A DNA stretch of 64,000 bases, taken from Flavobacterium sp. KACC 22761 (lineage in GTDB: Bacteria > Bacteroidota > Bacteroidia > Flavobacteriales > Flavobacteriaceae). Made by a program: the position numbers and the translations under genes. The notes beneath the pieces were generated by a model. That model searched no databases, was not told the origin of the DNA, and saw nothing but the letters and a program-made list of their open reading frames with translations. Below are positions 1-64,000 of the stretch, piece by piece; within the stretch, counting starts at the first letter, position 1; each line of letters starts with the position of its first letter. Location of the stretch: contig NZ_CP139148.1 in assembly GCF_034058155.1 (NCBI RefSeq), positions 2,542,001 through 2,606,000 of the forward strand, written 5' to 3'.

Positions 1-1200
1 CCATATGAGTCAATGGACAAAGGTGACAATATTGACAACTGGTTTACTGGTGATGGATACACTAAAAAAGGAAATGATATCATTGCTCACATCGAAAAGT
101 ATAAAGCAGACATGAAAGCTGCGTTGTCAGACAAAAAATATGCTGCAATCTTAGCTGAGGTTGAAAAGAAATTTGATGTTTCTGATGTAAAAAACAAAGA
201 AGGTTTAAAAGACAAATATTTAGCTTACCACTTTAAAGGTTTCCCTGCTGTTGCTTCATTAGCTAAACTTTCTGCTTGGCAAAATGACGTTCAAAAAGCT
301 GAAGCTGATGTTTACAGTGCGGCTTTAGGTAAAGCTGCCGTTGCTGCTGCTTCTTACAGCAATTATCAAGCAATCGTTGTTTTAGATAAAAATGCATATT
401 TCCAAGGTGAGAAAGTTACTGGTAAGGTAGTTTTAGGTCGTTATGACGAAAACACTAAGCCAACATCTTTCCAAGGTCCTGGTCAAATTGTAAACGGACA
501 AGCTGTTATCTCTTTAACTGCTGGTGGAGTTGGAGAACAAAATATCAATGGACAATTTACTTTCTTAGAAGATGGAAAAAATATTCCACTTAAATTTGCT
601 GGAAAGTATGTTGTAGTTCCAAGACCAAACTCTGCTACAATTTCTGCAGACAAAATGAACGTAGTGTATAGAGGTGTTGTTAACCCAATCTCTGTATCTT
701 TCGCTGGTGTTGCTGACAATAAAGTTGTTGCTAGTGCTCCAGGATTAAGTTCAGCTGGTAAACCAGGTAAATATAACATGAGCCCGGGAGCTGGAACTGA
801 AGCTACAATTTCTGTAACTGGTACATTGCCAAATGGAGATAAAGTTTCTGATAAGAAAACATTCAGAATTAAAGGTATTCCTGGGCCAACAGGTACAATT
901 AGAGGTGAAGTAGGAGTTGTTAAAGGTCCTAAATCTAACTTAGAAATTGCTACTATTGGTGCTAAACTTCAAGATTTTGATTTCGAAGTTGGTTTAGATG
1001 TTGTTGGATTTAATTTAAAAATTGCTGGTCAACCAACAGTTGTGGTTACAGGTAACAAATTGAATGCTCAATGTAAAACAGTACTTTCTAAAGCTGGAAG
1101 AGGAGATCAGGTTACTATTTCTGAGATTAAAACTAAACTTGTTGGAGCTGGTAGTTATTTATTGCCAAGAACTGCTCCGGTAATTTATGAAATACAATAA
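1..1200 (+). CDS. gldM: GldM, gliding motility / type IX secretion motor subunit (5' truncated by window edge)
   Basis: The reading frame is open from base 1, so this is the C-terminal ~400 residues of a protein that is usually about 510 residues; the N-terminal membrane helix lies outside. GldM and GldL form the proton-driven inner-membrane motor of the type IX secretion system (T9SS) and of gliding, and the long periplasmic part of GldM reaches up to the GldK/GldN ring. The visible part is beta-rich with typical GldM stretches such as YQAIVVLDKNAYFQGEKV and ends in PRTAPVIYEIQ. It lies 44 bp upstream of gldN on the same strand, as in the conserved gldKLMN operon. The internal ATG at position 13 is not the true start. 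Identification is confident from context and sequence. Confidence 0.93.
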   Translation, partial: PYESMDKGDNIDNWFTGDGYTKKGNDIIAHIEKYKADMKAALSDKKYAAILAEVEKKFDVSDVKNKEGLKDKYLAYHFKGFPAVASLAKLSAWQNDVQKAEADVYSAALGKAAVAAASYSNYQAIVVLDKNAYFQGEKVTGKVVLGRYDENTKPTSFQGPGQIVNGQAVISLTAGGVGEQNINGQFTFLEDGKNIPLKFAGKYVVVPRPNSATISADKMNVVYRGVVNPISVSFAGVADNKVVASAPGLSSAGKPGKYNMSPGAGTEATISVTGTLPNGDKVSDKKTFRIKGIPGPTGTIRGEVGVVKGPKSNLEIATIGAKLQDFDFEVGLDVVGFNLKIAGQPTVVVTGNKLNAQCKTVLSKAGRGDQVTISEIKTKLVGAGSYLLPRTAPVIYEIQ

Positions 1201-1244
1201 TAAAGTAGGTAAAACTACGTTCAATATCTTATAATAATACCACG

Positions 1245-2234
1245 ATGAAAGTAAGAAATTTTTTAATAGCTATTGTTTCTATCGCTGGAGGTTTGTCTTC
1301 TAATGCGCAATCTAATTTGCTTAATGCGAAAACACCTGCTCAAATAGGACTTAAGACTCCTGCGCAACTTATCTCAGATAATGATAAGCCTTTGGCTTAC
1401 GGTTATGTTGATGATAGAGATATTTTGATGGGAAAAACAACTTGGGAAATTATCGATTTAAATGAAAAAATCAATTTTCCTTTGTATTTTCCTGTAGACA
1501 CTGCCAATATTGGTGCTGATAGACGCTCGCTTTATGACGTTTTGACGAAAGCTATCAAAAAAGGTAAAATAACAGAAGTTTATACAGATAGTTATTTTAA
1601 CACCAAAAAATCTATGAAAGACATCGAGGGATCATTGTCTCGTATTGATACAACAGATGCAGGTAGAGAACTTATCAATCAAAATCCAGACGACTATAAA
1701 ACACGTGTAGTGAAGAAAAAAGTTGTTACTGGAACTGGTAAAAAGAAAGTGGTTACTTATGTTGATGAAACTGTACCACCTTCAAGAAGTGTACCTTCAG
1801 AGTATATCTTAAAACAAGATTTGACTGCTCAGGATGTTACACAATACAAAATCAAAGGATACTGGTATTTTGACAAACGTCAAAGTGAATTGAAATATCG
1901 TTTGCTTGGAATTTGCCCTGTAACTCCAGACGTTTATACGATGAACAGTGATGAGAAAGATTATATCGAGTTATTCTGGGTTTTCTTCCCTAACTCAAGA
2001 GAGGCGTTGCACGAAGCAAAAGCTTTTAATGATAATAACTCAGCTTTACCAATTTCATTCGATCAGATCTTAAATTCAAGACGTTTTAATGCGGTTGTTT
2101 ACAAAGAGGAAAACCTTTACGGAGACAGAGCGATCAGCGATTATATGAAAGATAACGCTCAAAACCAATTGTTAGAATCTGAAAGAGTAAAAGAAAAGAT
2201 TCGTAACTTCGAACAAGATATGTGGAACTACTAA
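1245..2234 (+). CDS. gldN: GldN, T9SS/gliding periplasmic ring component
   Basis: 329 residues with a cleavable signal peptide (MKVRNFLIAIVSIAGGLSSNAQ). GldN associates with the lipoprotein GldK at the periplasmic face of the outer membrane and is needed for T9SS secretion and gliding. Family hallmarks include ILMGKTTWEIIDLNEKINFP near residues 61-80, a central QYKIKGYWYFDKR, and the C-terminal LLESERVKEKIR. It follows gldM by 44 bp and precedes two paralogues. The basic KKKVVTGTGKKK loop near residue 160 is shared by all three copies. A strong terminator follows at 2256-2293, so gldN is probably the last gene of the gldKLMN transcript. Confidence 0.95.
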   Translation: MKVRNFLIAIVSIAGGLSSNAQSNLLNAKTPAQIGLKTPAQLISDNDKPLAYGYVDDRDILMGKTTWEIIDLNEKINFPLYFPVDTANIGADRRSLYDVLTKAIKKGKITEVYTDSYFNTKKSMKDIEGSLSRIDTTDAGRELINQNPDDYKTRVVKKKVVTGTGKKKVVTYVDETVPPSRSVPSEYILKQDLTAQDVTQYKIKGYWYFDKRQSELKYRLLGICPVTPDVYTMNSDEKDYIELFWVFFPNSREALHEAKAFNDNNSALPISFDQILNSRRFNAVVYKEENLYGDRAISDYMKDNAQNQLLESERVKEKIRNFEQDMWNY

Positions 2235-2255
2235 GTTGAAACATAACATTATAAG

Positions 2256-2293
2256 AAAAACTCTTACTACCTTTGTAGTAAGAGTTTTTTTTT
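2256..2293 (+). terminator. Intrinsic terminator after gldN
   Basis: A 15-bp perfect stem (AAAAACTCTTACTAC / GTAGTAAGAGTTTTT) with a 4-nt loop runs straight into a T tract. Closely related hairpins follow the other two gldN-family genes. Confidence 0.9.
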
Positions 2294-2305
2294 GGAAAAA
2301 ATTCT

Positions 2306-2341
2306 TTGACGGTCAATAAAATCGCAATGATTTTAATTTTG
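2306..2341 (+). promoter_or_regulatory. Candidate promoter of gldO
   Basis: TTG at 2306-2308 and TAATTTTG at 2334-2341 match the Bacteroidota -33 TTG and -7 TAnnTTTG elements. The 25-bp spacing is slightly longer than usual. It sits just after the gldN terminator and about 60 bp before the gldO start, as expected if gldO is transcribed separately. Confidence 0.4.
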
Positions 2342-2403
2342 TAAAAAAAAATTAATGTTTTTTTTCTAAGTATTACGTTTAGTTTCTTATGCTGTTAATT
2401 ATG

Positions 2404-3393
2404 ATGAAAGTGAGAAATTTTTTAATCGTTATGTTTTTTGTTGCTGGAAATTTTGTTTCTAACGCGCAATCTAATTTGCTCAATGCAAAAACTGTTTCCC
2501 AAATTGGAATTAAGACGCCTGCACAGCGTATTGCAGATAATGACAAACCATTGGCATATGGCTATGTGGAAGATCGAGATATTTTGATGGGAAAAATGAC
2601 TTGGGAAATTATTGATTTAAATGAAAAAATCAACTTTCCACTTTATTTCCCTGTAGATACAGCTAATATTGGTGCTGATAGGCGTTCTCTTTATGATGTT
2701 TTAACTAAGGCAATTAGAAATGGTAAAATAACTGAAGTGTACTCAGATAGTTATTTTAATACCAAGAAAACTATGAAAGATATTGAAGGGGCATTATCTC
2801 GTGTAGATACCACCGATGCTGGAAGGGAGTTGATCAATCAAAATCCAGATGATTATAGGTCACATGTAGTAAAGAAAAAGGTTGTTACAGGTACTGGTAA
2901 GAAAAAAAGTGTAAGTTATAAAGAAGAAACAGTTGGTCCAACACGTTCTGTTCCTGCTGAGTATATTTTAAAGCAAGATTTAACTGCTCAAGATGTAACA
3001 CAATATAAAATCAAAGGATATTGGTATTTTGATAAGCGACAAGGAGAATTGAAATATCGCTTGATCGGGATTTGTCCTGTTACTCCGGATGTTTATACAA
3101 TGAATAGTGATGAGAAAGATTATATCGAGTTATTTTGGGTTTTCTTTCCAGATGCCCGAACGGTATTGCATGAAGCAAAAGCTTTTAATGATGCCAACTC
3201 CGCAGCGGCGATTTCATTTGATCAGATTTTAAATTCTAGACGTTTTAATTCAATTATTTATAAAGAAGAAAATGTGTATGGAGATCGTGAAATCAAAGAT
3301 TATATGAAAGATAATGCACAGAATCAACTGCTGGAATCTGAAAGGGTGAAAGAGAAGATTCGTACCTTTGATGAAGACATGTGGAATTATTAA
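2404..3393 (+). CDS. gldO: GldO, GldN paralogue
   Basis: A 329-residue close paralogue of the preceding GldN, with a signal peptide and every conserved block (ILMGKMTWEIIDLNEKINFP, QYKIKGYWYFDKR, LLESERVKEKIR). The start is placed at 2404 because it aligns with the MKVRNFL start of gldN; ATGs at 2389 and 2401 would only add MLLIM-type residues. In Flavobacterium johnsoniae GldO is partly redundant with GldN, which supports the name. The gene has its own upstream promoter-like elements and its own terminator, so it can be expressed independently of gldKLMN. Confidence 0.9.
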   Translation: MKVRNFLIVMFFVAGNFVSNAQSNLLNAKTVSQIGIKTPAQRIADNDKPLAYGYVEDRDILMGKMTWEIIDLNEKINFPLYFPVDTANIGADRRSLYDVLTKAIRNGKITEVYSDSYFNTKKTMKDIEGALSRVDTTDAGRELINQNPDDYRSHVVKKKVVTGTGKKKSVSYKEETVGPTRSVPAEYILKQDLTAQDVTQYKIKGYWYFDKRQGELKYRLIGICPVTPDVYTMNSDEKDYIELFWVFFPDARTVLHEAKAFNDANSAAAISFDQILNSRRFNSIIYKEENVYGDREIKDYMKDNAQNQLLESERVKEKIRTFDEDMWNY

Positions 3394-3418
3394 GAAGATA
3401 TTTTACATAAATTTTAAA

Positions 3419-3459
3419 AGAAACTCTTATTGCAAATGCGCAGTAAGAGTTTTTTTTAT
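3419..3459 (+). terminator. Intrinsic terminator after gldO
   Basis: AAACTCTTA and TAAGAGTTT form a stem over an internal loop rich in GC and are followed by eight T residues. It is recognisably the same hairpin as that after gldN, with loop changes. Confidence 0.85.
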
Positions 3460-3496
3460 TTGATGGCTTTTGAAGAGAAATTCATTTTCGAAATAA

Positions 3497-3529
3497 TTGT
3501 AAGAAAAATAACAATATTTATATGTTTTG
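3497..3529 (+). promoter_or_regulatory. Candidate promoter of the third gldN-family gene
   Basis: TTG at 3497-3499, 21 bp, then TATGTTTTG at 3521-3529. The spacing fits the Bacteroidota promoter, and the -7 box is one base off the TAnnTTTG consensus. The start codon is 33 bp downstream of the -7 box. Confidence 0.4.
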
Positions 3530-3549
3530 TACGTTATGATTTCGTACAA
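3527..3549. promoter_or_regulatory. Palindrome at the presumed transcription start
   Basis: TTGTACG / CGTACAA, two 7-bp inverted arms separated by 9 bp, overlap the end of the -7 box and the likely start point. This could be an operator or a 5' hairpin. No equivalent is present in front of gldN or gldO. Confidence 0.4.
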
Positions 3550-3561
3550 TTACTTTAAATT

Positions 3562-4548
3562 ATGAAAGCACGAATAATTTTGATTATTTTTTTAATCATA
3601 GGAAGTTTTCCTTCTTGGTCACAAGCTAATTTGCTTAATGCAAAGACAGTTGAAGAAATTGAGGTGAATAAAATTAAGCAGCTTGCCTTCGATAATGACA
3701 AGCCACTATCTTATGGATATGTTGGAGAGCGTGATATTTTGATGGGTAAGACTGTTTGGGAAATCATTGATTTAAACGAAAAGATTAACTTTCCGTTGTA
3801 CTTTCCTGTGGATAGTGCTAATATTGGCCCAGAGAGGCGTTCGCTTTATGATGTTTTAACTAAGGCAATCAAACAAGGCAAAATAACTGAAGTTTATACA
3901 GACGGTTATTTCAATACAAAAAAGACCATGAAAGATATTCAAGCATCATTATCGCGTGTTGATACGACTGATGCAGGAAGAGAGCTTATTAACCAGTATC
4001 CGGATGATTACGTAGAGCGTGTTGTCAAGAAAAAAGTAGTTACGGGTACTGGAAAAAAGAAATCGGTTTCTTATGTAGAAGAAAAAGTTGGGCCTAAACG
4101 ATCCGTTCCAGCGGAATACATCCTAAGGCAAGATTTAACAGCACAAGATGTTTCGCAATATAAAATTAAAGGGTATTGGTTTTTTGATAAACGAGAAAGT
4201 GCATTGAAATATCGTTTAATTGGTATTTGTCCCGTAACGCCCGATGTTTATACAATGAACAGTGATGATAAAGACTATATCGAGCTTTTCTGGGTTTTCT
4301 TTCCAAATGCGCGTGATGTTTTAAATGAGGCTAAAGCTTTTAATGATAAAAATTCAGCGGTTCCAATTTCATTTGACCAAATTTTAAACTCAAGACATTT
4401 TAATGCTTTAATTTATAAAGAAGAAAACATGTATGGGGATCGTGAAATTAAAGACTACATTAAAAATAATGCTCAGGAGCAGTTGTTTGAATCGGAACGA
4501 GTGAAGGAAAAGATTCGAAATTTTGAAGAAGAAATGTGGAGTTATTAA
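3562..4548 (+). CDS. Third GldN/GldO-family protein
   Basis: 328 residues with a signal peptide (MKARIILIIFLIIGSFPSWSQ), alignable over its full length with GldN and GldO and with all the family blocks (ILMGKTVWEIIDLNEKINFP, QYKIKGYWFFDKR, SERVKEKIRNFEEEMWSY). It differs most in the N-terminal 40 mature residues (KTVEEIEVNKIKQLAFDNDK) and has swapped several conserved residues near the C-terminus (EQLFESERV for NQLLESERV). No frameshift or premature stop is present, so it is probably functional. The well-studied F. johnsoniae locus has only gldN and gldO, making this an extra copy. Its promoter region differs from the other two, suggesting separate control. Confidence 0.85.
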   Translation: MKARIILIIFLIIGSFPSWSQANLLNAKTVEEIEVNKIKQLAFDNDKPLSYGYVGERDILMGKTVWEIIDLNEKINFPLYFPVDSANIGPERRSLYDVLTKAIKQGKITEVYTDGYFNTKKTMKDIQASLSRVDTTDAGRELINQYPDDYVERVVKKKVVTGTGKKKSVSYVEEKVGPKRSVPAEYILRQDLTAQDVSQYKIKGYWFFDKRESALKYRLIGICPVTPDVYTMNSDDKDYIELFWVFFPNARDVLNEAKAFNDKNSAVPISFDQILNSRHFNALIYKEENMYGDREIKDYIKNNAQEQLFESERVKEKIRNFEEEMWSY

Positions 4549-4565
4549 ATTTTGAGATATCTATA

Positions 4566-4603
4566 GAGAAACTCTTGCTATCTTTGTAGCGAGAGTTTTT
4601 TAT
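4566..4603 (+). terminator. Intrinsic terminator after the third gldN-family gene
   Basis: AACTCTTGCTA / TAGCGAGAGTT stem with one G-T wobble, then a run of T. Same hairpin family as those after gldN and gldO. Confidence 0.85.
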
Positions 4604-4620
4604 TTATTATATACTGCACA

Positions 4621-5709
4621 ATGCTTGATTATTTAATCGTTGGATCTGGATTAGCCGGAATTTCTTTTGCCGAAGTGGCCCTTAACAACAACAAATCTAT
4701 TTTACTTGTTGATAATAAATCACAGCATTCTTCAAGAGTTGCCGGCGGATTGTATAATCCTGTAATTTTAAAACGTTTCAGTGAAGTTTGGAATGCCAAA
4801 GAACAATTAGTCTTAATGAATGATTTTTATAATCGGGTAGAGGTTAAATTAAATGAGAAATTCAATTTTAAAATGCCAATTCTCAGAAAATTTTTCTCAA
4901 TTGAAGAACAGAATAATTGGTTTGCCGCTTCAGATAAAATAAATCTAGCTCCTTTTTTATCCACAAAATTAATTACCGAGAAATTTAACGGAATCGATTC
5001 TCCATACGATTATGGTGAAGTTTTGCATACAGGCTACGTTAATACAGCTTTATTATTGGATTGCTATCAGAAATACCTTTTAGAAAATGATTTGTTGCTG
5101 GAAGAATCTTTTGATTGCAACGATATTGAATTTTTGGAATCTGGTATTAAATATAAAGATATCGAGGCACGCCATATCATTTTTGCCGAAGGTTTTGGAA
5201 TGCATAAAAATCCGTTTTTTAACTATTTGCCTCTTGATGGCACAAAGGGCGAATTGTTTATTATAAAAGCGCCTGATTTGAATTTGGATTTGATTGTAAA
5301 CACAAGCGTTTTCATACTTCCTTTAGGAAATGATCTATTTAAAGTTGGTGCAACTTACAATTGGTCTGACAAAACAGATGCGCCTACGGAAGAAGGCAAA
5401 CAAGAACTTTTAGAGCGCATAAGAGAAATTATTACCTGCGATTTTGAGATTGTAAAACATTTTGGCGGTGTACGACCTACGGTTGCAGACAGGCGACCTT
5501 TGTTGGGAACTCACGAAGTTCACAAGTCATTGCATATTTTAAACGGATTAGGCACACGCGGCGTAATGCTGGGACCAGCGATGGCACAAGCTTTGTACGA
5601 TCACATTGAAAATCAGATCCCTTTAGATAGGGAAGCAGATATTAAAAGGTTTCATAAAAGATATCTCAAGTCTCTTACTTTTGACCAGCCTTCGGATCAT
5701 AAGAAATAA
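4621..5709 (+). CDS. FAD-dependent oxidoreductase, DAO (DadA/ThiO-like) family
   Basis: 362 residues. The N-terminus DYLIVGSGLAGISFAEVAL contains the GxGxxG dinucleotide-binding motif of the D-amino-acid-oxidase fold, and the C-terminus has the typical FGGVRPTVADRRPLLG and NGLGTRGVMLGPAMAQ blocks that contact FAD. Such enzymes oxidise amino acids or related amines; the substrate cannot be read from the sequence. No signal peptide or membrane helix is visible, so it is cytoplasmic. It follows the third gldN-family gene after a terminator and overlaps the convergent DUF983 gene by 35 bp at its 3' end. Confidence 0.85.
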   Translation: MLDYLIVGSGLAGISFAEVALNNNKSILLVDNKSQHSSRVAGGLYNPVILKRFSEVWNAKEQLVLMNDFYNRVEVKLNEKFNFKMPILRKFFSIEEQNNWFAASDKINLAPFLSTKLITEKFNGIDSPYDYGEVLHTGYVNTALLLDCYQKYLLENDLLLEESFDCNDIEFLESGIKYKDIEARHIIFAEGFGMHKNPFFNYLPLDGTKGELFIIKAPDLNLDLIVNTSVFILPLGNDLFKVGATYNWSDKTDAPTEEGKQELLERIREIITCDFEIVKHFGGVRPTVADRRPLLGTHEVHKSLHILNGLGTRGVMLGPAMAQALYDHIENQIPLDREADIKRFHKRYLKSLTFDQPSDHKK

Positions 5710-6058
5710 ACATATTGATATATAAATTTCTGGAAAGTCTAAGTACAAACGGAAATAAAACGATCAGTGTAATTATGATTGCTATAAAGGATTGGCTAAT
5801 ACTTGCGCCAAAAAAGACAAAAGAAACAATAAAAGCAGCAATTCCTACGGCAACATTCAGTGCATAACTTACATACATTGCACCATAAAAAAAGGAAGGT
5901 TCAATTTGATATTTTAAGCCACAATGGCTACAGTTTTCATTCATTTTTAGGACTTTAGTCAAATGAAGCGGGTTTTTGTCTTCGTACATGCTTTCATTTT
6001 GACATTTTGGACAGCTTCCGGTAAAAATACTGTTGATTTTGGATCCCTTTTTAAACAT
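5675..6058 (-). CDS. DUF983 family membrane protein
   Basis: 127 residues. Two CxxC-type pairs near the N-terminus (CPKCQNE and CSHCGLKY) form a probable zinc ribbon, followed by FFYGAMYVSYALNV and two hydrophobic helices. This is the layout of the DUF983 family, whose function is unknown. The C-terminal codons overlap the end of the convergent FAD oxidoreductase gene. Confidence 0.85.
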   Translation of the reverse strand: MFKKGSKINSIFTGSCPKCQNESMYEDKNPLHLTKVLKMNENCSHCGLKYQIEPSFFYGAMYVSYALNVAVGIAAFIVSFVFFGASISQSFIAIIITLIVLFPFVLRLSRNLYINMFISYDPKAGQK

Positions 6059-6314
6059 TGTATTGCGTAGTTTTTAATTCTGAAATCAAAGAAATTTGAT
6101 CAATAAAAGAAATAGTTATTATAATGAAGTTCTCCTACAAAGATACTCTTTTATTTTGTTTTTAGCTTGATTTATTGTGAATGACAAGTGGTCTGCTCGA
6201 GAAAACATAAAAAATTTTCGATCATTTTTTCATTGGCGAAAGCCAAAACAAATAGAATTCTGAAATATTGCCAAAGCAGTCCTTTTCAGTTCCAAAACTT
6301 TCAATTAAAAGTTA

Positions 6315-6322
6315 TACTTTTG
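6315..6322 (+). promoter_or_regulatory. Candidate -7 box for the ABC-F gene, in the 6059-6394 intergenic region
   Basis: TACTTTTG fits TAnnTTTG, 73 bp upstream of the ABC-F start; no clear -33 TTG is seen. The rest of this 336-bp divergent intergenic region shows no gene, tRNA or repeat, only a small AACTG-TTTTA-CAGTT hairpin near 6350. Confidence 0.35.
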
Positions 6323-6394
6323 CACTTTCAAAATTGTGAACAGCAAGTAACTGTTTTACAGTTTTTTTAATTTCTAGATTTTCAGCAATACATT

Positions 6395-8314
6395 ATGCTT
6401 AATATACACAATCTTTCAGTTTCTTTTGGTGGGACATATTTATTTGAAGAAGTTACATTTCGTTTAGGCGCCGGCGACCGCGTAGGTCTTGTGGGTAAAA
6501 ACGGAGCAGGTAAATCGACCATGCTTAAAATGCTGGCGGGTGATTTCAAACCAGATTCAGGCGTTATTTCTCAGGAAAAAGACATCAAAATGGGATTTCT
6601 ACGTCAAGATATTGATTTTGAACAAGGAAGAACTGTTTTGGAAGAAGCATACGAAGCTTTTACGGAAATTAAAATTGTAGAAAAAAAGCTGGAAGAAATT
6701 AATCATCAATTGGTAACCAGAACCGATTATGAAAGTGAGGAATACGGACAAATCATAGAAGATTTATCTGATTACACACATCGTTTTGACCTTCTTGGAG
6801 GTTACAATTATGTTGGAGATACAGAGAAAATTCTGCTTGGACTCGGTTTTAAAAGAGAAGTTTTCAATAATCAAACTGAAACATTTTCTGGAGGATGGAG
6901 AATGCGTATTGAGCTTGCAAAACTTTTATTGCAGTCTAATGATGTGTTGCTTCTGGATGAGCCAACCAACCACTTAGATATCGAGAGTATTATTTGGTTG
7001 GAGAATTTCCTTCGTAATTATCCGGGAGTTGTGGTAATCGTTTCGCACGATAAAATGTTTTTGGACAATGTTACAAACAGAACCATCGAAATTTCTTTAG
7101 GAAAAGCATACGATTTCAATAAACCATATACTCAATATTTAGAGTTGCGTCATGAAATTCGCGAAAAACAATTAGCGACGCAAAAAAATCAGCAGAAAAA
7201 GATTGAAGAAACTGAAAAGTTAATCGAGAAATTCCGTGCAAAAGCTTCAAAAGCTTCAATGGCACAATCGCTGATTAAAAAATTAGATAAAGTAGAAAGA
7301 ATTGAAGTTGACGAAGATGACAATTCAGTAATGAATATCTCATTTCCGGTTTCAAAAGAGCCAGGAAAAGTGGTAATCGAAGCAGAACACGTAACAAAAG
7401 CTTACGGCGATAAAACGATTCTTAAAGATATCAGTTTATTGGTAGAAAGAGGAAGCAAAATTGCCTTTGTTGGCCAAAACGGACAAGGAAAATCGACTTT
7501 TATTAAAGCGTTGGTAAACGAATTTGAATACCAAGGAAACATCAAATTAGGACATAATGTTCAATTAGGATATTTTGCTCAAAATCAGGCAGAATACTTA
7601 GACGGAGAAATCACTTTGCTTCAAACAATGGAAGACGCCGCAACCGATACAAACCGAATGAAAGTTCGTGATATGTTGGGTTCATTCTTATTCCGTGGCG
7701 ATGATGTGGAGAAAAAAGTAAAAGTGCTTTCTGGAGGTGAGCGAAACCGTTTGGCACTTTGCAAATTGTTGTTGCAGCCAATCAATGTTTTGCTGATGGA
7801 TGAGCCTACAAACCACTTGGATATTAAATCTAAAAACGTTTTAAAAGCGGCGCTTCAAAAATTCGGCGGAACTTTATTATTAGTTTCTCACGACAGGGAT
7901 TTTCTTCAAGGAATGTCGAATATCGTTTACGAATTCAAAGATCAAAAAATCAAAGAATATCTTGGTGATATCAACTTCTTCTTAGAGCAGCGCAATCTTG
8001 AAAACATGCGCGAAGTCGAGAAAAAAGATGTTGTAAAAGCAGCTACTCCAAAAGAGAAAGAAGTTGCTAAAATATCATATGAAGATCAAAAGAAAACAAA
8101 AGCGCTTCAAAACAGATTAAGCAAAATCGAAAGTCAGATTCAGCAATTAGAAAAAGACATTCAGCACGACGATAAAATGCTCGAAACGAATTACGACAAA
8201 CATGTTGAAGATGCTTCATTTTTTACGGCATACAACAAAAAGAAAGCAGATCTAGATCAATTATTAATCGACTGGGAAGTTGTTCAAGAAGAGATCGATA
8301 ATTTTAATGCTTAA
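6395..8314 (+). CDS. ABC-F family ATPase (Uup/YheS-like, ribosome-associated)
   Basis: 639 residues with two ABC ATPase domains and no membrane segments. Domain 1 has Walker A GKNGAGKS (about residue 36), signature FSGGW and Walker B LLLDEPTNHLD. Domain 2 has GQNGQGKS, LSGGERNRLALCKLL and LLMDEPTNHLD. A charged linker separates the domains and a coiled-coil C-terminal extension follows (about 545-639). ABC-F proteins act on the ribosome E site in translation quality control or antibiotic protection; the paralogue group cannot be fixed without a phylogeny. The gene stands alone, and its stop codon is 1 bp from the large hairpin repeat that fills the gap to the convergent gene. Confidence 0.92.
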   Translation: MLNIHNLSVSFGGTYLFEEVTFRLGAGDRVGLVGKNGAGKSTMLKMLAGDFKPDSGVISQEKDIKMGFLRQDIDFEQGRTVLEEAYEAFTEIKIVEKKLEEINHQLVTRTDYESEEYGQIIEDLSDYTHRFDLLGGYNYVGDTEKILLGLGFKREVFNNQTETFSGGWRMRIELAKLLLQSNDVLLLDEPTNHLDIESIIWLENFLRNYPGVVVIVSHDKMFLDNVTNRTIEISLGKAYDFNKPYTQYLELRHEIREKQLATQKNQQKKIEETEKLIEKFRAKASKASMAQSLIKKLDKVERIEVDEDDNSVMNISFPVSKEPGKVVIEAEHVTKAYGDKTILKDISLLVERGSKIAFVGQNGQGKSTFIKALVNEFEYQGNIKLGHNVQLGYFAQNQAEYLDGEITLLQTMEDAATDTNRMKVRDMLGSFLFRGDDVEKKVKVLSGGERNRLALCKLLLQPINVLLMDEPTNHLDIKSKNVLKAALQKFGGTLLLVSHDRDFLQGMSNIVYEFKDQKIKEYLGDINFFLEQRNLENMREVEKKDVVKAATPKEKEVAKISYEDQKKTKALQNRLSKIESQIQQLEKDIQHDDKMLETNYDKHVEDASFFTAYNKKKADLDQLLIDWEVVQEEIDNFNA

Positions 8315-8315
8315 T

Positions 8316-8546
8316 TTTTGTTTCAGGTTTCAGGTTTCAAGTTTTCAAGTTGTAATCTTTACCAGTAAATTTAACCGCAAAGCACGCTAAGTTTTTTATA
8401 GTTTGCATTTATAATACGCAAAGTTCGCAAAGCCATATTGATAAAGCTTTGCGAACTTTGCGTTTTATGAAATCTCGTAGATCAAAAAATAGCGTGCTTT
8501 GCGGTTAAATATTTATTCAGTTCAAAACCTGAAACCTGAAACAAAA
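8316..8546. repeat. Three-tier nested inverted repeat filling a convergent intergenic gap
   Basis: Outer arms of 22 bp (8316-8337 / 8525-8546, built from GTTTCAG units), middle arms of 21 bp (8369-8389 / 8490-8510, containing CCGCAAAGCACGCTA) and inner arms of 18 bp (8416-8433 / 8446-8463, containing GCAAAGTTCGCAAAG), all perfect complements. It occupies the entire gap between the ABC-F stop and the App1 stop. It probably also acts as a bidirectional terminator. A related element lies at 36490-36566. Confidence 0.85.
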
Positions 8547-9509
8547 CTATTCAATAATCCCAATGGATCGAGAATGTTCAATTGCTTGACTGCTTTCTTT
8601 GAAATAACAAACAGAAACATCCAGTGTTTCTAGATTTTTCATGATTTTTTTAACTTCTTCTTTCTGAGATTTGCCAGTTTGCCTGATGTAAACCGCAATT
8701 ACAGTAACTGGAAATATTTTGCAGATTCTTTCATATAAAACAGGATCATGCTGTGAGTCATCGCCCAGTAAAATATATTTGAGATTAGGGTAAAACTCCA
8801 AAACATGTTTTATCTTTTCAAATTTGTGATCGTGATTGCCACGTCCGCTCATGAAAAAATCAGTGATACCTCTTTTAATGTCTTTCAGTAAAATAACTGC
8901 TCTCGGTAAATGATTGATTTTGGTAAACTGCACAATAAAACGATACAAATTCCATTCGCTGCTTGAAATATAAAAAAAAGCATTTACTTCTTCTTTATTT
9001 TTTCTTCCGGCCGAACTTAAAGCTTGATAATGTGCTACAACATCTTTAAAAACTTTTCGGTCATTTACATTTTTAAACAATAAAATATAAATTTTTCTGA
9101 AGATATTCTGTGTGTGCGAAATCAAAAAAGTATCATCAATATCAGAGATAATGCCCAGTTTTCCTGTGTGCGGATGTATGAAACTTCCTTTTGAAGTAAT
9201 ATTTTGTGAGTTATATTTAATGCTCACTTCGTAATTCATCCAACCAAAATGAGTTTCATTTTCAAGTGGAATGCAAAACTTAAAATGTCCGTCGTCTAAT
9301 GTTTTTGTATGGATTTCTTGGTTGCCATATTTCAAATAAACATCGAAATTTTTAATTGTTTTTATTCGAAACTGATTGATTATGGATTTTGCATTTTTTA
9401 GATTTTTCTTCTGAAAATCATATTCGTAGGTTCTTTTAAAAACGTGTCCCATTACAATTAATTCTTCTTCATTGGCATAGCCGCGATATAATTGTAAGAT
9501 TGGTTTCAT
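8547..9509 (-). CDS. App1-type phosphatidate phosphatase domain protein (DUF2183)
   Basis: 320 residues. The segment GIISDIDDTFLISHT near residues 118-132 is the DxDxT haloacid-dehalogenase catalytic motif characteristic of the App1 catalytic domain; further on come FFYISSSEWNLY and LLGDDSQHDPVLY, the conserved acidic motifs. The N-terminal third looks like a beta-sandwich. Yeast App1 removes the phosphate from phosphatidic acid; bacterial members are assumed to act on similar lipids. No signal peptide. It is divergent from the diacylglycerol-kinase-like gene with only about 60 bp between them. Confidence 0.85.
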   Translation of the reverse strand: MKPILQLYRGYANEEELIVMGHVFKRTYEYDFQKKNLKNAKSIINQFRIKTIKNFDVYLKYGNQEIHTKTLDDGHFKFCIPLENETHFGWMNYEVSIKYNSQNITSKGSFIHPHTGKLGIISDIDDTFLISHTQNIFRKIYILLFKNVNDRKVFKDVVAHYQALSSAGRKNKEEVNAFFYISSSEWNLYRFIVQFTKINHLPRAVILLKDIKRGITDFFMSGRGNHDHKFEKIKHVLEFYPNLKYILLGDDSQHDPVLYERICKIFPVTVIAVYIRQTGKSQKEEVKKIMKNLETLDVSVCYFKESSQAIEHSRSIGIIE

Positions 9510-9571
9510 TTATTACGTATATTTATGTAACTGTAAATTACTTAATTTAATTGGTTTTTAAAGCTAAAATT

Positions 9572-10441
9572 TTGAAAAAGAACATTCTATTCGTTGTAAA
9601 TCCCATTTCTGGCGACCTTGATAAAACTGATTTAATCGAGACGGTTCAGGAATTTGCGGCCATAAATCATTTTAATCTTGAAGTATATGAAACAACCGGA
9701 AAAAATGATTTGAGTGAAATCCAGAAAATTTATAATTCACTTTTTCCGGAACGAATTATTGTGGCGGGTGGTGACGGCACGATCAAAATGGTTGCCGAAG
9801 CGATGGAAGATTACGACATCATAATCGGGATTTTGCCAGCCGGTTCAGCAAACGGATTGTCAGTCGATTTGAATTTGCCTGTTGGAATAGAAGAAAACCT
9901 AAAAATCGCCTTTTTGAGTCATTATATCGAAATGGATATGATTTGCATCAATGGCAAAAAAAGCATTCATTTAAGCGATTTAGGCTTGAATGCCAATTTG
10001 GTAAAAAACTACGAGCAAAGCGATGTGCGTGGCTTTTGGGGATACGCCTTGCAGGCTTTTACAACTTTAACCGAATCTGAAGAACCTTTTGTGGCGACGA
10101 TTTCTGCCAATAATGAAATCGTGAAGCATACTGCCAGAATGATTGTAATAGCCAATTCACAAAAATATGGAACTGGTGTAATCATCAATCCAAATGGTGC
10201 TATGAATGATGGAAAATTCGAACTTGTAATTCTAAAAAACCTCGATTTATTATTGATTGGGAAAATTATCACCGGAAATATGCCAATAGACTCTGATGAC
10301 GTTGTGATTATTTCAACTGACAAAGCGAGTATTAAAACAGATTATCCAGTAAATTTTCAAATTGACGGCGAATATTGTGGCGCACAAACCGATTTAGATA
10401 TTTATATTTTGCACAAACAAATGAAAATTGCAGTGCCTTAA
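9572..10441 (+). CDS. Diacylglycerol/sphingosine kinase family lipid kinase (DagK/YegS-like)
   Basis: About 289 residues. The N-terminal KKNILFVVNPISG and the nucleotide-binding VAGGDGTIKMVAEAM followed by GILPAGSANGLSVDL are the DAGK catalytic-domain signatures. The C-terminal half is the beta-sandwich domain of this fold. These enzymes phosphorylate diacylglycerol or related lipids. No ATG start is available: TTG at 9551 and TTG at 9572 are both in frame, and 9572 is preferred because it gives the usual MKKNILFVVNP start. The gene is divergent from the App1-like phosphatase, which would perform the opposite reaction. Confidence 0.85.
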   Translation: MKKNILFVVNPISGDLDKTDLIETVQEFAAINHFNLEVYETTGKNDLSEIQKIYNSLFPERIIVAGGDGTIKMVAEAMEDYDIIIGILPAGSANGLSVDLNLPVGIEENLKIAFLSHYIEMDMICINGKKSIHLSDLGLNANLVKNYEQSDVRGFWGYALQAFTTLTESEEPFVATISANNEIVKHTARMIVIANSQKYGTGVIINPNGAMNDGKFELVILKNLDLLLIGKIITGNMPIDSDDVVIISTDKASIKTDYPVNFQIDGEYCGAQTDLDIYILHKQMKIAVP

Positions 10442-10461
10442 TTGCCATTGAAATTACATCG

Positions 10462-11607
10462 TTATTTAAACGGATTTCGTTCCTGCCATTCTGTTTTTGG
10501 TTCCAAATATTGAAATAATTTGGCAATATTATGATTGATCAAAGCGTTGCTATGTGTGATCAAGCCGTACATTTTTAGTGGTTTTGCACCTACAGAACTC
10601 TTTATTTCTAGTGCTGTTCTGGCAAATACAATTGCTTTAAAACCTTGATTAATTGAGTAGGCGATCATGTCATAAAGCATATTTAGATACAGCATTTTTT
10701 CACGTTGCAGATTTTCATCATAACCCAGAAAATACGTATCCATTACATTTCCATTCTTGATCAAGGTATTGAATCCGATTAGTTTTTCGTCCAAAAAATA
10801 ACCATAAAACAAAAAGCCATCTTTCATAATTTCTTTAAAAAAGCTGAAATGATTTCGCGCCAGAAAAAAAGTGTTGAAAGGTGCATTTTTTGCCACGTGA
10901 AAATATAAGTCATAAATAACATCTTCATACTGTTTGATATCAGTTAAAGACATTTTCTTTTTAATGATTCCTTCCGATTTTTTGCGGGCACGCTTGTATT
11001 GATCTCTATATTTTTTAGACAAAGCATCAATATAATCTTGCTCGTTTTTCCAATTTTCATTGATTTCAAAAACCATATTGGGCTGTGTCGAAAAAGTGTA
11101 ATTGTTTTTGAATTCAACCTGAAGCGGTTTTATTTCGGAAGCAGTAAAATCTTTAATGCTCGTAATATGCACTTTTTTGCCAGAAGCTCTTAAATCTTTT
11201 TTAAGCTGATTGATTGCTTTGTGAAGTGTTTTGACTGCTTTTGAAACTTCTGCATTCTTAGCAAAAGCAAAAGCATTTTGTCCCGTAAGCATATTATTGC
11301 CCACAAATAATACATGCGAAGCGAAATTTTTGAAAGCAAAATTGCGCACAGAAGTTTTTAAACATTGATCGCGTTCGCCAAAGGATTCCAACTTTTCAGC
11401 AAACAAAAACTGAGTCAGAGCAATTCCTACTAGTTTTTCTTCTTTAAAAATTCCAATAAAATGACAAATCATATTTACTGGACAAGAATTTTCCAGTACT
11501 TCGAGATATTCTCGCGTCAAAAAAATGTTTTCTGTTGCAAGCGAATTCCATTCCGACGGAAGTAAGGACGTTCGGTTATAGATTTGAAAGGAATAAGTTG
11601 TATTCAA
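10462..11607 (-). CDS. GNAT/FemAB-like acyltransferase fold protein (peptidogalycan biosynthesis-like family)
   Basis: 381 residues without signal peptide or membrane segments. The sequence has the tandem GNAT-fold look of the FemAB/DUF482 group: a first half with IGIFKEEKLVGIALTQF, and a second half with DALSKKYRDQYKRARKK, LFYGYFLDEKLIGFNTL and GFKAIVFARTALEIKSSVGA. Members are annotated as involved in cell-envelope or peptidoglycan biosynthesis, but the substrate is not established. It converges on the lipid kinase gene with only 20 bp between stops, and no terminator is visible there. Confidence 0.7.
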   Translation of the reverse strand: MNTTYSFQIYNRTSLLPSEWNSLATENIFLTREYLEVLENSCPVNMICHFIGIFKEEKLVGIALTQFLFAEKLESFGERDQCLKTSVRNFAFKNFASHVLFVGNNMLTGQNAFAFAKNAEVSKAVKTLHKAINQLKKDLRASGKKVHITSIKDFTASEIKPLQVEFKNNYTFSTQPNMVFEINENWKNEQDYIDALSKKYRDQYKRARKKSEGIIKKKMSLTDIKQYEDVIYDLYFHVAKNAPFNTFFLARNHFSFFKEIMKDGFLFYGYFLDEKLIGFNTLIKNGNVMDTYFLGYDENLQREKMLYLNMLYDMIAYSINQGFKAIVFARTALEIKSSVGAKPLKMYGLITHSNALINHNIAKLFQYLEPKTEWQERNPFK

Positions 11608-11680
11608 AAGTGTTTGCTAATTTTTTCAAAATTAGATAATATTTGCAATAACTTGTTTGCTTTAAGTTATTATTAAGAAA

Positions 11681-11711
11681 AACCCGTTTGAGTTTTGGTT
11701 TCAAACGGGTT
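11681..11711 (-). terminator. Intrinsic terminator after the DUF1761 gene
   Basis: AACCCGTTTGA / TCAAACGGGTT 11-bp perfect stem, followed on the minus strand by a T run, 15 bp past the DUF1761 stop. Confidence 0.85.
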
Positions 11712-11725
11712 CAGTATATATTGAT

Positions 11726-12214
11726 TTATGCATAAGCACAGATAACTCCGCCCATTAAAGCAAGAGTAACCATCCAGAAGCCTGCATGAATGAAAATATA
11801 TTTCCAAGATTTTCTTTCAAATAATCCATTAATTCCAATTATTGGAAGAGCAAAGAATAGACCTCCCATAAACCCGTGAAGCGCACCATGTTTAAAGGTG
11901 CGATAGGCAGTTCCATAATCAGCCATAAATGCAGCGAATGATGGTTTTGCATTAGCTAGCATTGGTGGTCCACCAACCATTCCAACTGCTCCAGATTGGT
12001 GAATGGTTAAAGCCATTAATATCATTGTAGCCATTAACGAAAAGATGTAAGTTAGCCCAAATATTTTGAGCATATTTCCCTTTTGAAGTTCTTCTTGTGT
12101 GAAATTGTTTTCTCTCATCCAGATTGTTCCGAATGTTTTTGGGTTGTACCAAATAAATCCAACGACAAGTGGTATTAAGGCAGCTCCAAATAATGCAATA
12201 AAGTTAATTTCCAT
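11726..12214 (-). CDS. DUF1761 family membrane protein
   Basis: 162 residues with four likely transmembrane helices. The N-terminal FGAALIPLVVGFIWYNPKTFG with WMRENNFT is typical of DUF1761 proteins, whose function is unknown. A glycine-rich loop (GAVGMVGGPPML) and the mid-segment GALHGFMGGLFFALPIIGINGLFERK follow. It is a monocistronic gene with its own terminator. Confidence 0.8.
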   Translation of the reverse strand: MEINFIALFGAALIPLVVGFIWYNPKTFGTIWMRENNFTQEELQKGNMLKIFGLTYIFSLMATMILMALTIHQSGAVGMVGGPPMLANAKPSFAAFMADYGTAYRTFKHGALHGFMGGLFFALPIIGINGLFERKSWKYIFIHAGFWMVTLALMGGVICAYA

Positions 12215-12395
12215 AATATGAGGTTTTTAGAATTAGTTGAGTCAAATTTAGTTAAAAAAAGGACTGAATTTACATTTCTATGTTAAGTAGTAAAAAGGTT
12301 GTTAATTGATTTTTTATTAACACTTTATCGACAATTAGTGCATTATATCTAGATAATTATATAATTTTATACCCGTAACAAACCCCAAATCTGTT

Positions 12396-13292
12396 ATGAA
12401 AAGCTTTATTACTTTTTTTTTAGCATTCGCTTTTTCACTCAGTTCTTTTGCAGATACTGTTTCAGATAAAGAGAAAGAAGCTTTAATAAAATTATATCAT
12501 GCAACGAATGGTTTGCAATGGAAAACAAAGTGGGATTTATCGCTTTCTGTTTCGACATGGTATGGCGTTCGTGCTGAAAACGGAAAAGTAGTAGCTTTAG
12601 ATTTATCAAATAATAACCTGCAAGGCGAATTGCCTGTGGAGTTTTTTGATTTGATAAATTTGGTTCAGGTTAATTTTCAGAAAAATAAATTAGAAGGAAA
12701 TTTGCCAGACCAGATTCAGAATCTCAAAGAACTTGAAGTTTTAAATGTTTCTGACAATAATTTCTCAGGAGAAATTCCTGCAGCAATTTGTGAGTTGCAA
12801 AAACTGAAAGACTTGGAGCTTTTTATGAATAAAATTTCAGGAGAACTGCCTAAAGATCTTGGGAAATTAAAACAGCTGGAAGTTCTTGCCTTGTTTAATA
12901 ATGAAATTCAAGGCGCGTTGCCAAGTTCTATTTACAAAATTTCGACCCTAAAAACATTGCTTTTAAATGGCAATAAATTATCGGGTAATTTGAGTAGGGA
13001 AATTGCGAATTTTAGAGCTTTGGAAAACTTGAGCTTGTTTGACAACAGTTTTGAAGGAGAAATTCCGGACGGACTTGGAAAGCTGCAGCATCTTTCTGAA
13101 ATGAATCTTTCCTATAATAAATTTAAAGGAGGAGTTTCTAGAAAAATAGCGGTATTAGATGCTTTAAATATGACAATGTTTGATGAAAACGGAAATCTGT
13201 TTTTATTAGAAATAAATACTGAGAGACAAAAAATATTACCGAAAATTAATCGTGCTTATGGAATGAATTTTACTCTGAAAAAAGTTGATTAA
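12396..13292 (+). CDS. Secreted leucine-rich-repeat protein (plant-type LRR)
   Basis: 298 residues with a signal peptide (MKSFITFFLAFAFSLSSFA). About eight 23-24-residue repeats of the type LxxLxxLxLxxNxLxGxIPxxL run from about residue 50 to 270, e.g. ELEVLNVSDNNFSGEIP. The N-terminal KEALIKLYHATNGLQWKTKWD is the cap found in bacterial and plant LRR proteins of this type. No T9SS sorting domain is visible at the C-terminus (YGMNFTLKKVD), so it may stay in the periplasm. Likely a protein- or glycan-binding surface; the ligand is unknown. Confidence 0.85.
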   Translation: MKSFITFFLAFAFSLSSFADTVSDKEKEALIKLYHATNGLQWKTKWDLSLSVSTWYGVRAENGKVVALDLSNNNLQGELPVEFFDLINLVQVNFQKNKLEGNLPDQIQNLKELEVLNVSDNNFSGEIPAAICELQKLKDLELFMNKISGELPKDLGKLKQLEVLALFNNEIQGALPSSIYKISTLKTLLLNGNKLSGNLSREIANFRALENLSLFDNSFEGEIPDGLGKLQHLSEMNLSYNKFKGGVSRKIAVLDALNMTMFDENGNLFLLEINTERQKILPKINRAYGMNFTLKKVD

Positions 13293-13312
13293 ATATATTT
13301 AGTTAATTGCCG

Positions 13313-13341
13313 AAAACCGTAATTCGTTACGGTTTTTTTTG
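13313..13341 (+). terminator. Intrinsic terminator after the LRR gene
   Basis: AAAACCGTAA / TTACGGTTTT stem closed by a TTCG tetraloop and followed by T8. Confidence 0.92.
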
Positions 13342-13366
13342 TTTCTTTTTTTGCGATTTATTGTTT

Positions 13367-13374
13367 TAACTTTG
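13367..13374 (+). promoter_or_regulatory. Candidate -7 box for the 101-residue protein gene
   Basis: TAACTTTG fits TAnnTTTG; a TTG 25 bp upstream (13339-13341) overlaps the preceding terminator T-run. The distance to the start codon is about 110 bp. Confidence 0.35.
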
Positions 13375-13484
13375 TGAAAATATTTTAAAAATCTTTTAGT
13401 TTTTTTCTTTAACTTTAAAATTAGATTCGGTCATTTGGCTGAAGCCGGAAAGAGAAAAATAATTAACCTTTTAATGTTAAAATT

Positions 13485-13790
13485 ATGACACTGCAATATC
13501 AAGGCGAAGAATACGGAAAACCAACGACATTTACGTTAAGAATCATTGGAAACAATTTGTCAAAAAGTAGTTCAAATTATCAAATTGATCTTTTGGTAGG
13601 AGATAAAAAATTGCCAACTTTTACAACTGAAATTCATCAAAGTCTTTCTAATTGCTTGAAAGAGATTTATTTGTTTAGAAAACACCACGGAATCAAATTT
13701 GACGCTGCTTCAGAGAAAATAGTTTCGCTTTATGTTCCTTACGATAGAGTTTTGTTCAACTATAATAAATACGCTTTGTTTAGAGCTTAA
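13485..13790 (+). CDS. Small conserved-looking protein of unknown function
   Basis: 101 residues, no signal peptide, no membrane helix, no recognised motif. It is predicted mixed alpha/beta, with a short basic helix (LKEIYLFRKHHGIKF). It is a plausible gene because it has a promoter-like box upstream, an A-rich ribosome-binding region (TTAAAATT) before the ATG, balanced amino-acid composition and a terminator directly after it. Function not recognised. Confidence 0.7.
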   Translation: MTLQYQGEEYGKPTTFTLRIIGNNLSKSSSNYQIDLLVGDKKLPTFTTEIHQSLSNCLKEIYLFRKHHGIKFDAASEKIVSLYVPYDRVLFNYNKYALFRA

Positions 13791-13810
13791 GTTCAAACTT
13801 AAAATAAAAC

Positions 13811-13842
13811 AAAAAGACCGTTCATTTGAACGGTCTTTTTGT
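13811..13842. terminator. Bidirectional terminator between convergent genes
   Basis: AAAAAGACCGTTCA / TGAACGGTCTTTTT, a 14-bp perfect inverted repeat with T runs on both strands, lying between the small plus-strand gene and the acyltransferase gene. Confidence 0.92.
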
Positions 13843-13857
13843 TTTAGAAGCAAGAAG

Positions 13858-14940
13858 CTAAAAGGATTGTTTTAGTTTTCTTTTTTCAGTCAAATATTTT
13901 CGGATTGGTGTATCAATATAGGTCATGACAAGATAAGCGAAGCCAAGTAAAACTATTGTTCCTACCGCAACGACTGTGTATAATTTCAGACCAGTAAGCT
14001 TATATTCGAGATTGTATGAAGCAAATATCCACATAGCGAAATAATGCGTCATGTATAATGGATACGATATATTTCCTGAGAAAATGCAAATTTTTTCTGT
14101 TCTTTCAGAAGTTACTGCGCCAGCTCCCAAAGCGACTATTAGTGGGTAGTAAAACAATACAATAAGTGGTTCTGTAATAAAATTTAAATCTGGATTGAAT
14201 GGATAGATGAAGGTTGGAAATAAAAGAATTGAAAGTCCAATGAATCCAAGCTTTGAAGGAATAATCCATTTAAATCTATAAACCGCCATTCCTGCTAAAA
14301 AACAATAGGAAATACGTGCAGCGCCATGCCAAAAAGTATCGCCACCCCAGCCGCCTGAAATGCCTTTTGCATGAACAGAAACACAAACCAGCGCAATTCC
14401 TGCGATGAAAGTCAGCAAAAGAATTATTTTGCGAGACAAACGATATAAGAATATGCAGTAAAAAATATTAGCAATATATTCCCAAAATAAAGACCAAGCC
14501 GGTGCATTCAATCCGAAATTGTTGTAAAAACGTTCTTTCATTATTGGAAGCGGAATCAGTAACATCGAACAAATAAATAGGAGCAAAATTTCAAAAAAAC
14601 TTCTGCCTCCAGTATCACCGAATGGCAAAGCAAAATATCCAATCAAGCCTAGAATTGATCCTAAAATAACCAATGGATGCAATCGGATTAAACGCAATTT
14701 CAAAAATTCAACAGCGCCAATTTTCCCGATTCTATCATCGTAGGCATACGCAATAACAAATCCTGAGAGGCAAAAGAAAAAATCGACGGCGAGGAAACTA
14801 TGTGCGAATAAATTTTTGGTATAATCAGAAATTGCGATTTCTAAAAAATGATAAATTACTACGGCTATTGCAGCAACACCTCTTAATCCGTCCAGAATTT
14901 GAAAATGTTGTTTAGGTTTAATTGGCTCAGAATCGTTCAT
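13858..14940 (-). CDS. Membrane acyltransferase, acyltransferase_3 (OafA/YrhL-like) family
   Basis: 360 residues with about ten transmembrane helices. The N-terminal LDGLRGVAAIAVVIYHF and FLAVDFFFCLSGFVIAYAY blocks are signatures of the family, which transfers acyl groups to sugars of O-antigen, exopolysaccharide or peptidoglycan. The acceptor cannot be read from the sequence. It lies 58 bp downstream of the ThuA gene on the same strand, so the two may be co-transcribed. It ends at the bidirectional terminator. Confidence 0.85.
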   Translation of the reverse strand: MNDSEPIKPKQHFQILDGLRGVAAIAVVIYHFLEIAISDYTKNLFAHSFLAVDFFFCLSGFVIAYAYDDRIGKIGAVEFLKLRLIRLHPLVILGSILGLIGYFALPFGDTGGRSFFEILLLFICSMLLIPLPIMKERFYNNFGLNAPAWSLFWEYIANIFYCIFLYRLSRKIILLLTFIAGIALVCVSVHAKGISGGWGGDTFWHGAARISYCFLAGMAVYRFKWIIPSKLGFIGLSILLFPTFIYPFNPDLNFITEPLIVLFYYPLIVALGAGAVTSERTEKICIFSGNISYPLYMTHYFAMWIFASYNLEYKLTGLKLYTVVAVGTIVLLGFAYLVMTYIDTPIRKYLTEKRKLKQSF

Positions 14941-14998
14941 GTAAAGTTGGGTTGTAAATTAAAATTGTATGATAATATTTTATTCCTTTTTGTTAAGT

Positions 14999-15763
14999 TT
15001 ATTTCCCCATTGCATACATAATTCCTCCAAGCAAATGCTGTACAAAAAGCGGATCGCTGTAACTTTCAGGGCTATGTCCTAATGCGGTATAAAATGCTCT
15101 TCCTCCATCATAATCATGATACCACGCGAGAGGATGGTTATTGCCGTGTTTTCCGCCATTATATGATGATTCGTCAATCTTTATGAGCACTTTTACATTG
15201 GGATTTAAATATTTGAAATTGTACCATTCGTCTTTTCTTTCCCAAATTTCAGGCAAATGTTTGGTTGATGGATGTTTATGATCCACGACAATAAGTTTCG
15301 CGTTTTGAGGCTCTGGATGACCTTCAAAAATACCGCCGATCATTTTGGTGTACCAATCCCAATCGGGTTCACAATTTGTAGCAGAATGAATGCCCACAAA
15401 ACCGTTTCCTTTTTCAATAAATTGCTGCAAAGCTAATTTTTGTTCTTCGCCTAAAACATTACCCGAAGCACTTAGGAATATTACAGCTTGATATTTTTTC
15501 AAATTTTTAGAATTAATTGCCAATGAATCTTCAGTCGCATCTACTAAAAAGTTATTTTCTGATCCTAATTTTTTAATGGCAGCAATTCCTGCTGGAATGC
15601 TTTCATGTCTGAAACCATTTGTTTTAGAAAAAATCAAGACTTTTTTTGTTTTTCCAGAATTGATCGGTGCTGTGTTTTTTTGATAAAAAGAGACTAAAAA
15701 ACAACTCAGCAGCACAATTGCAATGCATGAAATTGATTTTTTTATGGAAGGCAAAATATTCAT
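14999..15763 (-). CDS. ThuA-like domain protein (class I glutamine-amidotransferase-like fold), secreted
   Basis: 254 residues from the chosen start at 15763, which gives a proper N-terminal signal (MNILPSIKKSISCIAIVLLS); an upstream ATG at 15841 would put 26 non-signal residues in front and is unlikely. Typical ThuA stretches: KVLIFSKTNGFRHESIPAG, GNGFVGIHSATNCEPDWDW, and HPLAWYHDYDGGRAFYTALGHSPESY. ThuA-type domains are linked to sugar utilisation and often occur with sugar dehydrogenases or hydrolases; no catalytic role is firmly established. It is separated from the peptidoglycan operon by a strong terminator. Confidence 0.85.
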   Translation of the reverse strand: MNILPSIKKSISCIAIVLLSCFLVSFYQKNTAPINSGKTKKVLIFSKTNGFRHESIPAGIAAIKKLGSENNFLVDATEDSLAINSKNLKKYQAVIFLSASGNVLGEEQKLALQQFIEKGNGFVGIHSATNCEPDWDWYTKMIGGIFEGHPEPQNAKLIVVDHKHPSTKHLPEIWERKDEWYNFKYLNPNVKVLIKIDESSYNGGKHGNNHPLAWYHDYDGGRAFYTALGHSPESYSDPLFVQHLLGGIMYAMGK

Positions 15764-15869
15764 TTTGAAAGTTTTTATTTTTGGGAAGATAGAAAAATAA
15801 TTAATTCCGTTGAGAAATATTTTGTGCTGAATGCCACACAAAAAAGATATTTTGTAGAAAAAATGATGT

Positions 15870-15908
15870 CAAAAACAAAAAAAGCTTCAAGTATTCTTGA
15901 AGCTTTTT
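15870..15908 (-). terminator. Terminator of the minus-strand peptidoglycan-utilisation operon
   Basis: AAAGCTTCAAG / CTTGAAGCTTT, an 11-bp perfect stem with a 4-nt loop; on the minus strand it is followed by a long T-rich run. It marks the likely end of the susC-to-nagX transcript. Confidence 0.9.
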
Positions 15909-15961
15909 AAATAACTAACACAAACAGAAATTTAAATTTGCTTATCGTTACGCAGTAACTT

Positions 15962-17233
15962 TTAAACTTTAAAAATCAGTTTCTTTTTATAGAAAATCCA
16001 CAAAATAATAGACCAGAAAACGGCATACAACAAAGCATAAGCCAGCGATGCATTCAATGGGTTTTCGAAACATGGAGCGAGTCCGTGTTTATAGATATAA
16101 GTTTGAAAGCTGATTTCTTCTCCAGCAGTTTCTGGATTGGCAATTTTTATAGCGCTTAAAACTCTCGGAATTATTCCAGAAAAGAAAAATACAATCATTG
16201 GGTTTACGCCCCAAATCAAGAACAATTTGGTCCATTTCTTGTATCCTTGAATATCGATTATGTAATATAAAATCGTTAAACAGATTGTCGCAATTCCGGC
16301 CGTATATAAAACGTAAGAACTTGTCCAAAGCGATTTGTTGATAGGGAAAAAGATGTTCCAAAACAAACCTCCAATTAATAAAACGGTTCCTGTAATAGCC
16401 GTTTTTTTCACAATTTCGATTTTGTCAATTGACAAGTTCAAAAGCTGTCCAATGTACATTCCTAAAATTCCAGTTCCGATTGCAGGCAACGTACTCAAAA
16501 TTCCTTCCGGATCCCAAGTTTTAGACGATGCCCATAAATGACCGTTTAAAAGTGTATCGTCGATCCAAGCAGCTAAATTTGTTCCTTTGTCGAAATTCGC
16601 AGTGCCAAATCCCGGAACGGGAACAAAAGCCATCAAAAGCCAATATCCAATTAATAGTGTCGCTAAAACTAAAAGTTGTGTTTTTAAATTTGTCTTTAAA
16701 TACAAAATAGAGGTGAAGAAATACACAATTGCAATTCGCTGCAAAACGCCCGGAATTCGTGTATCTTCAAAATGTTCCAAGCCACTAAAAGCTAGAGAAA
16801 GCAATAGGATGAAAATTCCAACTGCAAGAATGGTTTTCACTTTCATTGAAAAGTTTCCTAATAGTGCATAAGCAACTCCAAAAGCAATAACCAATCTCAC
16901 GCCTAACAACGGAATTCCTTCTAAACCAAATAAATGAATTCTGCTGAAAATGCTTAAAAACAATCCCAAACAGAAAATTCGAAGTGAGCGAACTAAGATT
17001 TTATTGAAAGTACTTCCGTCAAACTGTTTTACGGGCATTGCGAAAGGTATTGCAGTTCCCATTATAAAAACGAAAAACGGGAAAACTAAATCGGTAGGAG
17101 TACAGCCGTGCCATTCAGCGTGTTCTAAAGGCGCATAAATAGAATCCCAGCTTCCTGGATTATTGACAATCGTCATTAAGAAGATGGTAAATCCTCTAAA
17201 GACATCGAGTGAGGTTAAACGTTCTTTTGTCAT
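15962..17233 (-). CDS. DUF5009 / heparan-alpha-glucosaminide N-acetyltransferase-like membrane protein (NagX-like)
   Basis: 423 residues with about eleven transmembrane helices. It opens with LTSLDVFRGFTIFLMTIVN and HGCTPTDLVFPFFVFIMG, the hallmark of the HGSNAT/DUF5009 group. Members called NagX are repeatedly found in N-acetylglucosamine catabolic operons; whether they acetylate amino sugars across the membrane or transport them is unresolved. It is the last gene of the minus-strand operon, 83 bp after the NagZ-fusion gene and just before the terminator, which supports an amino-sugar role. Confidence 0.82.
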   Translation of the reverse strand: MTKERLTSLDVFRGFTIFLMTIVNNPGSWDSIYAPLEHAEWHGCTPTDLVFPFFVFIMGTAIPFAMPVKQFDGSTFNKILVRSLRIFCLGLFLSIFSRIHLFGLEGIPLLGVRLVIAFGVAYALLGNFSMKVKTILAVGIFILLLSLAFSGLEHFEDTRIPGVLQRIAIVYFFTSILYLKTNLKTQLLVLATLLIGYWLLMAFVPVPGFGTANFDKGTNLAAWIDDTLLNGHLWASSKTWDPEGILSTLPAIGTGILGMYIGQLLNLSIDKIEIVKKTAITGTVLLIGGLFWNIFFPINKSLWTSSYVLYTAGIATICLTILYYIIDIQGYKKWTKLFLIWGVNPMIVFFFSGIIPRVLSAIKIANPETAGEEISFQTYIYKHGLAPCFENPLNASLAYALLYAVFWSIILWIFYKKKLIFKV

Positions 17234-17237
17234 TGGG

Positions 17238-17316
17238 TTTTATGGTTTATGGTTGATAGTTTATGGTTGATGGTTTGGAGTTTATAGTTTGGAATTTGGA
17301 ATTTAAAATTTGGAGT
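17238..17316. repeat. Degenerate short tandem repeat between nagZ-fusion and nagX-like genes
   Basis: About 80 bp of imperfect GTTTATGGTTGAT-like and GGAATTTGGA-like units. It reads as low-complexity slipped repeats and fills the whole intergenic gap inside an otherwise compact operon. Confidence 0.6.
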
Positions 17317-20310
17317 TTATTTGATAATTGCATCTTGAATTATCTGTTGAATTTCTTCTCTGATTTTTCCTTTGGCTAATTTATTTTCATCGTTAACTAC
17401 TTCTGGATACGTTCTGTTGGATAAGAAAACATAAACAATTTCGGTTTCTGGATCTGCCCAAGCCATGTTTCCTGTAAAGCCTGTGTGCCCAAAACTTGTT
17501 TCAGAAACACAATCGCAAGTTGGCCCGCCTTTGTGGACTCTTTTATCAAATCCTAAACCTCTTAATACACCTTGATTTTTGTAATAGCAAGTATTAAAAG
17601 CATCAAAAGTTTGAGGAGAAAAATATTGAATGCCACCGTAATTTCCCTTCTGTAAATACATTTGCATCATTTTAGCAACATCCATACTGTTCGAAAAAAT
17701 TCCAGCGTGACCTGCAACGCCACCTTCCATTGCTGCCGCCATATCGTGTACATAACCTTGAATGACCTGATGTCTGAAATAATTATCAATTTCAGTTGGC
17801 GCAATATTGCTTTTGTCAAATTTGTCTAAAGGATTGTAGAGCGTATAGGTCATTCCTAATGTGCTGTAGAAATTTTCTTTACTCAAATCTTCCAGTTTTT
17901 TATGTGTTTTTCTTTCTAAATATTCTTTCAGAATGATAAAAGTAAAATCGCTGTATTTGTATTCTTTTTTAGGAGAAACAGGACTTTTGGCAATTATTTT
18001 CATGATTGTGTCATGATAGTCATTTCGAAGGTAAAGGCTGTCAGCTACTTTTGTTGTGAAACCATTCTCAGCTATTTTTCGATAGTATTTTTGAGAAGGT
18101 TTAGTATTAGCATCTAAAGTTGCTTTGTAAAACGGAATCCAGGCTTGAAGGCCAGCATAATGATTCAGCAAATCTTTGAAAGTGATATTTTCTTTGTTTG
18201 TTTTAGCAAAAAACGGCACCATATCTTTTAGTTTGGTGTCCAGCGTTACTTTGTTTTTATCGTACAATTGCATCACATTTGGCAGAGTCGAAATCATTTT
18301 TGAAATCGAAGCCACGTCATATAAATCTGAATTGGTTACTGTTTTCCCGTTGTCATAAGTTTGAGTTCCATACGATTTCTGAAAAATTACGCTTCCTTTT
18401 CTTGCCACTAAAACCTGCATTCCTGGTGTCATTTTTCCGTCAATTGCTTTTTGTGCTACAGCATCAATTTTAGACAAAATAGCTGGATTCATATTTACAT
18501 TTTCTGGAGCTGTAAATGCTAATCGATTTAGTTTTTCTGTAGTTAGACCATCATTTACATGAAAAGCATCATTAATCGAAACAGGCAGTTTTCCTTTAGC
18601 TTCAATGGCTCCAAAAAGCAATTCTGCAGAAACTACTTGGCTAATATCCGAGTTTTGGTAGGAAACTACTAAACCTTCAATATCATCAAAGTTATCAATT
18701 GACAGAAGTGAATACGGTTTGGCAAAAACATCCAAAATCACTCTGTTGTGCTTTGCAATTTCTTTCAGCCAAAGCATTTCTTGTAGCGTGAATTCTTGTT
18801 TTTCCCAAGGCTTATTTACTTTATGAAAGCTGATAATAACCTTGTCAAACTTTTTTAATTCACTATTCAAACTGTCAAGATTGGTGTCTTTAACTTCTGT
18901 AATATCAGTGTATTTTTTTAAAGTAGAAATGAAAGTGCTGTTGGTATCTTCACCCAATTTTACGTAAGCAATTTTTTCGCTTAAATCTTTTATTGGAAGT
19001 ACTTCTTTTTCATTTTTTAAAACGGTAATTGCATTTTCATACAATTTATAATGCAAAGCATCATTTTGCGTCGGATTCAAATCTTCATACAAATTATTTA
19101 AATCAATTGGTTTGTATTTGTTCAATCCTGCTTTGTATTTATAGTGCAATATTTTTTTTACAGAATGTGCTAGACGTTCTTCTGTAATTACTTTTTCGTT
19201 GTAAGCCACTTCTAGTTTTTGAAAAGCGACAGGCACATTTTCTGGGCAAAGCAAAATATCATTTCCAGCTAAAATTACGGCTATTTCCAAATCGCCTGGA
19301 CCTTTGAAATTAGCTGCGCCTTTCATCGCTAAACCATCAGTAAAAATCAATCCGTTGAAGGCTAATTCTTTTTGAAGCAGGTTCGTAACGACATTATAAG
19401 AAGCCGAAGAAGGACAATTTGGCTGTGATTCTAAACTCGGGATATTAAGATGCGCAACCATTACAGAAGCTAAACCTTCGTCGAATAATTTTTTGTATGG
19501 ATATAATTCTACCAATTCTAGTCTGTCTTTAGAAAAATTAACGGTAGGCAAAGCTTTATGCGAATCGGTTGAAGTGTCGCCATGTCCAGGAAAATGTTTT
19601 CCAGTGCAGAAAACGCCGTTTCCTTGAATTCCTTTCATCAAGGCAATCGCTTTTTCGCTTACGTTTACTTTATCTTCACCAAAAGAACGGTTTCCGATAA
19701 TTGGGTTTTTAGGGTTTGTATTAATATCTAAAACAGGAGCGAAGTTGAAATGAACACCGATTCTTTTGTTTTCGGTGGCCATATTTTTTCCCACTTTTTC
19801 AATTAAGCTCAAATCTTGAATCGCACCCAGAGTCATGTTCCAAGGATAACGATAAGTTGAATCCAAACGCATGGCTAATCCCCATTCGGCATCAATACCA
19901 ATCATCAAAGGAACTTTTGATTTTGATTGATACAAATTGGTCAATTTTGCCTGACGAACGGGTCCGCCTTGAAAGAAAATAACATTTCCTATTTTGTAAT
20001 CTTCAATAAGTTTGCTGATTTGATTAACGTGTGCAGAATCTTTATTAGAATAAGCAGAAACCATAAATAGCTGACCAATTTTTTCCTGAACCGTCATTTT
20101 GTTGTAAATGCTGTCGACCCAAGCCGTTTCCTGATCAGAATCTTTAAAGAATGTCTTTTTTTCAGCGGTATTTTTTTGGACATAAACAACCGTGTCCTTC
20201 AAAGGAATGCCTTTTTTGGAATCGGTTACGCTGTTTTTTTTAGAAGCACAATTGGTAATTAAAAATATAAAAGAGGCGTATAAACTGATTTTTATGAATG
20301 AATTTTTCAT
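17317..20310 (-). CDS. nagZ: NagZ-type GH3 beta-N-acetylglucosaminidase fused to an AmiE-like serine hydrolase
   Basis: 997 residues from the start at 20310, which creates a lipoprotein signal (FLITNCASKK); the in-frame ATG at 20355 is less likely. Residues about 60-390 are a GH3 domain with the NagZ signature KHFPGHGDTSTDSH, which carries the His/Asp pair used as acid-base. Residues about 420-600 form the GH3 C-terminal domain. Residues about 620-990 are a class-C beta-lactamase/serine hydrolase domain with SISK (S-x-x-K), YSD and HTG motifs. In Bacillus subtilis the neighbouring genes nagZ (ybbD) and amiE (ybbE) encode these same two activities, clipping GlcNAc and the peptide from MurNAc. 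The fusion joins both in one outer-membrane or periplasmic lipoprotein. Fusion of this type occurs in other Bacteroidota. Confidence 0.9.
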   Translation of the reverse strand: MKNSFIKISLYASFIFLITNCASKKNSVTDSKKGIPLKDTVVYVQKNTAEKKTFFKDSDQETAWVDSIYNKMTVQEKIGQLFMVSAYSNKDSAHVNQISKLIEDYKIGNVIFFQGGPVRQAKLTNLYQSKSKVPLMIGIDAEWGLAMRLDSTYRYPWNMTLGAIQDLSLIEKVGKNMATENKRIGVHFNFAPVLDINTNPKNPIIGNRSFGEDKVNVSEKAIALMKGIQGNGVFCTGKHFPGHGDTSTDSHKALPTVNFSKDRLELVELYPYKKLFDEGLASVMVAHLNIPSLESQPNCPSSASYNVVTNLLQKELAFNGLIFTDGLAMKGAANFKGPGDLEIAVILAGNDILLCPENVPVAFQKLEVAYNEKVITEERLAHSVKKILHYKYKAGLNKYKPIDLNNLYEDLNPTQNDALHYKLYENAITVLKNEKEVLPIKDLSEKIAYVKLGEDTNSTFISTLKKYTDITEVKDTNLDSLNSELKKFDKVIISFHKVNKPWEKQEFTLQEMLWLKEIAKHNRVILDVFAKPYSLLSIDNFDDIEGLVVSYQNSDISQVVSAELLFGAIEAKGKLPVSINDAFHVNDGLTTEKLNRLAFTAPENVNMNPAILSKIDAVAQKAIDGKMTPGMQVLVARKGSVIFQKSYGTQTYDNGKTVTNSDLYDVASISKMISTLPNVMQLYDKNKVTLDTKLKDMVPFFAKTNKENITFKDLLNHYAGLQAWIPFYKATLDANTKPSQKYYRKIAENGFTTKVADSLYLRNDYHDTIMKIIAKSPVSPKKEYKYSDFTFIILKEYLERKTHKKLEDLSKENFYSTLGMTYTLYNPLDKFDKSNIAPTEIDNYFRHQVIQGYVHDMAAAMEGGVAGHAGIFSNSMDVAKMMQMYLQKGNYGGIQYFSPQTFDAFNTCYYKNQGVLRGLGFDKRVHKGGPTCDCVSETSFGHTGFTGNMAWADPETEIVYVFLSNRTYPEVVNDENKLAKGKIREEIQQIIQDAIIK

Positions 20311-20382
20311 GTGATTTTTTTTAAAATCAAATTTGAATTTTAGCATCAAATCCAAATCGATTAATCAATATTGAAAAGCTGA

Positions 20383-21891
20383 TTAGAAGCTTATTTTGTC
20401 ACTCGTTTTGGAGCTTGTAATGTATAAACCTAAATACGTTATTAATCCGTTTAGTACGATTAATTCGTTATCAAAAACATATCCTGCAAAAAGCAATTTC
20501 GAGTTTTCATTTATTAGATAAGTGAAAAATGGTGATAACAAACAGATTATCGGTACGAGTTTGTCATGGACATTTCTAGATTTTTGGAACAAGCCAAAAG
20601 CATATAATCCTAGCAACGGCCCATAAGTGTACGAAGCGACTTTAAAGATCATTCCCACAACAGAACTGTCGTTTATTGCATTAAAAACCAAGATGATAAA
20701 AAACACTAAAACTGAGAAACTGATGTGTACTAAATGTCTAATTTTTACCGTGTTTTTTTTGTGACTGTTTTCTGCTTTGTCCATTCCTAAAAAGTCAACA
20801 CAGAAAGAAGTTGTTAAAGCTGTTAATGCCGAATCTGTAGTAGCAAAAGTGGCAGCAATGATTCCTAATAAAAAGACAATTGCAGGAATTAGCGCTAAAT
20901 GATTTAAGGCAATTTCTGGAAATAGTAAATCGGTTCTTGGTTTTCCTGTAACCAAATCAGTTGGAATTGAAATGCCGTTTTTGTTTGCGTAGATGTACAA
21001 AAGCGCTCCAACGCTCAAAAAGAAAATATTGATTACTACAAATATTCCTGTAAAAGTGAACATGTTTTTTTGCGCTTCGCCAATGTTTTTGCAGCTCAGG
21101 TTTTTTTGCATTAAATCCTGATCCAAGCCTGTCATGGCAATCGTTACAAACATTCCGCCTATAATTTGTTTTATGAAATGGAATTTGCTTCCCATAAAAT
21201 CATCGAAGAAAAATATCTTAGAATAATTGCTGTTTTTCACTTCTTCAAAAGCGCTGATGGCACTTAAATCCATTCGGTCGCAAATGAAATAAATGGTTAA
21301 GAAAACCGAAGTAACCAAGAAGAATGTCTGCAGAGTATCCGTAATAATAATCGTTTTTAGTCCGCCTCTGTACGTGTACGAGAAAATAAGCAATAAAGAA
21401 ATCAAAACGGTAAAAGCAAACGGAACATGATAGAAATCAAAGACAAAACGCTGTAAAACAATAACAACCAAATAAAGTCTGAATGCCGAGCTGATTGTTC
21501 TGCTGATCAGGAAAATAGAAGCCGCTGTTTTATAACTGAAAATACCCATTCTGTGCTCGATATAACTGTAAATCGAAGTCAGATTCATTCTGTAATACAG
21601 AGGCAGCAATAATTTTGTAATTACAATAAAACCGAGTGCGTTTCCTAAAACAAACTGAAAATATTTGAATTGTTCACCACTTGCTGCACCAACCTCGCCC
21701 GGAACCGATATGAAAGTAACTCCAGAAAGAGCCGTTCCAATCATCCCGAAAGCAACTAAATACCATTTTGAATTTTTATTGGCAGTAAAAAAAGCTTGAT
21801 TGCCGCTATCTTTCTTGCTTACTCTGTGCGAGATATAGAATAATGTTCCGAAATAAATGATAATTAAGAGAAGGATGGTGCTTGGTGTCAT
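20383..21891 (-). CDS. Sodium:solute symporter (SSS family), probable amino-sugar importer
   Basis: 502 residues with about 13 transmembrane helices. The SSS core is visible as MIGTALSGVTFISVPGEVG near residues 51-69 and SYTYRGGLKTIIITDTLQ near residue 180. The family moves sugars, amino acids or sialic acid with sodium. Placed between murQ and the nagZ fusion, it most likely brings MurNAc, GlcNAc or small muropeptide products across the inner membrane; this is inferred from position only. Because it is not a PTS transporter, its substrate would arrive unphosphorylated and need a kinase. Confidence 0.87.
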   Translation of the reverse strand: MTPSTILLLIIIYFGTLFYISHRVSKKDSGNQAFFTANKNSKWYLVAFGMIGTALSGVTFISVPGEVGAASGEQFKYFQFVLGNALGFIVITKLLLPLYYRMNLTSIYSYIEHRMGIFSYKTAASIFLISRTISSAFRLYLVVIVLQRFVFDFYHVPFAFTVLISLLLIFSYTYRGGLKTIIITDTLQTFFLVTSVFLTIYFICDRMDLSAISAFEEVKNSNYSKIFFFDDFMGSKFHFIKQIIGGMFVTIAMTGLDQDLMQKNLSCKNIGEAQKNMFTFTGIFVVINIFFLSVGALLYIYANKNGISIPTDLVTGKPRTDLLFPEIALNHLALIPAIVFLLGIIAATFATTDSALTALTTSFCVDFLGMDKAENSHKKNTVKIRHLVHISFSVLVFFIILVFNAINDSSVVGMIFKVASYTYGPLLGLYAFGLFQKSRNVHDKLVPIICLLSPFFTYLINENSKLLFAGYVFDNELIVLNGLITYLGLYITSSKTSDKISF

Positions 21892-21961
21892 TTTGTTTTT
21901 TGGTGTTTGATTCTTTTATAAAACTATAAAAGATTTTAAATAGTTTCGGTTTTGCAGATTT

Positions 21962-22774
21962 TTATTTTTGTGCCTGTAAAACTGCTCGTACGCTTTTGTG
22001 TTTATGCAATAATTCTTCGGCTAAATCATATTCGATATCCAGCTCTTCCATGATCATTTTGATACCTCGTTTTACCAGTTTTTCATTTGAAAGCTGCATA
22101 TCAACCATTTTGTTGCCTTTCACTTTTCCTAATTTAATCATTACTGAAGTAGAGATCATGTTTAGGGTCAGTTTTTGAGCCGTTCCCGATTTCATTCTTG
22201 TACTTCCAGTTAAAAATTCTGGGCCTACAATTAATTCAATAGGATAATCTGCTTCTTGAGCAATAAGTCCATTGCTGATACAAGAAATACTTCCTGTTTT
22301 TACGTTGTGTTCTTTGGCTTTTTTCAGAGCTCCTAAAACATAAGGCGTGTTTCCAGAAGCCGCAATTCCGATAATGAAATCAAGACTTGAGATTTCAAAT
22401 TTTTCTAAATCTTTCCAAGCTTGCTCGGTGTCATCTTCAGCATTTTCAACTGCTTTTCTAATAGCAGTGTCGCCACCAGCAATAATTCCGATGATCATAT
22501 CATGTGGCACGCCAAAAGTCGGCGGACATTCTGATGCATCTAAAATTCCGATTCTTCCTGAAGTTCCTGCTCCAATATAAAATAATCGGCCACCCAATTG
22601 CATTTTCTTGACAATTGCTTTAACGAGTTTTTCAATTTTAGGAATTTGTTCTTCAATAATATTCGGTACTTTTTTGTCTTCTGTATTAATGTTTGTAAGA
22701 AGTTCTTTCACGCTCATTTGATCCAAATCTTTGTACAAAGATTCTTGTTCAGTTTCAGGATTTTTATTTTTCAT
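21962..22774 (-). CDS. murQ: MurQ, N-acetylmuramic acid 6-phosphate etherase
   Basis: 270 residues, cytoplasmic, slightly shorter than the roughly 300 residues of characterised enzymes. It has the SIS sugar-phosphate isomerase fold with the family-specific RLFYIGAGTSGRIGILDASE, followed by CPPTFG, and a later AGGDTAIRKAVENAEDD; the two glutamates in these blocks are the catalytic candidates. LTGSTRMKSGTAQK is also typical. MurQ cleaves the lactyl ether of MurNAc-6-P, giving GlcNAc-6-P and D-lactate. It is the key diagnostic enzyme of MurNAc catabolism. It lies in the operon 124 bp after namZ and 70 bp before the symporter. Confidence 0.95.
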   Translation of the reverse strand: MKNKNPETEQESLYKDLDQMSVKELLTNINTEDKKVPNIIEEQIPKIEKLVKAIVKKMQLGGRLFYIGAGTSGRIGILDASECPPTFGVPHDMIIGIIAGGDTAIRKAVENAEDDTEQAWKDLEKFEISSLDFIIGIAASGNTPYVLGALKKAKEHNVKTGSISCISNGLIAQEADYPIELIVGPEFLTGSTRMKSGTAQKLTLNMISTSVMIKLGKVKGNKMVDMQLSNEKLVKRGIKMIMEELDIEYDLAEELLHKHKSVRAVLQAQK

Positions 22775-22898
22775 TTTTCTCTTTTTTTTTGATTTTTGAA
22801 ACCAAATTCTTTCGAATAAGGACTTCGTTTTTTTGCATTAATAGTCTCTATTTTATTGAAAAAATAGTGGAATTCGTGTGAATTATTGAATTAAGGGA

Positions 22899-24092
22899 TT
22901 ATTTGTAAATCAGGTATTTTGTTCGCATTTTTTTGAAAGCTTCCAAGTCTTTCTGCCAAGTTTTTCTTATGGCAACTTCAGAAACACCGCTTTCAATTTG
23001 CTGTTGTAATTTTTTTGTTCCTGCAAGCTTGGTAAAAAAAGCATTGAAGAATTTTGTTTTGTCGCTCGTATTTTGATACGCTTTAATCAACCATTTTAAT
23101 TCGAGTTGTTTTAGTTTTGGATATTTTGTTAAATCCTCACCAAAACATTCTTTTCCGTTGTATAAAGGATCTTTTGCGCCAAAATTTGGTTTCGGCGTAA
23201 AGCGGAAATTGGTTTTGGCTAAATAGGGCGAGCCATAAATTTGAAATTGTGTTTCAGTGCCACGGCCCACGCTTACATTTGTTCCTTCAAAAAGGCATAA
23301 ACTCGCATAAAGATTGATTGATTGGTCATTCGGCAAATTCGGAGATGGTTTAACCAATAAGCTGTAAGGCATTGTGCGTTTATAATCCAAACATGGAATA
23401 ACAGTTAATTTGCATTGCGCACCATCCTTCAGCCATTTTTCACCATTTACCATTTGTGCATATTCTCCAATCGTCAGACCGTGGAGAAGCGGAATAGGGT
23501 GCATGCCGACAAAACTTGTAAATTCTTTTTCTAAAAGCGGACCGTCAACGATGGAACCATTCGGATTTGGTCTGTCAAAAACAATAAGCGGAACGTTATT
23601 TTCTGCGCAAGCTTCCATCACATAATGAAGCGAAGAAATATAAGTATAGAATCGTGCACCAACATCTTGCAGGTCAAAAATCATGACGTCAATTCCTGCT
23701 AATTGCGCTGGTTTTGGCTTTTTATTGTCGCCGTAAAGTGAAATAATTGGCAAACCGGTTTTTGGATCTTTTCCGTCAACAACATGTTCGCCTGCATCAG
23801 CAGTTCCTCTGAACCCGTGTTCTGGAGCAAAAATAGTCTGAATGGCGATTTTTTTCTCTAAAAGAAAATCAACCACATGTGTTTTGTCAGACAAGATTCC
23901 AGTTTGATTCGTCACAATTCCAACTTTTTTATCTTTTAAAATCGGAAGATATTTTTCGTAATTATCTGCACCAGTTTTAATTACAGAAGCATTGATTTCC
24001 AATGAATTCTGATTTTGAATTGTTGAAGAATGAGACGGAATACAAAATAGAAATGCCGCAACAAAAGCGCTTTTTGCTATAAATTTTATCAT
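22899..24092 (-). CDS. namZ: NamZ-like exo-beta-N-acetylmuramidase (DUF1343, GH171)
   Basis: 397 residues with an N-terminal signal peptide. It matches the DUF1343 family: KVGIVTNQTGIL, FAPEHGFRGTADAGE, MIFDLQDVGARFYTYISSL, IVFDRPNPNGSIVDGP and EGTNVSVGRGTETQFQIYG. The founding member, B. subtilis NamZ (YbbC), removes MurNAc from the non-reducing end of peptidoglycan glycans; the Glu in PEHGFRG is the presumed catalytic acid region. Located between susD and murQ, it would produce the MurNAc on which the rest of the pathway works. Confidence 0.92.
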   Translation of the reverse strand: MIKFIAKSAFVAAFLFCIPSHSSTIQNQNSLEINASVIKTGADNYEKYLPILKDKKVGIVTNQTGILSDKTHVVDFLLEKKIAIQTIFAPEHGFRGTADAGEHVVDGKDPKTGLPIISLYGDNKKPKPAQLAGIDVMIFDLQDVGARFYTYISSLHYVMEACAENNVPLIVFDRPNPNGSIVDGPLLEKEFTSFVGMHPIPLLHGLTIGEYAQMVNGEKWLKDGAQCKLTVIPCLDYKRTMPYSLLVKPSPNLPNDQSINLYASLCLFEGTNVSVGRGTETQFQIYGSPYLAKTNFRFTPKPNFGAKDPLYNGKECFGEDLTKYPKLKQLELKWLIKAYQNTSDKTKFFNAFFTKLAGTKKLQQQIESGVSEVAIRKTWQKDLEAFKKMRTKYLIYK

Positions 24093-24288
24093 TTTAAATA
24101 CAGTTAATTGTTAAGACAAAAAAATTGACAAAATAAAATTAAGATTTTATCGGGATGTATATGAATGTTTTAGGTAGATTGGGGGAAATCTAAAAACTAA
24201 TATTGTATGGCCTGAATTATTCAGGTGAGAATCTTATTTTGTCTTTTTGTCTGTCACGATGTGTTTAAAAAAGAATGTTTTTTAAATA

Positions 24289-24321
24289 CTGCCCCCAAAA
24301 AACATGAAATTTTGGAGGCAG
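24289..24321. terminator. Hairpin between susD and namZ (possible partial terminator)
   Basis: CTGCCCCCAAAA / TTTTGGAGGCAG, a 12-bp stem with one mismatch, 31 bp past the susD stop. On the minus strand the following bases are not a clean T run, so it may act as an attenuator or mRNA stabiliser that sets SusCD levels above the enzymes. Confidence 0.5.
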
Positions 24322-24352
24322 TTTTACTATTGATTTTTCAGTTTTTACTGAA

Positions 24353-26089
24353 TTACCAGCCTGGGTTTTGTTTTAATGTTACACCTTCAGCCAAGTACAA
24401 ATTGATGTCATTTGTTGGAATTGCACTTAGGTAATTTTTAGGTGATACAAACAATCTTGTTACACCTGCTGCGTAAGGAATTACATATCCTTGTGCATTT
24501 ACTTTTGTTTTAGTATTTCCGCCTATCAAAGAAACTATTCTAGCTCCTAAAATAACATCTGGATTAGCATTAGTGTCTAAATAATCTCCTTTTTTCCAAC
24601 GAATAAGATCTTCTTTTCTCATAGAAGTCCAGCTCATGAACTCAATTCTGCGCTCACGACGAATCTCATATATAATTGGACTAACAATTCCGCTTATTTG
24701 CTCTAACGCAGATGTTCTTTGCGGATCATCGATTTGTACACCATTAGCAAAAGCATTTGTGCCATCTGTAGTCAAAATAGCTATTCCTGCACGTGTACGA
24801 ACTTTGTTGATTGATAAATTAAGATCGTTGTTAGTAATTGTGCCTAATTCAGCACAAGCTTCAGCATAATTCAAATAAACCTCGCTTAGTGTAAAGATAG
24901 GTGCATCAATTTGATTTTGTCCAATTGTTGTAACCTCTGTACCTGTTGCAGCTGGGTTATTGTATAGTTGAATTACATAACCTGTTATAGAGGTCAAACC
25001 ATTGAAAGGTTTGTCAGAATAAGCATAATCTACATTGCTGAAAGCTTTAGCAAATCTTGGATCTCTGTTGGCAAATGTATTGGCAATAGTAGCATCACCT
25101 AAATATTGAGCATTTCCTGCTTGTTTGATAGGCAATCCATTTGTAGTTACATAACTTTCTGCAGCGAATTTTGTCAATCCGTTTTGAACAGTAGAGGTAT
25201 TGGTGTACGCTTGAATTCCATTTCCTAAAACACCTTTAATGTATCTTTTTGTCAAAATTACTTCACTGTTTCCTAATAGCTCAAGAGAATTGTAAAGTGC
25301 TTTCCAATCTGCATTTAATTTATAAGAATTGTTGTTCATTACAGCTAAAGAAGCATCTTTTGCTTTTTGAAGATAAGCATTTCCATTTTGACCTAGATTG
25401 TATTTTCTGTAAGTACCTTCAGTTAAACATACTTTGCTTAATAATGCATAAGCAGTGTATTTGTTTACTGTAATATTACTGTCATCAACGTTTAATAACA
25501 TTGGAATTGCTTCTTCCAAATCTTTAATAACATTGTCCATAACTTCTGCTCTTGAAGAAGCTGGTTTGTATACATTAGGATCGCTTTGAGCTAAATATTT
25601 ATCTGTATACGGTACATCGCCAAATTGCTGTGCTAAACGGAAATAGGTATTAGCTCTAAAAAACTTTGCAACACCTATATAGTGATTTTTCTTCACCTGA
25701 TCCATAGGTACATTTGGTACTCTTTCTAGCATCAAGTTACAACGGCGAATCAAAGTGTAATATTCGTTCCAGTTTGCGTTAGTTGCATTTGCAGCAGTTG
25801 GAAAGTTCGTAAAAACGTTCATTGCCAAGTTGTCATCTATTAATCCGGTAGACGTAGCGTGGAAGTAAAAGTCGGCCGTAGTACCAGCATTATTTCCGTA
25901 CCCATTGAAGGTATTATAGTTTAGCCAAGAATATGTTTTTACGTTATTTTCTGAAGTCCAAAAATTGTCGTCTGTAAACACATCTTCTGGAGGTGTATCC
26001 AAAAAATCTGAACAGCTAACAGCTAGACTCGCAAAAGTTAGCAAGGCCACTGATAGTTTTATCCTAGAGTTTATTATTAGTTTTCTCAT
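24353..26089 (-). CDS. SusD/RagB family outer-membrane glycan-binding lipoprotein
   Basis: 578 residues with a lipoprotein signal (LTFASLAVSCSDFLDTPPEDVF), the usual SusD start. Helical TPR-like segments (YFRLAQQFGDVPYTDK and LSEVYLNYAEACAELG), an INKVRTRAGI segment and an EIRRERRIEFMSW segment are family hallmarks. SusD proteins sit as a lid on their SusC partner and bind the glycan at the cell surface. It follows susC by 31 bp. Given the downstream enzymes, the ligand is probably a peptidoglycan fragment or other amino-sugar glycan. Confidence 0.95.
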   Translation of the reverse strand: MRKLIINSRIKLSVALLTFASLAVSCSDFLDTPPEDVFTDDNFWTSENNVKTYSWLNYNTFNGYGNNAGTTADFYFHATSTGLIDDNLAMNVFTNFPTAANATNANWNEYYTLIRRCNLMLERVPNVPMDQVKKNHYIGVAKFFRANTYFRLAQQFGDVPYTDKYLAQSDPNVYKPASSRAEVMDNVIKDLEEAIPMLLNVDDSNITVNKYTAYALLSKVCLTEGTYRKYNLGQNGNAYLQKAKDASLAVMNNNSYKLNADWKALYNSLELLGNSEVILTKRYIKGVLGNGIQAYTNTSTVQNGLTKFAAESYVTTNGLPIKQAGNAQYLGDATIANTFANRDPRFAKAFSNVDYAYSDKPFNGLTSITGYVIQLYNNPAATGTEVTTIGQNQIDAPIFTLSEVYLNYAEACAELGTITNNDLNLSINKVRTRAGIAILTTDGTNAFANGVQIDDPQRTSALEQISGIVSPIIYEIRRERRIEFMSWTSMRKEDLIRWKKGDYLDTNANPDVILGARIVSLIGGNTKTKVNAQGYVIPYAAGVTRLFVSPKNYLSAIPTNDINLYLAEGVTLKQNPGW

Positions 26090-26120
26090 TTTGATTAATT
26101 TTTAATTTTTAATACCTTAT

Positions 26121-29100
26121 TTAGAACGCAATTTGGACACCAAATGACCATGTTTTAGAGTAAGGGAAAGTTCTTCCCCAAGCTGCTTCAGTTTCATTGA
26201 TTTCAGGATCTACTGGTAATTTGCTGCTTTTCCAAGTAACTAAGTTTAATGCTGAAATATACGGTCTAATTTTGTCGATGCCAGCTTTTTGAGTAATGCT
26301 TTTAGGAATTGTATATCCAAGCGTTACTGATTTTAAACGTAAATAAGACATGTCTAACAAATAGCGTGATTGCGCCACAAAGTTGTTTGATCCAGGTGCA
26401 TAAGCTCCAAAAGCATTTCCTGAATGTCCTGGGTATGGATTAGGGAAATAAGCATCTGTGTTTTGTGGTGTCCAGTAATCATTCTGGTTCACATACATAG
26501 CATCAGTTCTGTTATAGAAAGGTAAGATTAGATCTGAAGTTGCCCAATATTGACGTTTACCTACTCCTTGGAAGAAAGCATCAATATCAAATCCATATAA
26601 AGCACTTCCAAGACGGATTCCGTATTGGTAACGAGGCGTTGTATTACCAATTACTTTTAAATCTCCTGGCTTAAGAGCTGTTCCATCTCCTCTTGTGATT
26701 ACTCCGTCTCCATCTAAATCTTTGTACATTACATCTCCAGCGCCAAATTTGAAAGCACCTGTTCTTACGTTTTTATAATCAACGCCATTTACGATTAATC
26801 CTGTAGCATCAACTTGATCTGTAGATTGAATTAAGCGGTCTGTTTCTAATCCCCAGATTTCGCCTAATTTTTGACCTGCATAAAAAGATCCTAAAAGTTT
26901 AGAAGAGTTGTTCCATTCTGTTACTTCAGTAGTATTGTCAGAAAGGGTAAGATCAGCATAAACATTGATATCTTTGTTTATTTGTTTATTAAAGTTAAGC
27001 GCTAACTCCCAACCAGTTGTTCTTAAATTTCCTGAGTTTGTATTCGCTGCAGTTTGACCAAATGAACCTGGAAGTGTTTTTCCTGGAGCTAACATTCCTT
27101 TAGTATCACGTTGGTAATAATCAAATGTTAAACCTAACATATTAAAGATACGAATATCAATACCAATATCTTGAGTAGTTACTTTTTCCCAAGTTAAATT
27201 AGGGTCAACATTTGAAGGTTGATTAACAGAAGGAGGAATAGTTGAACCACTACCTAGCCAAAAAGGATTAGAGTTGGTCATAGTTGGCAAAAAGGCATTG
27301 GCAGCAATATTTTGATTTCCGATTGAACCAACAGATCCACGGATTTTCAAATCATTTAACCAGCTTTTTGTGCTTTCCATGAAACTTTCTTCCGAAATTC
27401 TATATCCAACAGAAGCAGAAGGGAAGAATCCCCATTGCTCATCTGAAGGGAATTTTGACGAACCGTCATAACGTCCATTTAGTTCCAATAAATATTTTCC
27501 TTTGTAATCATAATTCACACGTGCAAAGAAACCAGCAATTGCATATCTTGATAAACCTGGATTTAAAATGTCATTAGACGAAAGAGGCGAAGTAAATTGA
27601 TCACCAATAGCTAAGTTAAATTCTGGTTTTGTTTTGTCTAGAAGTGTATTTCTACGAGCATACGTTCTTTCGAAATCATACCATTCTGAGTTCAAACCAC
27701 CTAATACCTTGAAGTTGTGGCCTTCTCCTAATGTTTTAGTATAATTTCCAAAAATGTTTGCTACATTTCTTGTATATGATGATTTAGCTTGTGCCACAAA
27801 ATCGTTTGCACTTTCCATCATGGTAGGTTTTCCTGCAACTAAGTCGGCAGCACTTGTCCACCAGTCCCAAAGAGGTATTTGCCCACCGTTCATTTTTAGG
27901 CTTGAGAAATTATTGTTGATACTGTATTCTCCAACGATATTAAAGTCTTTCGTGATTTGAGCAGTAAGTCTTCCACTGATCCTCATATCATTTGACTTGC
28001 TTTCGTTTTGACTTGCGTTTGCCATATATCCTGGCGCATGTCTGAAATAAGTACCATTGTAAGTACCGTAAGGGAAATAAGAACCCCAACGCATGTAATA
28101 TCCAAAATATCCGTTACCAGCAGTATCAAGACCACTATTATAGTAGTTGAAAGGAGAGTCATATTCTTGGAAAGTTCCTAATACTTTAAAGTCTCCTGTA
28201 AGCCAGCTCGCCAATTGTGTTGTAAATCCAAGATTAAGATTGAATCTTTGGTTAGTCTCGTTATTGATTTTCATCACACCTTCTTGATTAGCAAGTCCTA
28301 ACGAAACAATAAACGAACTCTTATCGCCCAAAGAACCTTGAGCTGATAAGTTATGAAGCGTTTGTAATGAATTCTTTTTCAACATTTCATCATGCGGATT
28401 CCAAATTCTGTAGAAATATTCTTTTCCGCCAATCACGTCAAAATCTTCTCCTAAGATCATGTTTTTATTGTTAGGATCTCTTGTTGCGGCATATTTTTCT
28501 TTCCAGTTGATGATTCCAGGCAATAATGTTTTGTAGTTCATACCAAAAGATTCTGGATTTGCATTACCAGCTCTGGCTTGTGCATCGATCATTGCAGGAA
28601 GTTCCACAGTAGGATCATTAAATTGAACCAAAGAAATAGGGTTGCTTATTGCCACATTGTTACTGTAGGCGAATCGTACTTTTCCTTTAGCATTTTTACC
28701 GCTTTTAGTAGTAATTAAGATAACTCCAAATGCAGCACGTGCACCATAAATAGAAGCAGAAGCGGCATCTTTAAGTACAGACATCGATTCTACGTCTTCT
28801 GCATTTAGCATTGACAAATCGCCAGGAACACCATCCACTAAAATAAGTGGCGATCCTGTAGCTACTCCATTAACAATAGTTCCAGCTCCACGAATGTTCA
28901 CATTTGATCCCTTGCTTATGTTACCTGAATTATAAGTAATGTTAAGCCCAGGAGTTGTTCCTTGTAAACCTTTTGTGATATCTGTAATAGGAATGCTTCC
29001 TAAAGCTTTTTTTACATCTACTTTAGCAACAGCACCTGTAAGATTTGCTTTTTTCTGAGAAGAGAATCCCACAACAACTACTTCATCCAATTTTGCAGTA

Positions 29101-29387
29101 GCCGCTGCAAGAGAAATGTTAAGTTTTTGTTGTCCTTCAATTTTTACTACCTGAGTTTCAGAACCCATGTAGCTAAAGCTTAGCGATTGTCCCTGCGCTA
29201 CGTTGATGCTGAAGTTTCCATCAAAATCAGTAGTTGTACCGTTTGGAGTTCCCTGAATCACTACGCTGACTCCCGGTATGGGAAAACCGTCTGCTTTGTT
29301 TTTAACAGTTCCAGTAATTGTTTTTGTTTGCCCAAATGTCACTTGAATGAACAAAACCAACAATGAAATAAGGAATAATTTTTTCAT
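26121..29387 (-). CDS. SusC/RagA family TonB-linked outer-membrane transporter
   Basis: 1088 residues from the start at 29387 (signal peptide MKKLFLISLLVLFIQVTFGQ); an upstream ATG at 29420 adds MLNNHKKNQII and overlaps the presumed promoter. Residues about 25-100 are the carboxypeptidase-like regulatory domain (GVSVVIQGTPNGTTTDFDGN), then the TonB plug with VNIRGAGTIVNG and SASIYGARAAFGVILITTK, and a beta-barrel ending in TWSFGVQIAF. SusC proteins pull oligosaccharides or peptides through the outer membrane using TonB energy. This is the first gene of the seven-gene operon. Confidence 0.96.
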   Translation of the reverse strand: MKKLFLISLLVLFIQVTFGQTKTITGTVKNKADGFPIPGVSVVIQGTPNGTTTDFDGNFSINVAQGQSLSFSYMGSETQVVKIEGQQKLNISLAAATAKLDEVVVVGFSSQKKANLTGAVAKVDVKKALGSIPITDITKGLQGTTPGLNITYNSGNISKGSNVNIRGAGTIVNGVATGSPLILVDGVPGDLSMLNAEDVESMSVLKDAASASIYGARAAFGVILITTKSGKNAKGKVRFAYSNNVAISNPISLVQFNDPTVELPAMIDAQARAGNANPESFGMNYKTLLPGIINWKEKYAATRDPNNKNMILGEDFDVIGGKEYFYRIWNPHDEMLKKNSLQTLHNLSAQGSLGDKSSFIVSLGLANQEGVMKINNETNQRFNLNLGFTTQLASWLTGDFKVLGTFQEYDSPFNYYNSGLDTAGNGYFGYYMRWGSYFPYGTYNGTYFRHAPGYMANASQNESKSNDMRISGRLTAQITKDFNIVGEYSINNNFSSLKMNGGQIPLWDWWTSAADLVAGKPTMMESANDFVAQAKSSYTRNVANIFGNYTKTLGEGHNFKVLGGLNSEWYDFERTYARRNTLLDKTKPEFNLAIGDQFTSPLSSNDILNPGLSRYAIAGFFARVNYDYKGKYLLELNGRYDGSSKFPSDEQWGFFPSASVGYRISEESFMESTKSWLNDLKIRGSVGSIGNQNIAANAFLPTMTNSNPFWLGSGSTIPPSVNQPSNVDPNLTWEKVTTQDIGIDIRIFNMLGLTFDYYQRDTKGMLAPGKTLPGSFGQTAANTNSGNLRTTGWELALNFNKQINKDINVYADLTLSDNTTEVTEWNNSSKLLGSFYAGQKLGEIWGLETDRLIQSTDQVDATGLIVNGVDYKNVRTGAFKFGAGDVMYKDLDGDGVITRGDGTALKPGDLKVIGNTTPRYQYGIRLGSALYGFDIDAFFQGVGKRQYWATSDLILPFYNRTDAMYVNQNDYWTPQNTDAYFPNPYPGHSGNAFGAYAPGSNNFVAQSRYLLDMSYLRLKSVTLGYTIPKSITQKAGIDKIRPYISALNLVTWKSSKLPVDPEINETEAAWGRTFPYSKTWSFGVQIAF

Positions 29388-29417
29388 AATAATCTGGTTT
29401 TTTTTATGGTTGTTGAG

Positions 29418-29425
29418 CAAATATA
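29418..29425 (-). promoter_or_regulatory. Candidate -7 box of the susC operon
   Basis: On the minus strand TATATTTG lies 31-38 bp upstream of the susC start. A TTG is 15 bp further upstream, closer than the usual 17-23 bp. Confidence 0.5.
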
Positions 29426-29480
29426 TTTATTTATTGCATACAATTGCATTTTTTTGTCTTTTTTTTCTAAAATTAACTCA

Positions 29481-29530
29481 AATAACGCAAAATAACGCAA
29501 AATATAATGTTTTAATTAGGCTGCGTTAAT
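29481..29530. promoter_or_regulatory. Candidate operator of the DeoR regulator, divergent susC/deoR region
   Basis: Two back-to-back copies of AATAACGCAA (29481-29490, 29491-29500) and an inverted half-site TGCGTTAAT (29522-29530). The same AATAACGCAA decamer recurs at 30446-30455, in front of the dehydrogenase gene. Confidence 0.65.
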
Positions 29531-29602
29531 AATTAAAATCTTTTAATTTGCGGAATGTTGCATATTCAATATGTGTTTTTTACTATAATTTGAAATAATT
29601 GA

Positions 29603-29610
29603 TATATTTG
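29603..29610 (+). promoter_or_regulatory. Candidate -7 box of the deoR-type regulator gene
   Basis: TATATTTG fits TAnnTTTG and ends 25 bp before the ATG at 29636. No correctly spaced TTG is present. Confidence 0.45.
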
Positions 29611-29635
29611 CTCTGAATTTTAACTTTTTAAGAAA

Positions 29636-30385
29636 ATGCTGAAAGCCGAAAGACATCAATATATAATGACTAAGCTTAATGAGGACCAAAAGGTTGTCAC
29701 GACAGATTTAGCGTTGGCTCTAGATTTGTCAGAAGATACTATTCGCCGAGATTTGAACGAGTTAGACAGCAAAAAGCTGTTAGAGAAAGTATACGGAGGA
29801 GCAGTTCAGGTTTCTGAAAAATCGGCTAATATATTTGATATTTATATTTCGGAAGAAGAGCAAAAAAAGCATATCGTAACAAAAGCATTGTCATTACTTC
29901 GTGACGATCAAGTTATTATAATGAGTGGTGGAAGCACCAATTTGGTCTTTGCAAAGTTAATACCTGCCGATTTAAAAGCGACAATTTATACGTATAGTCT
30001 TCCAATTGCCATGCAATTATCACAGCATCCAAACATAGATTTGATCTTCATTGGAGGAAAAATGCAGAAAAACGCAATGGTAACTATTGGTATGGATGTA
30101 ATTCAGGTGGTATCCAAAATCAAAGCTGATATTTGTTTCATTGGCGCCAGCAGCATCAATATAAAACAAGGTTTGACTGAGATTGGATATGAAATCTCTA
30201 TTGTTAAAAAAGCAATGATTGAGGCTTCAGATAAGGTAGTTTCAATGTTTTCTTCGGATAAATTAGATACAAAAATGCCTCATGGCGTATGCGAACTTAC
30301 AAAGTTGAATACAATTTTAACCGATTTAGATCCGAATGATGCCAAATTAGAAGAGTATCGAAAATCAGGCGTACACATCTTATAA
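29636..30385 (+). CDS. DeoR/GlpR family transcriptional regulator
   Basis: 249 residues. The N-terminus has the DeoR helix-turn-helix (TTDLALALDLSEDTIRRDLNE, about residues 22-42) followed by KLLEKVYGGAV. The C-terminal DeoRC effector domain contains IIMSGGSTNLVFAKLI, FIGGKMQKNAMVTIG and FIGASSINIKQGLTEIG, the sugar-phosphate-binding fold. Family members usually repress catabolic genes until a phosphorylated sugar binds; GlcNAc-6-P or MurNAc-6-P would fit this locus. It is divergent from susC and upstream of the dehydrogenase gene, and repeated elements lie in both promoter regions. Confidence 0.92.
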   Translation: MLKAERHQYIMTKLNEDQKVVTTDLALALDLSEDTIRRDLNELDSKKLLEKVYGGAVQVSEKSANIFDIYISEEEQKKHIVTKALSLLRDDQVIIMSGGSTNLVFAKLIPADLKATIYTYSLPIAMQLSQHPNIDLIFIGGKMQKNAMVTIGMDVIQVVSKIKADICFIGASSINIKQGLTEIGYEISIVKKAMIEASDKVVSMFSSDKLDTKMPHGVCELTKLNTILTDLDPNDAKLEEYRKSGVHIL

Positions 30386-30417
30386 ATTATTGTTTCAAAA
30401 AGACAAGTCTGCATGTT

Positions 30418-30456
30418 TTTGCGTTTTTTAAAATTTATTTTGTTAAATAACGCAAA
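30418..30456. promoter_or_regulatory. Second candidate operator, upstream of the dehydrogenase gene
   Basis: AATAACGCAA at 30446-30455 repeats the elements at 29481-29500. An inverted half-site TTTGCGTT at 30418-30425 pairs with AACGCAAA at 30449-30456. It lies about 30 bp upstream of a -7 box. Confidence 0.65.
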
Positions 30457-30484
30457 ATAATGTAGTGTTTCTCTTTTTTGTATA

Positions 30485-30492
30485 TATATTTG
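30485..30492 (+). promoter_or_regulatory. Candidate -7 box of the dehydrogenase gene
   Basis: TATATTTG fits TAnnTTTG; no perfect -33 TTG. It would leave a leader of roughly 170 nt before the ATG at 30669. Confidence 0.45.
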
Positions 30493-30668
30493 TTAAAGCT
30501 TAGCCTTTGGCAAAATATATGAATATCATTACTTCATCATTTTACGGTTTATTGGCAGGCTAAATATTGATTTCAACATGATTTATATGCTGTTTTGAGG
30601 ACAGTTTGAATCTAATGAAAAATGGAATCAAATATTGTAAAAACAACCAAAGCAATAGAACCAGTAAA

Positions 30669-33584
30669 ATGCCCAATTCTCCACAACTAAAAGAACTATC
30701 TGCTTCATTAGAAGGAAATCTTTTTCATGATGAGCTTCATAAAAAAATATATTCGACAGATGCTTCTGCTTACAGAATTACGCCGGTTGCGGTAGCAATT
30801 CCGAAAACAGAAGAGGATATCGTTAAGATTATTCGTTTCGCATCCCAAAATCAGATTTCAATAACACCAAGAACAGCAGGAACTTCTTTAGCTGGACAAA
30901 CCGTTGGTAGCGGTATAATTGTCGATGTTTCCAAACATTTTACCAAAATTGTTGCTTTTGATGCCGAAAAGAAAACGGTAACCGTTCAGCCCGGAGTAAT
31001 TCGCGACGAGCTGAATTTGTTTTTAAAACCGCACGGATTATTTTTTGCGCCAACAACATCAACTACTAATAGATGCATGATTGGCGGCATGGTGGGAAAT
31101 AATTCTTCTGGGACAACTTCAATTCGTTACGGTGTTACCAGAGATAAAATTGTAGAAATAAAAGCAGTTTTGAGCGACGGAACGCTTGCTGTATTTAAGG
31201 ATTTAACTTCTAAAGAATTTATTGAGAAAACAAAAGGTGATTCTTTAGAAAGTAAAATTTATAAATCGATTTACGAAGAACTTTCAAGTAAAGAAAATCA
31301 GGAAGAGATTTTAAGAGAGTTTCCAAAACCAGAAATTCACCGAAGAAACACAGGTTACGCGATTGATGCTTTGTTGAAATCGGAACTTTTTTCGGGAACG
31401 GAAAATACCATCAATTTAGGGAAATTGCTTTGTGGCAGCGAAGGAACTTTGGCATTCACAACAGAAGTTACGTTAAAAGTTGACGATCTTCCTCCAACAA
31501 ATAATATTATGGTCGTAGCGCATTTTCACACGATTCAAGAAAGTCTTGAAGCCGTTGTGGTTGCGATGAAACATCATTTGTACACTTGTGAAATGATGGA
31601 TGACACGATTTTAGATTGTACCAAGACGAATAGGGAACAAGCCAAAAATAGATTTTTTATTGTGGGCGAACCAAAAGCGGTTATTATGCTCGAAGTAGGT
31701 TCTCATAGTAGTATGGAAGATGCCGAATTGCAAGCCGATGCTTTGATTAAAGATCTTGAAGCTAATGGTTTTGGATATGCGCTTCCAAAAATTTATGGAG
31801 AAGATATTGAGAAGGTAAATGAGGTTAGAAAAGCGGGTCTCGGACTTTTAGGAAGTATTGTAGGAGACGACAAAGCGGCCGATTCGATTGAAGATACTGC
31901 AGTTGAATTAAGCGATTTGCCAAATTACATTGCCGATTTTGCCGCGATGATGGAAAGCCACGGACAAAGTGCAATTTATTATGCACACGCCGGAGCGGGA
32001 GAGTTGCATTTGCGTCCGAAGATTAATTTAAAAACAAAAGAAGGTTTACACCAATTCAGAAATTTATCTACCGAAGTTGCTCATCTGGTTAAAAAATACA
32101 GAGGCTCACTAAGTGGTGAACATGGCGACGGAATTTTGCGCGGAGAATTTCTACCGTTTATGATTGGCGATAAAAACTACGAACTGCTGAAGCGAATCAA
32201 AAAAGCATTTGATCCTGATACTATTTTAAATGTTGGAAAAATTGTAAATGCATCTAAAATGGATGAAAACCTTCGTTTTGAAGCAGGAAGAGTAGAACCA
32301 GATATTAAAACAATTCAGGATTTTTCAGATAGTTTAGGGATTTTGCGTGCAGCCGAAAAATGCAATGGATCTGGTGATTGTCGAAAATTGCCATCGGCAG
32401 GAGGAACTCTTTGTCCGAGTTATCGTGCGACAAGAAACGAAAAAGATACCACTCGCGCACGTGCCAACGCTTTGCGCGAATACCTGACGCATTCTGATAA
32501 AGAAAATAAATTCGATCACGAAGAATTATATAAAGTATTCGAATTGTGTGTGAGCTGTAAAGCATGCGCCAGCGAATGTCCAAGCAATGTGGATGTTGCC
32601 ACTTTAAAAGCAGAATTTTTATACCAATATCAAAAAGCAAATGGTTTTTCTTTCCGAAATAAAATGTTTGCTTTCAATTCGAAATTAAATGAATTAGGAA
32701 GTATTGCGCCAGCAATTACCAACTGGGCATCCAATCTTTCATTTGTTAAAAAAAGAATGGGAATTGCACCCGAAAGACAAGTGCCATTATTGGCTCCAAA
32801 AACGTTTAGGAAATGGTACCAAGCGAACAAAAAGCTTTATGAAGCAAACTCTTTTGAAAATGGAAGCGTTTATCTTTTTTGCGACGAATTCACGAATTAT
32901 TATGATGTTTCAGTCGGAATTGATGCTTTTGAATTATTGACAAAATTAGGTTACAACGTAATTGTAATCGATCATGAAGAAAGCGGAAGAGCTTTTATTT
33001 CAAAAGGTTTTCTAGAAGAAGCGCAGGAAATTGCGAATAAAAACATCACAATTTTTAAAAATATAATTGCTGAAAATACGCCTTTAATTGGTCTTGAACC
33101 TTCGGCGATTTTGACTTTCAGAGATGAATATCTTCGATTGGCAGCAGATAAAGAAAGTGCTGAAAAAGTAGCAAAAAACACTTTTACAGTTGAAGAGTTT
33201 TTCAAAAGAGAAATTTCAAACGGAAAAATTCACGCGGGACAATTTTCTGAAAAAGAAAAAAGCATAAAGATTCACGGACATTGCCACCAAAAATCTCTGA
33301 GCAGTGTGGAAGCTTCTTTTGCGATGTTGAATGTTCCAAAAAATAATAAGGTTACGATTTACAATTCGGGTTGTTGCGGCATGGCGGGCTCATTTGGATA
33401 TGAAAAAGAGCATTACGAAATCAGTATGCAAATGGGTGAAGATACTTTGTTCCCAAAAATCAGAGCAACAGAAACGACAACGGTAATTGCAGCCGCGGGA
33501 ACAAGTTGCCGTCATCAAATTTTTGACGGAACCAGCAGAAAAGCAATGCATCCGGTAACTATTTTGAAAGACTGCCTAAAATAG
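30669..33584 (+). CDS. FAD-linked / Fe-S D-2-hydroxyacid dehydrogenase (probable D-lactate dehydrogenase, GlcD-GlcF fusion type)
   Basis: 971 residues from ATG 30669 (MPNSPQLKEL); an in-frame ATG at 30606 adds 21 basic residues. Residues about 40-270 are an FAD-binding domain (PRTAGTSLAGQTVGSG), 290-540 the FAD-oxidase C-terminal domain (SLSGEHGDGILRGEFL), about 580-680 a ferredoxin-like part with CVSCKACASECP, and the end carries CCG cysteine motifs (HGHCHQKS, NSGCCGMAGSFG). This architecture is shared with fused D-lactate dehydrogenases and with E. coli YdiJ, which acts on D-2-hydroxyglutarate. Because MurQ in the divergent operon releases D-lactate, oxidation of D-lactate to pyruvate is the most economical reading; 2-hydroxyglutarate is the alternative. 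Confidence 0.85.
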   Translation: MPNSPQLKELSASLEGNLFHDELHKKIYSTDASAYRITPVAVAIPKTEEDIVKIIRFASQNQISITPRTAGTSLAGQTVGSGIIVDVSKHFTKIVAFDAEKKTVTVQPGVIRDELNLFLKPHGLFFAPTTSTTNRCMIGGMVGNNSSGTTSIRYGVTRDKIVEIKAVLSDGTLAVFKDLTSKEFIEKTKGDSLESKIYKSIYEELSSKENQEEILREFPKPEIHRRNTGYAIDALLKSELFSGTENTINLGKLLCGSEGTLAFTTEVTLKVDDLPPTNNIMVVAHFHTIQESLEAVVVAMKHHLYTCEMMDDTILDCTKTNREQAKNRFFIVGEPKAVIMLEVGSHSSMEDAELQADALIKDLEANGFGYALPKIYGEDIEKVNEVRKAGLGLLGSIVGDDKAADSIEDTAVELSDLPNYIADFAAMMESHGQSAIYYAHAGAGELHLRPKINLKTKEGLHQFRNLSTEVAHLVKKYRGSLSGEHGDGILRGEFLPFMIGDKNYELLKRIKKAFDPDTILNVGKIVNASKMDENLRFEAGRVEPDIKTIQDFSDSLGILRAAEKCNGSGDCRKLPSAGGTLCPSYRATRNEKDTTRARANALREYLTHSDKENKFDHEELYKVFELCVSCKACASECPSNVDVATLKAEFLYQYQKANGFSFRNKMFAFNSKLNELGSIAPAITNWASNLSFVKKRMGIAPERQVPLLAPKTFRKWYQANKKLYEANSFENGSVYLFCDEFTNYYDVSVGIDAFELLTKLGYNVIVIDHEESGRAFISKGFLEEAQEIANKNITIFKNIIAENTPLIGLEPSAILTFRDEYLRLAADKESAEKVAKNTFTVEEFFKREISNGKIHAGQFSEKEKSIKIHGHCHQKSLSSVEASFAMLNVPKNNKVTIYNSGCCGMAGSFGYEKEHYEISMQMGEDTLFPKIRATETTTVIAAAGTSCRHQIFDGTSRKAMHPVTILKDCLK

Positions 33585-33603
33585 TATTTAAAGAACATCA
33601 GTT

Positions 33604-34431
33604 ATGAAAAAATCAATTTACACCATCTTCTTGCTCTTTTTAGTTTTTACTGCGCAAGCTTCTAAAGTTGATACTCTGGAGGTTTTTAGTGCTTCAATGC
33701 AGAAAAACATCAAGACGTGTGTCGTGGTTCCAGACAATTACAAAAAGAGCAAAAAAGCTTTTCCGGTGGTTTATTTGCTTCATGGGCACAGTGGCAATTA
33801 TGCTACATGGGTAAAAGGTTTTAAGGAACTTGGAAAACAAGTAGATCAATACGGTTTTATTGTAGTTTGTGCTGACGGAAATTATTCAAGCTGGTATTTT
33901 GACAGTCCAATTGATCCGAGTTTTAAATACGAAACTTATGTTGTGAATGAGCTAGTTCTGTTTATTGATAAAAAATACAAAACCATTGCCGATCGAACAG
34001 GAAGAGCAATTTCGGGCTTGAGCATGGGCGGTCATGGCGCTTTGTATTTGTCATTCAGGCATCAAGATGTATTTGGTGCTGCAGGAAGTATGAGCGGAGG
34101 AGTTGATATTCGTCCGTTTCCCGACAAATGGGAGATCAAAAAACGATTAGGATCAATTACTGAATTTCCTGAAAATTGGAATCAAAACACGGTTACCAAT
34201 ATGCTCGATTTGGTAAAAGACAACAAATTAAAACTGATTATCGATTGTGGTGTTGACGATTTTTTCATGACCGTAAACAGGGAACTTCATGCAAAAATGT
34301 TGGCTTTAAAAATAAATCACGATTATATTGAGCGCCCAGGCGAACATAATCTTAAATACTGGGAGAATTCTTTAAAATATCAACTTTTGTTTTTTCACGA
34401 TTTCTTTAATGAAAATGTAAAAACAAAGTAA
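33604..34431 (+). CDS. Secreted alpha/beta-hydrolase esterase (esterase D / CE1-like)
   Basis: 275 residues with a signal peptide (MKKSIYTIFLLFLVFTAQA). VVYLLHGHSGNYATW supplies the oxyanion region, ISGLSMGGHGALYL contains the GxSxG nucleophile Ser, and RPGEHNLKYWENSL carries the catalytic His. This family includes S-formylglutathione hydrolases and feruloyl/acetyl esterases. In this locus it may remove O-acetyl or other ester groups from glycans, but that is inference. It starts 20 bp after the dehydrogenase stop, so the two are one transcript ending at the terminator at 34491. Confidence 0.85.
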   Translation: MKKSIYTIFLLFLVFTAQASKVDTLEVFSASMQKNIKTCVVVPDNYKKSKKAFPVVYLLHGHSGNYATWVKGFKELGKQVDQYGFIVVCADGNYSSWYFDSPIDPSFKYETYVVNELVLFIDKKYKTIADRTGRAISGLSMGGHGALYLSFRHQDVFGAAGSMSGGVDIRPFPDKWEIKKRLGSITEFPENWNQNTVTNMLDLVKDNKLKLIIDCGVDDFFMTVNRELHAKMLALKINHDYIERPGEHNLKYWENSLKYQLLFFHDFFNENVKTK

Positions 34432-34438
34432 TCATAAA

Positions 34439-34473
34439 GTGTATTTTGATTCTCACACATGATCGAAATACAC
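34439..34473. repeat. Hairpin after the esterase gene
   Basis: GTGTATTTTGAT / ATCGAAATACAC, 12-bp stem with one mismatch, 8 bp past the stop and just before the true terminator. Possibly an mRNA 3'-end stabiliser. Confidence 0.5.
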
Positions 34474-34490
34474 AAATTTTGGTTGGTTAT

Positions 34491-34527
34491 CCTAACAGGT
34501 TTTTTGTCAAACCTGTTAGGTTTTTTT
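34491..34527 (+). terminator. Intrinsic terminator after the dehydrogenase-esterase unit
   Basis: CCTAACAGGTTT / AAACCTGTTAGG, 12-bp perfect stem with a 6-nt loop followed by T7. It separates the first plus-strand unit from the following glycosidase unit. Confidence 0.93.
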
Positions 34528-34629
34528 GATCAATTCTGCACGAATTAAATTGGTGTAAAACAAACAAACGCATCATATTCCGAATAGGAATTTTTAAAAT
34601 AAATTATTGCTAATAAACTAAAAACAACC

Positions 34630-36465
34630 ATGAAACATTTATTTTTCAGAATAGTATTGCTTTTTGCAATAGCAACTGGATTTTCGCAGAATGCAGAAAA
34701 AAAAGGAATTATAAAATTTGTACAACTTACAGACTTGCATGTTTCTGTGGGAAATGACAATGATTTTTTGTTGCAAAACATCGTAAAAGAAATCAACAAT
34801 TCGGACAATGAATTTGTAGTCGTAACCGGAGATTTAACCAATCGAGGTGCTGATGACGAATTAAAACAGGTTCATGCAATCCTTTCAAAATTAACAAAAC
34901 CGTATTATGTAATTTCGGGTAATCACGAGACGAACTGGAGCGAAAGCGCGGGACTTACTTATAAAAAGATATTTGGAGAAGATCGATTTGTATTTTCAAA
35001 GGGAGATTATCTTTTTATTGGATATCCATGCGGGCCATACATGAAAATGGGTGATGGTTTTGTAAAACACGAAGATGTACTTTGGTTAGATAAAACGTTG
35101 AAAGATAGTTTGAAAGGAAACAATAAAAAAGTACTCAATTTTGCTCATTATCCAATGGATAATAGTGTAAGCAATTATAAAGAAGTACTTTCTGTTTTGC
35201 AGAAATATCCAACTGTCGCGAGCTTTTGTGGTCACGGACATACTTTGAGAAAATATGATTTTTCTGGTTTGAGCGGTTTAATGGGAACTTCTATAACTTC
35301 GTTGGACGGTAAAACTCAAAGTTATAACGAATTAATTATCAGTAATGACAGTATCAGTATTTATCAAAAAGAAATTGATAAACCAGGTGTTTTCAAATTT
35401 TCTGTTCCGACAAAACCATCAAAAATTGAAATTCCCAAGGATGATTTTCCGGCAATTGGTCCTTTTTTGAAAGACGACGCTTCGATTTACAGTCTTCCTT
35501 CATTTGACAAAAAGAATTTTTATTTTGCGAATTCTCTAGGCGAAATAGAATCTGTAAATTTGAAAGACAAAAAAATAAATTGGAAAACAAAAACTGGAAA
35601 CGCCATTTATTTTTCGCCGACAATTGTGAAAAATAATCTCGTTGTTGGAACGATCGAAGGAAATCTTTTAGGATTTGATTCACAATCAGGAAAACAAAAA
35701 TGGAATATTGCTGTTGGAGGTGTTTTAGTGGGTTCTCCAATCGCCGAAAACAACAAGGTTTATACGGCAAGTTCGACTTCATTTGTTTGTGCAGATGCTT
35801 TGACCGGTAAGGTAATTTGGAAAAAAGAAATGCCACAGTCTTATTCTCAAGGAATACCTTTGATTCAGGGAGATAAAATCATTTTTGGGGTTTGGGATAC
35901 TTATGTGTATTGCTTAAATAAAAATACAGGAGAGTTAATTTGGAAATGGAATAATGGCAATGACAAACAAATTTTATATTCGGCTGGAAATGTAAATATG
36001 GTTTCGACAAAAAGCCGGCTTTATTTTGTGACACCACAGCGCTTTTTGACCATTTTGGATATTGAAACTGGAAAAACGCTTTTAAGAACTTCGAAGTGGA
36101 AAATTAGAGAATCGATGGGAAAAAGCCAGGACGGGAAATGGTTTTATGGCAAAACAATGGATGGATTGCTTTTAAGAGTGCCACTTTCTGATGATCTTGA
36201 ATTGACAGAAGAAAATGTAGAAAAACAAAGTAAAGTTTTGGATTTGAAATTAGGCTACGAACACAATCCAGCAGGAATTTTAGAAAAAGACAACAAAATC
36301 TACATCGGAAGCAGAAAAGGCGAAGTGATACTAGTCGATGCAGAAAAATTTGAAATCATAAAACAAATCACTTTAGGAAGTTCAAGTGTAAATGGTTTCA
36401 CAATTGATGCCCAAGGCAGAGTTTGGACTTCTCTAGTCGAAGGCGGGATTTATTTGTTAAATTAA
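34630..36465 (+). CDS. Secreted metallophosphoesterase with C-terminal PQQ-type beta-propeller
   Basis: 611 residues with a signal peptide (MKHLFFRIVLLFAIATGFSQ). Residues about 25-240 form a calcineurin-like phosphoesterase domain with the metal motifs QLTDLH, VVTGDLTNRG, SGNHET and CGHGHT. Residues about 270-611 are PQQ-like propeller blades (LKDKKINWKTKTGNAIYF, DALTGKVIWKKEMPQS, LNKNTGELIWKWNNG). The phosphatase would act in the periplasm or outside; the substrate is unknown. Its position at the head of a glycosidase unit suggests a phosphorylated cell-envelope component, but this is speculative. Confidence 0.85.
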   Translation: MKHLFFRIVLLFAIATGFSQNAEKKGIIKFVQLTDLHVSVGNDNDFLLQNIVKEINNSDNEFVVVTGDLTNRGADDELKQVHAILSKLTKPYYVISGNHETNWSESAGLTYKKIFGEDRFVFSKGDYLFIGYPCGPYMKMGDGFVKHEDVLWLDKTLKDSLKGNNKKVLNFAHYPMDNSVSNYKEVLSVLQKYPTVASFCGHGHTLRKYDFSGLSGLMGTSITSLDGKTQSYNELIISNDSISIYQKEIDKPGVFKFSVPTKPSKIEIPKDDFPAIGPFLKDDASIYSLPSFDKKNFYFANSLGEIESVNLKDKKINWKTKTGNAIYFSPTIVKNNLVVGTIEGNLLGFDSQSGKQKWNIAVGGVLVGSPIAENNKVYTASSTSFVCADALTGKVIWKKEMPQSYSQGIPLIQGDKIIFGVWDTYVYCLNKNTGELIWKWNNGNDKQILYSAGNVNMVSTKSRLYFVTPQRFLTILDIETGKTLLRTSKWKIRESMGKSQDGKWFYGKTMDGLLLRVPLSDDLELTEENVEKQSKVLDLKLGYEHNPAGILEKDNKIYIGSRKGEVILVDAEKFEIIKQITLGSSSVNGFTIDAQGRVWTSLVEGGIYLLN

Positions 36466-36489
36466 GTTTTTTTATTGCGCATGAAATTG

Positions 36490-36566
36490 CTCGCAAAGTC
36501 GCAGGGACACGCAAAGAAAAATAAAAGATTTAAAAATAAAACTTTGCGCTTTCGCGACTTTGCGAG
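36490..36566. repeat. Nested inverted repeat of the GCAAAG class
   Basis: CTCGCAAAGTCGC (36490-36502) pairs with GCGACTTTGCGAG (36554-36566), and inside it CGCAAAG (36510-36516) pairs with CTTTGCG (36542-36548). It shares the GCAAAG / CTTTGC composition and nested design of the element at 8316-8546. It lies between two same-strand genes, in the leader of the GHL10 gene. Confidence 0.75.
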
Positions 36567-36633
36567 ATTTAAAAATAAAGATGAGTTAAAAAAACTTTGC
36601 GAACATAGCGTAACTGTACACAACCATATTATT

Positions 36634-38115
36634 ATGAAAAGCATAAAAATTATAATTCTAGTTTTGCTGATTCATGCCAAAATCTTCAGTCAGCAATCTC
36701 CAAAAAGAGAAATGCGCGCCGCGTGGATTTCTACAGTAGAAAATATCGACTGGCCGTCTAAACCCGGTTTGTCAGATAAAGAAATGAAAGCCGAAATGAT
36801 TACACTTTTGGATAATCTACGTTCGTATAATCTGAACACTGTAATTTTTCAAATTCGCCCAACTGCCGATGCTTTTTACAAATCGACAAAAGAGCCAGCT
36901 TCGCATTGGATAACCGGAACTCAAGGCGTTGCGCCAGGCTTTGATCCGTTGCAAATGATGATTGATGAAGCAGGAAAACGTGGCATGAACGTGCATGTTT
37001 GGCTGAATCCGTATCGTGTTCAGAAAGACACTGTTAGAGATGTGCTTTCAAAAAATCATTTATATTTTAAGAGACCAGACCTTTTCCTGACATATGGAAA
37101 AACGAGATATTTTAATCCAGGCTTACAAGAAACCAGAGATTTTGTCGCTTCTGTTGTAGGTGAAATTGTTCGTAAGTATGATATTCAGGCCGTTCATATG
37201 GATGATTATTTTTATCCGTATAAAATTGCGGGACAAGAATTTCCAGACGAAAAAGCATTTGCGAAAGAACCGCGCCAATTTAAAGACAAAGACGATTGGA
37301 GAAGAGACAATGTCGATTTAATCATCAAACAAATCAGAGATACGATTATTGCCAATAAACCAGAAGTTGAATTCGGAATTTCGCCTTTTGGAGTTTGGAG
37401 AAATAGTGCCAAAGATTCTGAAGGTTCTAAAACTACTGCGGGAGCTACAAATTATGATGATTTGTATGCCAATATCTTAAAATGGCAAAAAGAAAACTGG
37501 ATTGATTATGTAACGCCGCAAATATATTGGCACATTGGTTTTGACAAGGCAAATTTTGAAGTTTTGGCAAAGTGGTGGGCCGAACATAAATTCGGAGCAA
37601 ATGTTTATGTGGGACATGGCGAATACAAAATTTCAACTACTGCCAAAGAACCAGAGTGGAGAAGCCCTGATCAAATCGTAAAACAAATTGAAATGATTCG
37701 CAAATTCCCTCAAATTGAAGGTTCGATGCACTTTACAGCTTCCAATTTTCTGAAAAAAGGTGATACGTTACGACAGCCTTTACTCCAAAAAGAATACAAA
37801 TATATCGCTTTGACTCCCGAAGCAAACAGAATTACAAGATTAAAGCCTGAAAAGCCTACAAATGCTGTGATTGCAAAAAAAGGCGACAAAGCAATTTTGA
37901 CTTGGAAACCTGCAGTTAACGACAAGAAATATGTGATTTACAGATTTCCAAAAGGAAAAATAACTGATTTCTCAAATCCATCAACTATTTATTATGTGAC
38001 AACAGCTCTAAAACTGGAAGTTCCAAATGCTAATTTGGAAAATTATGTTTACGCGCTCACCGCTTTGAGTCAAACCCAGACAGAAAGCAGTCCCATAGAA
38101 TTTACAGTAAAATAA
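36634..38115 (+). CDS. GHL10-family glycosidase (DUF187, DigH/YngK-like)
   Basis: 493 residues from ATG 36634, which gives a signal peptide (MKSIKIIILVLLIHAKIFSQ); the upstream in-frame ATGs lie in the repeat element and are not credible. Residues about 25-335 are a TIM-barrel GHL10 domain (REMRAAWISTVENIDWPSK, HVWLNPYRVQ, AVHMDDYFYPYK, FGISPFGVWRN, DYVTPQIYWH). The last ~90 residues look like a fibronectin-III domain. E. coli DigH of this family cleaves peptidoglycan glycan strands lacking peptides. This fits the neighbouring amino-sugar genes. GH20 follows 11 bp downstream. Confidence 0.87.
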   Translation: MKSIKIIILVLLIHAKIFSQQSPKREMRAAWISTVENIDWPSKPGLSDKEMKAEMITLLDNLRSYNLNTVIFQIRPTADAFYKSTKEPASHWITGTQGVAPGFDPLQMMIDEAGKRGMNVHVWLNPYRVQKDTVRDVLSKNHLYFKRPDLFLTYGKTRYFNPGLQETRDFVASVVGEIVRKYDIQAVHMDDYFYPYKIAGQEFPDEKAFAKEPRQFKDKDDWRRDNVDLIIKQIRDTIIANKPEVEFGISPFGVWRNSAKDSEGSKTTAGATNYDDLYANILKWQKENWIDYVTPQIYWHIGFDKANFEVLAKWWAEHKFGANVYVGHGEYKISTTAKEPEWRSPDQIVKQIEMIRKFPQIEGSMHFTASNFLKKGDTLRQPLLQKEYKYIALTPEANRITRLKPEKPTNAVIAKKGDKAILTWKPAVNDKKYVIYRFPKGKITDFSNPSTIYYVTTALKLEVPNANLENYVYALTALSQTQTESSPIEFTVK

Positions 38116-38126
38116 AGTATCAAGAA

Positions 38127-40628
38127 ATGAGAAAAAGTATTCTCCTAATTGCCTTATTTCTAAGCTCATTAAGTTTTGTACAAGCCCAAAAATTAGATAT
38201 AATTCCGAAACCAGTTTCAGTGCAACAAAATTCCGGACAATTGGTTTTGCCTTCAGTATTAAAAGTTGTTGTAGATAAAAAACTAAAAAATAGTGCCGAT
38301 TATATTTCGGCAAGCATTTCAAAAAATACCGGAATTAATCCAATTGTTTCCCTTGGAAAAAAACATGGAAAAAATGCGATTTCATTTTTAGTAGATAAAA
38401 AATTAGAGCTTCCAAATGAAGGTTATCAATTAGACATAAACGAAAAAGGGATTTTCGTAAAAGGGAAAACTACAAATGGAGTCTTAAACGGACTTCAGAC
38501 TTTAGCTCAAATTTGTTCTGCAAAAGAAGTTAAAAAAGGAACCGTTCCGTTTGTGAAAATTGAAGATTATCCTCGTTTTGATTGGCGCGGTATGATGCTC
38601 GATTGTTCGCGACAATTTTTTGACAAACAAACTGTCAAGAATTATATCGATTGGTTGGCAGCTCATAAAATGAATGTTTTTCATTGGCATTTAACCGATG
38701 ACAACGGTTGGAGAATCGAAATAAAATCAATGCCCGATTTAACTTTAAAAGGCGCTTGGAGAGGTCCTGGAGAAGTTTTATTGCCATCTTACGGCTCAGG
38801 AGACAAACGTTACGGAGGTTTTTATACGCAAGAAGATATTAAGGAAGTAGTGGCTTATGCCGCTAATCGTGGCATTTCAGTTATGCCAGAACTTGAAATT
38901 CCGGGGCACTCGCGTGCAGTAACGGCTTCATATCCAGAAATTGGGTGCGAAATTAGCCAGGAACTTAAAAGTGTTCAAGGCGAAGTAAAAAATGTTTGGT
39001 GCGTTGGACGTGAAGAAAATTATGATATTTTGGATTCGATCATTAGAGAAGTTTCGGGATTATTTCCTTTTGAATATATTCATGTGGCGGGCGACGAAGT
39101 CAATCGTGCAAATTGGGAGCATTGTCCAAAATGCCAAGCTCTGATGGCAAAAGAAGGTTTTACAGACAGTTTTCAGCTTCAGAATTATTTCTTTAAAAGA
39201 GTTCAAAAAATTGTAGACAAATACCATAAAAAAACAGACGGCTGGAATGAAATCTTGAAAGGTGGAGAAGTCAACCCAAATACGTTGATTTCGGCTTGGC
39301 AAGGAATTAATTACGGAATTGAATCTGCTAAAAAAGGATACAAAACCATTATGATGCCGGGACAATTTTTGTATTTTGACATGGCACAATCTGAAACAGA
39401 ACGCGGTCATCGCTGGGCGGCAATCACCGATACAAAGCACGCTTATTCGTTTGAGCCAATTCCAGATTCGGATTTAACGGCGGAAGAACAAAAAAATATA
39501 ATTGGAGTTCAAGGTGCATTGTGGAGCGAATATTTGGATCGTCCGGCGAGAATTATGGAATACCAAAGTTATCCGAGAATTACGGCTTTGTCTGAAATGG
39601 GCTGGTCTAAAAAAGAAGATAAAAACTGGGATGATTTTTACGGAAGATTAACCAACAGTCATTTAAAAAGATTGGCCGATATGGGAATTGCTTTTAGAGA
39701 TTTTCCTCCAACGGCAATTTATAAAAACGGAACAATTACAGTGACGCCACCTTATGAAGGCGCGATTGTAAGATTTGATAAAGATGGAAATGAGCCCACA
39801 AGACAATCGCCTTTGTACACAGGACCAATTCAAACGAAAGATTACGAACAGTATAGATTTAGGGTTTTCTTTAATGAAACTTCGGCAAGTCCTGCAGTGA
39901 AAGTGGAGAAATTGCCTGTTGCAACCTGGAATACAGCTAAAGCCGAGGTTTTAACCATTTCAGAAAATATATCAGAACATGTTGATAAAAAGGGAATTTG
40001 GTATTTGAATTTTAATCCGACTGATGACGGCGCAAACGGAACAATTAAAAATGTTTCTCTTTTTGAAAATGACAAACTATTGCAGGCTTATTCAGACGAA
40101 AAAGCTTTGAGATCAAAACCGCGTTTGAGATTTTTGATTGAAAATTACAACGAAAAAAACACCTACAGATTAGATTTTACTGTTGAAAACAAAGAAGAGA
40201 GAAAATCTGCAGCAAATGTAAAATTCATTTGTTCACCGTATCAGGAACCAGAAGTTAAAGTAACTTCATCAATGGCAGAAAATACGAAGTTTCCAATTGC
40301 GAATCTGCAAGATTATAATGAAGAATCGTATATGCGCACTGATGTTGCCTGCAAAGATGGCGATTGGATTTTATATACCTTTACTACTCCTGTAATTTCT
40401 TCTAAAATTGATGTTTTAAGCGGCATTCCGCATCATCCGAGATTTATCATAAACAACGGTTATGTTGAGTTTTCATACAACGGAATTGATTTTATAAAAG
40501 GCGATAATTTTGATTACGGAAATGCATCAATTTATCCGAAACAGCCTGTAAAAGCAGTTAGAATAAAAATTACAGGAACCAATAATGAGCCTTTGATGGC
40601 AGGGCAGGACTTAAAAATTAATCCATAG
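38127..40628 (+). CDS. GH20 beta-N-acetylhexosaminidase with C-terminal discoidin-like domain
   Basis: 833 residues with a signal peptide (MRKSILLIALFLSSLSFVQA). Residues about 20-140 are the GH20 N-terminal domain; 150-500 the catalytic barrel with FHWHLTDDNGWRIEIK, MPELEIPGHSRA and HVAGDEVNRANW, in which the Asp-Glu pair performs the substrate-assisted mechanism. Then comes a chitobiase-like C-terminal region, and from about 690 an F5/8 type C (discoidin)-like carbohydrate-binding domain. The enzyme releases GlcNAc/GalNAc from glycan ends. It is coupled closely with GHL10 upstream (11 bp) and the serine hydrolase downstream (4 bp). Confidence 0.92.
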   Translation: MRKSILLIALFLSSLSFVQAQKLDIIPKPVSVQQNSGQLVLPSVLKVVVDKKLKNSADYISASISKNTGINPIVSLGKKHGKNAISFLVDKKLELPNEGYQLDINEKGIFVKGKTTNGVLNGLQTLAQICSAKEVKKGTVPFVKIEDYPRFDWRGMMLDCSRQFFDKQTVKNYIDWLAAHKMNVFHWHLTDDNGWRIEIKSMPDLTLKGAWRGPGEVLLPSYGSGDKRYGGFYTQEDIKEVVAYAANRGISVMPELEIPGHSRAVTASYPEIGCEISQELKSVQGEVKNVWCVGREENYDILDSIIREVSGLFPFEYIHVAGDEVNRANWEHCPKCQALMAKEGFTDSFQLQNYFFKRVQKIVDKYHKKTDGWNEILKGGEVNPNTLISAWQGINYGIESAKKGYKTIMMPGQFLYFDMAQSETERGHRWAAITDTKHAYSFEPIPDSDLTAEEQKNIIGVQGALWSEYLDRPARIMEYQSYPRITALSEMGWSKKEDKNWDDFYGRLTNSHLKRLADMGIAFRDFPPTAIYKNGTITVTPPYEGAIVRFDKDGNEPTRQSPLYTGPIQTKDYEQYRFRVFFNETSASPAVKVEKLPVATWNTAKAEVLTISENISEHVDKKGIWYLNFNPTDDGANGTIKNVSLFENDKLLQAYSDEKALRSKPRLRFLIENYNEKNTYRLDFTVENKEERKSAANVKFICSPYQEPEVKVTSSMAENTKFPIANLQDYNEESYMRTDVACKDGDWILYTFTTPVISSKIDVLSGIPHHPRFIINNGYVEFSYNGIDFIKGDNFDYGNASIYPKQPVKAVRIKITGTNNEPLMAGQDLKINP

Positions 40629-40632
40629 AAAT

Positions 40633-41937
40633 ATGAAAAATATAGTGAACAAGATTGTAGCGATCTGCTTAATTTCGTTAAGCATAAACAGTTATTCTCA
40701 AGAGAATTCTAAGAAATCTTTTGATGTTAAACGAAATCAAGTTTATATCGATTCAATGATGACCAACGCGCTTGAAAAAGGCTTTTTTCCAGGAGCACAA
40801 ATTATTGTTGGAACAGGAGATTCTAATTTGATAATCAAAAATTATGGCTATCATGATTATACTAAAAAACAAAAGGTAAAATCAGATGATGTTTTTGATT
40901 TGGCTTCGATGTCTAAAGTTTTAGGAGCAACACTTGTTACAATGCGTTTGGTTGGAGATGGAAAAATCAAACTTACAGATCAAGTAGGTGAAATTGTTCC
41001 AATGTACAAAAATACAGCGATTTCCGATTTAACGCTTTTTGAGTTGCTGACGCATACTTCTGGACTAACGCCAAGCATTACTTTTTATCAGGCGTTGCTT
41101 TCTACACCAGATAATTCGCCTTTGTTGAGCAATCAAAAATCAGAGCAATATCCACAGCAATTTGATAATATGTTTGTCAACAAAAACATTGTTTATGATT
41201 CAAAATATCTTGTTTTTCAGCCGAAAGAAAATTGGATTCAGATTTATAAAAACATGTGGCTGAATCCAGAATTTTATCCATCGGTTTATGAAAGGATTGC
41301 GAAAGCAAATACAAATCCGAGAGGAAAATATTTGTACAGTGATTTAAATTTGCTTTTGGTAAAACAAATGATCGAAACCAAAACTGGAAAGAAATTAGAT
41401 CAGCTGACAAATGAAATTTATACGCAATTAGGCATTTCAAAAATTGGATATAATCCACTAAAATGGACTTCTATAGATAATGTAATGCCAACGGAAGTAG
41501 ATAATTTTTTCAGAAAAGACACCATCAAAGGTTATGTGCATGATGAAGCGGCAGCTATTTTTGGAGGCGTTTCGGGAAATGCAGGTTTATTTGCAAATGC
41601 CGAATCAATTGCTGTAATCTGCAAAATGCTAATGAATAACGGAAATTATAAAGGAAAACAAATTCTAAAAGCCAAAGTTGTAAAAGAGTTTACAGAATCG
41701 CCACTCGCTAAAGAAGGCATTTACCGCGGTTTAGGTTTTGACAAAAGAAAACCAGATGAGTTTTTTACAAAAGATGATTTTGGACATACCGGTTTTACGG
41801 GAACATTTTTCTTTATGAATCCAAACACAAATCGATTTGTAGTTATTCTGACAAATCGCGTAAACCCAACCCGAACAAACAGATTGATGTATAAAGATGA
41901 TTTTAGTGCTAAAATCTGGAGGCAAATTAATAAGTAA
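40633..41937 (+). CDS. Secreted serine hydrolase, class C beta-lactamase family (AmiE-like)
   Basis: 434 residues with an N-terminal signal peptide. Catalytic motifs are SMSK (S-x-x-K, about residue 94), YSD (about 237) and HTG (about 380). The C-terminal part (RGLGFDKR then FGHTGFTG) is clearly related to the C-terminal domain of the NagZ fusion on the other strand, so the locus carries a fused and a free copy. B. subtilis AmiE of this family is a MurNAc-L-alanine amidase; an esterase or D-peptidase role is possible. ATG is only 4 bp after the GH20 stop, so the two are translationally coupled. Confidence 0.87.
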   Translation: MKNIVNKIVAICLISLSINSYSQENSKKSFDVKRNQVYIDSMMTNALEKGFFPGAQIIVGTGDSNLIIKNYGYHDYTKKQKVKSDDVFDLASMSKVLGATLVTMRLVGDGKIKLTDQVGEIVPMYKNTAISDLTLFELLTHTSGLTPSITFYQALLSTPDNSPLLSNQKSEQYPQQFDNMFVNKNIVYDSKYLVFQPKENWIQIYKNMWLNPEFYPSVYERIAKANTNPRGKYLYSDLNLLLVKQMIETKTGKKLDQLTNEIYTQLGISKIGYNPLKWTSIDNVMPTEVDNFFRKDTIKGYVHDEAAAIFGGVSGNAGLFANAESIAVICKMLMNNGNYKGKQILKAKVVKEFTESPLAKEGIYRGLGFDKRKPDEFFTKDDFGHTGFTGTFFFMNPNTNRFVVILTNRVNPTRTNRLMYKDDFSAKIWRQINK

Positions 41938-41953
41938 AAAAGTTTTTTTTTTC

Positions 41954-42067
41954 GCCACGACTCGAGCGATAGCGAACAGGCGAAGCAATTCACGAATTAT
42001 TGAAAAATAATATGTGTAATTATGGGATTTTTATTTACACAAATTAGCAAAATTTAATTCGTGAATT
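41954..42067. repeat. Intergenic inverted repeat of the AATTCACGAATT class
   Basis: AATTCACGAATTA (41987-41999) pairs with TAATTCGTGAATT (42055-42067); inside, TGTGTAA (42013-42019) pairs with TTACACA (42035-42041). A GC-rich flank (CGCCACGACTCGAGCGATAG) starts at 41954. It has the same nested architecture as the other two repeats but different sequence, and separates the serine hydrolase from nagA. Confidence 0.7.
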
Positions 42068-42132
42068 TGTGGACAAAGAAGAGGAATTACTTTTGAGGAA
42101 GCTCAAATTAGTATAAAATAAATTTAAGTAAA

Positions 42133-43269
42133 ATGAAACAAGCCATTATCAATGCAGTCGTTCACACAGGAGAGGAAATAATCAATAATGGAGTTATTGT
42201 TGTTGAAAATGGAAAAATTCTTTCAATTCAAAATGAAATTCCAACTGCCATTGAAACCCTTGATTTGAAGGGAAAACATATTGCATCAGGTTTTATTGAT
42301 ATTCAAATAAATGGAGGAGAAAGGCTTTATTTCAGCCAAACTCCAACGGAAGAAGCAATTCAGGATATTTATGATGCTAGTCGCAAATATGGAACAACGC
42401 AGGTGCTTCCGTGTTTGATATCATCTTCAAATGAAACTATTCTGCAAGGAATTGAGGCTGTTCGCAATTATCGAGCAAAATACGATAATGGTGTAATCGG
42501 AATGCATTTAGAAGGGCCATTTTTGAATCCGTTACGAAGAGGCGCGCACAGTATCGATCAGGTTCGAAAACCTACAAACAAAGAGCTTGAAGAAATTATC
42601 AAATACGGGAGAGATGTTATAAAAGTCATCACGATTGCTCCAGAATGTTTTACAGAAGAACAGCTTGAGATGTTGCTGGAAAGCGGTATAGTAATTTCGA
42701 TTGGGCATTCGACAATTTCGTATAACGAAGCACAGCCTTATTTTGCAAAAGGAATTAAACTGGTAACACATTTGTTTAATGCGATGACTCAATTTGGGCA
42801 TCGCGAACCGGGTTTAGTTGGTGCGTCTTTGGAAAATGAAAATGTATTTACACCCGTTATTTTAGATGGTTCGCATTGCGATTATGCCGCGGCAAGATTA
42901 GCGTATAAACTTAAGCAAGATAAGTTCTTTTTGATTAGTGATGCCACATTTTTAGGACGAAAAGTGACCAACTTCAATTGGGACAATTTTGATGCTCATC
43001 TTGACAATGGATTTTACAGAAATAAAGACGGCAATTTGGCTGGAGCATCGATCTCGATGTTAGAGGCGGTGCAAAATGCCCACAATCATTTGAATGTTTC
43101 TGTTGATGAAGCGCTGAAAATGGGATCTTCTCGCGTGGCAAATGCAATTGGTTTAGGAGATAAATACGGAAAAATAAAAACTGGATTTCCAGCCACTTTT
43201 GTCAAATTCGATGATGATTTATCTGAGATAGAAACTTTTGATTTTCTTAATACCAATCGGTTATTATGA
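42133..43269 (+). CDS. nagA: NagA, N-acetylglucosamine-6-phosphate deacetylase
   Basis: 378 residues, cytoplasmic amidohydrolase. SGFIDIQINGGERLYFS matches the NGCGG region of single-metal NagA enzymes. MHLEGPFLNP carries the metal-binding Glu, ISIGHSTISYNEA and LVTHLFNAM the two His ligands, and ISDATF the catalytic Asp. It converts GlcNAc-6-P to GlcN-6-P and acetate, i.e. the next step after MurQ. It is the last recognisable gene of the amino-sugar locus and is separated from the serine hydrolase by the inverted repeat. Confidence 0.95.
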   Translation: MKQAIINAVVHTGEEIINNGVIVVENGKILSIQNEIPTAIETLDLKGKHIASGFIDIQINGGERLYFSQTPTEEAIQDIYDASRKYGTTQVLPCLISSSNETILQGIEAVRNYRAKYDNGVIGMHLEGPFLNPLRRGAHSIDQVRKPTNKELEEIIKYGRDVIKVITIAPECFTEEQLEMLLESGIVISIGHSTISYNEAQPYFAKGIKLVTHLFNAMTQFGHREPGLVGASLENENVFTPVILDGSHCDYAAARLAYKLKQDKFFLISDATFLGRKVTNFNWDNFDAHLDNGFYRNKDGNLAGASISMLEAVQNAHNHLNVSVDEALKMGSSRVANAIGLGDKYGKIKTGFPATFVKFDDDLSEIETFDFLNTNRLL

Positions 43270-43347
43270 TGTTGTTTTTCATTTTTAAAAATGTATTTTT
43301 GAAAAGAAAATAAAATTTTTTTTACAAATTCAAAACTCCAAATCATA

Positions 43348-44964
43348 ATGATCAAAAAAGGTGTATTAACTTTTTGTGCAGTTGTTTTAACAGTTTTAAG
43401 TAGTTCTGGCCAAAATTGTTTGCCTTCAGGAATTACAATCAACAGCCAATCTCAACTAGATAATTTCTCTAAAAATTACCCAGGTTGTACCACTATTGGC
43501 GGGGATGTATTAATAGAAAACGTCGGCAATCTTTTAGGATTATCCCAAATTAAATCTATTGCTGGAAATCTTACTCTCAAACTTTTAATTAAAGATTTAA
43601 AAGGATTACATAATTTGACCACAATTGGTGGAGATTTGACTATTAGTGGCAATTCTCTTTTAACCAATTTCACTGGATTAGAAGCGTTAAATTCGGTTGG
43701 AAAAAATGTATTGATCGAAAGAAATGACGTTTTAGATAATTTTAATGGCTTAGAAAATCTTAAATCAGTAGGAGGAGATTTGTCGATAAGAGATAATAAA
43801 GTATTAACTAATATCAGCGCCCTTAAAAACGTTGCAACTATTGGAAATAATTTAATAATCAGTACCAATAATCAGCTTCTTAATATTAATGGATTAGCAG
43901 GTATTACCGAGATTAATAATGATTTAGTTGTTGAGTCAAATCCGCTTTTGACTTCTTTAGATGGGTTAAATAATTTAAAGACTGTAAAAAGAGATTTAAA
44001 AATTAGATTTAATAATAGCTTAAAAGATTTACAAGGTTTAAATGGGTTAATAACTACTGGGCGATCTTTTGAAATAGAACGAAATGATAATATTTCTAGT
44101 TTTACTGGTTTAGAAAATCTTAATACTATTTACAGACTATTTGTAGTTGATAATGATAATCTAATTAATCTAAAAGGACTTGATAATCTTAAAATTGTAA
44201 AAGAAAATTTAACGCTATTTGGAATTGATAAATTAAACTCATTGAATGGGCTGCAAAATGTGACATCAGTTGATGGAATGTTGCAAATAAAAAGTTGCAA
44301 TGCATTGACTAATTTAACGGGATTGAGTGGTTTGACTAAAGTTGGAATTTCATTTGAAATTTCAGACAATTTGGGCATGATAAATCTTCAAGGTTTAAAT
44401 AGCTTCGTGTCAAGTGCAAACCTTTACGTATCTGGATGTGCGAGTCTTGAAAATTTAGTGGGATTAGAAAGTCTTAAAAATATAAATAACGGCAATTTAA
44501 CCATCAGCTATTGTGACAAAATTACAAGTTTGAAAGGTATTGAGAATATTGACCCTAAGACAATCGGATATGTAACTATTGAGTTGAATGCCTTATTGTC
44601 AACTTGTGCTATCCAAAGTGTGTGTAGTTACCTTTCAGATATTGCAAAAAGTGCCGCTATTCGTTCAAACAAAGAAGGATGTAATAATAGAGAAGAAGTT
44701 ACAGCAATGTGTAAAGCTGTCCTATCGGTAGATGAAAATGACTTGTTATCTTCGACAACTTTATATCCAAATCCAACTATTGGTAAAGTGAGTATAAATG
44801 TAAAATCTGATTGTAAAATTTACATTTATAACGCAATCGGGGAGCAACTAAAAGAAGTAAGTTTAGTTGTGGGATATAATGAAGTGAATTTGGATTCATT
44901 GCCATCTGGTGTATATTTTTTTAAGACTAAAAAAGGAAACTCTCTAAAAGTTCTAAAAAAATAA
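43348..44964 (+). CDS. Secreted LRR / receptor-L-domain-like protein with T9SS type A sorting domain
   Basis: 538 residues. After a signal peptide (MIKKGVLTFCAVVLTVLSSSG) come about 14 repeats of roughly 24-25 residues of the type LTGLxxLxxVGxxLxIxxNxxL, e.g. LTNFTGLEALNSVGKNVLIE, from about 45 to 430. The last ~75 residues (LYPNPTIGKVSINV, YNAIGEQLKEVSL, SGVYFFKTKKG) are a type A C-terminal sorting domain, which directs export through the T9SS whose GldM/GldN parts lie at the other end of the window. Probably a surface adhesin or binding protein. No catalytic domain is visible. Confidence 0.88.
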   Translation: MIKKGVLTFCAVVLTVLSSSGQNCLPSGITINSQSQLDNFSKNYPGCTTIGGDVLIENVGNLLGLSQIKSIAGNLTLKLLIKDLKGLHNLTTIGGDLTISGNSLLTNFTGLEALNSVGKNVLIERNDVLDNFNGLENLKSVGGDLSIRDNKVLTNISALKNVATIGNNLIISTNNQLLNINGLAGITEINNDLVVESNPLLTSLDGLNNLKTVKRDLKIRFNNSLKDLQGLNGLITTGRSFEIERNDNISSFTGLENLNTIYRLFVVDNDNLINLKGLDNLKIVKENLTLFGIDKLNSLNGLQNVTSVDGMLQIKSCNALTNLTGLSGLTKVGISFEISDNLGMINLQGLNSFVSSANLYVSGCASLENLVGLESLKNINNGNLTISYCDKITSLKGIENIDPKTIGYVTIELNALLSTCAIQSVCSYLSDIAKSAAIRSNKEGCNNREEVTAMCKAVLSVDENDLLSSTTLYPNPTIGKVSINVKSDCKIYIYNAIGEQLKEVSLVVGYNEVNLDSLPSGVYFFKTKKGNSLKVLKK

Positions 44965-45034
44965 GTAGTCGTTTTGTTGATATTTCGTAGCGATTTCTTG
45001 GAAATAAAAAGGATTAAATTGATATTAAAAATAG

Positions 45035-45065
45035 AAAAGCTTCAGAGAAATCTGAGGCTTTTTCT
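45035..45065 (+). terminator. Terminator after the T9SS LRR gene
   Basis: AAAAGCTTCAGA / TCTGAGGCTTTT with a GAAA loop and one wobble pair, then T-rich DNA. The rest of the 334-bp gap (44965-45298) contains no gene or repeat that could be recognised. Confidence 0.85.
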
Positions 45066-45298
45066 TTTAAAAAGTTTTAAAAAAATGACAGAAAACAGTT
45101 TTTCTAGGCGTCTTTAACACAAATTCAATTTTCATAGCAAAACGCACTCAGATTAGTAATAATTCTGACAAAAACTTTAAAATTAAAAACCGAATTCGTA
45201 TCTTGTTCTGCTAAAATTTAGTATGCCAAGCATATACATTTTAGAATGGTTGCCTTCAAAACGTTTTTCACTTCTTTTTAATAGAAACAATCTACATT

Positions 45299-47311
45299 AT
45301 GAAAAAATCATTAATGCTCTTTACTGCATTCTTAGCGCTTACAGCTTGCTCAAAACATCAAGGAAAAAAAGATGTTGCTATCACCGGAATAGACTCCACA
45401 TTGCGACCTGGTAATGATTTCTTTAGATATGTAAACGGGAAATGGTATGATTCGGTATCAATACCAGCATCTCAAGCCGGAGTTGGCGTTTATATGTTTA
45501 TGAATTATCCGCAAAGAATTCGCCTGCAAGGAATTTTGGACAGTATTTCGAAAAGCAAAAATCCTGAAGGAAGTATAGCTCAAAAAGTTGGAGATTTTTA
45601 TGCATCGGGTATGGATACGATAACCATTGACAAACGCGGATATGAACCAATCAAACCTCTGCTTGCCAAAATTGATGCCATTAGCGATTTACCTTCCTTA
45701 ATGAGCTTTGTGGTTAATCAAGTAAAAGTAGGCAATTCGTCTATTATAGGTTTTGGAGTGTCAACTGATGATAAAAACAGCACTATGAATCTTGCGCAGC
45801 TTTATCAAACAGGTATTGGTTTGCCTGATCGGGATTATTATTTCAAATCAGATTCTTCAACTGTTGCCATACAGCAATCATACAAAAAATACCTTACGAC
45901 TTTGTTTCAACAAACAGGAAGCAATGCTCAAGAAGCTAAAAAGAGTGCTGATTTGGTTTACGACATTGACAAACAACTTGCCTTTTCGCACAAAACAAAA
46001 GTGCAACTTCGCGATGTGCAAGCCAACTACAATAAAACTACGGTGGCTGATTTGGTCAAAAAACATCCTAACATCGATTGGGCAACTTTTTTAAATAATT
46101 TAGGTGCTAAAACTGATTTTATAAATGTTTCGCAACCGGCATATTATGATGCGCTGAATAAGCTCTTGAAAACCATTCCGATTAATAATTGGAAAGTTTA
46201 CTTGAAAGCAAATTCTATCGAAAGATATGCAGATGATTTAAGCAAGCCTTTTGTAGATGCATCATTTGAATATACCAAAGTGCTTTCAGGGCAAGCTGTT
46301 CAAAAATCACGTGGTGAAAAAATGGCTAACGTCATAGACAACTACTTAGGCGAAGCGTTGGGCGAATTATACGTAAAGAAATATTTTTCGGAAGATGCCA
46401 AAAAACGTATGTTGGTTCTCGTGAACAATCTGCAAAAAGCTTATGCCAAAAGAATTGATAACTTGGAATGGATGAGTCCAGTAACCAAGCAAAAAGCAAA
46501 AGAAAAATTGTTCGCGATCACTAAGAAAATAGGATATCCAGATAAATGGAGAGACTACAGCAATGTGCATATTACTAGAAATACTTATTTTGAGAATATG
46601 GTTTCGGCTGCGACAGCTGCTTATCAATTTCAACTGGCAAAATTGGGCAAACCAGTCGATAAATCAGAATGGTACACTACAACGCCAACGGTTACAGCAT
46701 ACAATAACCCGACTGCAAATGAAATTGTTTTTCCTGCTGGTATCTTGCAACCTCCATATTTTGATAATAATGCCGATGACGCACTTAACTATGGCGGTAT
46801 CGGAATGGTTATTGGTCACGAAATTACACATACTTTTGATGATCAAGGTGCTCAATACGACAAAGATGGAAACTTGAAAGACTGGTGGACAAAAGAGGAT
46901 TATGCAAAGTTTAAGGAAAGAATACAACAAGTTATTAATAGGTACAATACCTATACGGTTTTAGGCGATTTACATATAAACGGTGCGATGACAGTTGGTG
47001 AAAATACTGCAGATATTGCAGGGTTAGCGGTAGCTTACGATGCCTTTAAAATGACTGAGCAAGGAAAAGGGAATACAAAAATTGACGGTTATACTCCAGA
47101 CCAACGCTTCTTTATTTCTTTAGCTAAAATATGGAGAGTAAAAATGAAGGATGAGTTCCTGCGTTTGTGGATCAATAACAACCCACATTCTCCACCAAAT
47201 TGGCGCGTGAACGGCCCTTTGATGAATACGACACCTTTTTACAAGGCATTTGATGTGAAGCCAGGAGACAAGATGTTTTTGCCAGAGAAAGAAAGAATCA
47301 CAATATGGTAA
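45299..47311 (+). CDS. M13 family zinc metallopeptidase (PepO/neprilysin-like) lipoprotein
   Basis: 670 residues with a lipoprotein signal (MKKSLMLFTAFLALTACSKH). The N-terminal domain has RPGNDFFRYVNGKW, typical of M13. The catalytic part has NEIVFPAGILQPPYF, then GHEITHTFDDQG (HExxH at about 506-510) and GENTADIAGL carrying the third ligand Glu (about 566). The C-terminus ends in the family-typical ITIW. It cleaves short peptides in the periplasm or on the cell surface. No other peptidase gene is adjacent; the SDR gene follows 42 bp downstream. Confidence 0.93.
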   Translation: MKKSLMLFTAFLALTACSKHQGKKDVAITGIDSTLRPGNDFFRYVNGKWYDSVSIPASQAGVGVYMFMNYPQRIRLQGILDSISKSKNPEGSIAQKVGDFYASGMDTITIDKRGYEPIKPLLAKIDAISDLPSLMSFVVNQVKVGNSSIIGFGVSTDDKNSTMNLAQLYQTGIGLPDRDYYFKSDSSTVAIQQSYKKYLTTLFQQTGSNAQEAKKSADLVYDIDKQLAFSHKTKVQLRDVQANYNKTTVADLVKKHPNIDWATFLNNLGAKTDFINVSQPAYYDALNKLLKTIPINNWKVYLKANSIERYADDLSKPFVDASFEYTKVLSGQAVQKSRGEKMANVIDNYLGEALGELYVKKYFSEDAKKRMLVLVNNLQKAYAKRIDNLEWMSPVTKQKAKEKLFAITKKIGYPDKWRDYSNVHITRNTYFENMVSAATAAYQFQLAKLGKPVDKSEWYTTTPTVTAYNNPTANEIVFPAGILQPPYFDNNADDALNYGGIGMVIGHEITHTFDDQGAQYDKDGNLKDWWTKEDYAKFKERIQQVINRYNTYTVLGDLHINGAMTVGENTADIAGLAVAYDAFKMTEQGKGNTKIDGYTPDQRFFISLAKIWRVKMKDEFLRLWINNNPHSPPNWRVNGPLMNTTPFYKAFDVKPGDKMFLPEKERITIW

Positions 47312-47353
47312 CGGTGCCATAAAAGCAACTATCCGAACTAAAACTGATTAAAA

Positions 47354-48151
47354 ATGGCAAATGTAAAAGAAGGCATAGTATGGCTAACGGGCGCTTCATC
47401 TGGCATTGGAAAATCAATGGCTCTTGAATGGGCAAGATTAGGATATAAAGTAGTTCTTTCCTCAAGACGCAAAGAGTTATTGGATAAAGTTGCTGACCAG
47501 ATTAGGCATTCAGGGGGAGAAGCATTGGTGATTCCGTGCGATATAATGGAAGAGGCCTCGATTGAAAATGCGGTTCAACAAATCATTAAAGTTTGGGGAC
47601 GTTTGGATGTTGTTGTTGCTAATGCCGGATTTGGTGTTTTTGGAAGTATCGAAAAACTAACAGCTAAGGATTGGAATAGACAATTGCAAGGCAACGTTAC
47701 AGGTTTAGCCCTCACAGTAAAATATGCCTTGCCACATTTAAAGAAAAACAAGGGCCGAATTGGTTTGGTTGGAAGCGTAGCGGCATATCTCCCTAATCCG
47801 AATGTAGGTGCTTATGGTGCCTCAAAAGCAGCTGTAAACTCTATTGGCCAGACTTTACAGGTTGAACTTAAGGGTACAGGCGTAAGCTGCACCACGATGC
47901 ATCCCGGATTTGTGGTTTCGGAAATTGCCCGAATTGACAATGATGGAGTTTGGCATCCTGATGAGCCAGATCCACGACCGTCAAATTTAATGTGGCCAAC
48001 AGATAAAGCCGCTAAAGTAATGGTAAAGGCTATTTTAAAACGAAAGAGAAATTATATTTTTACAGGTCATGGAAAGCTAGCTGTTTGGTTGCAAAGATGG
48101 TTTCCTGGATTGATGAGGTCTATCATTTCAAAAGGTCCAAAACCAGATTAA
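47354..48151 (+). CDS. Short-chain dehydrogenase/reductase (SDR)
   Basis: 265 residues, cytoplasmic, classical SDR: TGASSGIG (Rossmann glycine motif, about 11-18), NAGFG (about 89), active-site Ser in VGSV and YGASKAA (YxxxK, about 154-158). The C-terminal extension NYIFTGHGKLAVWLQRWFPG is basic and hydrophobic, as in SDRs associated with membranes. Substrate unknown. It may be co-transcribed with the M13 peptidase gene. Confidence 0.9.
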   Translation: MANVKEGIVWLTGASSGIGKSMALEWARLGYKVVLSSRRKELLDKVADQIRHSGGEALVIPCDIMEEASIENAVQQIIKVWGRLDVVVANAGFGVFGSIEKLTAKDWNRQLQGNVTGLALTVKYALPHLKKNKGRIGLVGSVAAYLPNPNVGAYGASKAAVNSIGQTLQVELKGTGVSCTTMHPGFVVSEIARIDNDGVWHPDEPDPRPSNLMWPTDKAAKVMVKAILKRKRNYIFTGHGKLAVWLQRWFPGLMRSIISKGPKPD

Positions 48152-48247
48152 TAAGTAAGTAGCTCGAATTAAATCTATGTTAAAAGAGCTGCTTTATTTC
48201 AATATTAATTTGAAATTTGTGAAATGTCTAATTAACAATGAGATAAT

Positions 48248-48625
48248 ATGGAATTACAGACTATAGAATTGGAAAAAAAATACTGGCACGGAGTTGAAAA
48301 TCATGATTATGAAACGGTAAAAAATCTGACGGTGTTTCCTTGCATAGTTGCTGGAAAAAATGGTGTTCAGAGTATCAATGAGGATGATTTCAAAAATATG
48401 TTCGACTCTGGACAAACCAATAAAATAAAGGTACTGAACATCTATGATGTAAAAGAAAAGCTAATTAACGAAAATACAGCAGTTATAGGATATGGTCTAG
48501 ATTTTGAGATAGTAGATCAAAGTCAAAAAGAGCCTATAAAATGTGTTTGTACATCTACATGGATTAAAGAAAATAACAAGTGGGGTTGTGTGATGCATAC
48601 TGAAACTGAACTGGAAAAAAAATAG
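48248..48625 (+). CDS. NTF2-like (DUF4440/SnoaL-type) small protein
   Basis: 125 residues, no signal peptide. LEKKYWHGVENHDYETVKNL at the start and TSTWIKENNKWGCVMHTET at the end are the helical opening and terminal strands of a DUF4440-type cone fold. Members bind small molecules or act as enzymes of varied kinds; no specific role can be read. Expressed alone, with a perfect-stem terminator 58 bp downstream. Confidence 0.8.
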   Translation: MELQTIELEKKYWHGVENHDYETVKNLTVFPCIVAGKNGVQSINEDDFKNMFDSGQTNKIKVLNIYDVKEKLINENTAVIGYGLDFEIVDQSQKEPIKCVCTSTWIKENNKWGCVMHTETELEKK

Positions 48626-48682
48626 TAATCTGAAACAAAGTTCGTAAATATAACGCATCATAATTTCAAAAAAAGTATAAAA

Positions 48683-48720
48683 TGACAAAAAGCTTCAGAG
48701 TAATCTGAAGCTTTTTGTCA
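48683..48720. terminator. Bidirectional terminator, 17-bp perfect stem
   Basis: TGACAAAAAGCTTCAGA / TCTGAAGCTTTTTGTCA with a GTAA loop. Immediately followed by TAGCGGGAAGCATT, which resembles the 3' end of tRNA-fMet seen as complement. Confidence 0.88.
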
Positions 48721-48721
48721 T

Positions 48722-48735
48722 TAGCGGGAAGCATT
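48722..48735 (-). other. tRNA-3'-end-like fragment (TAGCGGGAAGCATT)
   Basis: The first 9 bases TAGCGGGAA equal the plus-strand image of the 3' end of the tRNA-fMet at 54151; the same 14-mer recurs at 51362-51375, again right beside a terminator. Interpreted as a decayed copy; low confidence. Confidence 0.3.
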
Positions 48736-48866
48736 TGAAAATAAATAATGAGCAAAATTTAGCACACATATCTACCCAAATTTGTATGGCTTTTGTAAGA
48801 TGTATAAATAAGTTAGCGGTCAGTATTTGACAACGAAAACTGATAATCAGAAACGAACAAAAAAAC

Positions 48867-49400
48867 ATGAAGAAAGAATTTCTACCTATAAAAACCGAAA
48901 GACTTTTACTGCGACAATTTGCAGATAGTGATCTTGAAAATATTTTCAAAGGACTTTCAGATCCAAAAGTTATTAAATATTATGGAGTAAGTTTTCAAAC
49001 ATTGGAAGCAACTAAAGAACAAATGTCTTTTTTTGCTGACCTTGAAAAAAACGGTACAGGAATTTGGTTTGCTATTTGCTCGGCTGATAACAAAATATTC
49101 TATGGAGCAGGTGGATTAAATAATTTAAGTAAAGAACATAAAAAAGCAGAAATCGGTTTTTGGTTGATTCCAAATTTTTGGGGAAATGGAATCATGAAAG
49201 AAGCAATACCGTTAATTTGTAATTATGGCTTTGGCAATCTAGAACTTCACAGAATTGAAGGATTTGTTGAGTCAGAAAATAAGAATTGTAAAAGCCTAAT
49301 GACTAAACTTGAATTTCAATACGAAGGAACTATGAAAGATTGTGAAATTAAAAATGGCAAGTTTATAAGTCTTGATGTTTATGCGAAACTAAAAAGGTAA
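48867..49400 (+). CDS. GNAT family N-acetyltransferase (RimJ/RimL-like)
   Basis: 177 residues. KTERLLLRQFADSDLENIF is the typical N-terminus of RimJ/RimL-type acetyltransferases; AEIGFWLIPNFWGNGIMKEA holds the acetyl-CoA-binding loop, and LELHRIEGFVESENKNCKSL is the following beta-alpha unit. Likely acetylates an N-terminal amine or a small molecule. Stand-alone gene in the accessory region, followed by a terminator. Confidence 0.88.
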   Translation: MKKEFLPIKTERLLLRQFADSDLENIFKGLSDPKVIKYYGVSFQTLEATKEQMSFFADLEKNGTGIWFAICSADNKIFYGAGGLNNLSKEHKKAEIGFWLIPNFWGNGIMKEAIPLICNYGFGNLELHRIEGFVESENKNCKSLMTKLEFQYEGTMKDCEIKNGKFISLDVYAKLKR

Positions 49401-49481
49401 TTTGATCAGATAGCTCCAATATGTAGGCAACGATAGCGCAGATTTGGAATTTGTGTCCGCGAAGAAAATCAGAAAGGTGTG

Positions 49482-49518
49482 AAAAAAAGCTTTAGATTTC
49501 TCTGAAGCTTTTTTTTTA
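49482..49518. terminator. Bidirectional terminator between convergent genes
   Basis: AAAAAGCTTTAGA / TCTGAAGCTTTTT stem with a wobble pair, T runs on both sides. The downstream bases (GTAGCCCTAACGGGACAATT, starting near 49522) again recall a tRNA 3' part. Confidence 0.82.
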
Positions 49519-49586
49519 TAGTAGCCCTAACGGGACAATTTTCGAACCATTTTATTGATGATTTGAAAAGAATATATATAATTTAA

Positions 49587-50570
49587 TCAAAGTGATGTAT
49601 TTAACGTATAGGGTATCGAATAAAAGCATCTTACTTTTTTTCCCTCTTTAATTCCTGGACTCCATTTAGGAGAAAGCTTTAAAACTCGAATAAGTTCTTT
49701 TCCGCTTCCATATCCAAGATCTCTAAGGATTTTTATGTCAGATAAGCTCCCGTTTTTTTCAACTATAAAGGTTGCATAAATTTTTCCTTTTAGATCTTTT
49801 TCTTCCAGTTTGAATTTTTTATCTACAAAATTATAAAACCCACTTATTCCGCCAGGAAAATTAGGTAGAACATCTACAGTCGCAGTGCTATATAAAGCAT
49901 GTTCTATTTCTTTTTTTTCTGCTTCTTTTTCTTTTTTATAAACGATATCCCATTTATGACTATAAGTTTTTCCTAGAAAATTGTAAGATACAATGTCAGA
50001 AGATTTGACGATCCAATATCCTTTAATATTTTTGAATAAGTAATATTGTTCTTTAAGGAAATTCTTCTCATTAATTATTATAGAAACACCTTCTTTGTAA
50101 ATTATATAATCTGATATCAGTTTTAAATCTTTACTCTCAATTACTTTTGAAGTTTTAATGTATAAATAGTTTTTGTCAGCAATAAACCAATCAGAATAAT
50201 TTGTTGAAGCCGCATCGATGCCTTCAATTTTCTGCAAACCTGATTTCCATGTATTATAATAATAAACATTGGTATTGTTTTTAAAATACTCAGGCCCAAT
50301 TCTCTTAAAGCTACTGCCATCAATATTTGTTAATATCCCTTGGTAGTAAACTCTATTTCCTTTTTTATAAAAATTATAATCGTAGTTCTCTGCATTTGGT
50401 ACTAATGTGTAATATGGAGTGCCACAACCGGGATATGATTCCACCCATTTACGTTTGGTATAGCCTTCAGGAATTTTTAAAGAAAAATCTCTTACTGCGG
50501 TATTGGAACTTTTGATTTGACCATTTGCAATTGAAAAGATACTTAGGAATATTAAAATTAATGTTTTCAT
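49587..50570 (-). CDS. Secreted DKNYY-like domain protein with C-terminal TonB-like domain
   Basis: 327 residues from the ATG at 50570 (signal peptide MKTLILIFLSIFSIANGQ); an ATG 9 bp upstream is also possible. Residues about 60-200 resemble the DKNYY family (NYDYNFYKKGNRVYYQG, FIADKNYLYIKTSKVIES), which has no known function. The last ~95 residues (LPNFPGGISGFYNFV, LKGKIYATFIVEKNGSLSDI, KLSPKWSPGIKEGKKV) match the TonB C-terminal domain found in Bacteroidota outside classical TonB. There is no transmembrane anchor apart from the signal peptide, so it is not an ordinary energy-transducing TonB. Confidence 0.75.
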   Translation of the reverse strand: MKTLILIFLSIFSIANGQIKSSNTAVRDFSLKIPEGYTKRKWVESYPGCGTPYYTLVPNAENYDYNFYKKGNRVYYQGILTNIDGSSFKRIGPEYFKNNTNVYYYNTWKSGLQKIEGIDAASTNYSDWFIADKNYLYIKTSKVIESKDLKLISDYIIYKEGVSIIINEKNFLKEQYYLFKNIKGYWIVKSSDIVSYNFLGKTYSHKWDIVYKKEKEAEKKEIEHALYSTATVDVLPNFPGGISGFYNFVDKKFKLEEKDLKGKIYATFIVEKNGSLSDIKILRDLGYGSGKELIRVLKLSPKWSPGIKEGKKVRCFYSIPYTLNTSL

Positions 50571-50612
50571 GAGTTGCATTTATTTTGTTGAATGAATGTT
50601 TATTGCTTGGCT

Positions 50613-51050
50613 TTAATCAGCACAATCATAAAACCCACTTTCCATCTTTTTCAATAATTTTTTCACTAATTTACTATAGAATCTAGTAGTTTGTCTAGCG
50701 GCTTTTTTACTTTGAAAATAAATCAATCCAGTGCCGGTCACTGTACCTAGATTAAACTCATAGCAGTTTTTATCTGTAATTAAAATCTTTTGGGTTTTAA
50801 TAAAGTCTCCTTGAATAATTAACATGTCACCTTCTTTTGCCTCAATTTCAAATTTGCCATCATCGTCTGTTTTTGTCTTTCTACCCGTTCCTACTATTTC
50901 AATAGGAACTTTAACAGCTGGTAAAGGAATGCTTGCGTATTCGGAGTTATCAAAAACAAACCCTCTGATTAATTTACTTTTTGGAGCAGACTCTTGTCCG
51001 AATGTCAGAAGAGTTAAATGGCAAAACAATAGGTAGATAACTTTTTTCAT
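50613..51050 (-). CDS. Secreted carboxypeptidase-regulatory-like domain protein
   Basis: 145 residues with a signal peptide (MKKVIYLLFCHLTLLTFGQ). The central part (IRGFVFDNSEYASIPLPAV, TKTDDDGKFEIEAKEGDML) is the beta-sandwich carboxypeptidase-D regulatory-like fold common in Bacteroidota outer-membrane proteins. Alone, it lacks the usual TonB receptor. The C-terminus is basic (KAARQTTRFYSKLVKKLLKK). It lies 43 bp upstream of the DKNYY/TonB gene, so the two are probably one operon. Confidence 0.75.
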   Translation of the reverse strand: MKKVIYLLFCHLTLLTFGQESAPKSKLIRGFVFDNSEYASIPLPAVKVPIEIVGTGRKTKTDDDGKFEIEAKEGDMLIIQGDFIKTQKILITDKNCYEFNLGTVTGTGLIYFQSKKAARQTTRFYSKLVKKLLKKMESGFYDCAD

Positions 51051-51322
51051 ATGTGCTTTCGTAATTGATTTATGCTGTTAAATCTAAGTTTTATTCGCTT
51101 TAAGAAAATTAGAAATTTTATATTTAATGAAACACTTCAGAAATTGATTGTCAAATTAAAAATAAAAATGTGATTTAAGTTTTAAAATTTCCTACTATAA
51201 TGTATAGATGGTATGAAATTGAAAAAGGTTGGGTTGAAGAGATTTTTTTGCTTTGTTTAGACCTCTTTCGCTGGAATGAGCGTTTCATTCGCGAACGTAA
51301 AGTTGTTTTAGAATATTTCAAA

Positions 51323-51356
51323 ACAAAAAAGCTCCAGATTTCTCTGAAGCTTTTGT
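51323..51356 (-). terminator. Terminator of the 53701-51484 secreted-protein operon
   Basis: AAAAGCTCCAGA / TCTGAAGCTTTT with a TTTC loop and one mismatch; minus-strand T run. The rest of the 433-bp gap (51051-51483) holds the tRNA-like fragment at 51362 and nothing else recognised. Confidence 0.82.
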
Positions 51357-51361
51357 CTTAG

Positions 51362-51375
51362 TAGCGGGAAGCATT
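51362..51375 (-). other. tRNA-3'-end-like fragment (TAGCGGGAAGCATT)
   Basis: Identical 14-mer to that at 48722-48735. Here it is preceded by CTTAG, just as in the intact tRNA-fMet context (ACTTAGTAGCGGGAA). Likely a decayed tRNA copy or attachment-site remnant. Confidence 0.35.
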
Positions 51376-51483
51376 AAAATATCTAACCAGATCATCTTGG
51401 ATTATTACAATATTTTAGCATGTGCATCTTAATTTTTTCTATGCTTTTTGTTTTTATATCAAAATAGGTAATATTACATTTTA

Positions 51484-52182
51484 TTAATCTTCAGGAAAAG
51501 GTGATTCCACTTTTTTAAAAACATTTCCGTTTATACCATCCATTTCAATGTTAATATAAACTTGTTTGTCATAATTAGGGTATCTAATGATCCAATAATT
51601 TTTATTATCAGTATTTGATTTGTATTTAGATATTGTCGTTTTATAGCCGCTTTCTTTTTTTTCTAATGAAATTCCATTTTTTTGACAGTATGAAAACACT
51701 TGATTAACATTATATTTGAAGCCATTATCAAAATCCTCAGTAGATACTAAATCTCCATTTTCATCATAATTATACCATTTACCTATTTTGAATCCAAACC
51801 AACAATAGACTCCCTTTGTTTTGATACTATTGTTAGGATAAAATTCTTTATACAATCCAATTACGGGATTTTCTGAGTAATCATATCCGGAAAAGGCACT
51901 ACCTATTTGGGCACTTTTAGAATAGTAAAAGAGAGTTTTTCCATCTTTATCTCGAGCACTATATGAGTTATCTGTTTTAGTTATGTAAATCGCTTCATTT
52001 TTATTTTTTTTATTTGCTCCAATTTCATCTGGAAGATCCAAAATTTCAAATTTTTCGACTGAATTATTAATTTTTAAAATTCTAATTCTCTCTGGTTTTT
52101 TATTTTCAATTTTTGGAAGTTTATTTTGCGAAATACAAGAAATAAATAGTAGGGGATATAATAACAAAAATAGTTTTTTCAT
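51484..52182 (-). CDS. Lipoprotein of unknown function with MORN-like segment
   Basis: 232 residues from the ATG at 52182 (MKKLFLLLYPLLFISCISQ, lipobox FISC); two further codons upstream are possible. The middle (VIGLYKEFYPNNSIKTKG, GFKIGKWYNYDENGDLVS) resembles MORN/YwqK-type repeats, in which short beta-hairpins carry Y-x-x-G-x-x. The C-terminus repeats YKTTISKYKSN and NYWIIRYPNYDKQVYIN. It follows the 498-residue protein by 22 bp and belongs to the same operon. No function recognised. Confidence 0.65.
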   Translation of the reverse strand: MKKLFLLLYPLLFISCISQNKLPKIENKKPERIRILKINNSVEKFEILDLPDEIGANKKNKNEAIYITKTDNSYSARDKDGKTLFYYSKSAQIGSAFSGYDYSENPVIGLYKEFYPNNSIKTKGVYCWFGFKIGKWYNYDENGDLVSTEDFDNGFKYNVNQVFSYCQKNGISLEKKESGYKTTISKYKSNTDNKNYWIIRYPNYDKQVYINIEMDGINGNVFKKVESPFPED

Positions 52183-52204
52183 AGCCAATGTGTTTCTTCA
52201 AATT

Positions 52205-53701
52205 TTAATTGTCTAAATATTCGTTTCCTTTTAAATCCAGCCAGCCTTGTTGTCCATTTGGTAGCTCAAAACGGACATATTTCCCCTTAAATTCATCTAA
52301 CTTTTTATATTTAATCTCTTTCATGATTGGGTAATAAGTAAATAAACCATCTTTTTCTATTCTATAACTTTGTTGATCTAATAAGGTTATAGAATCACAA
52401 TTTTTAGGCAGATTGCTGTTGTATATTTCCATTTCTTTATCGGGATTCTCTGTAATCAAATAATCAAGTGTAGTCAAATTAAATTTTCCGTTTTTGAGTT
52501 TTGTATATAAATAAACAGGATAACTCATGGTTGTTCCCATCATTTCAGAATAGGAGGTAAACATATTAAGCCCTTCATCTGCATATTGAATGGTTTCATA
52601 TCCTTCTCTGTTATACAATGGATAGCAGTTTGCTCTTGCCTCCGAAAAGTTTATAGTAAGGGAGCCAATTTGACCAGTATAGATGTAAAAATGATCATTT
52701 TCGGATTGAATCTCAAAAGCAATAGTAGCATCCGGAAAATAGGGTGCGCCACTTGTTTCGTATGATAAGTCTTCCTTTTGGTAGTTTTCGCCAGTCAGGT
52801 TTATTCTTCTCAAAGTATTACCTTCAATTACTTGCATATTTGGGTAAAATCGGGCAAAACTAAATGCCCGTATATTTTTTAAGTTGAATTTTTTAAACGC
52901 ATAATTATAGATCTCCATTTCTTTTCCTTTATATGCAACGATAAAATAATCGTTACTTGTTATAGAATCAAAAGATTCCTTTAAGACCTTTTCGTTATAT
53001 AAATTTTTGATCCGTAATTTTTTGTTTTTTAAAGTATCTATTTTGTAAAAATCTTCATTAAGCTTTAAATCATTTCCGTTAGCTAGCTGCATGTCTATTG
53101 CCTTTAGGTTTTTATATGCAATTGATTCGTAATTAGTATAAGAATCATTTAGATCATTTTCGTCAAATAAAAAACGGGTATTTTTTTTTGTTGGTATAAT
53201 AAAACCTTTTGGATGATAAATGATTTTTTTGTTAGCCCCAAAATCTAAAATACAATAATGCAATAAATATTCATTTGTTTGATTTTTTAAAGAATCTTCT
53301 AAAATACTAACAACAAAGAAGTTTTTATTATACTTGTAAAATTGGTAGTTATCATCGTCGATATTGTTTTTAGTGATAAATTTTTGACTTTCTAGATTTT
53401 TAAAATCAGATGTAATAATTTCGGAAACTGAAATTGTTGAAGCGTCTTTTTTTATTTTTTCTATTTCTTTTTCTGTTGTTTCTTCTAATTCATATTTAAA
53501 ACCAACAACCATTTTTTCATAATCATCAACATCCTGAAGCTGCAAATGAAAGTAGGTATTGTCTTTTTTTATAAAGACACCTTTATCTGCATTAATAAAT
53601 TGTAATTGGCCTTCTTTTATTTTAAAAACTTTTTGGCTAAAGCAGACTTGAGCCAGAAGGATAAATAAAAAAACTAATTTTTCGGGGTATTTTGCAATCA
53701 T
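52205..53701 (-). CDS. Secreted protein of unknown function
   Basis: 498 residues with a signal peptide (MIAKYPEKLVFLFILLAQVCFS). The body is beta-rich and tyrosine/lysine-rich with short repeated themes such as KEGQLQFINADKGVFIKKD, YKGKEMEIYNYAFKKFN and EKDGLFTYYPIMKEIKYK, reminiscent of WG-type or propeller repeats, but no family was recognised. The last residues (RFELPNGQQGWLDLKGNEYLDN) look like an SH3- or WG-type ending. It precedes the MORN-like lipoprotein gene in one operon. Confidence 0.6.
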   Translation of the reverse strand: MIAKYPEKLVFLFILLAQVCFSQKVFKIKEGQLQFINADKGVFIKKDNTYFHLQLQDVDDYEKMVVGFKYELEETTEKEIEKIKKDASTISVSEIITSDFKNLESQKFITKNNIDDDNYQFYKYNKNFFVVSILEDSLKNQTNEYLLHYCILDFGANKKIIYHPKGFIIPTKKNTRFLFDENDLNDSYTNYESIAYKNLKAIDMQLANGNDLKLNEDFYKIDTLKNKKLRIKNLYNEKVLKESFDSITSNDYFIVAYKGKEMEIYNYAFKKFNLKNIRAFSFARFYPNMQVIEGNTLRRINLTGENYQKEDLSYETSGAPYFPDATIAFEIQSENDHFYIYTGQIGSLTINFSEARANCYPLYNREGYETIQYADEGLNMFTSYSEMMGTTMSYPVYLYTKLKNGKFNLTTLDYLITENPDKEMEIYNSNLPKNCDSITLLDQQSYRIEKDGLFTYYPIMKEIKYKKLDEFKGKYVRFELPNGQQGWLDLKGNEYLDN

Positions 53702-53991
53702 ATTAAAATTAATTTAATTGTAGAAAGATACTATTTTTATAAATGTAGAAACCATTGCTTTATTTCCGTTTATATTTTTATAGATGAGTTTTTTATGCAG
53801 AAGGTTGGGAGTGATAATGAAAATACTTTGAGAAGAATTAAATATAAGTCTTCGTCAATTTTAATGTCGAATTTAATTTAAGGAGTGAATTGATTTTATG
53901 GTATAACTTGACGGGACTCGAACCATATTGCATTGAAAAATAAGGCTTTAAATTTTTAAGAAATTGAAACAAAAATTTATCGAACCACAAA

Positions 53992-54024
53992 AAAAAGCCT
54001 GAGAAATATAGATTTCTCAGGCCT
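53992..54024 (-). terminator. Terminator downstream of the tRNA-Met pseudogene
   Basis: GCCTGAGAAAT / ATTTCTCAGGC, 11-bp perfect stem with an ATAG loop; minus-strand T run of eight. It sits where a terminator of the degenerate tRNA would be. Confidence 0.85.
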
Positions 54025-54038
54025 TACAATTTTTCTTG

Positions 54039-54098
54039 TAGCGGGAACAGGACTCGAACCTTTGTCCGCCGTGGCGGATATGAGTCCGACAAGCTGAT
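54039..54098 (-). pseudogene. Degenerate tRNA-Met (CAT) copy
   Basis: The 23 bases from 54039 are identical to the 3' end of the tRNA-fMet at 54151 (acceptor plus T arm). A CAT anticodon loop is still readable near 54078-54082, and CAGCTTGTCGGACTCAT parallels CAGCTCGTCGGGCTCAT of the intact gene. The variable region holds a GC-rich insertion (CCGCCGTGGCGG) and the 5' acceptor strand and D arm are lost, so it cannot fold as a tRNA. Confidence 0.7.
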
Positions 54099-54111
54099 AA
54101 AATTTTTGAAT

Positions 54112-54145
54112 AAAAAAAACACCAGCTTTTTCAAGTGGTGTTTTA
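54112..54145 (-). terminator. Terminator of tRNA-fMet
   Basis: AACACCA / TGGTGTT with AAG/CTT pairs extending the stem; minus-strand T run of eight. It begins 6 bp past the tRNA 3' end. Confidence 0.8.
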
Positions 54146-54150
54146 CTTAG

Positions 54151-54223
54151 TAGCGGGAACAGGACTCGAACCTGTGACCTTCGGGTTATGAGCCCGACGA
54201 GCTGCCTACTGCTCTATCCCGCG
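54151..54223 (-). tRNA. tRNA-fMet (anticodon CAT), initiator type
   Basis: The 73-nt minus-strand sequence folds as a cloverleaf: acceptor CGCGGGA/TCCCGC, D arm, anticodon stem with three consecutive G:C pairs (CGGGCTCATAACCCG), T arm CAGGTTCGAGTCCTG. The unpaired C1-T72 position and the GGG/CCC anticodon stem are initiator features. CCA is not encoded. It lies in a 647-bp gene-free stretch (53702-54348) with the pseudogene and terminators. Confidence 0.93.
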
Positions 54224-54348
54224 ATGTTTCGGGTGCAAAGATAAGCACTAAATACAGTTTTTCAAAGAAATAAGTAAAAAATTTTAGCAAACTTAAATTT
54301 GGGTTAACTATTTATTAATCAGTATTTTGTGTGTTTGAAATTGTGAAA

Positions 54349-54873
54349 TCAGATTTTATATTTCAATAATTCTAAATAGGGATCTTTTTTTAAGCCTAAT
54401 AATTTGCCGAAAGCAGGCTCAGTTTTATAGCCGTTTTGTTTGAGTTTTATGATTTCTTTCCTGAAATTTTCATCCCGTGATTGCAGAATTTGATGTTCTA
54501 TGATCATATGCCTGTATCCGTTTTGATTCTCAGTCGGAATGTTTTGTCCGAAGATTTCAATTTCGAAATCATCCAAAATAAAACTTCCAAGCACAGATTC
54601 TTCTTGATTTATAATCGTTTCACTGATTTTGAAATTGGTTTTGTCTTTAAAAAGAGAAGTTATCCTTTTGATAAAATGATTTTTATTTTGCCAATAACAA
54701 ACAATATCCAAATCGCTGTTTCCAATATCAATATTTATTGGAATCGTGCCTACTAAAATTGGGTCAAATTCTGCCAGAACTTCTAAAACCTTATTTTTTG
54801 TCAAGGTTTCATAAGCTTCGGTTTGTCTTTTGGTTCCAGACTTTAAATATTCAATATTTTTGAAATCAATCAT
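54349..54873 (-). CDS. DUF4269 nucleotidyltransferase-like protein
   Basis: 174 residues, cytoplasmic. LVGTIPINIDIGNSDLDIVCYW contains the G-[ST]-x(n)-DxD-like acidic pattern of minimal nucleotidyltransferases (DLDIV). DDFEIEIFGQNIPTENQNGYRHMIIEH follows with the third acidic region, and the C-terminus is FGKLLGLKKDPYLELL. DUF4269 has no known substrate. The ATG is 4 bp after the glycosyltransferase stop codon, so the two genes are translationally coupled. Confidence 0.82.
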   Translation of the reverse strand: MIDFKNIEYLKSGTKRQTEAYETLTKNKVLEVLAEFDPILVGTIPINIDIGNSDLDIVCYWQNKNHFIKRITSLFKDKTNFKISETIINQEESVLGSFILDDFEIEIFGQNIPTENQNGYRHMIIEHQILQSRDENFRKEIIKLKQNGYKTEPAFGKLLGLKKDPYLELLKYKI

Positions 54874-54877
54874 CAGG

Positions 54878-56401
54878 TTACTTATCGTAGTTTTTCTCTT
54901 CTTTAATTTCCTGCTCTAATCTTTTGTTGATGTTGATTTTTGCTTTGGTAAAAACAAAAATTGTAGTTCTGTATTCGCGAGCGTATTTGTTTGTGATTTC
55001 CCCGCCAATCGCTGCTTTTTCAAAAAACGGACTAGTTTCGGCAATTTCAGTGTTGTTTTCATCAAATTCTTTTATTCTGATGAGGTTTGTGTAATAAATG
55101 TCCAGATTAAACCAGTTGACATAATCGGCGTTGAATGATACGGCTTTAATTCCTTTTTGGGTATAATAATTAATGGCTCCAGCTTGACCGTAATTGTCGC
55201 AAAGCACCAAAGTGTTTTCCGATTTTGGAAATAAAGCATAAACCGAATCGGTTTTGTTAGCAAGTTCTTTCCAGCCCAGCATATCGGCAAAATCTTGAGG
55301 CAGTTGGTGGTCTTTTCCGTCTTCCCAACGCAACATTCCGAGTTTTTTGTATTTTTCGGGTTTTGCCGTGATTTCCTCAGGACTTTTATTAGGAAAAGCA
55401 ACATTGTAAATCGGGACAAAAAGCAAAATCGGAATCAAAAGAAAAACAGGCTGTAAAAAGCGTTTCCATATATCTTTCGAAATTTCGCCCAAAAACACGG
55501 CGCCAAACGCAATATAAATTGGATACAAACCAATTGCGTAATAGGCTTTGGCTTTGAAATAAATAAAAACCAAAAGGGTGAATACTATCGAGGTAAAAAA
55601 GAATCGGAATTTTGCAAAAGGCTTGTAAAAAAGCAAAGCATAAAAGGAGGAAAGCAGAACCAAAATGCCTCCAAGGAAAAACAATATTTGTTCTTTTAAA
55701 AAGCTAATACGGTCAACGTTTACAAGTTGCGTTGCGGCCAATTCCTTCATGTGATGCACAATTGGGAACTGGTTGTTGAGTTGCCATAAAAGATTCGGCA
55801 AAATCAGAATAAAACCTAAAAGCAATGCAAAATAGAATTTCTTTTCAGTAAGTATTTTTCTTTGTTTCGAAAGCAAAAGAGCTGGCAAAAATCCGATTAG
55901 TAAAAAAAGAATATTGTATTTATTGAGAAATCCGAAAGCAAAAATTAGGGCTCCAACAAAAAGCCATTTTGATTTTTCGGTTATAATGTATTGAATTACG
56001 GTAAAATAAAAAGCAGTCCAGCATAAAATATCTAATGAATTGGGCTGAAAAAGCATATTAAGTCGCAGTAAAGATGACAATAAAATACACGTTGCTCCTA
56101 AAATCAGTGCGTATAGATTCCCTTTTAAAACCTCGATTGTTTTCCACACGATTATAAGCGTCAAGACGCCAAAAAGAGCAGGGAAGAACTTGACCCAAAA
56201 AACAGAATTTCCAAGCAAAAATATGATGTACGAAAACCAAGAAGTCGCCGGCGGAACTGATAAATAGCCCCAAGCCAAATGATGCGCCTGATCCAGGTGC
56301 AAATATTCATCGCGTTGCAAATCATATTCGGGGCTTAATAAAACGTACTGTAAAACAAATTTTAAAATGATCGCAATTAAAATAAGTGTTTTTTTTGCCA
56401 T
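54878..56401 (-). CDS. GT39-type (ArnT/PMT-like) membrane glycosyltransferase
   Basis: 507 residues with about 11-12 transmembrane helices. The first periplasmic loop has PEYDLQRDEYLHLDQAHHLAWGY, in which the Asp-Glu pair is the conserved catalytic feature of the GT-C fold, followed by SVPPATSWFSY. The C-terminal third is a soluble domain with LVLCDNYGQAGAINYYTQKG. Such enzymes move a sugar from polyprenyl phosphate to lipid A, protein or polysaccharide; the acceptor is unknown. Operon with the DUF4269 gene. Confidence 0.87.
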   Translation of the reverse strand: MAKKTLILIAIILKFVLQYVLLSPEYDLQRDEYLHLDQAHHLAWGYLSVPPATSWFSYIIFLLGNSVFWVKFFPALFGVLTLIIVWKTIEVLKGNLYALILGATCILLSSLLRLNMLFQPNSLDILCWTAFYFTVIQYIITEKSKWLFVGALIFAFGFLNKYNILFLLIGFLPALLLSKQRKILTEKKFYFALLLGFILILPNLLWQLNNQFPIVHHMKELAATQLVNVDRISFLKEQILFFLGGILVLLSSFYALLFYKPFAKFRFFFTSIVFTLLVFIYFKAKAYYAIGLYPIYIAFGAVFLGEISKDIWKRFLQPVFLLIPILLFVPIYNVAFPNKSPEEITAKPEKYKKLGMLRWEDGKDHQLPQDFADMLGWKELANKTDSVYALFPKSENTLVLCDNYGQAGAINYYTQKGIKAVSFNADYVNWFNLDIYYTNLIRIKEFDENNTEIAETSPFFEKAAIGGEITNKYAREYRTTIFVFTKAKININKRLEQEIKEEKNYDK

Positions 56402-56512
56402 GAAGCTTTTGGTTTAGGTTGTATTTGGTTTTGTTTCAGTTAAAAAAAATATAACGAATATAGGATTTAATTTTGATTTGAAAATGAAGGAAATGTTTTG
56501 GTTTCAAAATAA

Positions 56513-56541
56513 AAAAAGCCCCAGATTTCTCAGGAGCTTTT
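56513..56541 (-). terminator. Terminator after the DUF4494 gene
   Basis: AAAAGCCCCAGA / TCAGGAGCTTTT-type stem with a short loop; minus-strand T run of seven, 8 bp past the stop. Confidence 0.82.
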
Positions 56542-56548
56542 AGTGAAT

Positions 56549-57097
56549 TTATTCTTCTATTGCGGTTTCAAATTCCATGTGGTCAATGATTTCCTCATCT
56601 GGCCTTGCAGGTTTTGAAGCTTTCAAGGCATTGAATCTTTCCAGCATTTCAGTTTCTTCTTCTTCACCGCTGAAATAAGGAAAAACATCCATAATTGGTG
56701 ATTCAGAAATTGCAGGAATCGAATATTCGCCCATGCTGTTTTTCATTACATGAAGCGTGTTGTCGTATGCTTCTCTTACATCATTTGCCTGAACAAGCAT
56801 GTACATGTTTGATTTTCTTTCTTTGCCGCTTTCTTCGTCATAAGCAATTAAAGAAACTTTTGATTTGAACCAGCGATCAGCATTTTCAAACGGATGAATT
56901 TCGGCAAAATTTGCCACTTTTATATTGGTGATTTTAAATTCTTCACTAATATAAGCGGCCATTTCTTCATTAATTCTTTTTTCTGCTTCTGTGTATGATA
57001 TTGCATCTACCAAATACGGTTCGGTTAACACTTTTTGCCCGCCCGTTTCGTCGGTTTTTCTATATTTTACTTTGCATTCGTACCAAATTGCGCTCAT
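56549..57097 (-). CDS. DUF4494 family protein
   Basis: 182 residues, cytoplasmic. WYECKVKYRKTDETGGQKV at the N-terminus and VDAISYTEAEKRINEEM are the standard opening of DUF4494 proteins, conserved across Bacteroidota; a mid segment has WFKSKVSLIAYDEESGKERK. The C-terminus is acidic. No biochemical function is known. The gene is monocistronic. Confidence 0.87.
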   Translation of the reverse strand: MSAIWYECKVKYRKTDETGGQKVLTEPYLVDAISYTEAEKRINEEMAAYISEEFKITNIKVANFAEIHPFENADRWFKSKVSLIAYDEESGKERKSNMYMLVQANDVREAYDNTLHVMKNSMGEYSIPAISESPIMDVFPYFSGEEEETEMLERFNALKASKPARPDEEIIDHMEFETAIEE

Positions 57098-57367
57098 ATT
57101 CTTTTGTAATTTTTAAGGATGCCAAAGATAGATTTTACCATGAAAAAAGAAGCCAAATTCAGAAATAGATATTCACAATTTGAAATAAGTTTGAATTTGT
57201 GGTGTTTTGTTTAATGTTTTTAAAAATTTTGTTTTTGAGTCTTTTTTGTGAAGAGATGATGTATTTTGTGTATTTCGTCGTTTATAAATGAATATGGTGT
57301 ATTTTATTTGTTAAAAATTATTATTTATTGTATATTTAATAACTTTTAAGCTGAGGATTCTTCGAAG

Positions 57368-57375
57368 TATTTTTG
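57368..57375 (+). promoter_or_regulatory. Candidate -7 box for the MutS-like gene
   Basis: TATTTTTG fits TAnnTTTG and lies 70 bp upstream of the start. Nothing else is recognised in the 348-bp divergent gap (57098-57445), which is very AT-rich. Confidence 0.4.
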
Positions 57376-57445
57376 TACTTTAGCTTAAACAAAACTTAAA
57401 TTTTGAAACCGCAATTTGCTGAAGATAAACTCGAAAATTTGAAGT

Positions 57446-58708
57446 ATGAATAATATTCAGGATTTAAATATAAAGGAAGAAGTATTGCTGATTTTTGATT
57501 CTTCATTGAATAGCTTTACTCGAAAAAAAATTCTCCATCTTTTAGAAACGCCTTTGTCAAATGAATCTCAGGTAATGGAGAGGCAAAATATTTTGAAGGG
57601 TTTTATCCTTAATAAAGAGGTTTTAAAAAGCTACTCGTACACGGTTTTGTATTTAAATGAAGTGCATTATTTCTTAAACAATTTTAAGGAAGAAGAGTTG
57701 AATTGGAAGCGTTTTTTGTTTTTTGGACCAACTGCCGACGAAATTCTTACTCACAATAAAATCCATCAGCTGATTCTTTTTTTTCATAGATTGGAATCGA
57801 CCTGTTTTTTCAGGCTTAATCTGATTCATTTTCCGAAATCGTATAGAAAAGATTTAAACAGAATTCTGTCTTTTCTTTCCTTTTTCGAGCTTACAAAATT
57901 TGAGCATATAATTAGAGGAAAACAGCTGAAAACCAAGCATGTCAAAAATATGTTGGCTAAAATTTCGGTTTTAAAAGAAGAAGGAAGAATTGAGTGTTTT
58001 TGGGAAGATTTGTTTTTGTTCGAATCGTATTTGTCCATAAGTAAAGCTATAATTAACCATGAATTTGTTTTTCCGGTTTTTGCTGAAAAAAGTTTGGTGA
58101 TAAATGATTTTTACCATCCGTTACTTGAAAATCCTGTTAAAAACAGTTTTAGGGCAGTCAATAATGTAATTGTGTTGAATGGCCCAAATATGTCTGGCAA
58201 ATCAACGTTTTTAAAATCGGTTAGTCTGTGTGTTTATTTGGGGAACTTAGGATTTGGAATTCCGGCTTCTTCTGCGGAAATTCCGTTTTGCACTGATTTT
58301 TCAGTCGGGATAAACAAGCGCGATGATATTTTGAATGGCTATAGTCACTTTATGACAGAAGTTGTCAATGTAAAAGATGTTGTTTTGAAAGCTGCAGACG
58401 GGAAAAGATGTTTTGTTGTTTTTGATGAACTTTTTAGCGGTACTAATGTTGAAGATGCAATCGAAATTTGCACCAGAACCATAAATGGCGTTAGTCTTTA
58501 TTCGAATTCTTTTTTCTTAATTTCGACGCACATTCAGGAATTAAAAGATATGACAAACGATACTGTTTCGACCTATTATCTGGATTGTGAACTAATCAAT
58601 AATATTCCGACTTTTACTTATAAATTAAAAAAAGGTTGGTCAGATATTAAAGTTGGAAGAATTTTATTTGAAAAAGAAGGGTTGAACAAGCTTTTGAATG
58701 TGAGTTGA
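57446..58708 (+). CDS. MutS-family ATPase lacking the mismatch-binding domain
   Basis: 420 residues versus about 850 for true MutS. Residues about 1-210 are helical, corresponding at best to the MutS core/lever region. The ATPase domain has LNGPNMSGKSTFLKSV (Walker A, about 249), the MutS-type GYSHFMTEVVNVKDVV, CFVVFDELFSGTNVEDA (Walker B with signature residues) and FFLISTHIQEL. There is no N-terminal mismatch-recognition domain and no Smr nuclease. Such short MutS-like proteins are common in Bacteroidota; their role is unknown and is probably not canonical mismatch repair. Start chosen by the first ATG after the promoter-like box. Confidence 0.85.
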   Translation: MNNIQDLNIKEEVLLIFDSSLNSFTRKKILHLLETPLSNESQVMERQNILKGFILNKEVLKSYSYTVLYLNEVHYFLNNFKEEELNWKRFLFFGPTADEILTHNKIHQLILFFHRLESTCFFRLNLIHFPKSYRKDLNRILSFLSFFELTKFEHIIRGKQLKTKHVKNMLAKISVLKEEGRIECFWEDLFLFESYLSISKAIINHEFVFPVFAEKSLVINDFYHPLLENPVKNSFRAVNNVIVLNGPNMSGKSTFLKSVSLCVYLGNLGFGIPASSAEIPFCTDFSVGINKRDDILNGYSHFMTEVVNVKDVVLKAADGKRCFVVFDELFSGTNVEDAIEICTRTINGVSLYSNSFFLISTHIQELKDMTNDTVSTYYLDCELINNIPTFTYKLKKGWSDIKVGRILFEKEGLNKLLNVS

Positions 58709-58749
58709 TTTTTAAGAGCTCCATTTTTGTTGTCAATATGAAAAAAAAA

Positions 58750-58789
58750 GATTTTTGCTGGTTTTTAAAAGACCAACAAAAAAATCCAA
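58750..58789. terminator. Imperfect bidirectional terminator between MutS-like and lipoprotein genes
   Basis: GATTTTTGCTGGT pairs imperfectly with ACCAACAAAAAAATC around an A/T-rich loop. It lies between two convergent genes. Confidence 0.5.
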
Positions 58790-58801
58790 CAAAATGTTTC
58801 T

Positions 58802-59305
58802 TTAAATTTTAATTTCAGTAGCTTCTCCATAACCAGCAAAAATGGCTTTGTTGAAATCAAGTTCGCTGTCATTTATCAAAGTTTGATCTTTAACAATGGC
58901 TACATTTACTACGGTTTTATTTGCTCCAGGTTGTAGCGGTTGTTCTTGAAATCTTCCGCCAACAATAAGGTAGTCGGTTTTTAAAAGCGGTTTTTGGTTC
59001 AGTTCTCTATATTCTAAAGTTTGGTGTAATTTCACCAAGTAATATTCGCTTCCATCTGCGCCGTTTAGTCGTTTGATTATTTTTCCAGAAACTTCGCTCG
59101 CGTCTTTAGCATAATCTTCTAAACCATTTTCACCATAAATTGTATTGAGCTTGATGTAAAAAAAGTCGTCTTCATTTGACGTTGGTGCCGCACCAATTTC
59201 TTCTTTGGTTTCTGTAGGTTGTTCTGCTTTTGTTTGATTTTCAGCTTTGTTTTGGCATCCCAAAAAAGATAGAAATACGGATAGCGCTAATAGCATTTTT
59301 TTCAT
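58802..59305 (-). CDS. Lipoprotein of unknown function
   Basis: 167 residues with a lipoprotein signal (MKKMLLALSVFLSFLGCQNK). A low-complexity Q/E/T/K-rich linker follows (about 22-45), then a single globular domain (FFYIKLNTIYGENGLEDYAK, YYLVKLHQTLEYRELNQKP, YLIVGGRFQEQPLQPG). It might be a small beta-barrel, but no family was recognised. It is convergent with the MutS-like gene. Confidence 0.7.
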   Translation of the reverse strand: MKKMLLALSVFLSFLGCQNKAENQTKAEQPTETKEEIGAAPTSNEDDFFYIKLNTIYGENGLEDYAKDASEVSGKIIKRLNGADGSEYYLVKLHQTLEYRELNQKPLLKTDYLIVGGRFQEQPLQPGANKTVVNVAIVKDQTLINDSELDFNKAIFAGYGEATEIKI

Positions 59306-59404
59306 GTAGGTTGATTTGGAGTTATGATTTCAAATGTACTAAAGTCGGCTGATTTTTTGGGTTCTGTTTTTAAAATATGGTTGGAATTTTTTTTGCATAA
59401 AGCA

Positions 59405-59436
59405 AAAAAAAACCACTTGCTAGAAGTGGTTTTTTA
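59405..59436 (-). terminator. Terminator after the Ppx/GppA-like gene
   Basis: AAACCACTT / AAGTGGTTT stem with a GCTAG loop; minus-strand T run of nine. Confidence 0.9.
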
Positions 59437-59450
59437 TAGGTTTGAATTTC

Positions 59451-60542
59451 TTAGAAATTAGTGTTTACTTTTTTAGAGCGATCTGCAATGTATGAAATCA
59501 ACCAAATCACTTGTCCTTCTTTTACAAAATATACTTTCTTTGATTGTAAATTCGGAATACTTTCTAAGCAAGTTTGCAATATGTTATTTGCAGAAATAAG
59601 ATATTGTTGATCGTATGTGCTCAAAACTCTTGCAATTTCTTTATTGGTTTTAGCAAGGTTGGTGAATTTCACGAAATTGTTTTTCAAAATTGCGTCGTAA
59701 TTGATAACGTCTTCTAAAGTTAAAGAAATATAGTGATCTTTTACATCGTCATTGTAGTATAATGTTGCGAAAGCCCATACAGCGCCACCAGACAAGTAAA
59801 TTTTGTCTTTTTTAGCCAATGGAGGATTTGCATCTAATAATGCTTTTACTTTTTTGCGCAAAATCGGGTTAAAGTCAAATGCTTTTTCTTGATAAGTTGA
59901 CATATCATTTGCTTGGTTCGGATTTGTAACCGTCTTTTTTACGGCGTCAGTAAGTGTCATTGTGCCGAAATCAAGCTCTAACGGAACGAATTCTAATTTG
60001 TCGTCTTGTTCGTCAATATAACCGCCTTTTGTAGTTTGAGCGCCAATATCAAGTAGGAAAGCATTAGCGAAATCAACTGGAGGCATAGCTCCTTTTACCA
60101 GTGTTTTTGCTTCCTCGTTTACGTTTAATATGTCAAGATTTTTGTTTGTAAGCGTAGTGATTTTGTTTCTTAAAACTTCAACATTTCGCGCTTGTGCAAA
60201 AACAGGAGCGGCAACGATAAAAATATTTTCTTCAAGAAGTTTGAATTCTGTTTTGATTTTTTTCAATTGATCAACAACTGTAACGCTGATTTTGTTGATG
60301 TCTTCTTGAGGAAGTTCGCCTTTTTCTGCGATATGTGCTGCGAAATCTAGTCTGTCAGTTGCGAAGTAAAGGATCTTGTAATCTGCTTTTCTGATGTTGT
60401 TTACATCGACAACAGAAACTTTTATGGCTCTTCGGCCAATTTCAATTCCGCCATAAAGGCTTTTTTGAGAAAATGTAGTGATGGAAAATAATAAGCTTAA
60501 AAGGGTAAAAAATACAATTTGGGGTTTGTTTTTTGTGAACAT
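59451..60542 (-). CDS. Secreted Ppx/GppA-like (ASKHA-fold) protein
   Basis: 363 residues. MFTKNKPQIVFFTLLSLLFSITTFSQ is a clear signal peptide. The mature part opens with YGGIEIGRRAIKVSVVDV (phosphate-1-like strand-turn of the actin/ASKHA fold), later AKTLVKGAMPPVD and NAFLLDIGAQTTKGGYIDE, which parallels the DIGGGST phosphate-2 motif of exopolyphosphatases, and KIYLSGGAVWAFA (adenosine-like motif). Ppx/GppA enzymes are normally cytoplasmic; a secreted copy is unusual. The second GG in the phosphate-2 motif is replaced by Ala-Gln, so activity is uncertain. Monocistronic. Confidence 0.65.
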   Translation of the reverse strand: MFTKNKPQIVFFTLLSLLFSITTFSQKSLYGGIEIGRRAIKVSVVDVNNIRKADYKILYFATDRLDFAAHIAEKGELPQEDINKISVTVVDQLKKIKTEFKLLEENIFIVAAPVFAQARNVEVLRNKITTLTNKNLDILNVNEEAKTLVKGAMPPVDFANAFLLDIGAQTTKGGYIDEQDDKLEFVPLELDFGTMTLTDAVKKTVTNPNQANDMSTYQEKAFDFNPILRKKVKALLDANPPLAKKDKIYLSGGAVWAFATLYYNDDVKDHYISLTLEDVINYDAILKNNFVKFTNLAKTNKEIARVLSTYDQQYLISANNILQTCLESIPNLQSKKVYFVKEGQVIWLISYIADRSKKVNTNF

Positions 60543-60792
60543 TGTGGATTTTAATTGTTGTTGTAATATAGTTTTAATAAAGACTTTTCGTGAATTATGT
60601 GAAAATCATAATTTTAGATTGGAAATAGTAGGTTTTGTAATCAGATTGCAAATTTATGAAAACATTTACTAAATATATACTCACTTATAAAGAAAACGCA
60701 TTATTAAATTATTAAGGCTTTTTTTTAAAGCCGATAGCAATTTGTTTATGCTATTTAACGCGCCGAAATTGGATCTAGTATGTGTGCGAAAT

Positions 60793-60824
60793 AAAAAAAG
60801 CTCCAGATTTCTCTGAAGCTTTTG
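60793..60824 (-). terminator. Terminator of tRNA-Glu
   Basis: AAAAGCTCCAGA / TCTGAAGCTTTT with a TTTC loop, nearly identical to the hairpin at 51323; minus-strand T run of seven. The region 60543-60792 contains nothing else recognised. Confidence 0.88.
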
Positions 60825-60828
60825 TTAG

Positions 60829-60900
60829 TAGTCCGTGGGGGAATCGAACCCCCCTTACCAGGATGAAAACCTGGCGTCCTAACCGATAGACGAACGGACC
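60829..60900 (-). tRNA. tRNA-Glu (anticodon TTC)
   Basis: The 72-nt minus-strand sequence folds as a cloverleaf: acceptor GGTCCGT/ACGGACT, anticodon stem CCAGG/CCTGG around TTTTCAT with anticodon TTC, T arm GGGGGTTCGATTCCCCC, discriminator A. CCA is not encoded. It lies in a 724-bp stretch without protein genes (60543-61266). Confidence 0.95.
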
Positions 60901-61208
60901 TGCTTTGTTATTGCGGGTGCAAAAGTGCAACTATTTTTGGAATACACAAAGGATTTTTGAAAAAATTTTCGATTTATTTTTTTAGGAAAATGATTTTGAA
61001 CATTCAGGATGTATAAATATCAAAAGTTAATGAGTTTGTATTTGTTTGGTTAATAGTATTTTGTTTTGAGTTTAAGAAACGAATATGAATGCGTTTTTCT
61101 TCTTTTTTCAGGGTGAAAAAAAATAGAGAATTTGGAATTTATTTTTATTTGAAAGAATAATCTTGTGTTTTTAAGATTGAATTATTAGGCTTGTGATTTT
61201 AGAGGAAT

Positions 61209-61239
61209 AAAAAAGCCTCAGATTGCTCCGAAGCTTTAT
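61209..61239 (-). terminator. Terminator after the TlpA-like thioredoxin gene
   Basis: AAAGCCTCAGA / TCCGAAGCTTT with a TTGC loop and two wobble/mismatch pairs, minus-strand T run. No gene was found between tRNA-Glu and this point (60901-61208). Confidence 0.75.
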
Positions 61240-61266
61240 AATGATTTTATGAGCGCTAAAATAGAA

Positions 61267-62619
61267 TTAGATTTTCAAACTGTTCAATAACTCAATAAGT
61301 TTTGGGTCAGATGGTTTTGGTGCTCGTGCTGAAACGATATTACCATTAGGATCAAGAAGGATAAAAGTTGGAATTTGCTCGATACCATAGGCTTTCATAA
61401 ATTCTGATTTAAATTCGTTATCAGCCAATAACTGAATACCTCCTAATTGTTTTTCTGTAACAAATTTGCTCCATTTGTCGTGATCTTTCATCGCATCTAC
61501 TGAAATAGTCACAAACTCAATATTTTTTCCTTTATATTGTTCTTCCAGTTTCTGAAGAAACGGAATTTCCTTAACACATGGACCACACCATGTTGCCCAA
61601 AGATCAATATAAATATATTTTCCCTTCAGATCTTCTAGAGTGGTTTTTCCTCCTTTGTGATTTTCATAATTAAATGTCGGAGACGGTTTCCCTGGTTGTA
61701 CGGCATTTGTTGTATTGTACAAGGCCGTAAGCTTTTCTTTTAATATTGGATCGTTGGTAATCGATGAATATTCCTGATATATTTTGGCATAATTAGGATT
61801 TTCTATGTTGATGTTGAAACTTGAATTTTCAATCAATCGATTTTTTATGCTTTGACTTTTCAGCGCTTTAATTTTTGGGATTGCATTATTTCCATCAGCA
61901 AATATATTGTTGACATCTCCTGCCACGTTTTCGTAAAATCTGTTTAGCACTATTTGTTGATAGTCGTCTGAAAATAAAAAGTCGGAATCATTGTCCATAT
62001 CAATTCTTTCATCAATCTTCGGATATGTTTCTGAAACTTTAAAATTAGTGTCGTGTCCATAAAATCCATGGCTTTTTTCGTAAAAAAGCAAATTCTTCTG
62101 CTCAAAATAATAAATGCTTCTAGCTTCTTTTTCTTTAAAAGAGGCATCAGTAAATTTTGTTTTTGTATACAAATTAGTGACTGAAGCTTTTATTTCTTGC
62201 AATTTTTTCAGGAATTCATTTTCGTTAAGTGCATATAGTACATCGTATGGGTTTGCAGAAATTATGAGTTGTTTTTGAGCTAAATATTGATTTTCGACAC
62301 TTCCTTTGCCGGTAAATTTTAAAGTTGATGCCAAGTTTGCATCATCAGCATTTATTATCAGTTTGGAATCTTTGGCTAAATATACAGGAATACTATTCTT
62401 AGTCGTTTCGATTTTGTAAACGCGACCAAATTCTACTGTCAGATTTTCTGAAAAACTGCCATCGGCTTTTAGCTTGATTTCTTTGTCAAATAACTCTCCT
62501 TTAATTCTAATTGTTTTGTTTTCTGTATTTGTGATTTTACCTGAAACGGTTGTTGTTCCTTCGGGAGTTGTGAAGGAATATAAAACAACAATCAGCAATA
62601 AAAGCAAGTTTTTTTTCAT
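61267..62619 (-). CDS. TlpA/ResA-like thioredoxin-family protein with N-terminal DUF4369-like domain
   Basis: 450 residues with a signal peptide (MKKNLLLLLIVVLYSFTTPEG). Residues about 20-120 are a beta-sandwich of DUF4369 type (TTVSGKITNTENKTIRIKG). A helical middle follows. The C-terminal ~140 residues are a thioredoxin fold with the redox motif in LWATWCGPCVKEIPFLQKL (CGPC), then the cis-Pro loop QIPTFILL. These proteins act in the periplasm in thiol-disulphide exchange, often for cytochrome maturation or oxidative stress. Partner unknown. Confidence 0.88.
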   Translation of the reverse strand: MKKNLLLLLIVVLYSFTTPEGTTTVSGKITNTENKTIRIKGELFDKEIKLKADGSFSENLTVEFGRVYKIETTKNSIPVYLAKDSKLIINADDANLASTLKFTGKGSVENQYLAQKQLIISANPYDVLYALNENEFLKKLQEIKASVTNLYTKTKFTDASFKEKEARSIYYFEQKNLLFYEKSHGFYGHDTNFKVSETYPKIDERIDMDNDSDFLFSDDYQQIVLNRFYENVAGDVNNIFADGNNAIPKIKALKSQSIKNRLIENSSFNINIENPNYAKIYQEYSSITNDPILKEKLTALYNTTNAVQPGKPSPTFNYENHKGGKTTLEDLKGKYIYIDLWATWCGPCVKEIPFLQKLEEQYKGKNIEFVTISVDAMKDHDKWSKFVTEKQLGGIQLLADNEFKSEFMKAYGIEQIPTFILLDPNGNIVSARAPKPSDPKLIELLNSLKI

Positions 62620-62859
62620 TTTTGGCGGTTTAGATACTTAGTTTTTTGAAATCAAATACTGATTAAAAATAGGAATTAATTTTTTATAATGACATACTTG
62701 ATACATCATTATCTTTACTAAGCAATTTTCTAGGATATGAAAAAAAACTAAAGCGGTCCCCGGGTATATTATTATCTAATTTATATATTAGCATTGAAAA
62801 ACCATTTTTCAAAAGCAATTTACAGTCATTTAATTCTTAATAACAGATCCGGTTAGTTA

Positions 62860-63384
62860 ATGAAAAAAGAGCTCAGTTATCAGCAAATAAAGGAGATTAA
62901 AGAAGCATATTTAAAAGATAATTTGTCTGTAGAGAATCAAATTATAAAATTGATTGTTGCAGGTTATGATGAAAATACTGCAGAAGAGCTAGTTAATGAA
63001 GTGGTGAAAGAGTATAAAAGAGAGCTTGTAGACGTGGCTCAGGACGAAAGTTCAGAAAAAGAAAACCAAAAAATTACCGGAAGCATTATTTTTATGGCTG
63101 CGATTTTAGGGCCTGTTTTTGGTATCAAAGGATTTGAATGGTATGTCTTAGCTGCTATTGTTGCTGGAGTTGCCGGTTATTTTGACTTGATAAAACAGCC
63201 AGTTGCCGGGGTTGTAAGGTCTGTAGTTTTAGTAGTTTTGTTTCCATTGGCTTTCGAATTATATGTCAGCAAGGGAAGTTCGTATTATTATGTCGAGCTG
63301 TTAATTCCATTTTTCATTTGTCTTCTTATCGCATATTTATTCCAGTTCATAATTTCTAAGATATTTTATCCTGAAGAAATTTAA
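62860..63384 (+). CDS. Small membrane protein of unknown function
   Basis: 174 residues. The N-terminal ~65 residues are charged and helical (LSYQQIKEIKEAYLKDN, AEELVNEVVKEYKREL). Four hydrophobic helices follow (IIFMAAILGPVFGIKGF, YVLAAIVAGVAGYF, VVLVVLFPLAFELYV, LIPFFICLLIAYLFQFI). No family recognised. It is 13 bp upstream of the next gene, so the two form an operon. The 240-bp divergent gap before it (62620-62859) shows no recognisable element. Confidence 0.75.
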   Translation: MKKELSYQQIKEIKEAYLKDNLSVENQIIKLIVAGYDENTAEELVNEVVKEYKRELVDVAQDESSEKENQKITGSIIFMAAILGPVFGIKGFEWYVLAAIVAGVAGYFDLIKQPVAGVVRSVVLVVLFPLAFELYVSKGSSYYYVELLIPFFICLLIAYLFQFIISKIFYPEEI

Positions 63385-63397
63385 TTTAAATTAATAA

Positions 63398-63886
63398 ATG
63401 ATGTTCTCTAAATACAATTATAATGAGGCTTTAAAGCGTCTTGAACCAAAAGAAAAACGATGTGGTTATTGTTTTCAAAACGAAGCTCGAAATATTAAGA
63501 ATTACTATTTTATCAAGCTTTATAAAGTAAAAGAAAGAACCAATAATATTGTCCACAGAAGTTTAAAATATGAACAAATAGAGATAGGAATTGCAAGATG
63601 TAATGATTGTTATGAATTTCATCAAGAGCTTTCTCGAAAATCTCCAATATTGAAATATGCAATTTATTTCCTAATTCTGATTTTTGTACTGCCTGCTTTT
63701 GGCTTAAAAATATTTATAGTTGGAATTTTATCGAGCTTAATTCTGTTTTTTTTGCTACATAAATATGCACCAAAAAAAAGTAATAATCCGAAAGAGAGAT
63801 TGACATTAAACCAAGGAATTTCTTCAAATGAAACCATTCAGGATCTTATTGTTGATGGATGGGTGTTTGATAAGCCTGTGGCATAA
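63398..63886 (+). CDS. Membrane protein with zinc-ribbon-like N-terminus
   Basis: 162 residues. KRCGYCFQNEA and IARCNDCYEFHQ each contain CxxC, about 43 residues apart, a likely split zinc ribbon. Two hydrophobic helices follow (YAIYFLILIFVLPAFGLKIFI and GILSSLILFFLL). No family recognised. It starts 13 bp after the preceding small membrane protein gene. Confidence 0.75.
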   Translation: MMFSKYNYNEALKRLEPKEKRCGYCFQNEARNIKNYYFIKLYKVKERTNNIVHRSLKYEQIEIGIARCNDCYEFHQELSRKSPILKYAIYFLILIFVLPAFGLKIFIVGILSSLILFFLLHKYAPKKSNNPKERLTLNQGISSNETIQDLIVDGWVFDKPVA

Positions 63887-63911
63887 TCAGGAAGCGTAAC
63901 TAGATTGAATT

Positions 63912-63946
63912 TGAAAAAAAAAGCTTCAGATTACTCTGAAGCTTTA
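63912..63946. terminator. Terminator at the right end of the window
   Basis: AAAGCTTCAGA / TCTGAAGCTTT with a TTAC loop, perfect 11-bp stem. The long T run is on the minus strand, so it mainly ends the gene entering from the right; it also sits just past the last plus-strand gene. Confidence 0.85.
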
Positions 63947-63957
63947 CTTATGAAAAG

Positions 63958-64000
63958 CTACTTAGTTCTAAAAGCTTTAGGGATTTCAAAGCATTGCGAA
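63958..64000 (-). CDS. C-terminal end of a minus-strand gene cut by the window edge
   Basis: An open minus-strand frame enters from the right edge and reads FEIPKAFRTK before a TAG stop (63958-63960), followed 12 bp later by a terminator with its T run on the minus strand. Only about 13 codons are visible, so the product cannot be named and even its coding status is uncertain. Confidence 0.4.
   Translation of the reverse strand, partial: SQCFEIPKAFRTK

Follow-up and report, generated by a model that had tools for sequence, protein, structure and literature searches.

The window analyzed here is a stretch of 64,000 nucleotides from the 5.04 Mb genome of Flavobacterium sp. KACC 22761, and 15 of its genes form two divergent arms. 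The original prediction had described these arms as a peptidoglycan utilization locus built on a SusCD uptake pair; ORF analysis with Pfam and NCBIfam matches found every gene that it named and confirmed its limits. The minus arm begins with genes for a SusC TonB-dependent transporter (26121-29420; TIGR04056, 813 bits), whose true start codon is probably downstream of the listed TTG, and a SusD lipoprotein (24353-26089; PF07980/PF14322), both of the cassette type that we designate A1. The profile matches place SusC and SusD side by side, the arrangement by which a polysaccharide utilization locus (PUL) is recognized. Downstream on the same strand are NamZ, a GH171-type exo-N-acetylmuramidase (22899-24092; NamZ_N at 8e-85 plus NamZ_C), the MurNAc-6-phosphate etherase MurQ (21962-22774), an SSS-family symporter (20383-21891; PF00474), a GH3 NagZ fused to an AmiE/PBP4B-like beta-lactamase-fold domain (17317-20355; 6e-62 to 3bmx, YbbD/NagZ) and a NagX/MurT-like membrane protein of the HGSNAT/DUF5009 family (15962-17233; PF16401). 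We take glycoside hydrolase family 171 to be the NamZ family, and ybbC to be the same gene as namZ. NamZ is present in a single copy in the genome and, judged by eye, likely has a signal peptide; the NagZ-AmiE fusion has an apparent lipoprotein signal, also by eye, and contains GH3 and SxxK motifs. MurQ scored 322.6 bits against TIGR00274 (cut-off 302) and thus supplies the etherase that the MurNAc catabolic pathway requires.

The plus arm opens with a DeoR-family regulator (29636-30385; PF00455, PF08220) and a FAD/4Fe-4S D-2-hydroxyacid dehydrogenase identified by profile matches (30606-33584), which we propose to be a D-lactate dehydrogenase (DLD). Two genes that the original prediction had not listed follow: a PF00756 esterase (33604-34431), possibly acting in sugar O-deacetylation, and a calcineurin-like metallophosphoesterase with a BamB-like propeller (34630-36465; Pfam), homologues of which (30-32% identity) lie near MurQ in L127, L128 and L130 (L numbers denote the loci compared in this study). 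The arm continues with a GHL10 glycan-strand hydrolase of the DigH/Cwp19 kind (36475-38115; PF02638; 1e-91 to the wall hydrolase Cwp19, 5oq2), whose true start codon is probably downstream of the listed one, a GH20 beta-hexosaminidase (38127-40628; PF00728, 4e-111), a second AmiE/PBP4B-like protein (40633-41937; PF00144) and the GlcNAc-6-phosphate deacetylase NagA (42133-43269; TIGR00221, 293 bits, cut-off 225.65). A homologue of the second AmiE-like gene adjoins a second NamZ in L105, and L064 has the gene run GH20-AmiE2-NamZ-MurQ-NagZ-AmiE.

A conserved operator-like site lies ahead of both arms, an observation that we present as new. One copy, TGCGTTATTTTGCGTTA (29483-29499, minus strand), is upstream of SusC, and the second, TACATTATTTTGCGTTA (30448-30464, minus strand), is between DeoR and the dehydrogenase. 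At one mismatch or fewer these are the only two matches in the genome. A scan of 121 Flavobacterium genomes gave 83 matches; because the reversed control pattern also gave 2 and 27 matches, respectively, such counts are weak on their own. With up to two mismatches, 85 matches (some inside the DeoR gene) occur in the 671 kb of the 31 SusCD loci, a non-independent set that contains close relatives, versus 1 in the 393 kb of the control, 29 of the 49 NamZ-only loci. Sites spaced as a pair, 894-965 bp apart, occur in 9 of the 121 genomes, in all 9 cases no more than 9 kb away from the SSS gene. In the split loci L039 and L026, copies of the site precede both SusC and MurQ. At three mismatches or fewer the site is absent from the 20 kb around each of the genome's own AnmK-AmpG, second MurQ, NagB-GH20 and kinase genes, all of which are described below. 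A third window match, at 22824-22840 ahead of MurQ, has 3 mismatches and was not counted as a site. DeoR is likely the regulator of both arms, and the paired sites may be its operators.

Two proteins of the locus are candidates for MurNAc transport across the inner membrane. The SSS symporter, which could import MurNAc and/or GlcNAc, has as its closest solved structure 5nv9, a putative sodium:solute symporter (7e-27), and SSS genes adjoin AnmK or MurQ in L141, L145 and L173. The NagX/MurT-like protein matches HGSNAT structures (1e-21) and scores 177 bits against the NagX model NF046061, under its cut-off of 480; it is 35% identical to a protein of L127 encoded between a dehydrogenase and a kinase-MurQ pair. 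Because it occupies the same slot as the MurNAc transporter MurT in an operon like that of Tannerella forsythia, transport appears as likely a function for it as N-acetylation. This likeness is one of operon position: no Tannerella name occurred among the 120 matches listed, most of them nameless, and MurT was not adopted as a NagX relative by homology. A candidate MurK-type kinase is encoded outside the locus, at C1:4924.5 kb. It aligns with T. forsythia MurK (8ow9, 2e-42) and with K1058 (8ow7, 3e-36), and its homologues adjoin MurQ in L127, L128 and L135; its closest solved relative is an uncharacterized protein (1zxo), its 24.9 bits fall under the Pfam BadF cut-off of 31.5, and no NCBIfam match was found. 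AnmK, also outside the locus at 2809.6 kb, scored over its cut-off. The pathway requires a source of MurNAc-6P, whether a kinase or a PTS, and the putative kinase and AnmK would provide it.

Exactly two full-length DLD copies are present in the genome, one in the locus and the other about 4 kb from an AnmK-GHL10-AmpG cluster; the proximity of both to peptidoglycan-sugar genes is likewise presented as new. DLD lies between NamZ and NagX-kinase-MurQ in L127, which belongs to a distant family, and adjoins NamZ and NagB in L133. The best NCBIfam match of the locus enzyme, under cut-off, is the D-2-hydroxyglutarate dehydrogenase YdiJ. On the basis of gene neighborhood we favor D-lactate as its substrate, and the enzyme probably oxidizes the D-lactate released by MurQ. 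In an engineered C. glutamicum growing on MurNAc, lactate builds up, according to the accessible text of PMC6165865.

When loci were fetched with NamZ, the full set of SusC, NamZ, MurQ, SSS, NagZ-AmiE, NagX and DeoR was found together in 27 of 80, all from Flavobacterium or close kin and not independent. This linkage is beyond chance. NamZ is present in 286 of 296 sampled Bacteroidota genomes and MurQ, over cut-off, in 204; being so widespread, these two genes say little by themselves in this phylum, and their linkage to SusCD is the informative part. NamZ and SSS were both rejected as markers of the locus. NamZ, once found beside an rRNA operon (L097), stood alone in 7 of the 13 windows taken from the same genus and in 17 of the 21 from other genera; these windows were hand-chosen, overlap partly with the 80 loci (e.g. 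L104 and L005) and reveal only relatives of the query set used. The SSS orthologue was alone in 37 of 40 windows hand-chosen from 97 matches, all at 70-82% identity, a sample that under-represents the SusCD locus. Since 89 of the 121 Flavobacterium genomes have SSS at no less than 70% identity, it need not serve SusCD.

At this conserved location SusC and SusD are exchanged as a unit. Three SusCD types (A1, A2 and B; among type B loci SusD was profiled in L015 only) occupy one slot, with the cassette edges near the start of SusC and the end of SusD. We present this swappable cassette as new; a search of the open-licence literature found nothing on the exchange of SusCD among flavobacteria. In principle the three types could also have diverged long ago and been sorted by descent, with no exchange: the core genes may themselves recombine, MurQ falls into 75% and 95% identity classes, and in the core tree half of the internal branches carry no star. 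We nevertheless regard descent alone as very improbable. By parsimony the SusCD type changes 10 times, where 2 would be the least possible, on a five-gene core tree of 27 of the 31 SusCD loci (L026, L042, L043 and L046 were omitted before the count, L042 having all core genes; the row for L024 is long), and 8-11 times on four single-gene trees. The 12 starred branches among the 24 inner ones by themselves impose a minimum of 5 changes for A1, 4 for A2 and 3 for B. Shuffled type labels gave a mean of 11.3 changes, so that the types are barely more clustered than random labels, and an AU test rejected a single clade or origin for type A2 (p=2e-63). Between L003 and L004, six flanking proteins are 96-100% identical whereas SusC is 62% and SusD 65% identical, the drop being restricted to these two genes. 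The importer has thus been traded repeatedly between relatives while most other genes of the locus stayed. The RagAB pair of Porphyromonas gingivalis, also of SusCD type, exists as divergent alleles at one locus; here, by contrast, different species of environmental flavobacteria exchange the pair, and they do so at a peptidoglycan locus.

It is a little short of an even bet, in our judgment, that the outer-membrane gate is under diversifying selection, much the same wall-sugar enzymes being kept while the SusCD pair behind a conserved operator-like site is traded to match differing peptidoglycan chemistries or to evade phages or toxins that use the importer. If so, the locus would be a natural allele series for what a peptidoglycan importer recognizes. 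The repeated exchange at an otherwise conserved site offers ready natural variants for mapping importer specificity.

The locus is probably a two-arm regulon under DeoR control that serves the uptake of soluble peptidoglycan fragments and the catabolism of their MurNAc and GlcNAc. The peptidoglycan PUL reading of the original prediction is supported in part, as a single divergent locus with one regulator, a MurNAc-containing target and SusCD within the regulon; its suggestion that the peptidoglycan comes from other bacteria is weighed below. The target would contain MurNAc because the MurNAc-specific NamZ and MurQ share an operon with SusCD. We infer substrates, transport directions and in vivo reactions as follows. 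SusCD would draw muropeptides or short glycan strands across the outer membrane into the periplasm. There the AmiE-like domains would strip the peptides, GHL10 would cleave the denuded strands, NagZ and GH20 would release GlcNAc, and NamZ would release MurNAc. Inward transport of the free sugars may then fall to the SSS symporter and the NagX/MurT-like protein, and the MurK-type kinase encoded elsewhere would yield MurNAc-6P. MurQ would convert this to GlcNAc-6P and D-lactate; the former would pass through NagA and then NagB, also encoded elsewhere, to fructose-6P, and the latter would be oxidized by the FAD/Fe-S dehydrogenase. Bacterial cell walls represent a large pool of nutrients, and in the open-licence literature on muropeptide passage through the Bacteroidota outer membrane we found no SusCD tested for muropeptides. 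The locus supplies a candidate importer, a likely regulator and operator and a probable D-lactate step, all testable in one organism.

The same chemistry would serve if SusCD regained muropeptides shed by the cell itself, with the cell's own fragments as the main source and the locus as a periplasmic recycling system. Consistent with this, a recycling gene (AnmK, GHL10 or AmpG) lies inside the same locus in several relatives (AnmK and beta-lactamase were profiled in L009 only, AmpG in L024 only), and NamZ and SSS are lone genes in most windows examined. In the locus Pfam recognized no lytic enzyme, secreted or at the surface, that would attack intact sacculi, and no stem-peptide peptidase. A surface endo-acting enzyme that makes oligosaccharides, a usual though not universal PUL part, was likewise not found by Pfam among the 15 genes; the sole strand-cutting candidate, GHL10, has a plain signal peptide as judged by eye. 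However, the genome has a second MurQ (C1:3279261) and the separate AnmK-GHL10-AmpG cluster, which makes the SusCD-linked set look like a supplementary system, and to our knowledge recycling in other bacteria needs no TonB-dependent import. We consider it a real possibility, though less likely than not, that the cell's own fragments are the main source. A general locus for GlcNAc glycans such as chitin oligosaccharides or N-glycans, with the MurNAc genes as side equipment, seems to us unlikely. No role in breaking down chitin is known for NamZ, MurQ or the two AmiE-like domains, and a chitin-only reading is weakened by a separate SusC-SusD-NagB-GH20 locus elsewhere in the genome, whose gene order we take to be chitin-type. 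On the other side, the NagB of that locus is 90% identical to the DeoR-adjacent NagB of L009, GlcNAc glycans are substrates of GH20, NagA and GH3 as well, and SusD is not assignable by sequence, comparison with solved relatives being uninformative as to its ligand. RmNag3 of Rhodothermus marinus, a GH3-beta-lactamase fusion, is active on chitooligosaccharides in the available part of PMC6987092.

Prior art for the uptake and catabolism of peptidoglycan fragments proposed here consists of a predicted murein PUL in Urechidicola and the ampG-murTKQ operon of Tannerella. In Bacillus subtilis, NagZ and AmiE rescue muropeptides by removing GlcNAc and the stem peptide one after the other outside the cytoplasm, as proposed here, and NamZ and MurQ are linked, as here. 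The Flavobacterium locus differs in that NagZ and AmiE are fused and that an outer membrane and SusCD are present. The B. subtilis rescue pathway is also cited in the part of PMC6987092 available to us. The Urechidicola PUL, from a symbiont of Idas mussels, was predicted from sequence (PMC10199937, seen in part) and shares SusCD, deoR, a sodium co-transporter (annotated nis), murQ, nagB and GH3/18/171/10. It differs in having two SusCD pairs and in including ampG, ampD, ycgG and dacA; its figure legend names no D-hydroxyacid dehydrogenase, and the accessible text describes no operator or SusCD exchange (PMC10199937). Among systems that have been tested, the nearest match is ampG-ybbC-murTKQ of T. 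forsythia, where, in the accessible portions of PMC5388701, PMC7670621 and PMC10465942, NamZ (ybbC), a MurNAc transporter, MurK and MurQ jointly process external muropeptides. GppX controls that operon, in whose legend SusCD does not appear (PMC5388701, in the part available); the Flavobacterium locus has a likely regulator in DeoR and additionally contains SusCD, NagZ-AmiE and DLD, and its candidate kinase is encoded elsewhere. RmNag3 resembles the NagZ-AmiE fusion in being a GH3 N-acetylglucosaminidase with a C-terminal beta-lactamase domain and a signal peptide; it has no adjacent glycoside hydrolase genes according to the available text (PMC6987092), whereas the Flavobacterium fusion lies inside a PUL-like regulon.

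ORF calls and profile searches placed all genes named in the original prediction of a peptidoglycan utilization locus where it had put them, within 2,542,001-2,606,000 of the single-contig, 5.04 Mb Flavobacterium genome. The minus-strand arm (SusC, SusD, NamZ, MurQ, an SSS symporter, a NagZ-AmiE fusion and a NagX-like gene) ends before ThuA, which lies just beyond it; among the loci examined, ThuA is shared with L001 alone, which makes the NagX-like gene a sound boundary. The plus-strand arm (DeoR, an FAD/Fe-S dehydrogenase, GHL10, GH20, a second AmiE-like protein, AmiE2, and NagA) additionally encodes an esterase and a metallophosphoesterase-propeller protein, which at a guess remove wall decorations. 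The gene after NagA (window 43348-44964) encodes a leucine-rich protein that carries a type IX secretion sorting domain. NamZ and MurQ are MurNAc-specific families, and the peptidoglycan used may be the cell's own or foreign. Catalytic-type motifs were present in NamZ, NagZ, both AmiE-like domains, MurQ, GH20 and NagA, and GHL10 matched Cwp19, a wall hydrolase, at 1e-91. Inspected by eye, the signal sequences assign NamZ, NagZ-AmiE, GHL10, GH20 and AmiE2 to an extracytoplasmic location, and MurQ and NagA to the cytoplasm.

NamZ was found in 286 and MurQ in 204 of the 296 Bacteroidota genomes sampled; since both are widespread in the phylum, their presence says little, and it is their linkage that is informative. 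SusC, NamZ, MurQ, SSS, NagZ-AmiE, NagX and DeoR occurred together in 27 of 80 fetched NamZ loci, counting L020, where the NagZ match is a 611-residue ORF only. The nearest named relative among these loci is F. zhairuonense (NamZ 97%). Thirteen NamZ windows from the same genus included five with the block, seven with NamZ alone, and L105, in which (9300-17000) a second NamZ adjoins the plus-arm genes AmiE2-GH20-GHL10 in the slot occupied by NagA in our window. From other genera, 17 of 21 NamZ windows lacked any other query gene; in L127 and L128, of one genus, NamZ lies within a MurQ cluster, in L110 MurQ is some 16 kb distant, and L123 gave a weak GH3 match (22%). Among six MurQ windows, MurQ stood alone in three; L133, from another genus of the family, carries a variant with SusCD, L130 has GHL10, phosphoesterase, MurQ and SSS, and in L135 a kinase adjoins MurQ. 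The lone NamZ of L097 (Flavobacterium, at 9280) has an rRNA operon (12790-17869) roughly 2 kb away, and such nearness may account for the many NamZ contigs that break off 1.5-2.7 kb from the gene. A contig labelled as a Bifidobacterium breve MAG (L028) has a NamZ 74% identical to ours and is probably mis-binned or mislabelled.

The sequence comparisons indicate that the SusCD importer is exchanged at a fixed place in this locus. Three cassette types share the slot: A1, like the window (14 of the 27 loci used for the tree); A2 (8 loci), with about 62% identity in SusC and 65% in SusD; and B (5 loci), with SusC at 24-31%. The SusD of the type B locus L015 is PF12771-type, and a third ORF there is lipoprotein-like. 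Between L003 and L004, six flanking proteins are 96-100% identical, whereas SusC is 62% and SusD 65%; in 250-base bins, DNA identity is 60-76% across SusC and SusD and 87-98% outside, with immediate recovery. L008 and L006 show the same pattern, with one edge inside the start of SusC, and the types start to differ past roughly residue 100 of SusC. Parsimony on a tree built from five core proteins gave 10 type changes, compared with a possible minimum of 2 and a mean of 11.3 for shuffled labels; the marked inner branches alone force at least five changes for A1, at least four for A2 and at least three for B. Holding A2 together on this tree was rejected (p=2e-63), and four single-gene trees gave 8-11 changes. 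The RagAB alleles of P. gingivalis are a parallel to these types.

Alignment of the SusC-DeoR intergenic region revealed one well-kept block, TGCGTTATTTTGCGTTA, at window 29483-29499, with a copy carrying two mismatches at 30448-30464, ahead of the plus arm. Searched with A/G allowed at two positions and up to one mismatch, the genome yielded these two matches and no others; a reversed control pattern likewise gave two, so it is the placement of the sites that matters, not their number. The 31 SusCD loci of relatives (671 kb) held 85 matches, some inside DeoR, versus one in 29 NamZ-only loci (393 kb). By our reading, the site lies upstream of SusC in 29 of the 31, irrespective of SusCD type, the exceptions being L020 and L024; L024 has no match to the site at all, and its SusD is split between an ORF of 215 aa and one of 332 aa. 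In the split loci L039 and L026, sites precede both SusC and MurQ. Across 121 Flavobacterium genomes there were 83 matches versus 27 for the control. Matches occurred in 53 of these genomes, and in 24 of the 53 at least one was within 20 kb of the SSS gene; pairs spaced 894-965 bp occurred in nine of the 121, all within 9 kb of the SSS gene. We infer that DeoR binds the two sites, and read the two arms as one regulon. The interval between NamZ and MurQ contains a weak third match (22824-22840) with three mismatches and in opposite orientation, and L005 has a similar one.

MurQ releases D-lactate, and lactate accumulated during growth on MurNAc, according to PMC6165865. Profiles assign the FAD/Fe-S protein to the glycolate/D-lactate/D-2-hydroxyglutarate group, with no substrate named over cut-off. 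Full-length copies number exactly two in the genome, one in the locus and one about 4 kb from an AmpG-GHL10-AnmK cluster (L092; 2806500-2817600 of the contig); in some relatives AnmK, GHL10 or AmpG lies inside the SusCD locus instead. In L127, which comes from a distant family, NamZ and the NagX-kinase-MurQ genes flank a homologue. This neighbourhood, unlike the profiles, points to the substrate, and we read the dehydrogenase as the probable D-lactate step.

The gene order in L127 is SpoIID/LytB, AmpG, NamZ, DLD (the dehydrogenase), NagX-like, kinase, MurQ, AmiE-like, and that of the T. forsythia operon (PMC5388701) is lytB, ampG, ybbC, murT, murK, murQ; the NagX-like protein thus occupies the MurT slot, and by analogy may function in transport, which would make it and SSS the candidate sugar carriers. 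This operon (PMC5388701, PMC7670621, PMC10465942) is the nearest tested system to ours. For a Urechidicola symbiont, a murein PUL has already been drawn on the basis of sequence (PMC10199937), and the prediction of a SusCD-murQ-GH171 locus is therefore not novel; as far as searches of the open-licence literature show, the site pair, the fixed-place SusCD exchange and the dehydrogenase linkage are new here.

A candidate kinase of 283 residues is encoded outside the locus (contig position 4924.5 kb), flanked by ORFs whose reading suggests gap and mgsA. It fell below the Pfam BadF cut-off; its best solved match was 1zxo (5e-46), an uncharacterised protein, ahead of T. forsythia MurK 8ow9 (2e-42) and K1058 8ow7 (3e-36), and its relatives adjoin MurQ in L127, L128 and L135. 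Elsewhere the genome encodes AnmK, a second MurQ and two NagB copies, the second NagB (L094; 3129500-3135000) lying, by ORF reading, with a GHMP-type kinase, a nucleotidyltransferase-like gene and an MFS transporter. In L009 the NagX-like gene is followed by a class D (OXA-type) beta-lactamase gene (19854-20717); this gene, the one profiled, did not reach the family cut-off, and L010, L011 and L016 have ORFs of similar size. For the GH3-beta-lactamase fusion seen in NagZ-AmiE, a characterised example exists (PMC6987092).
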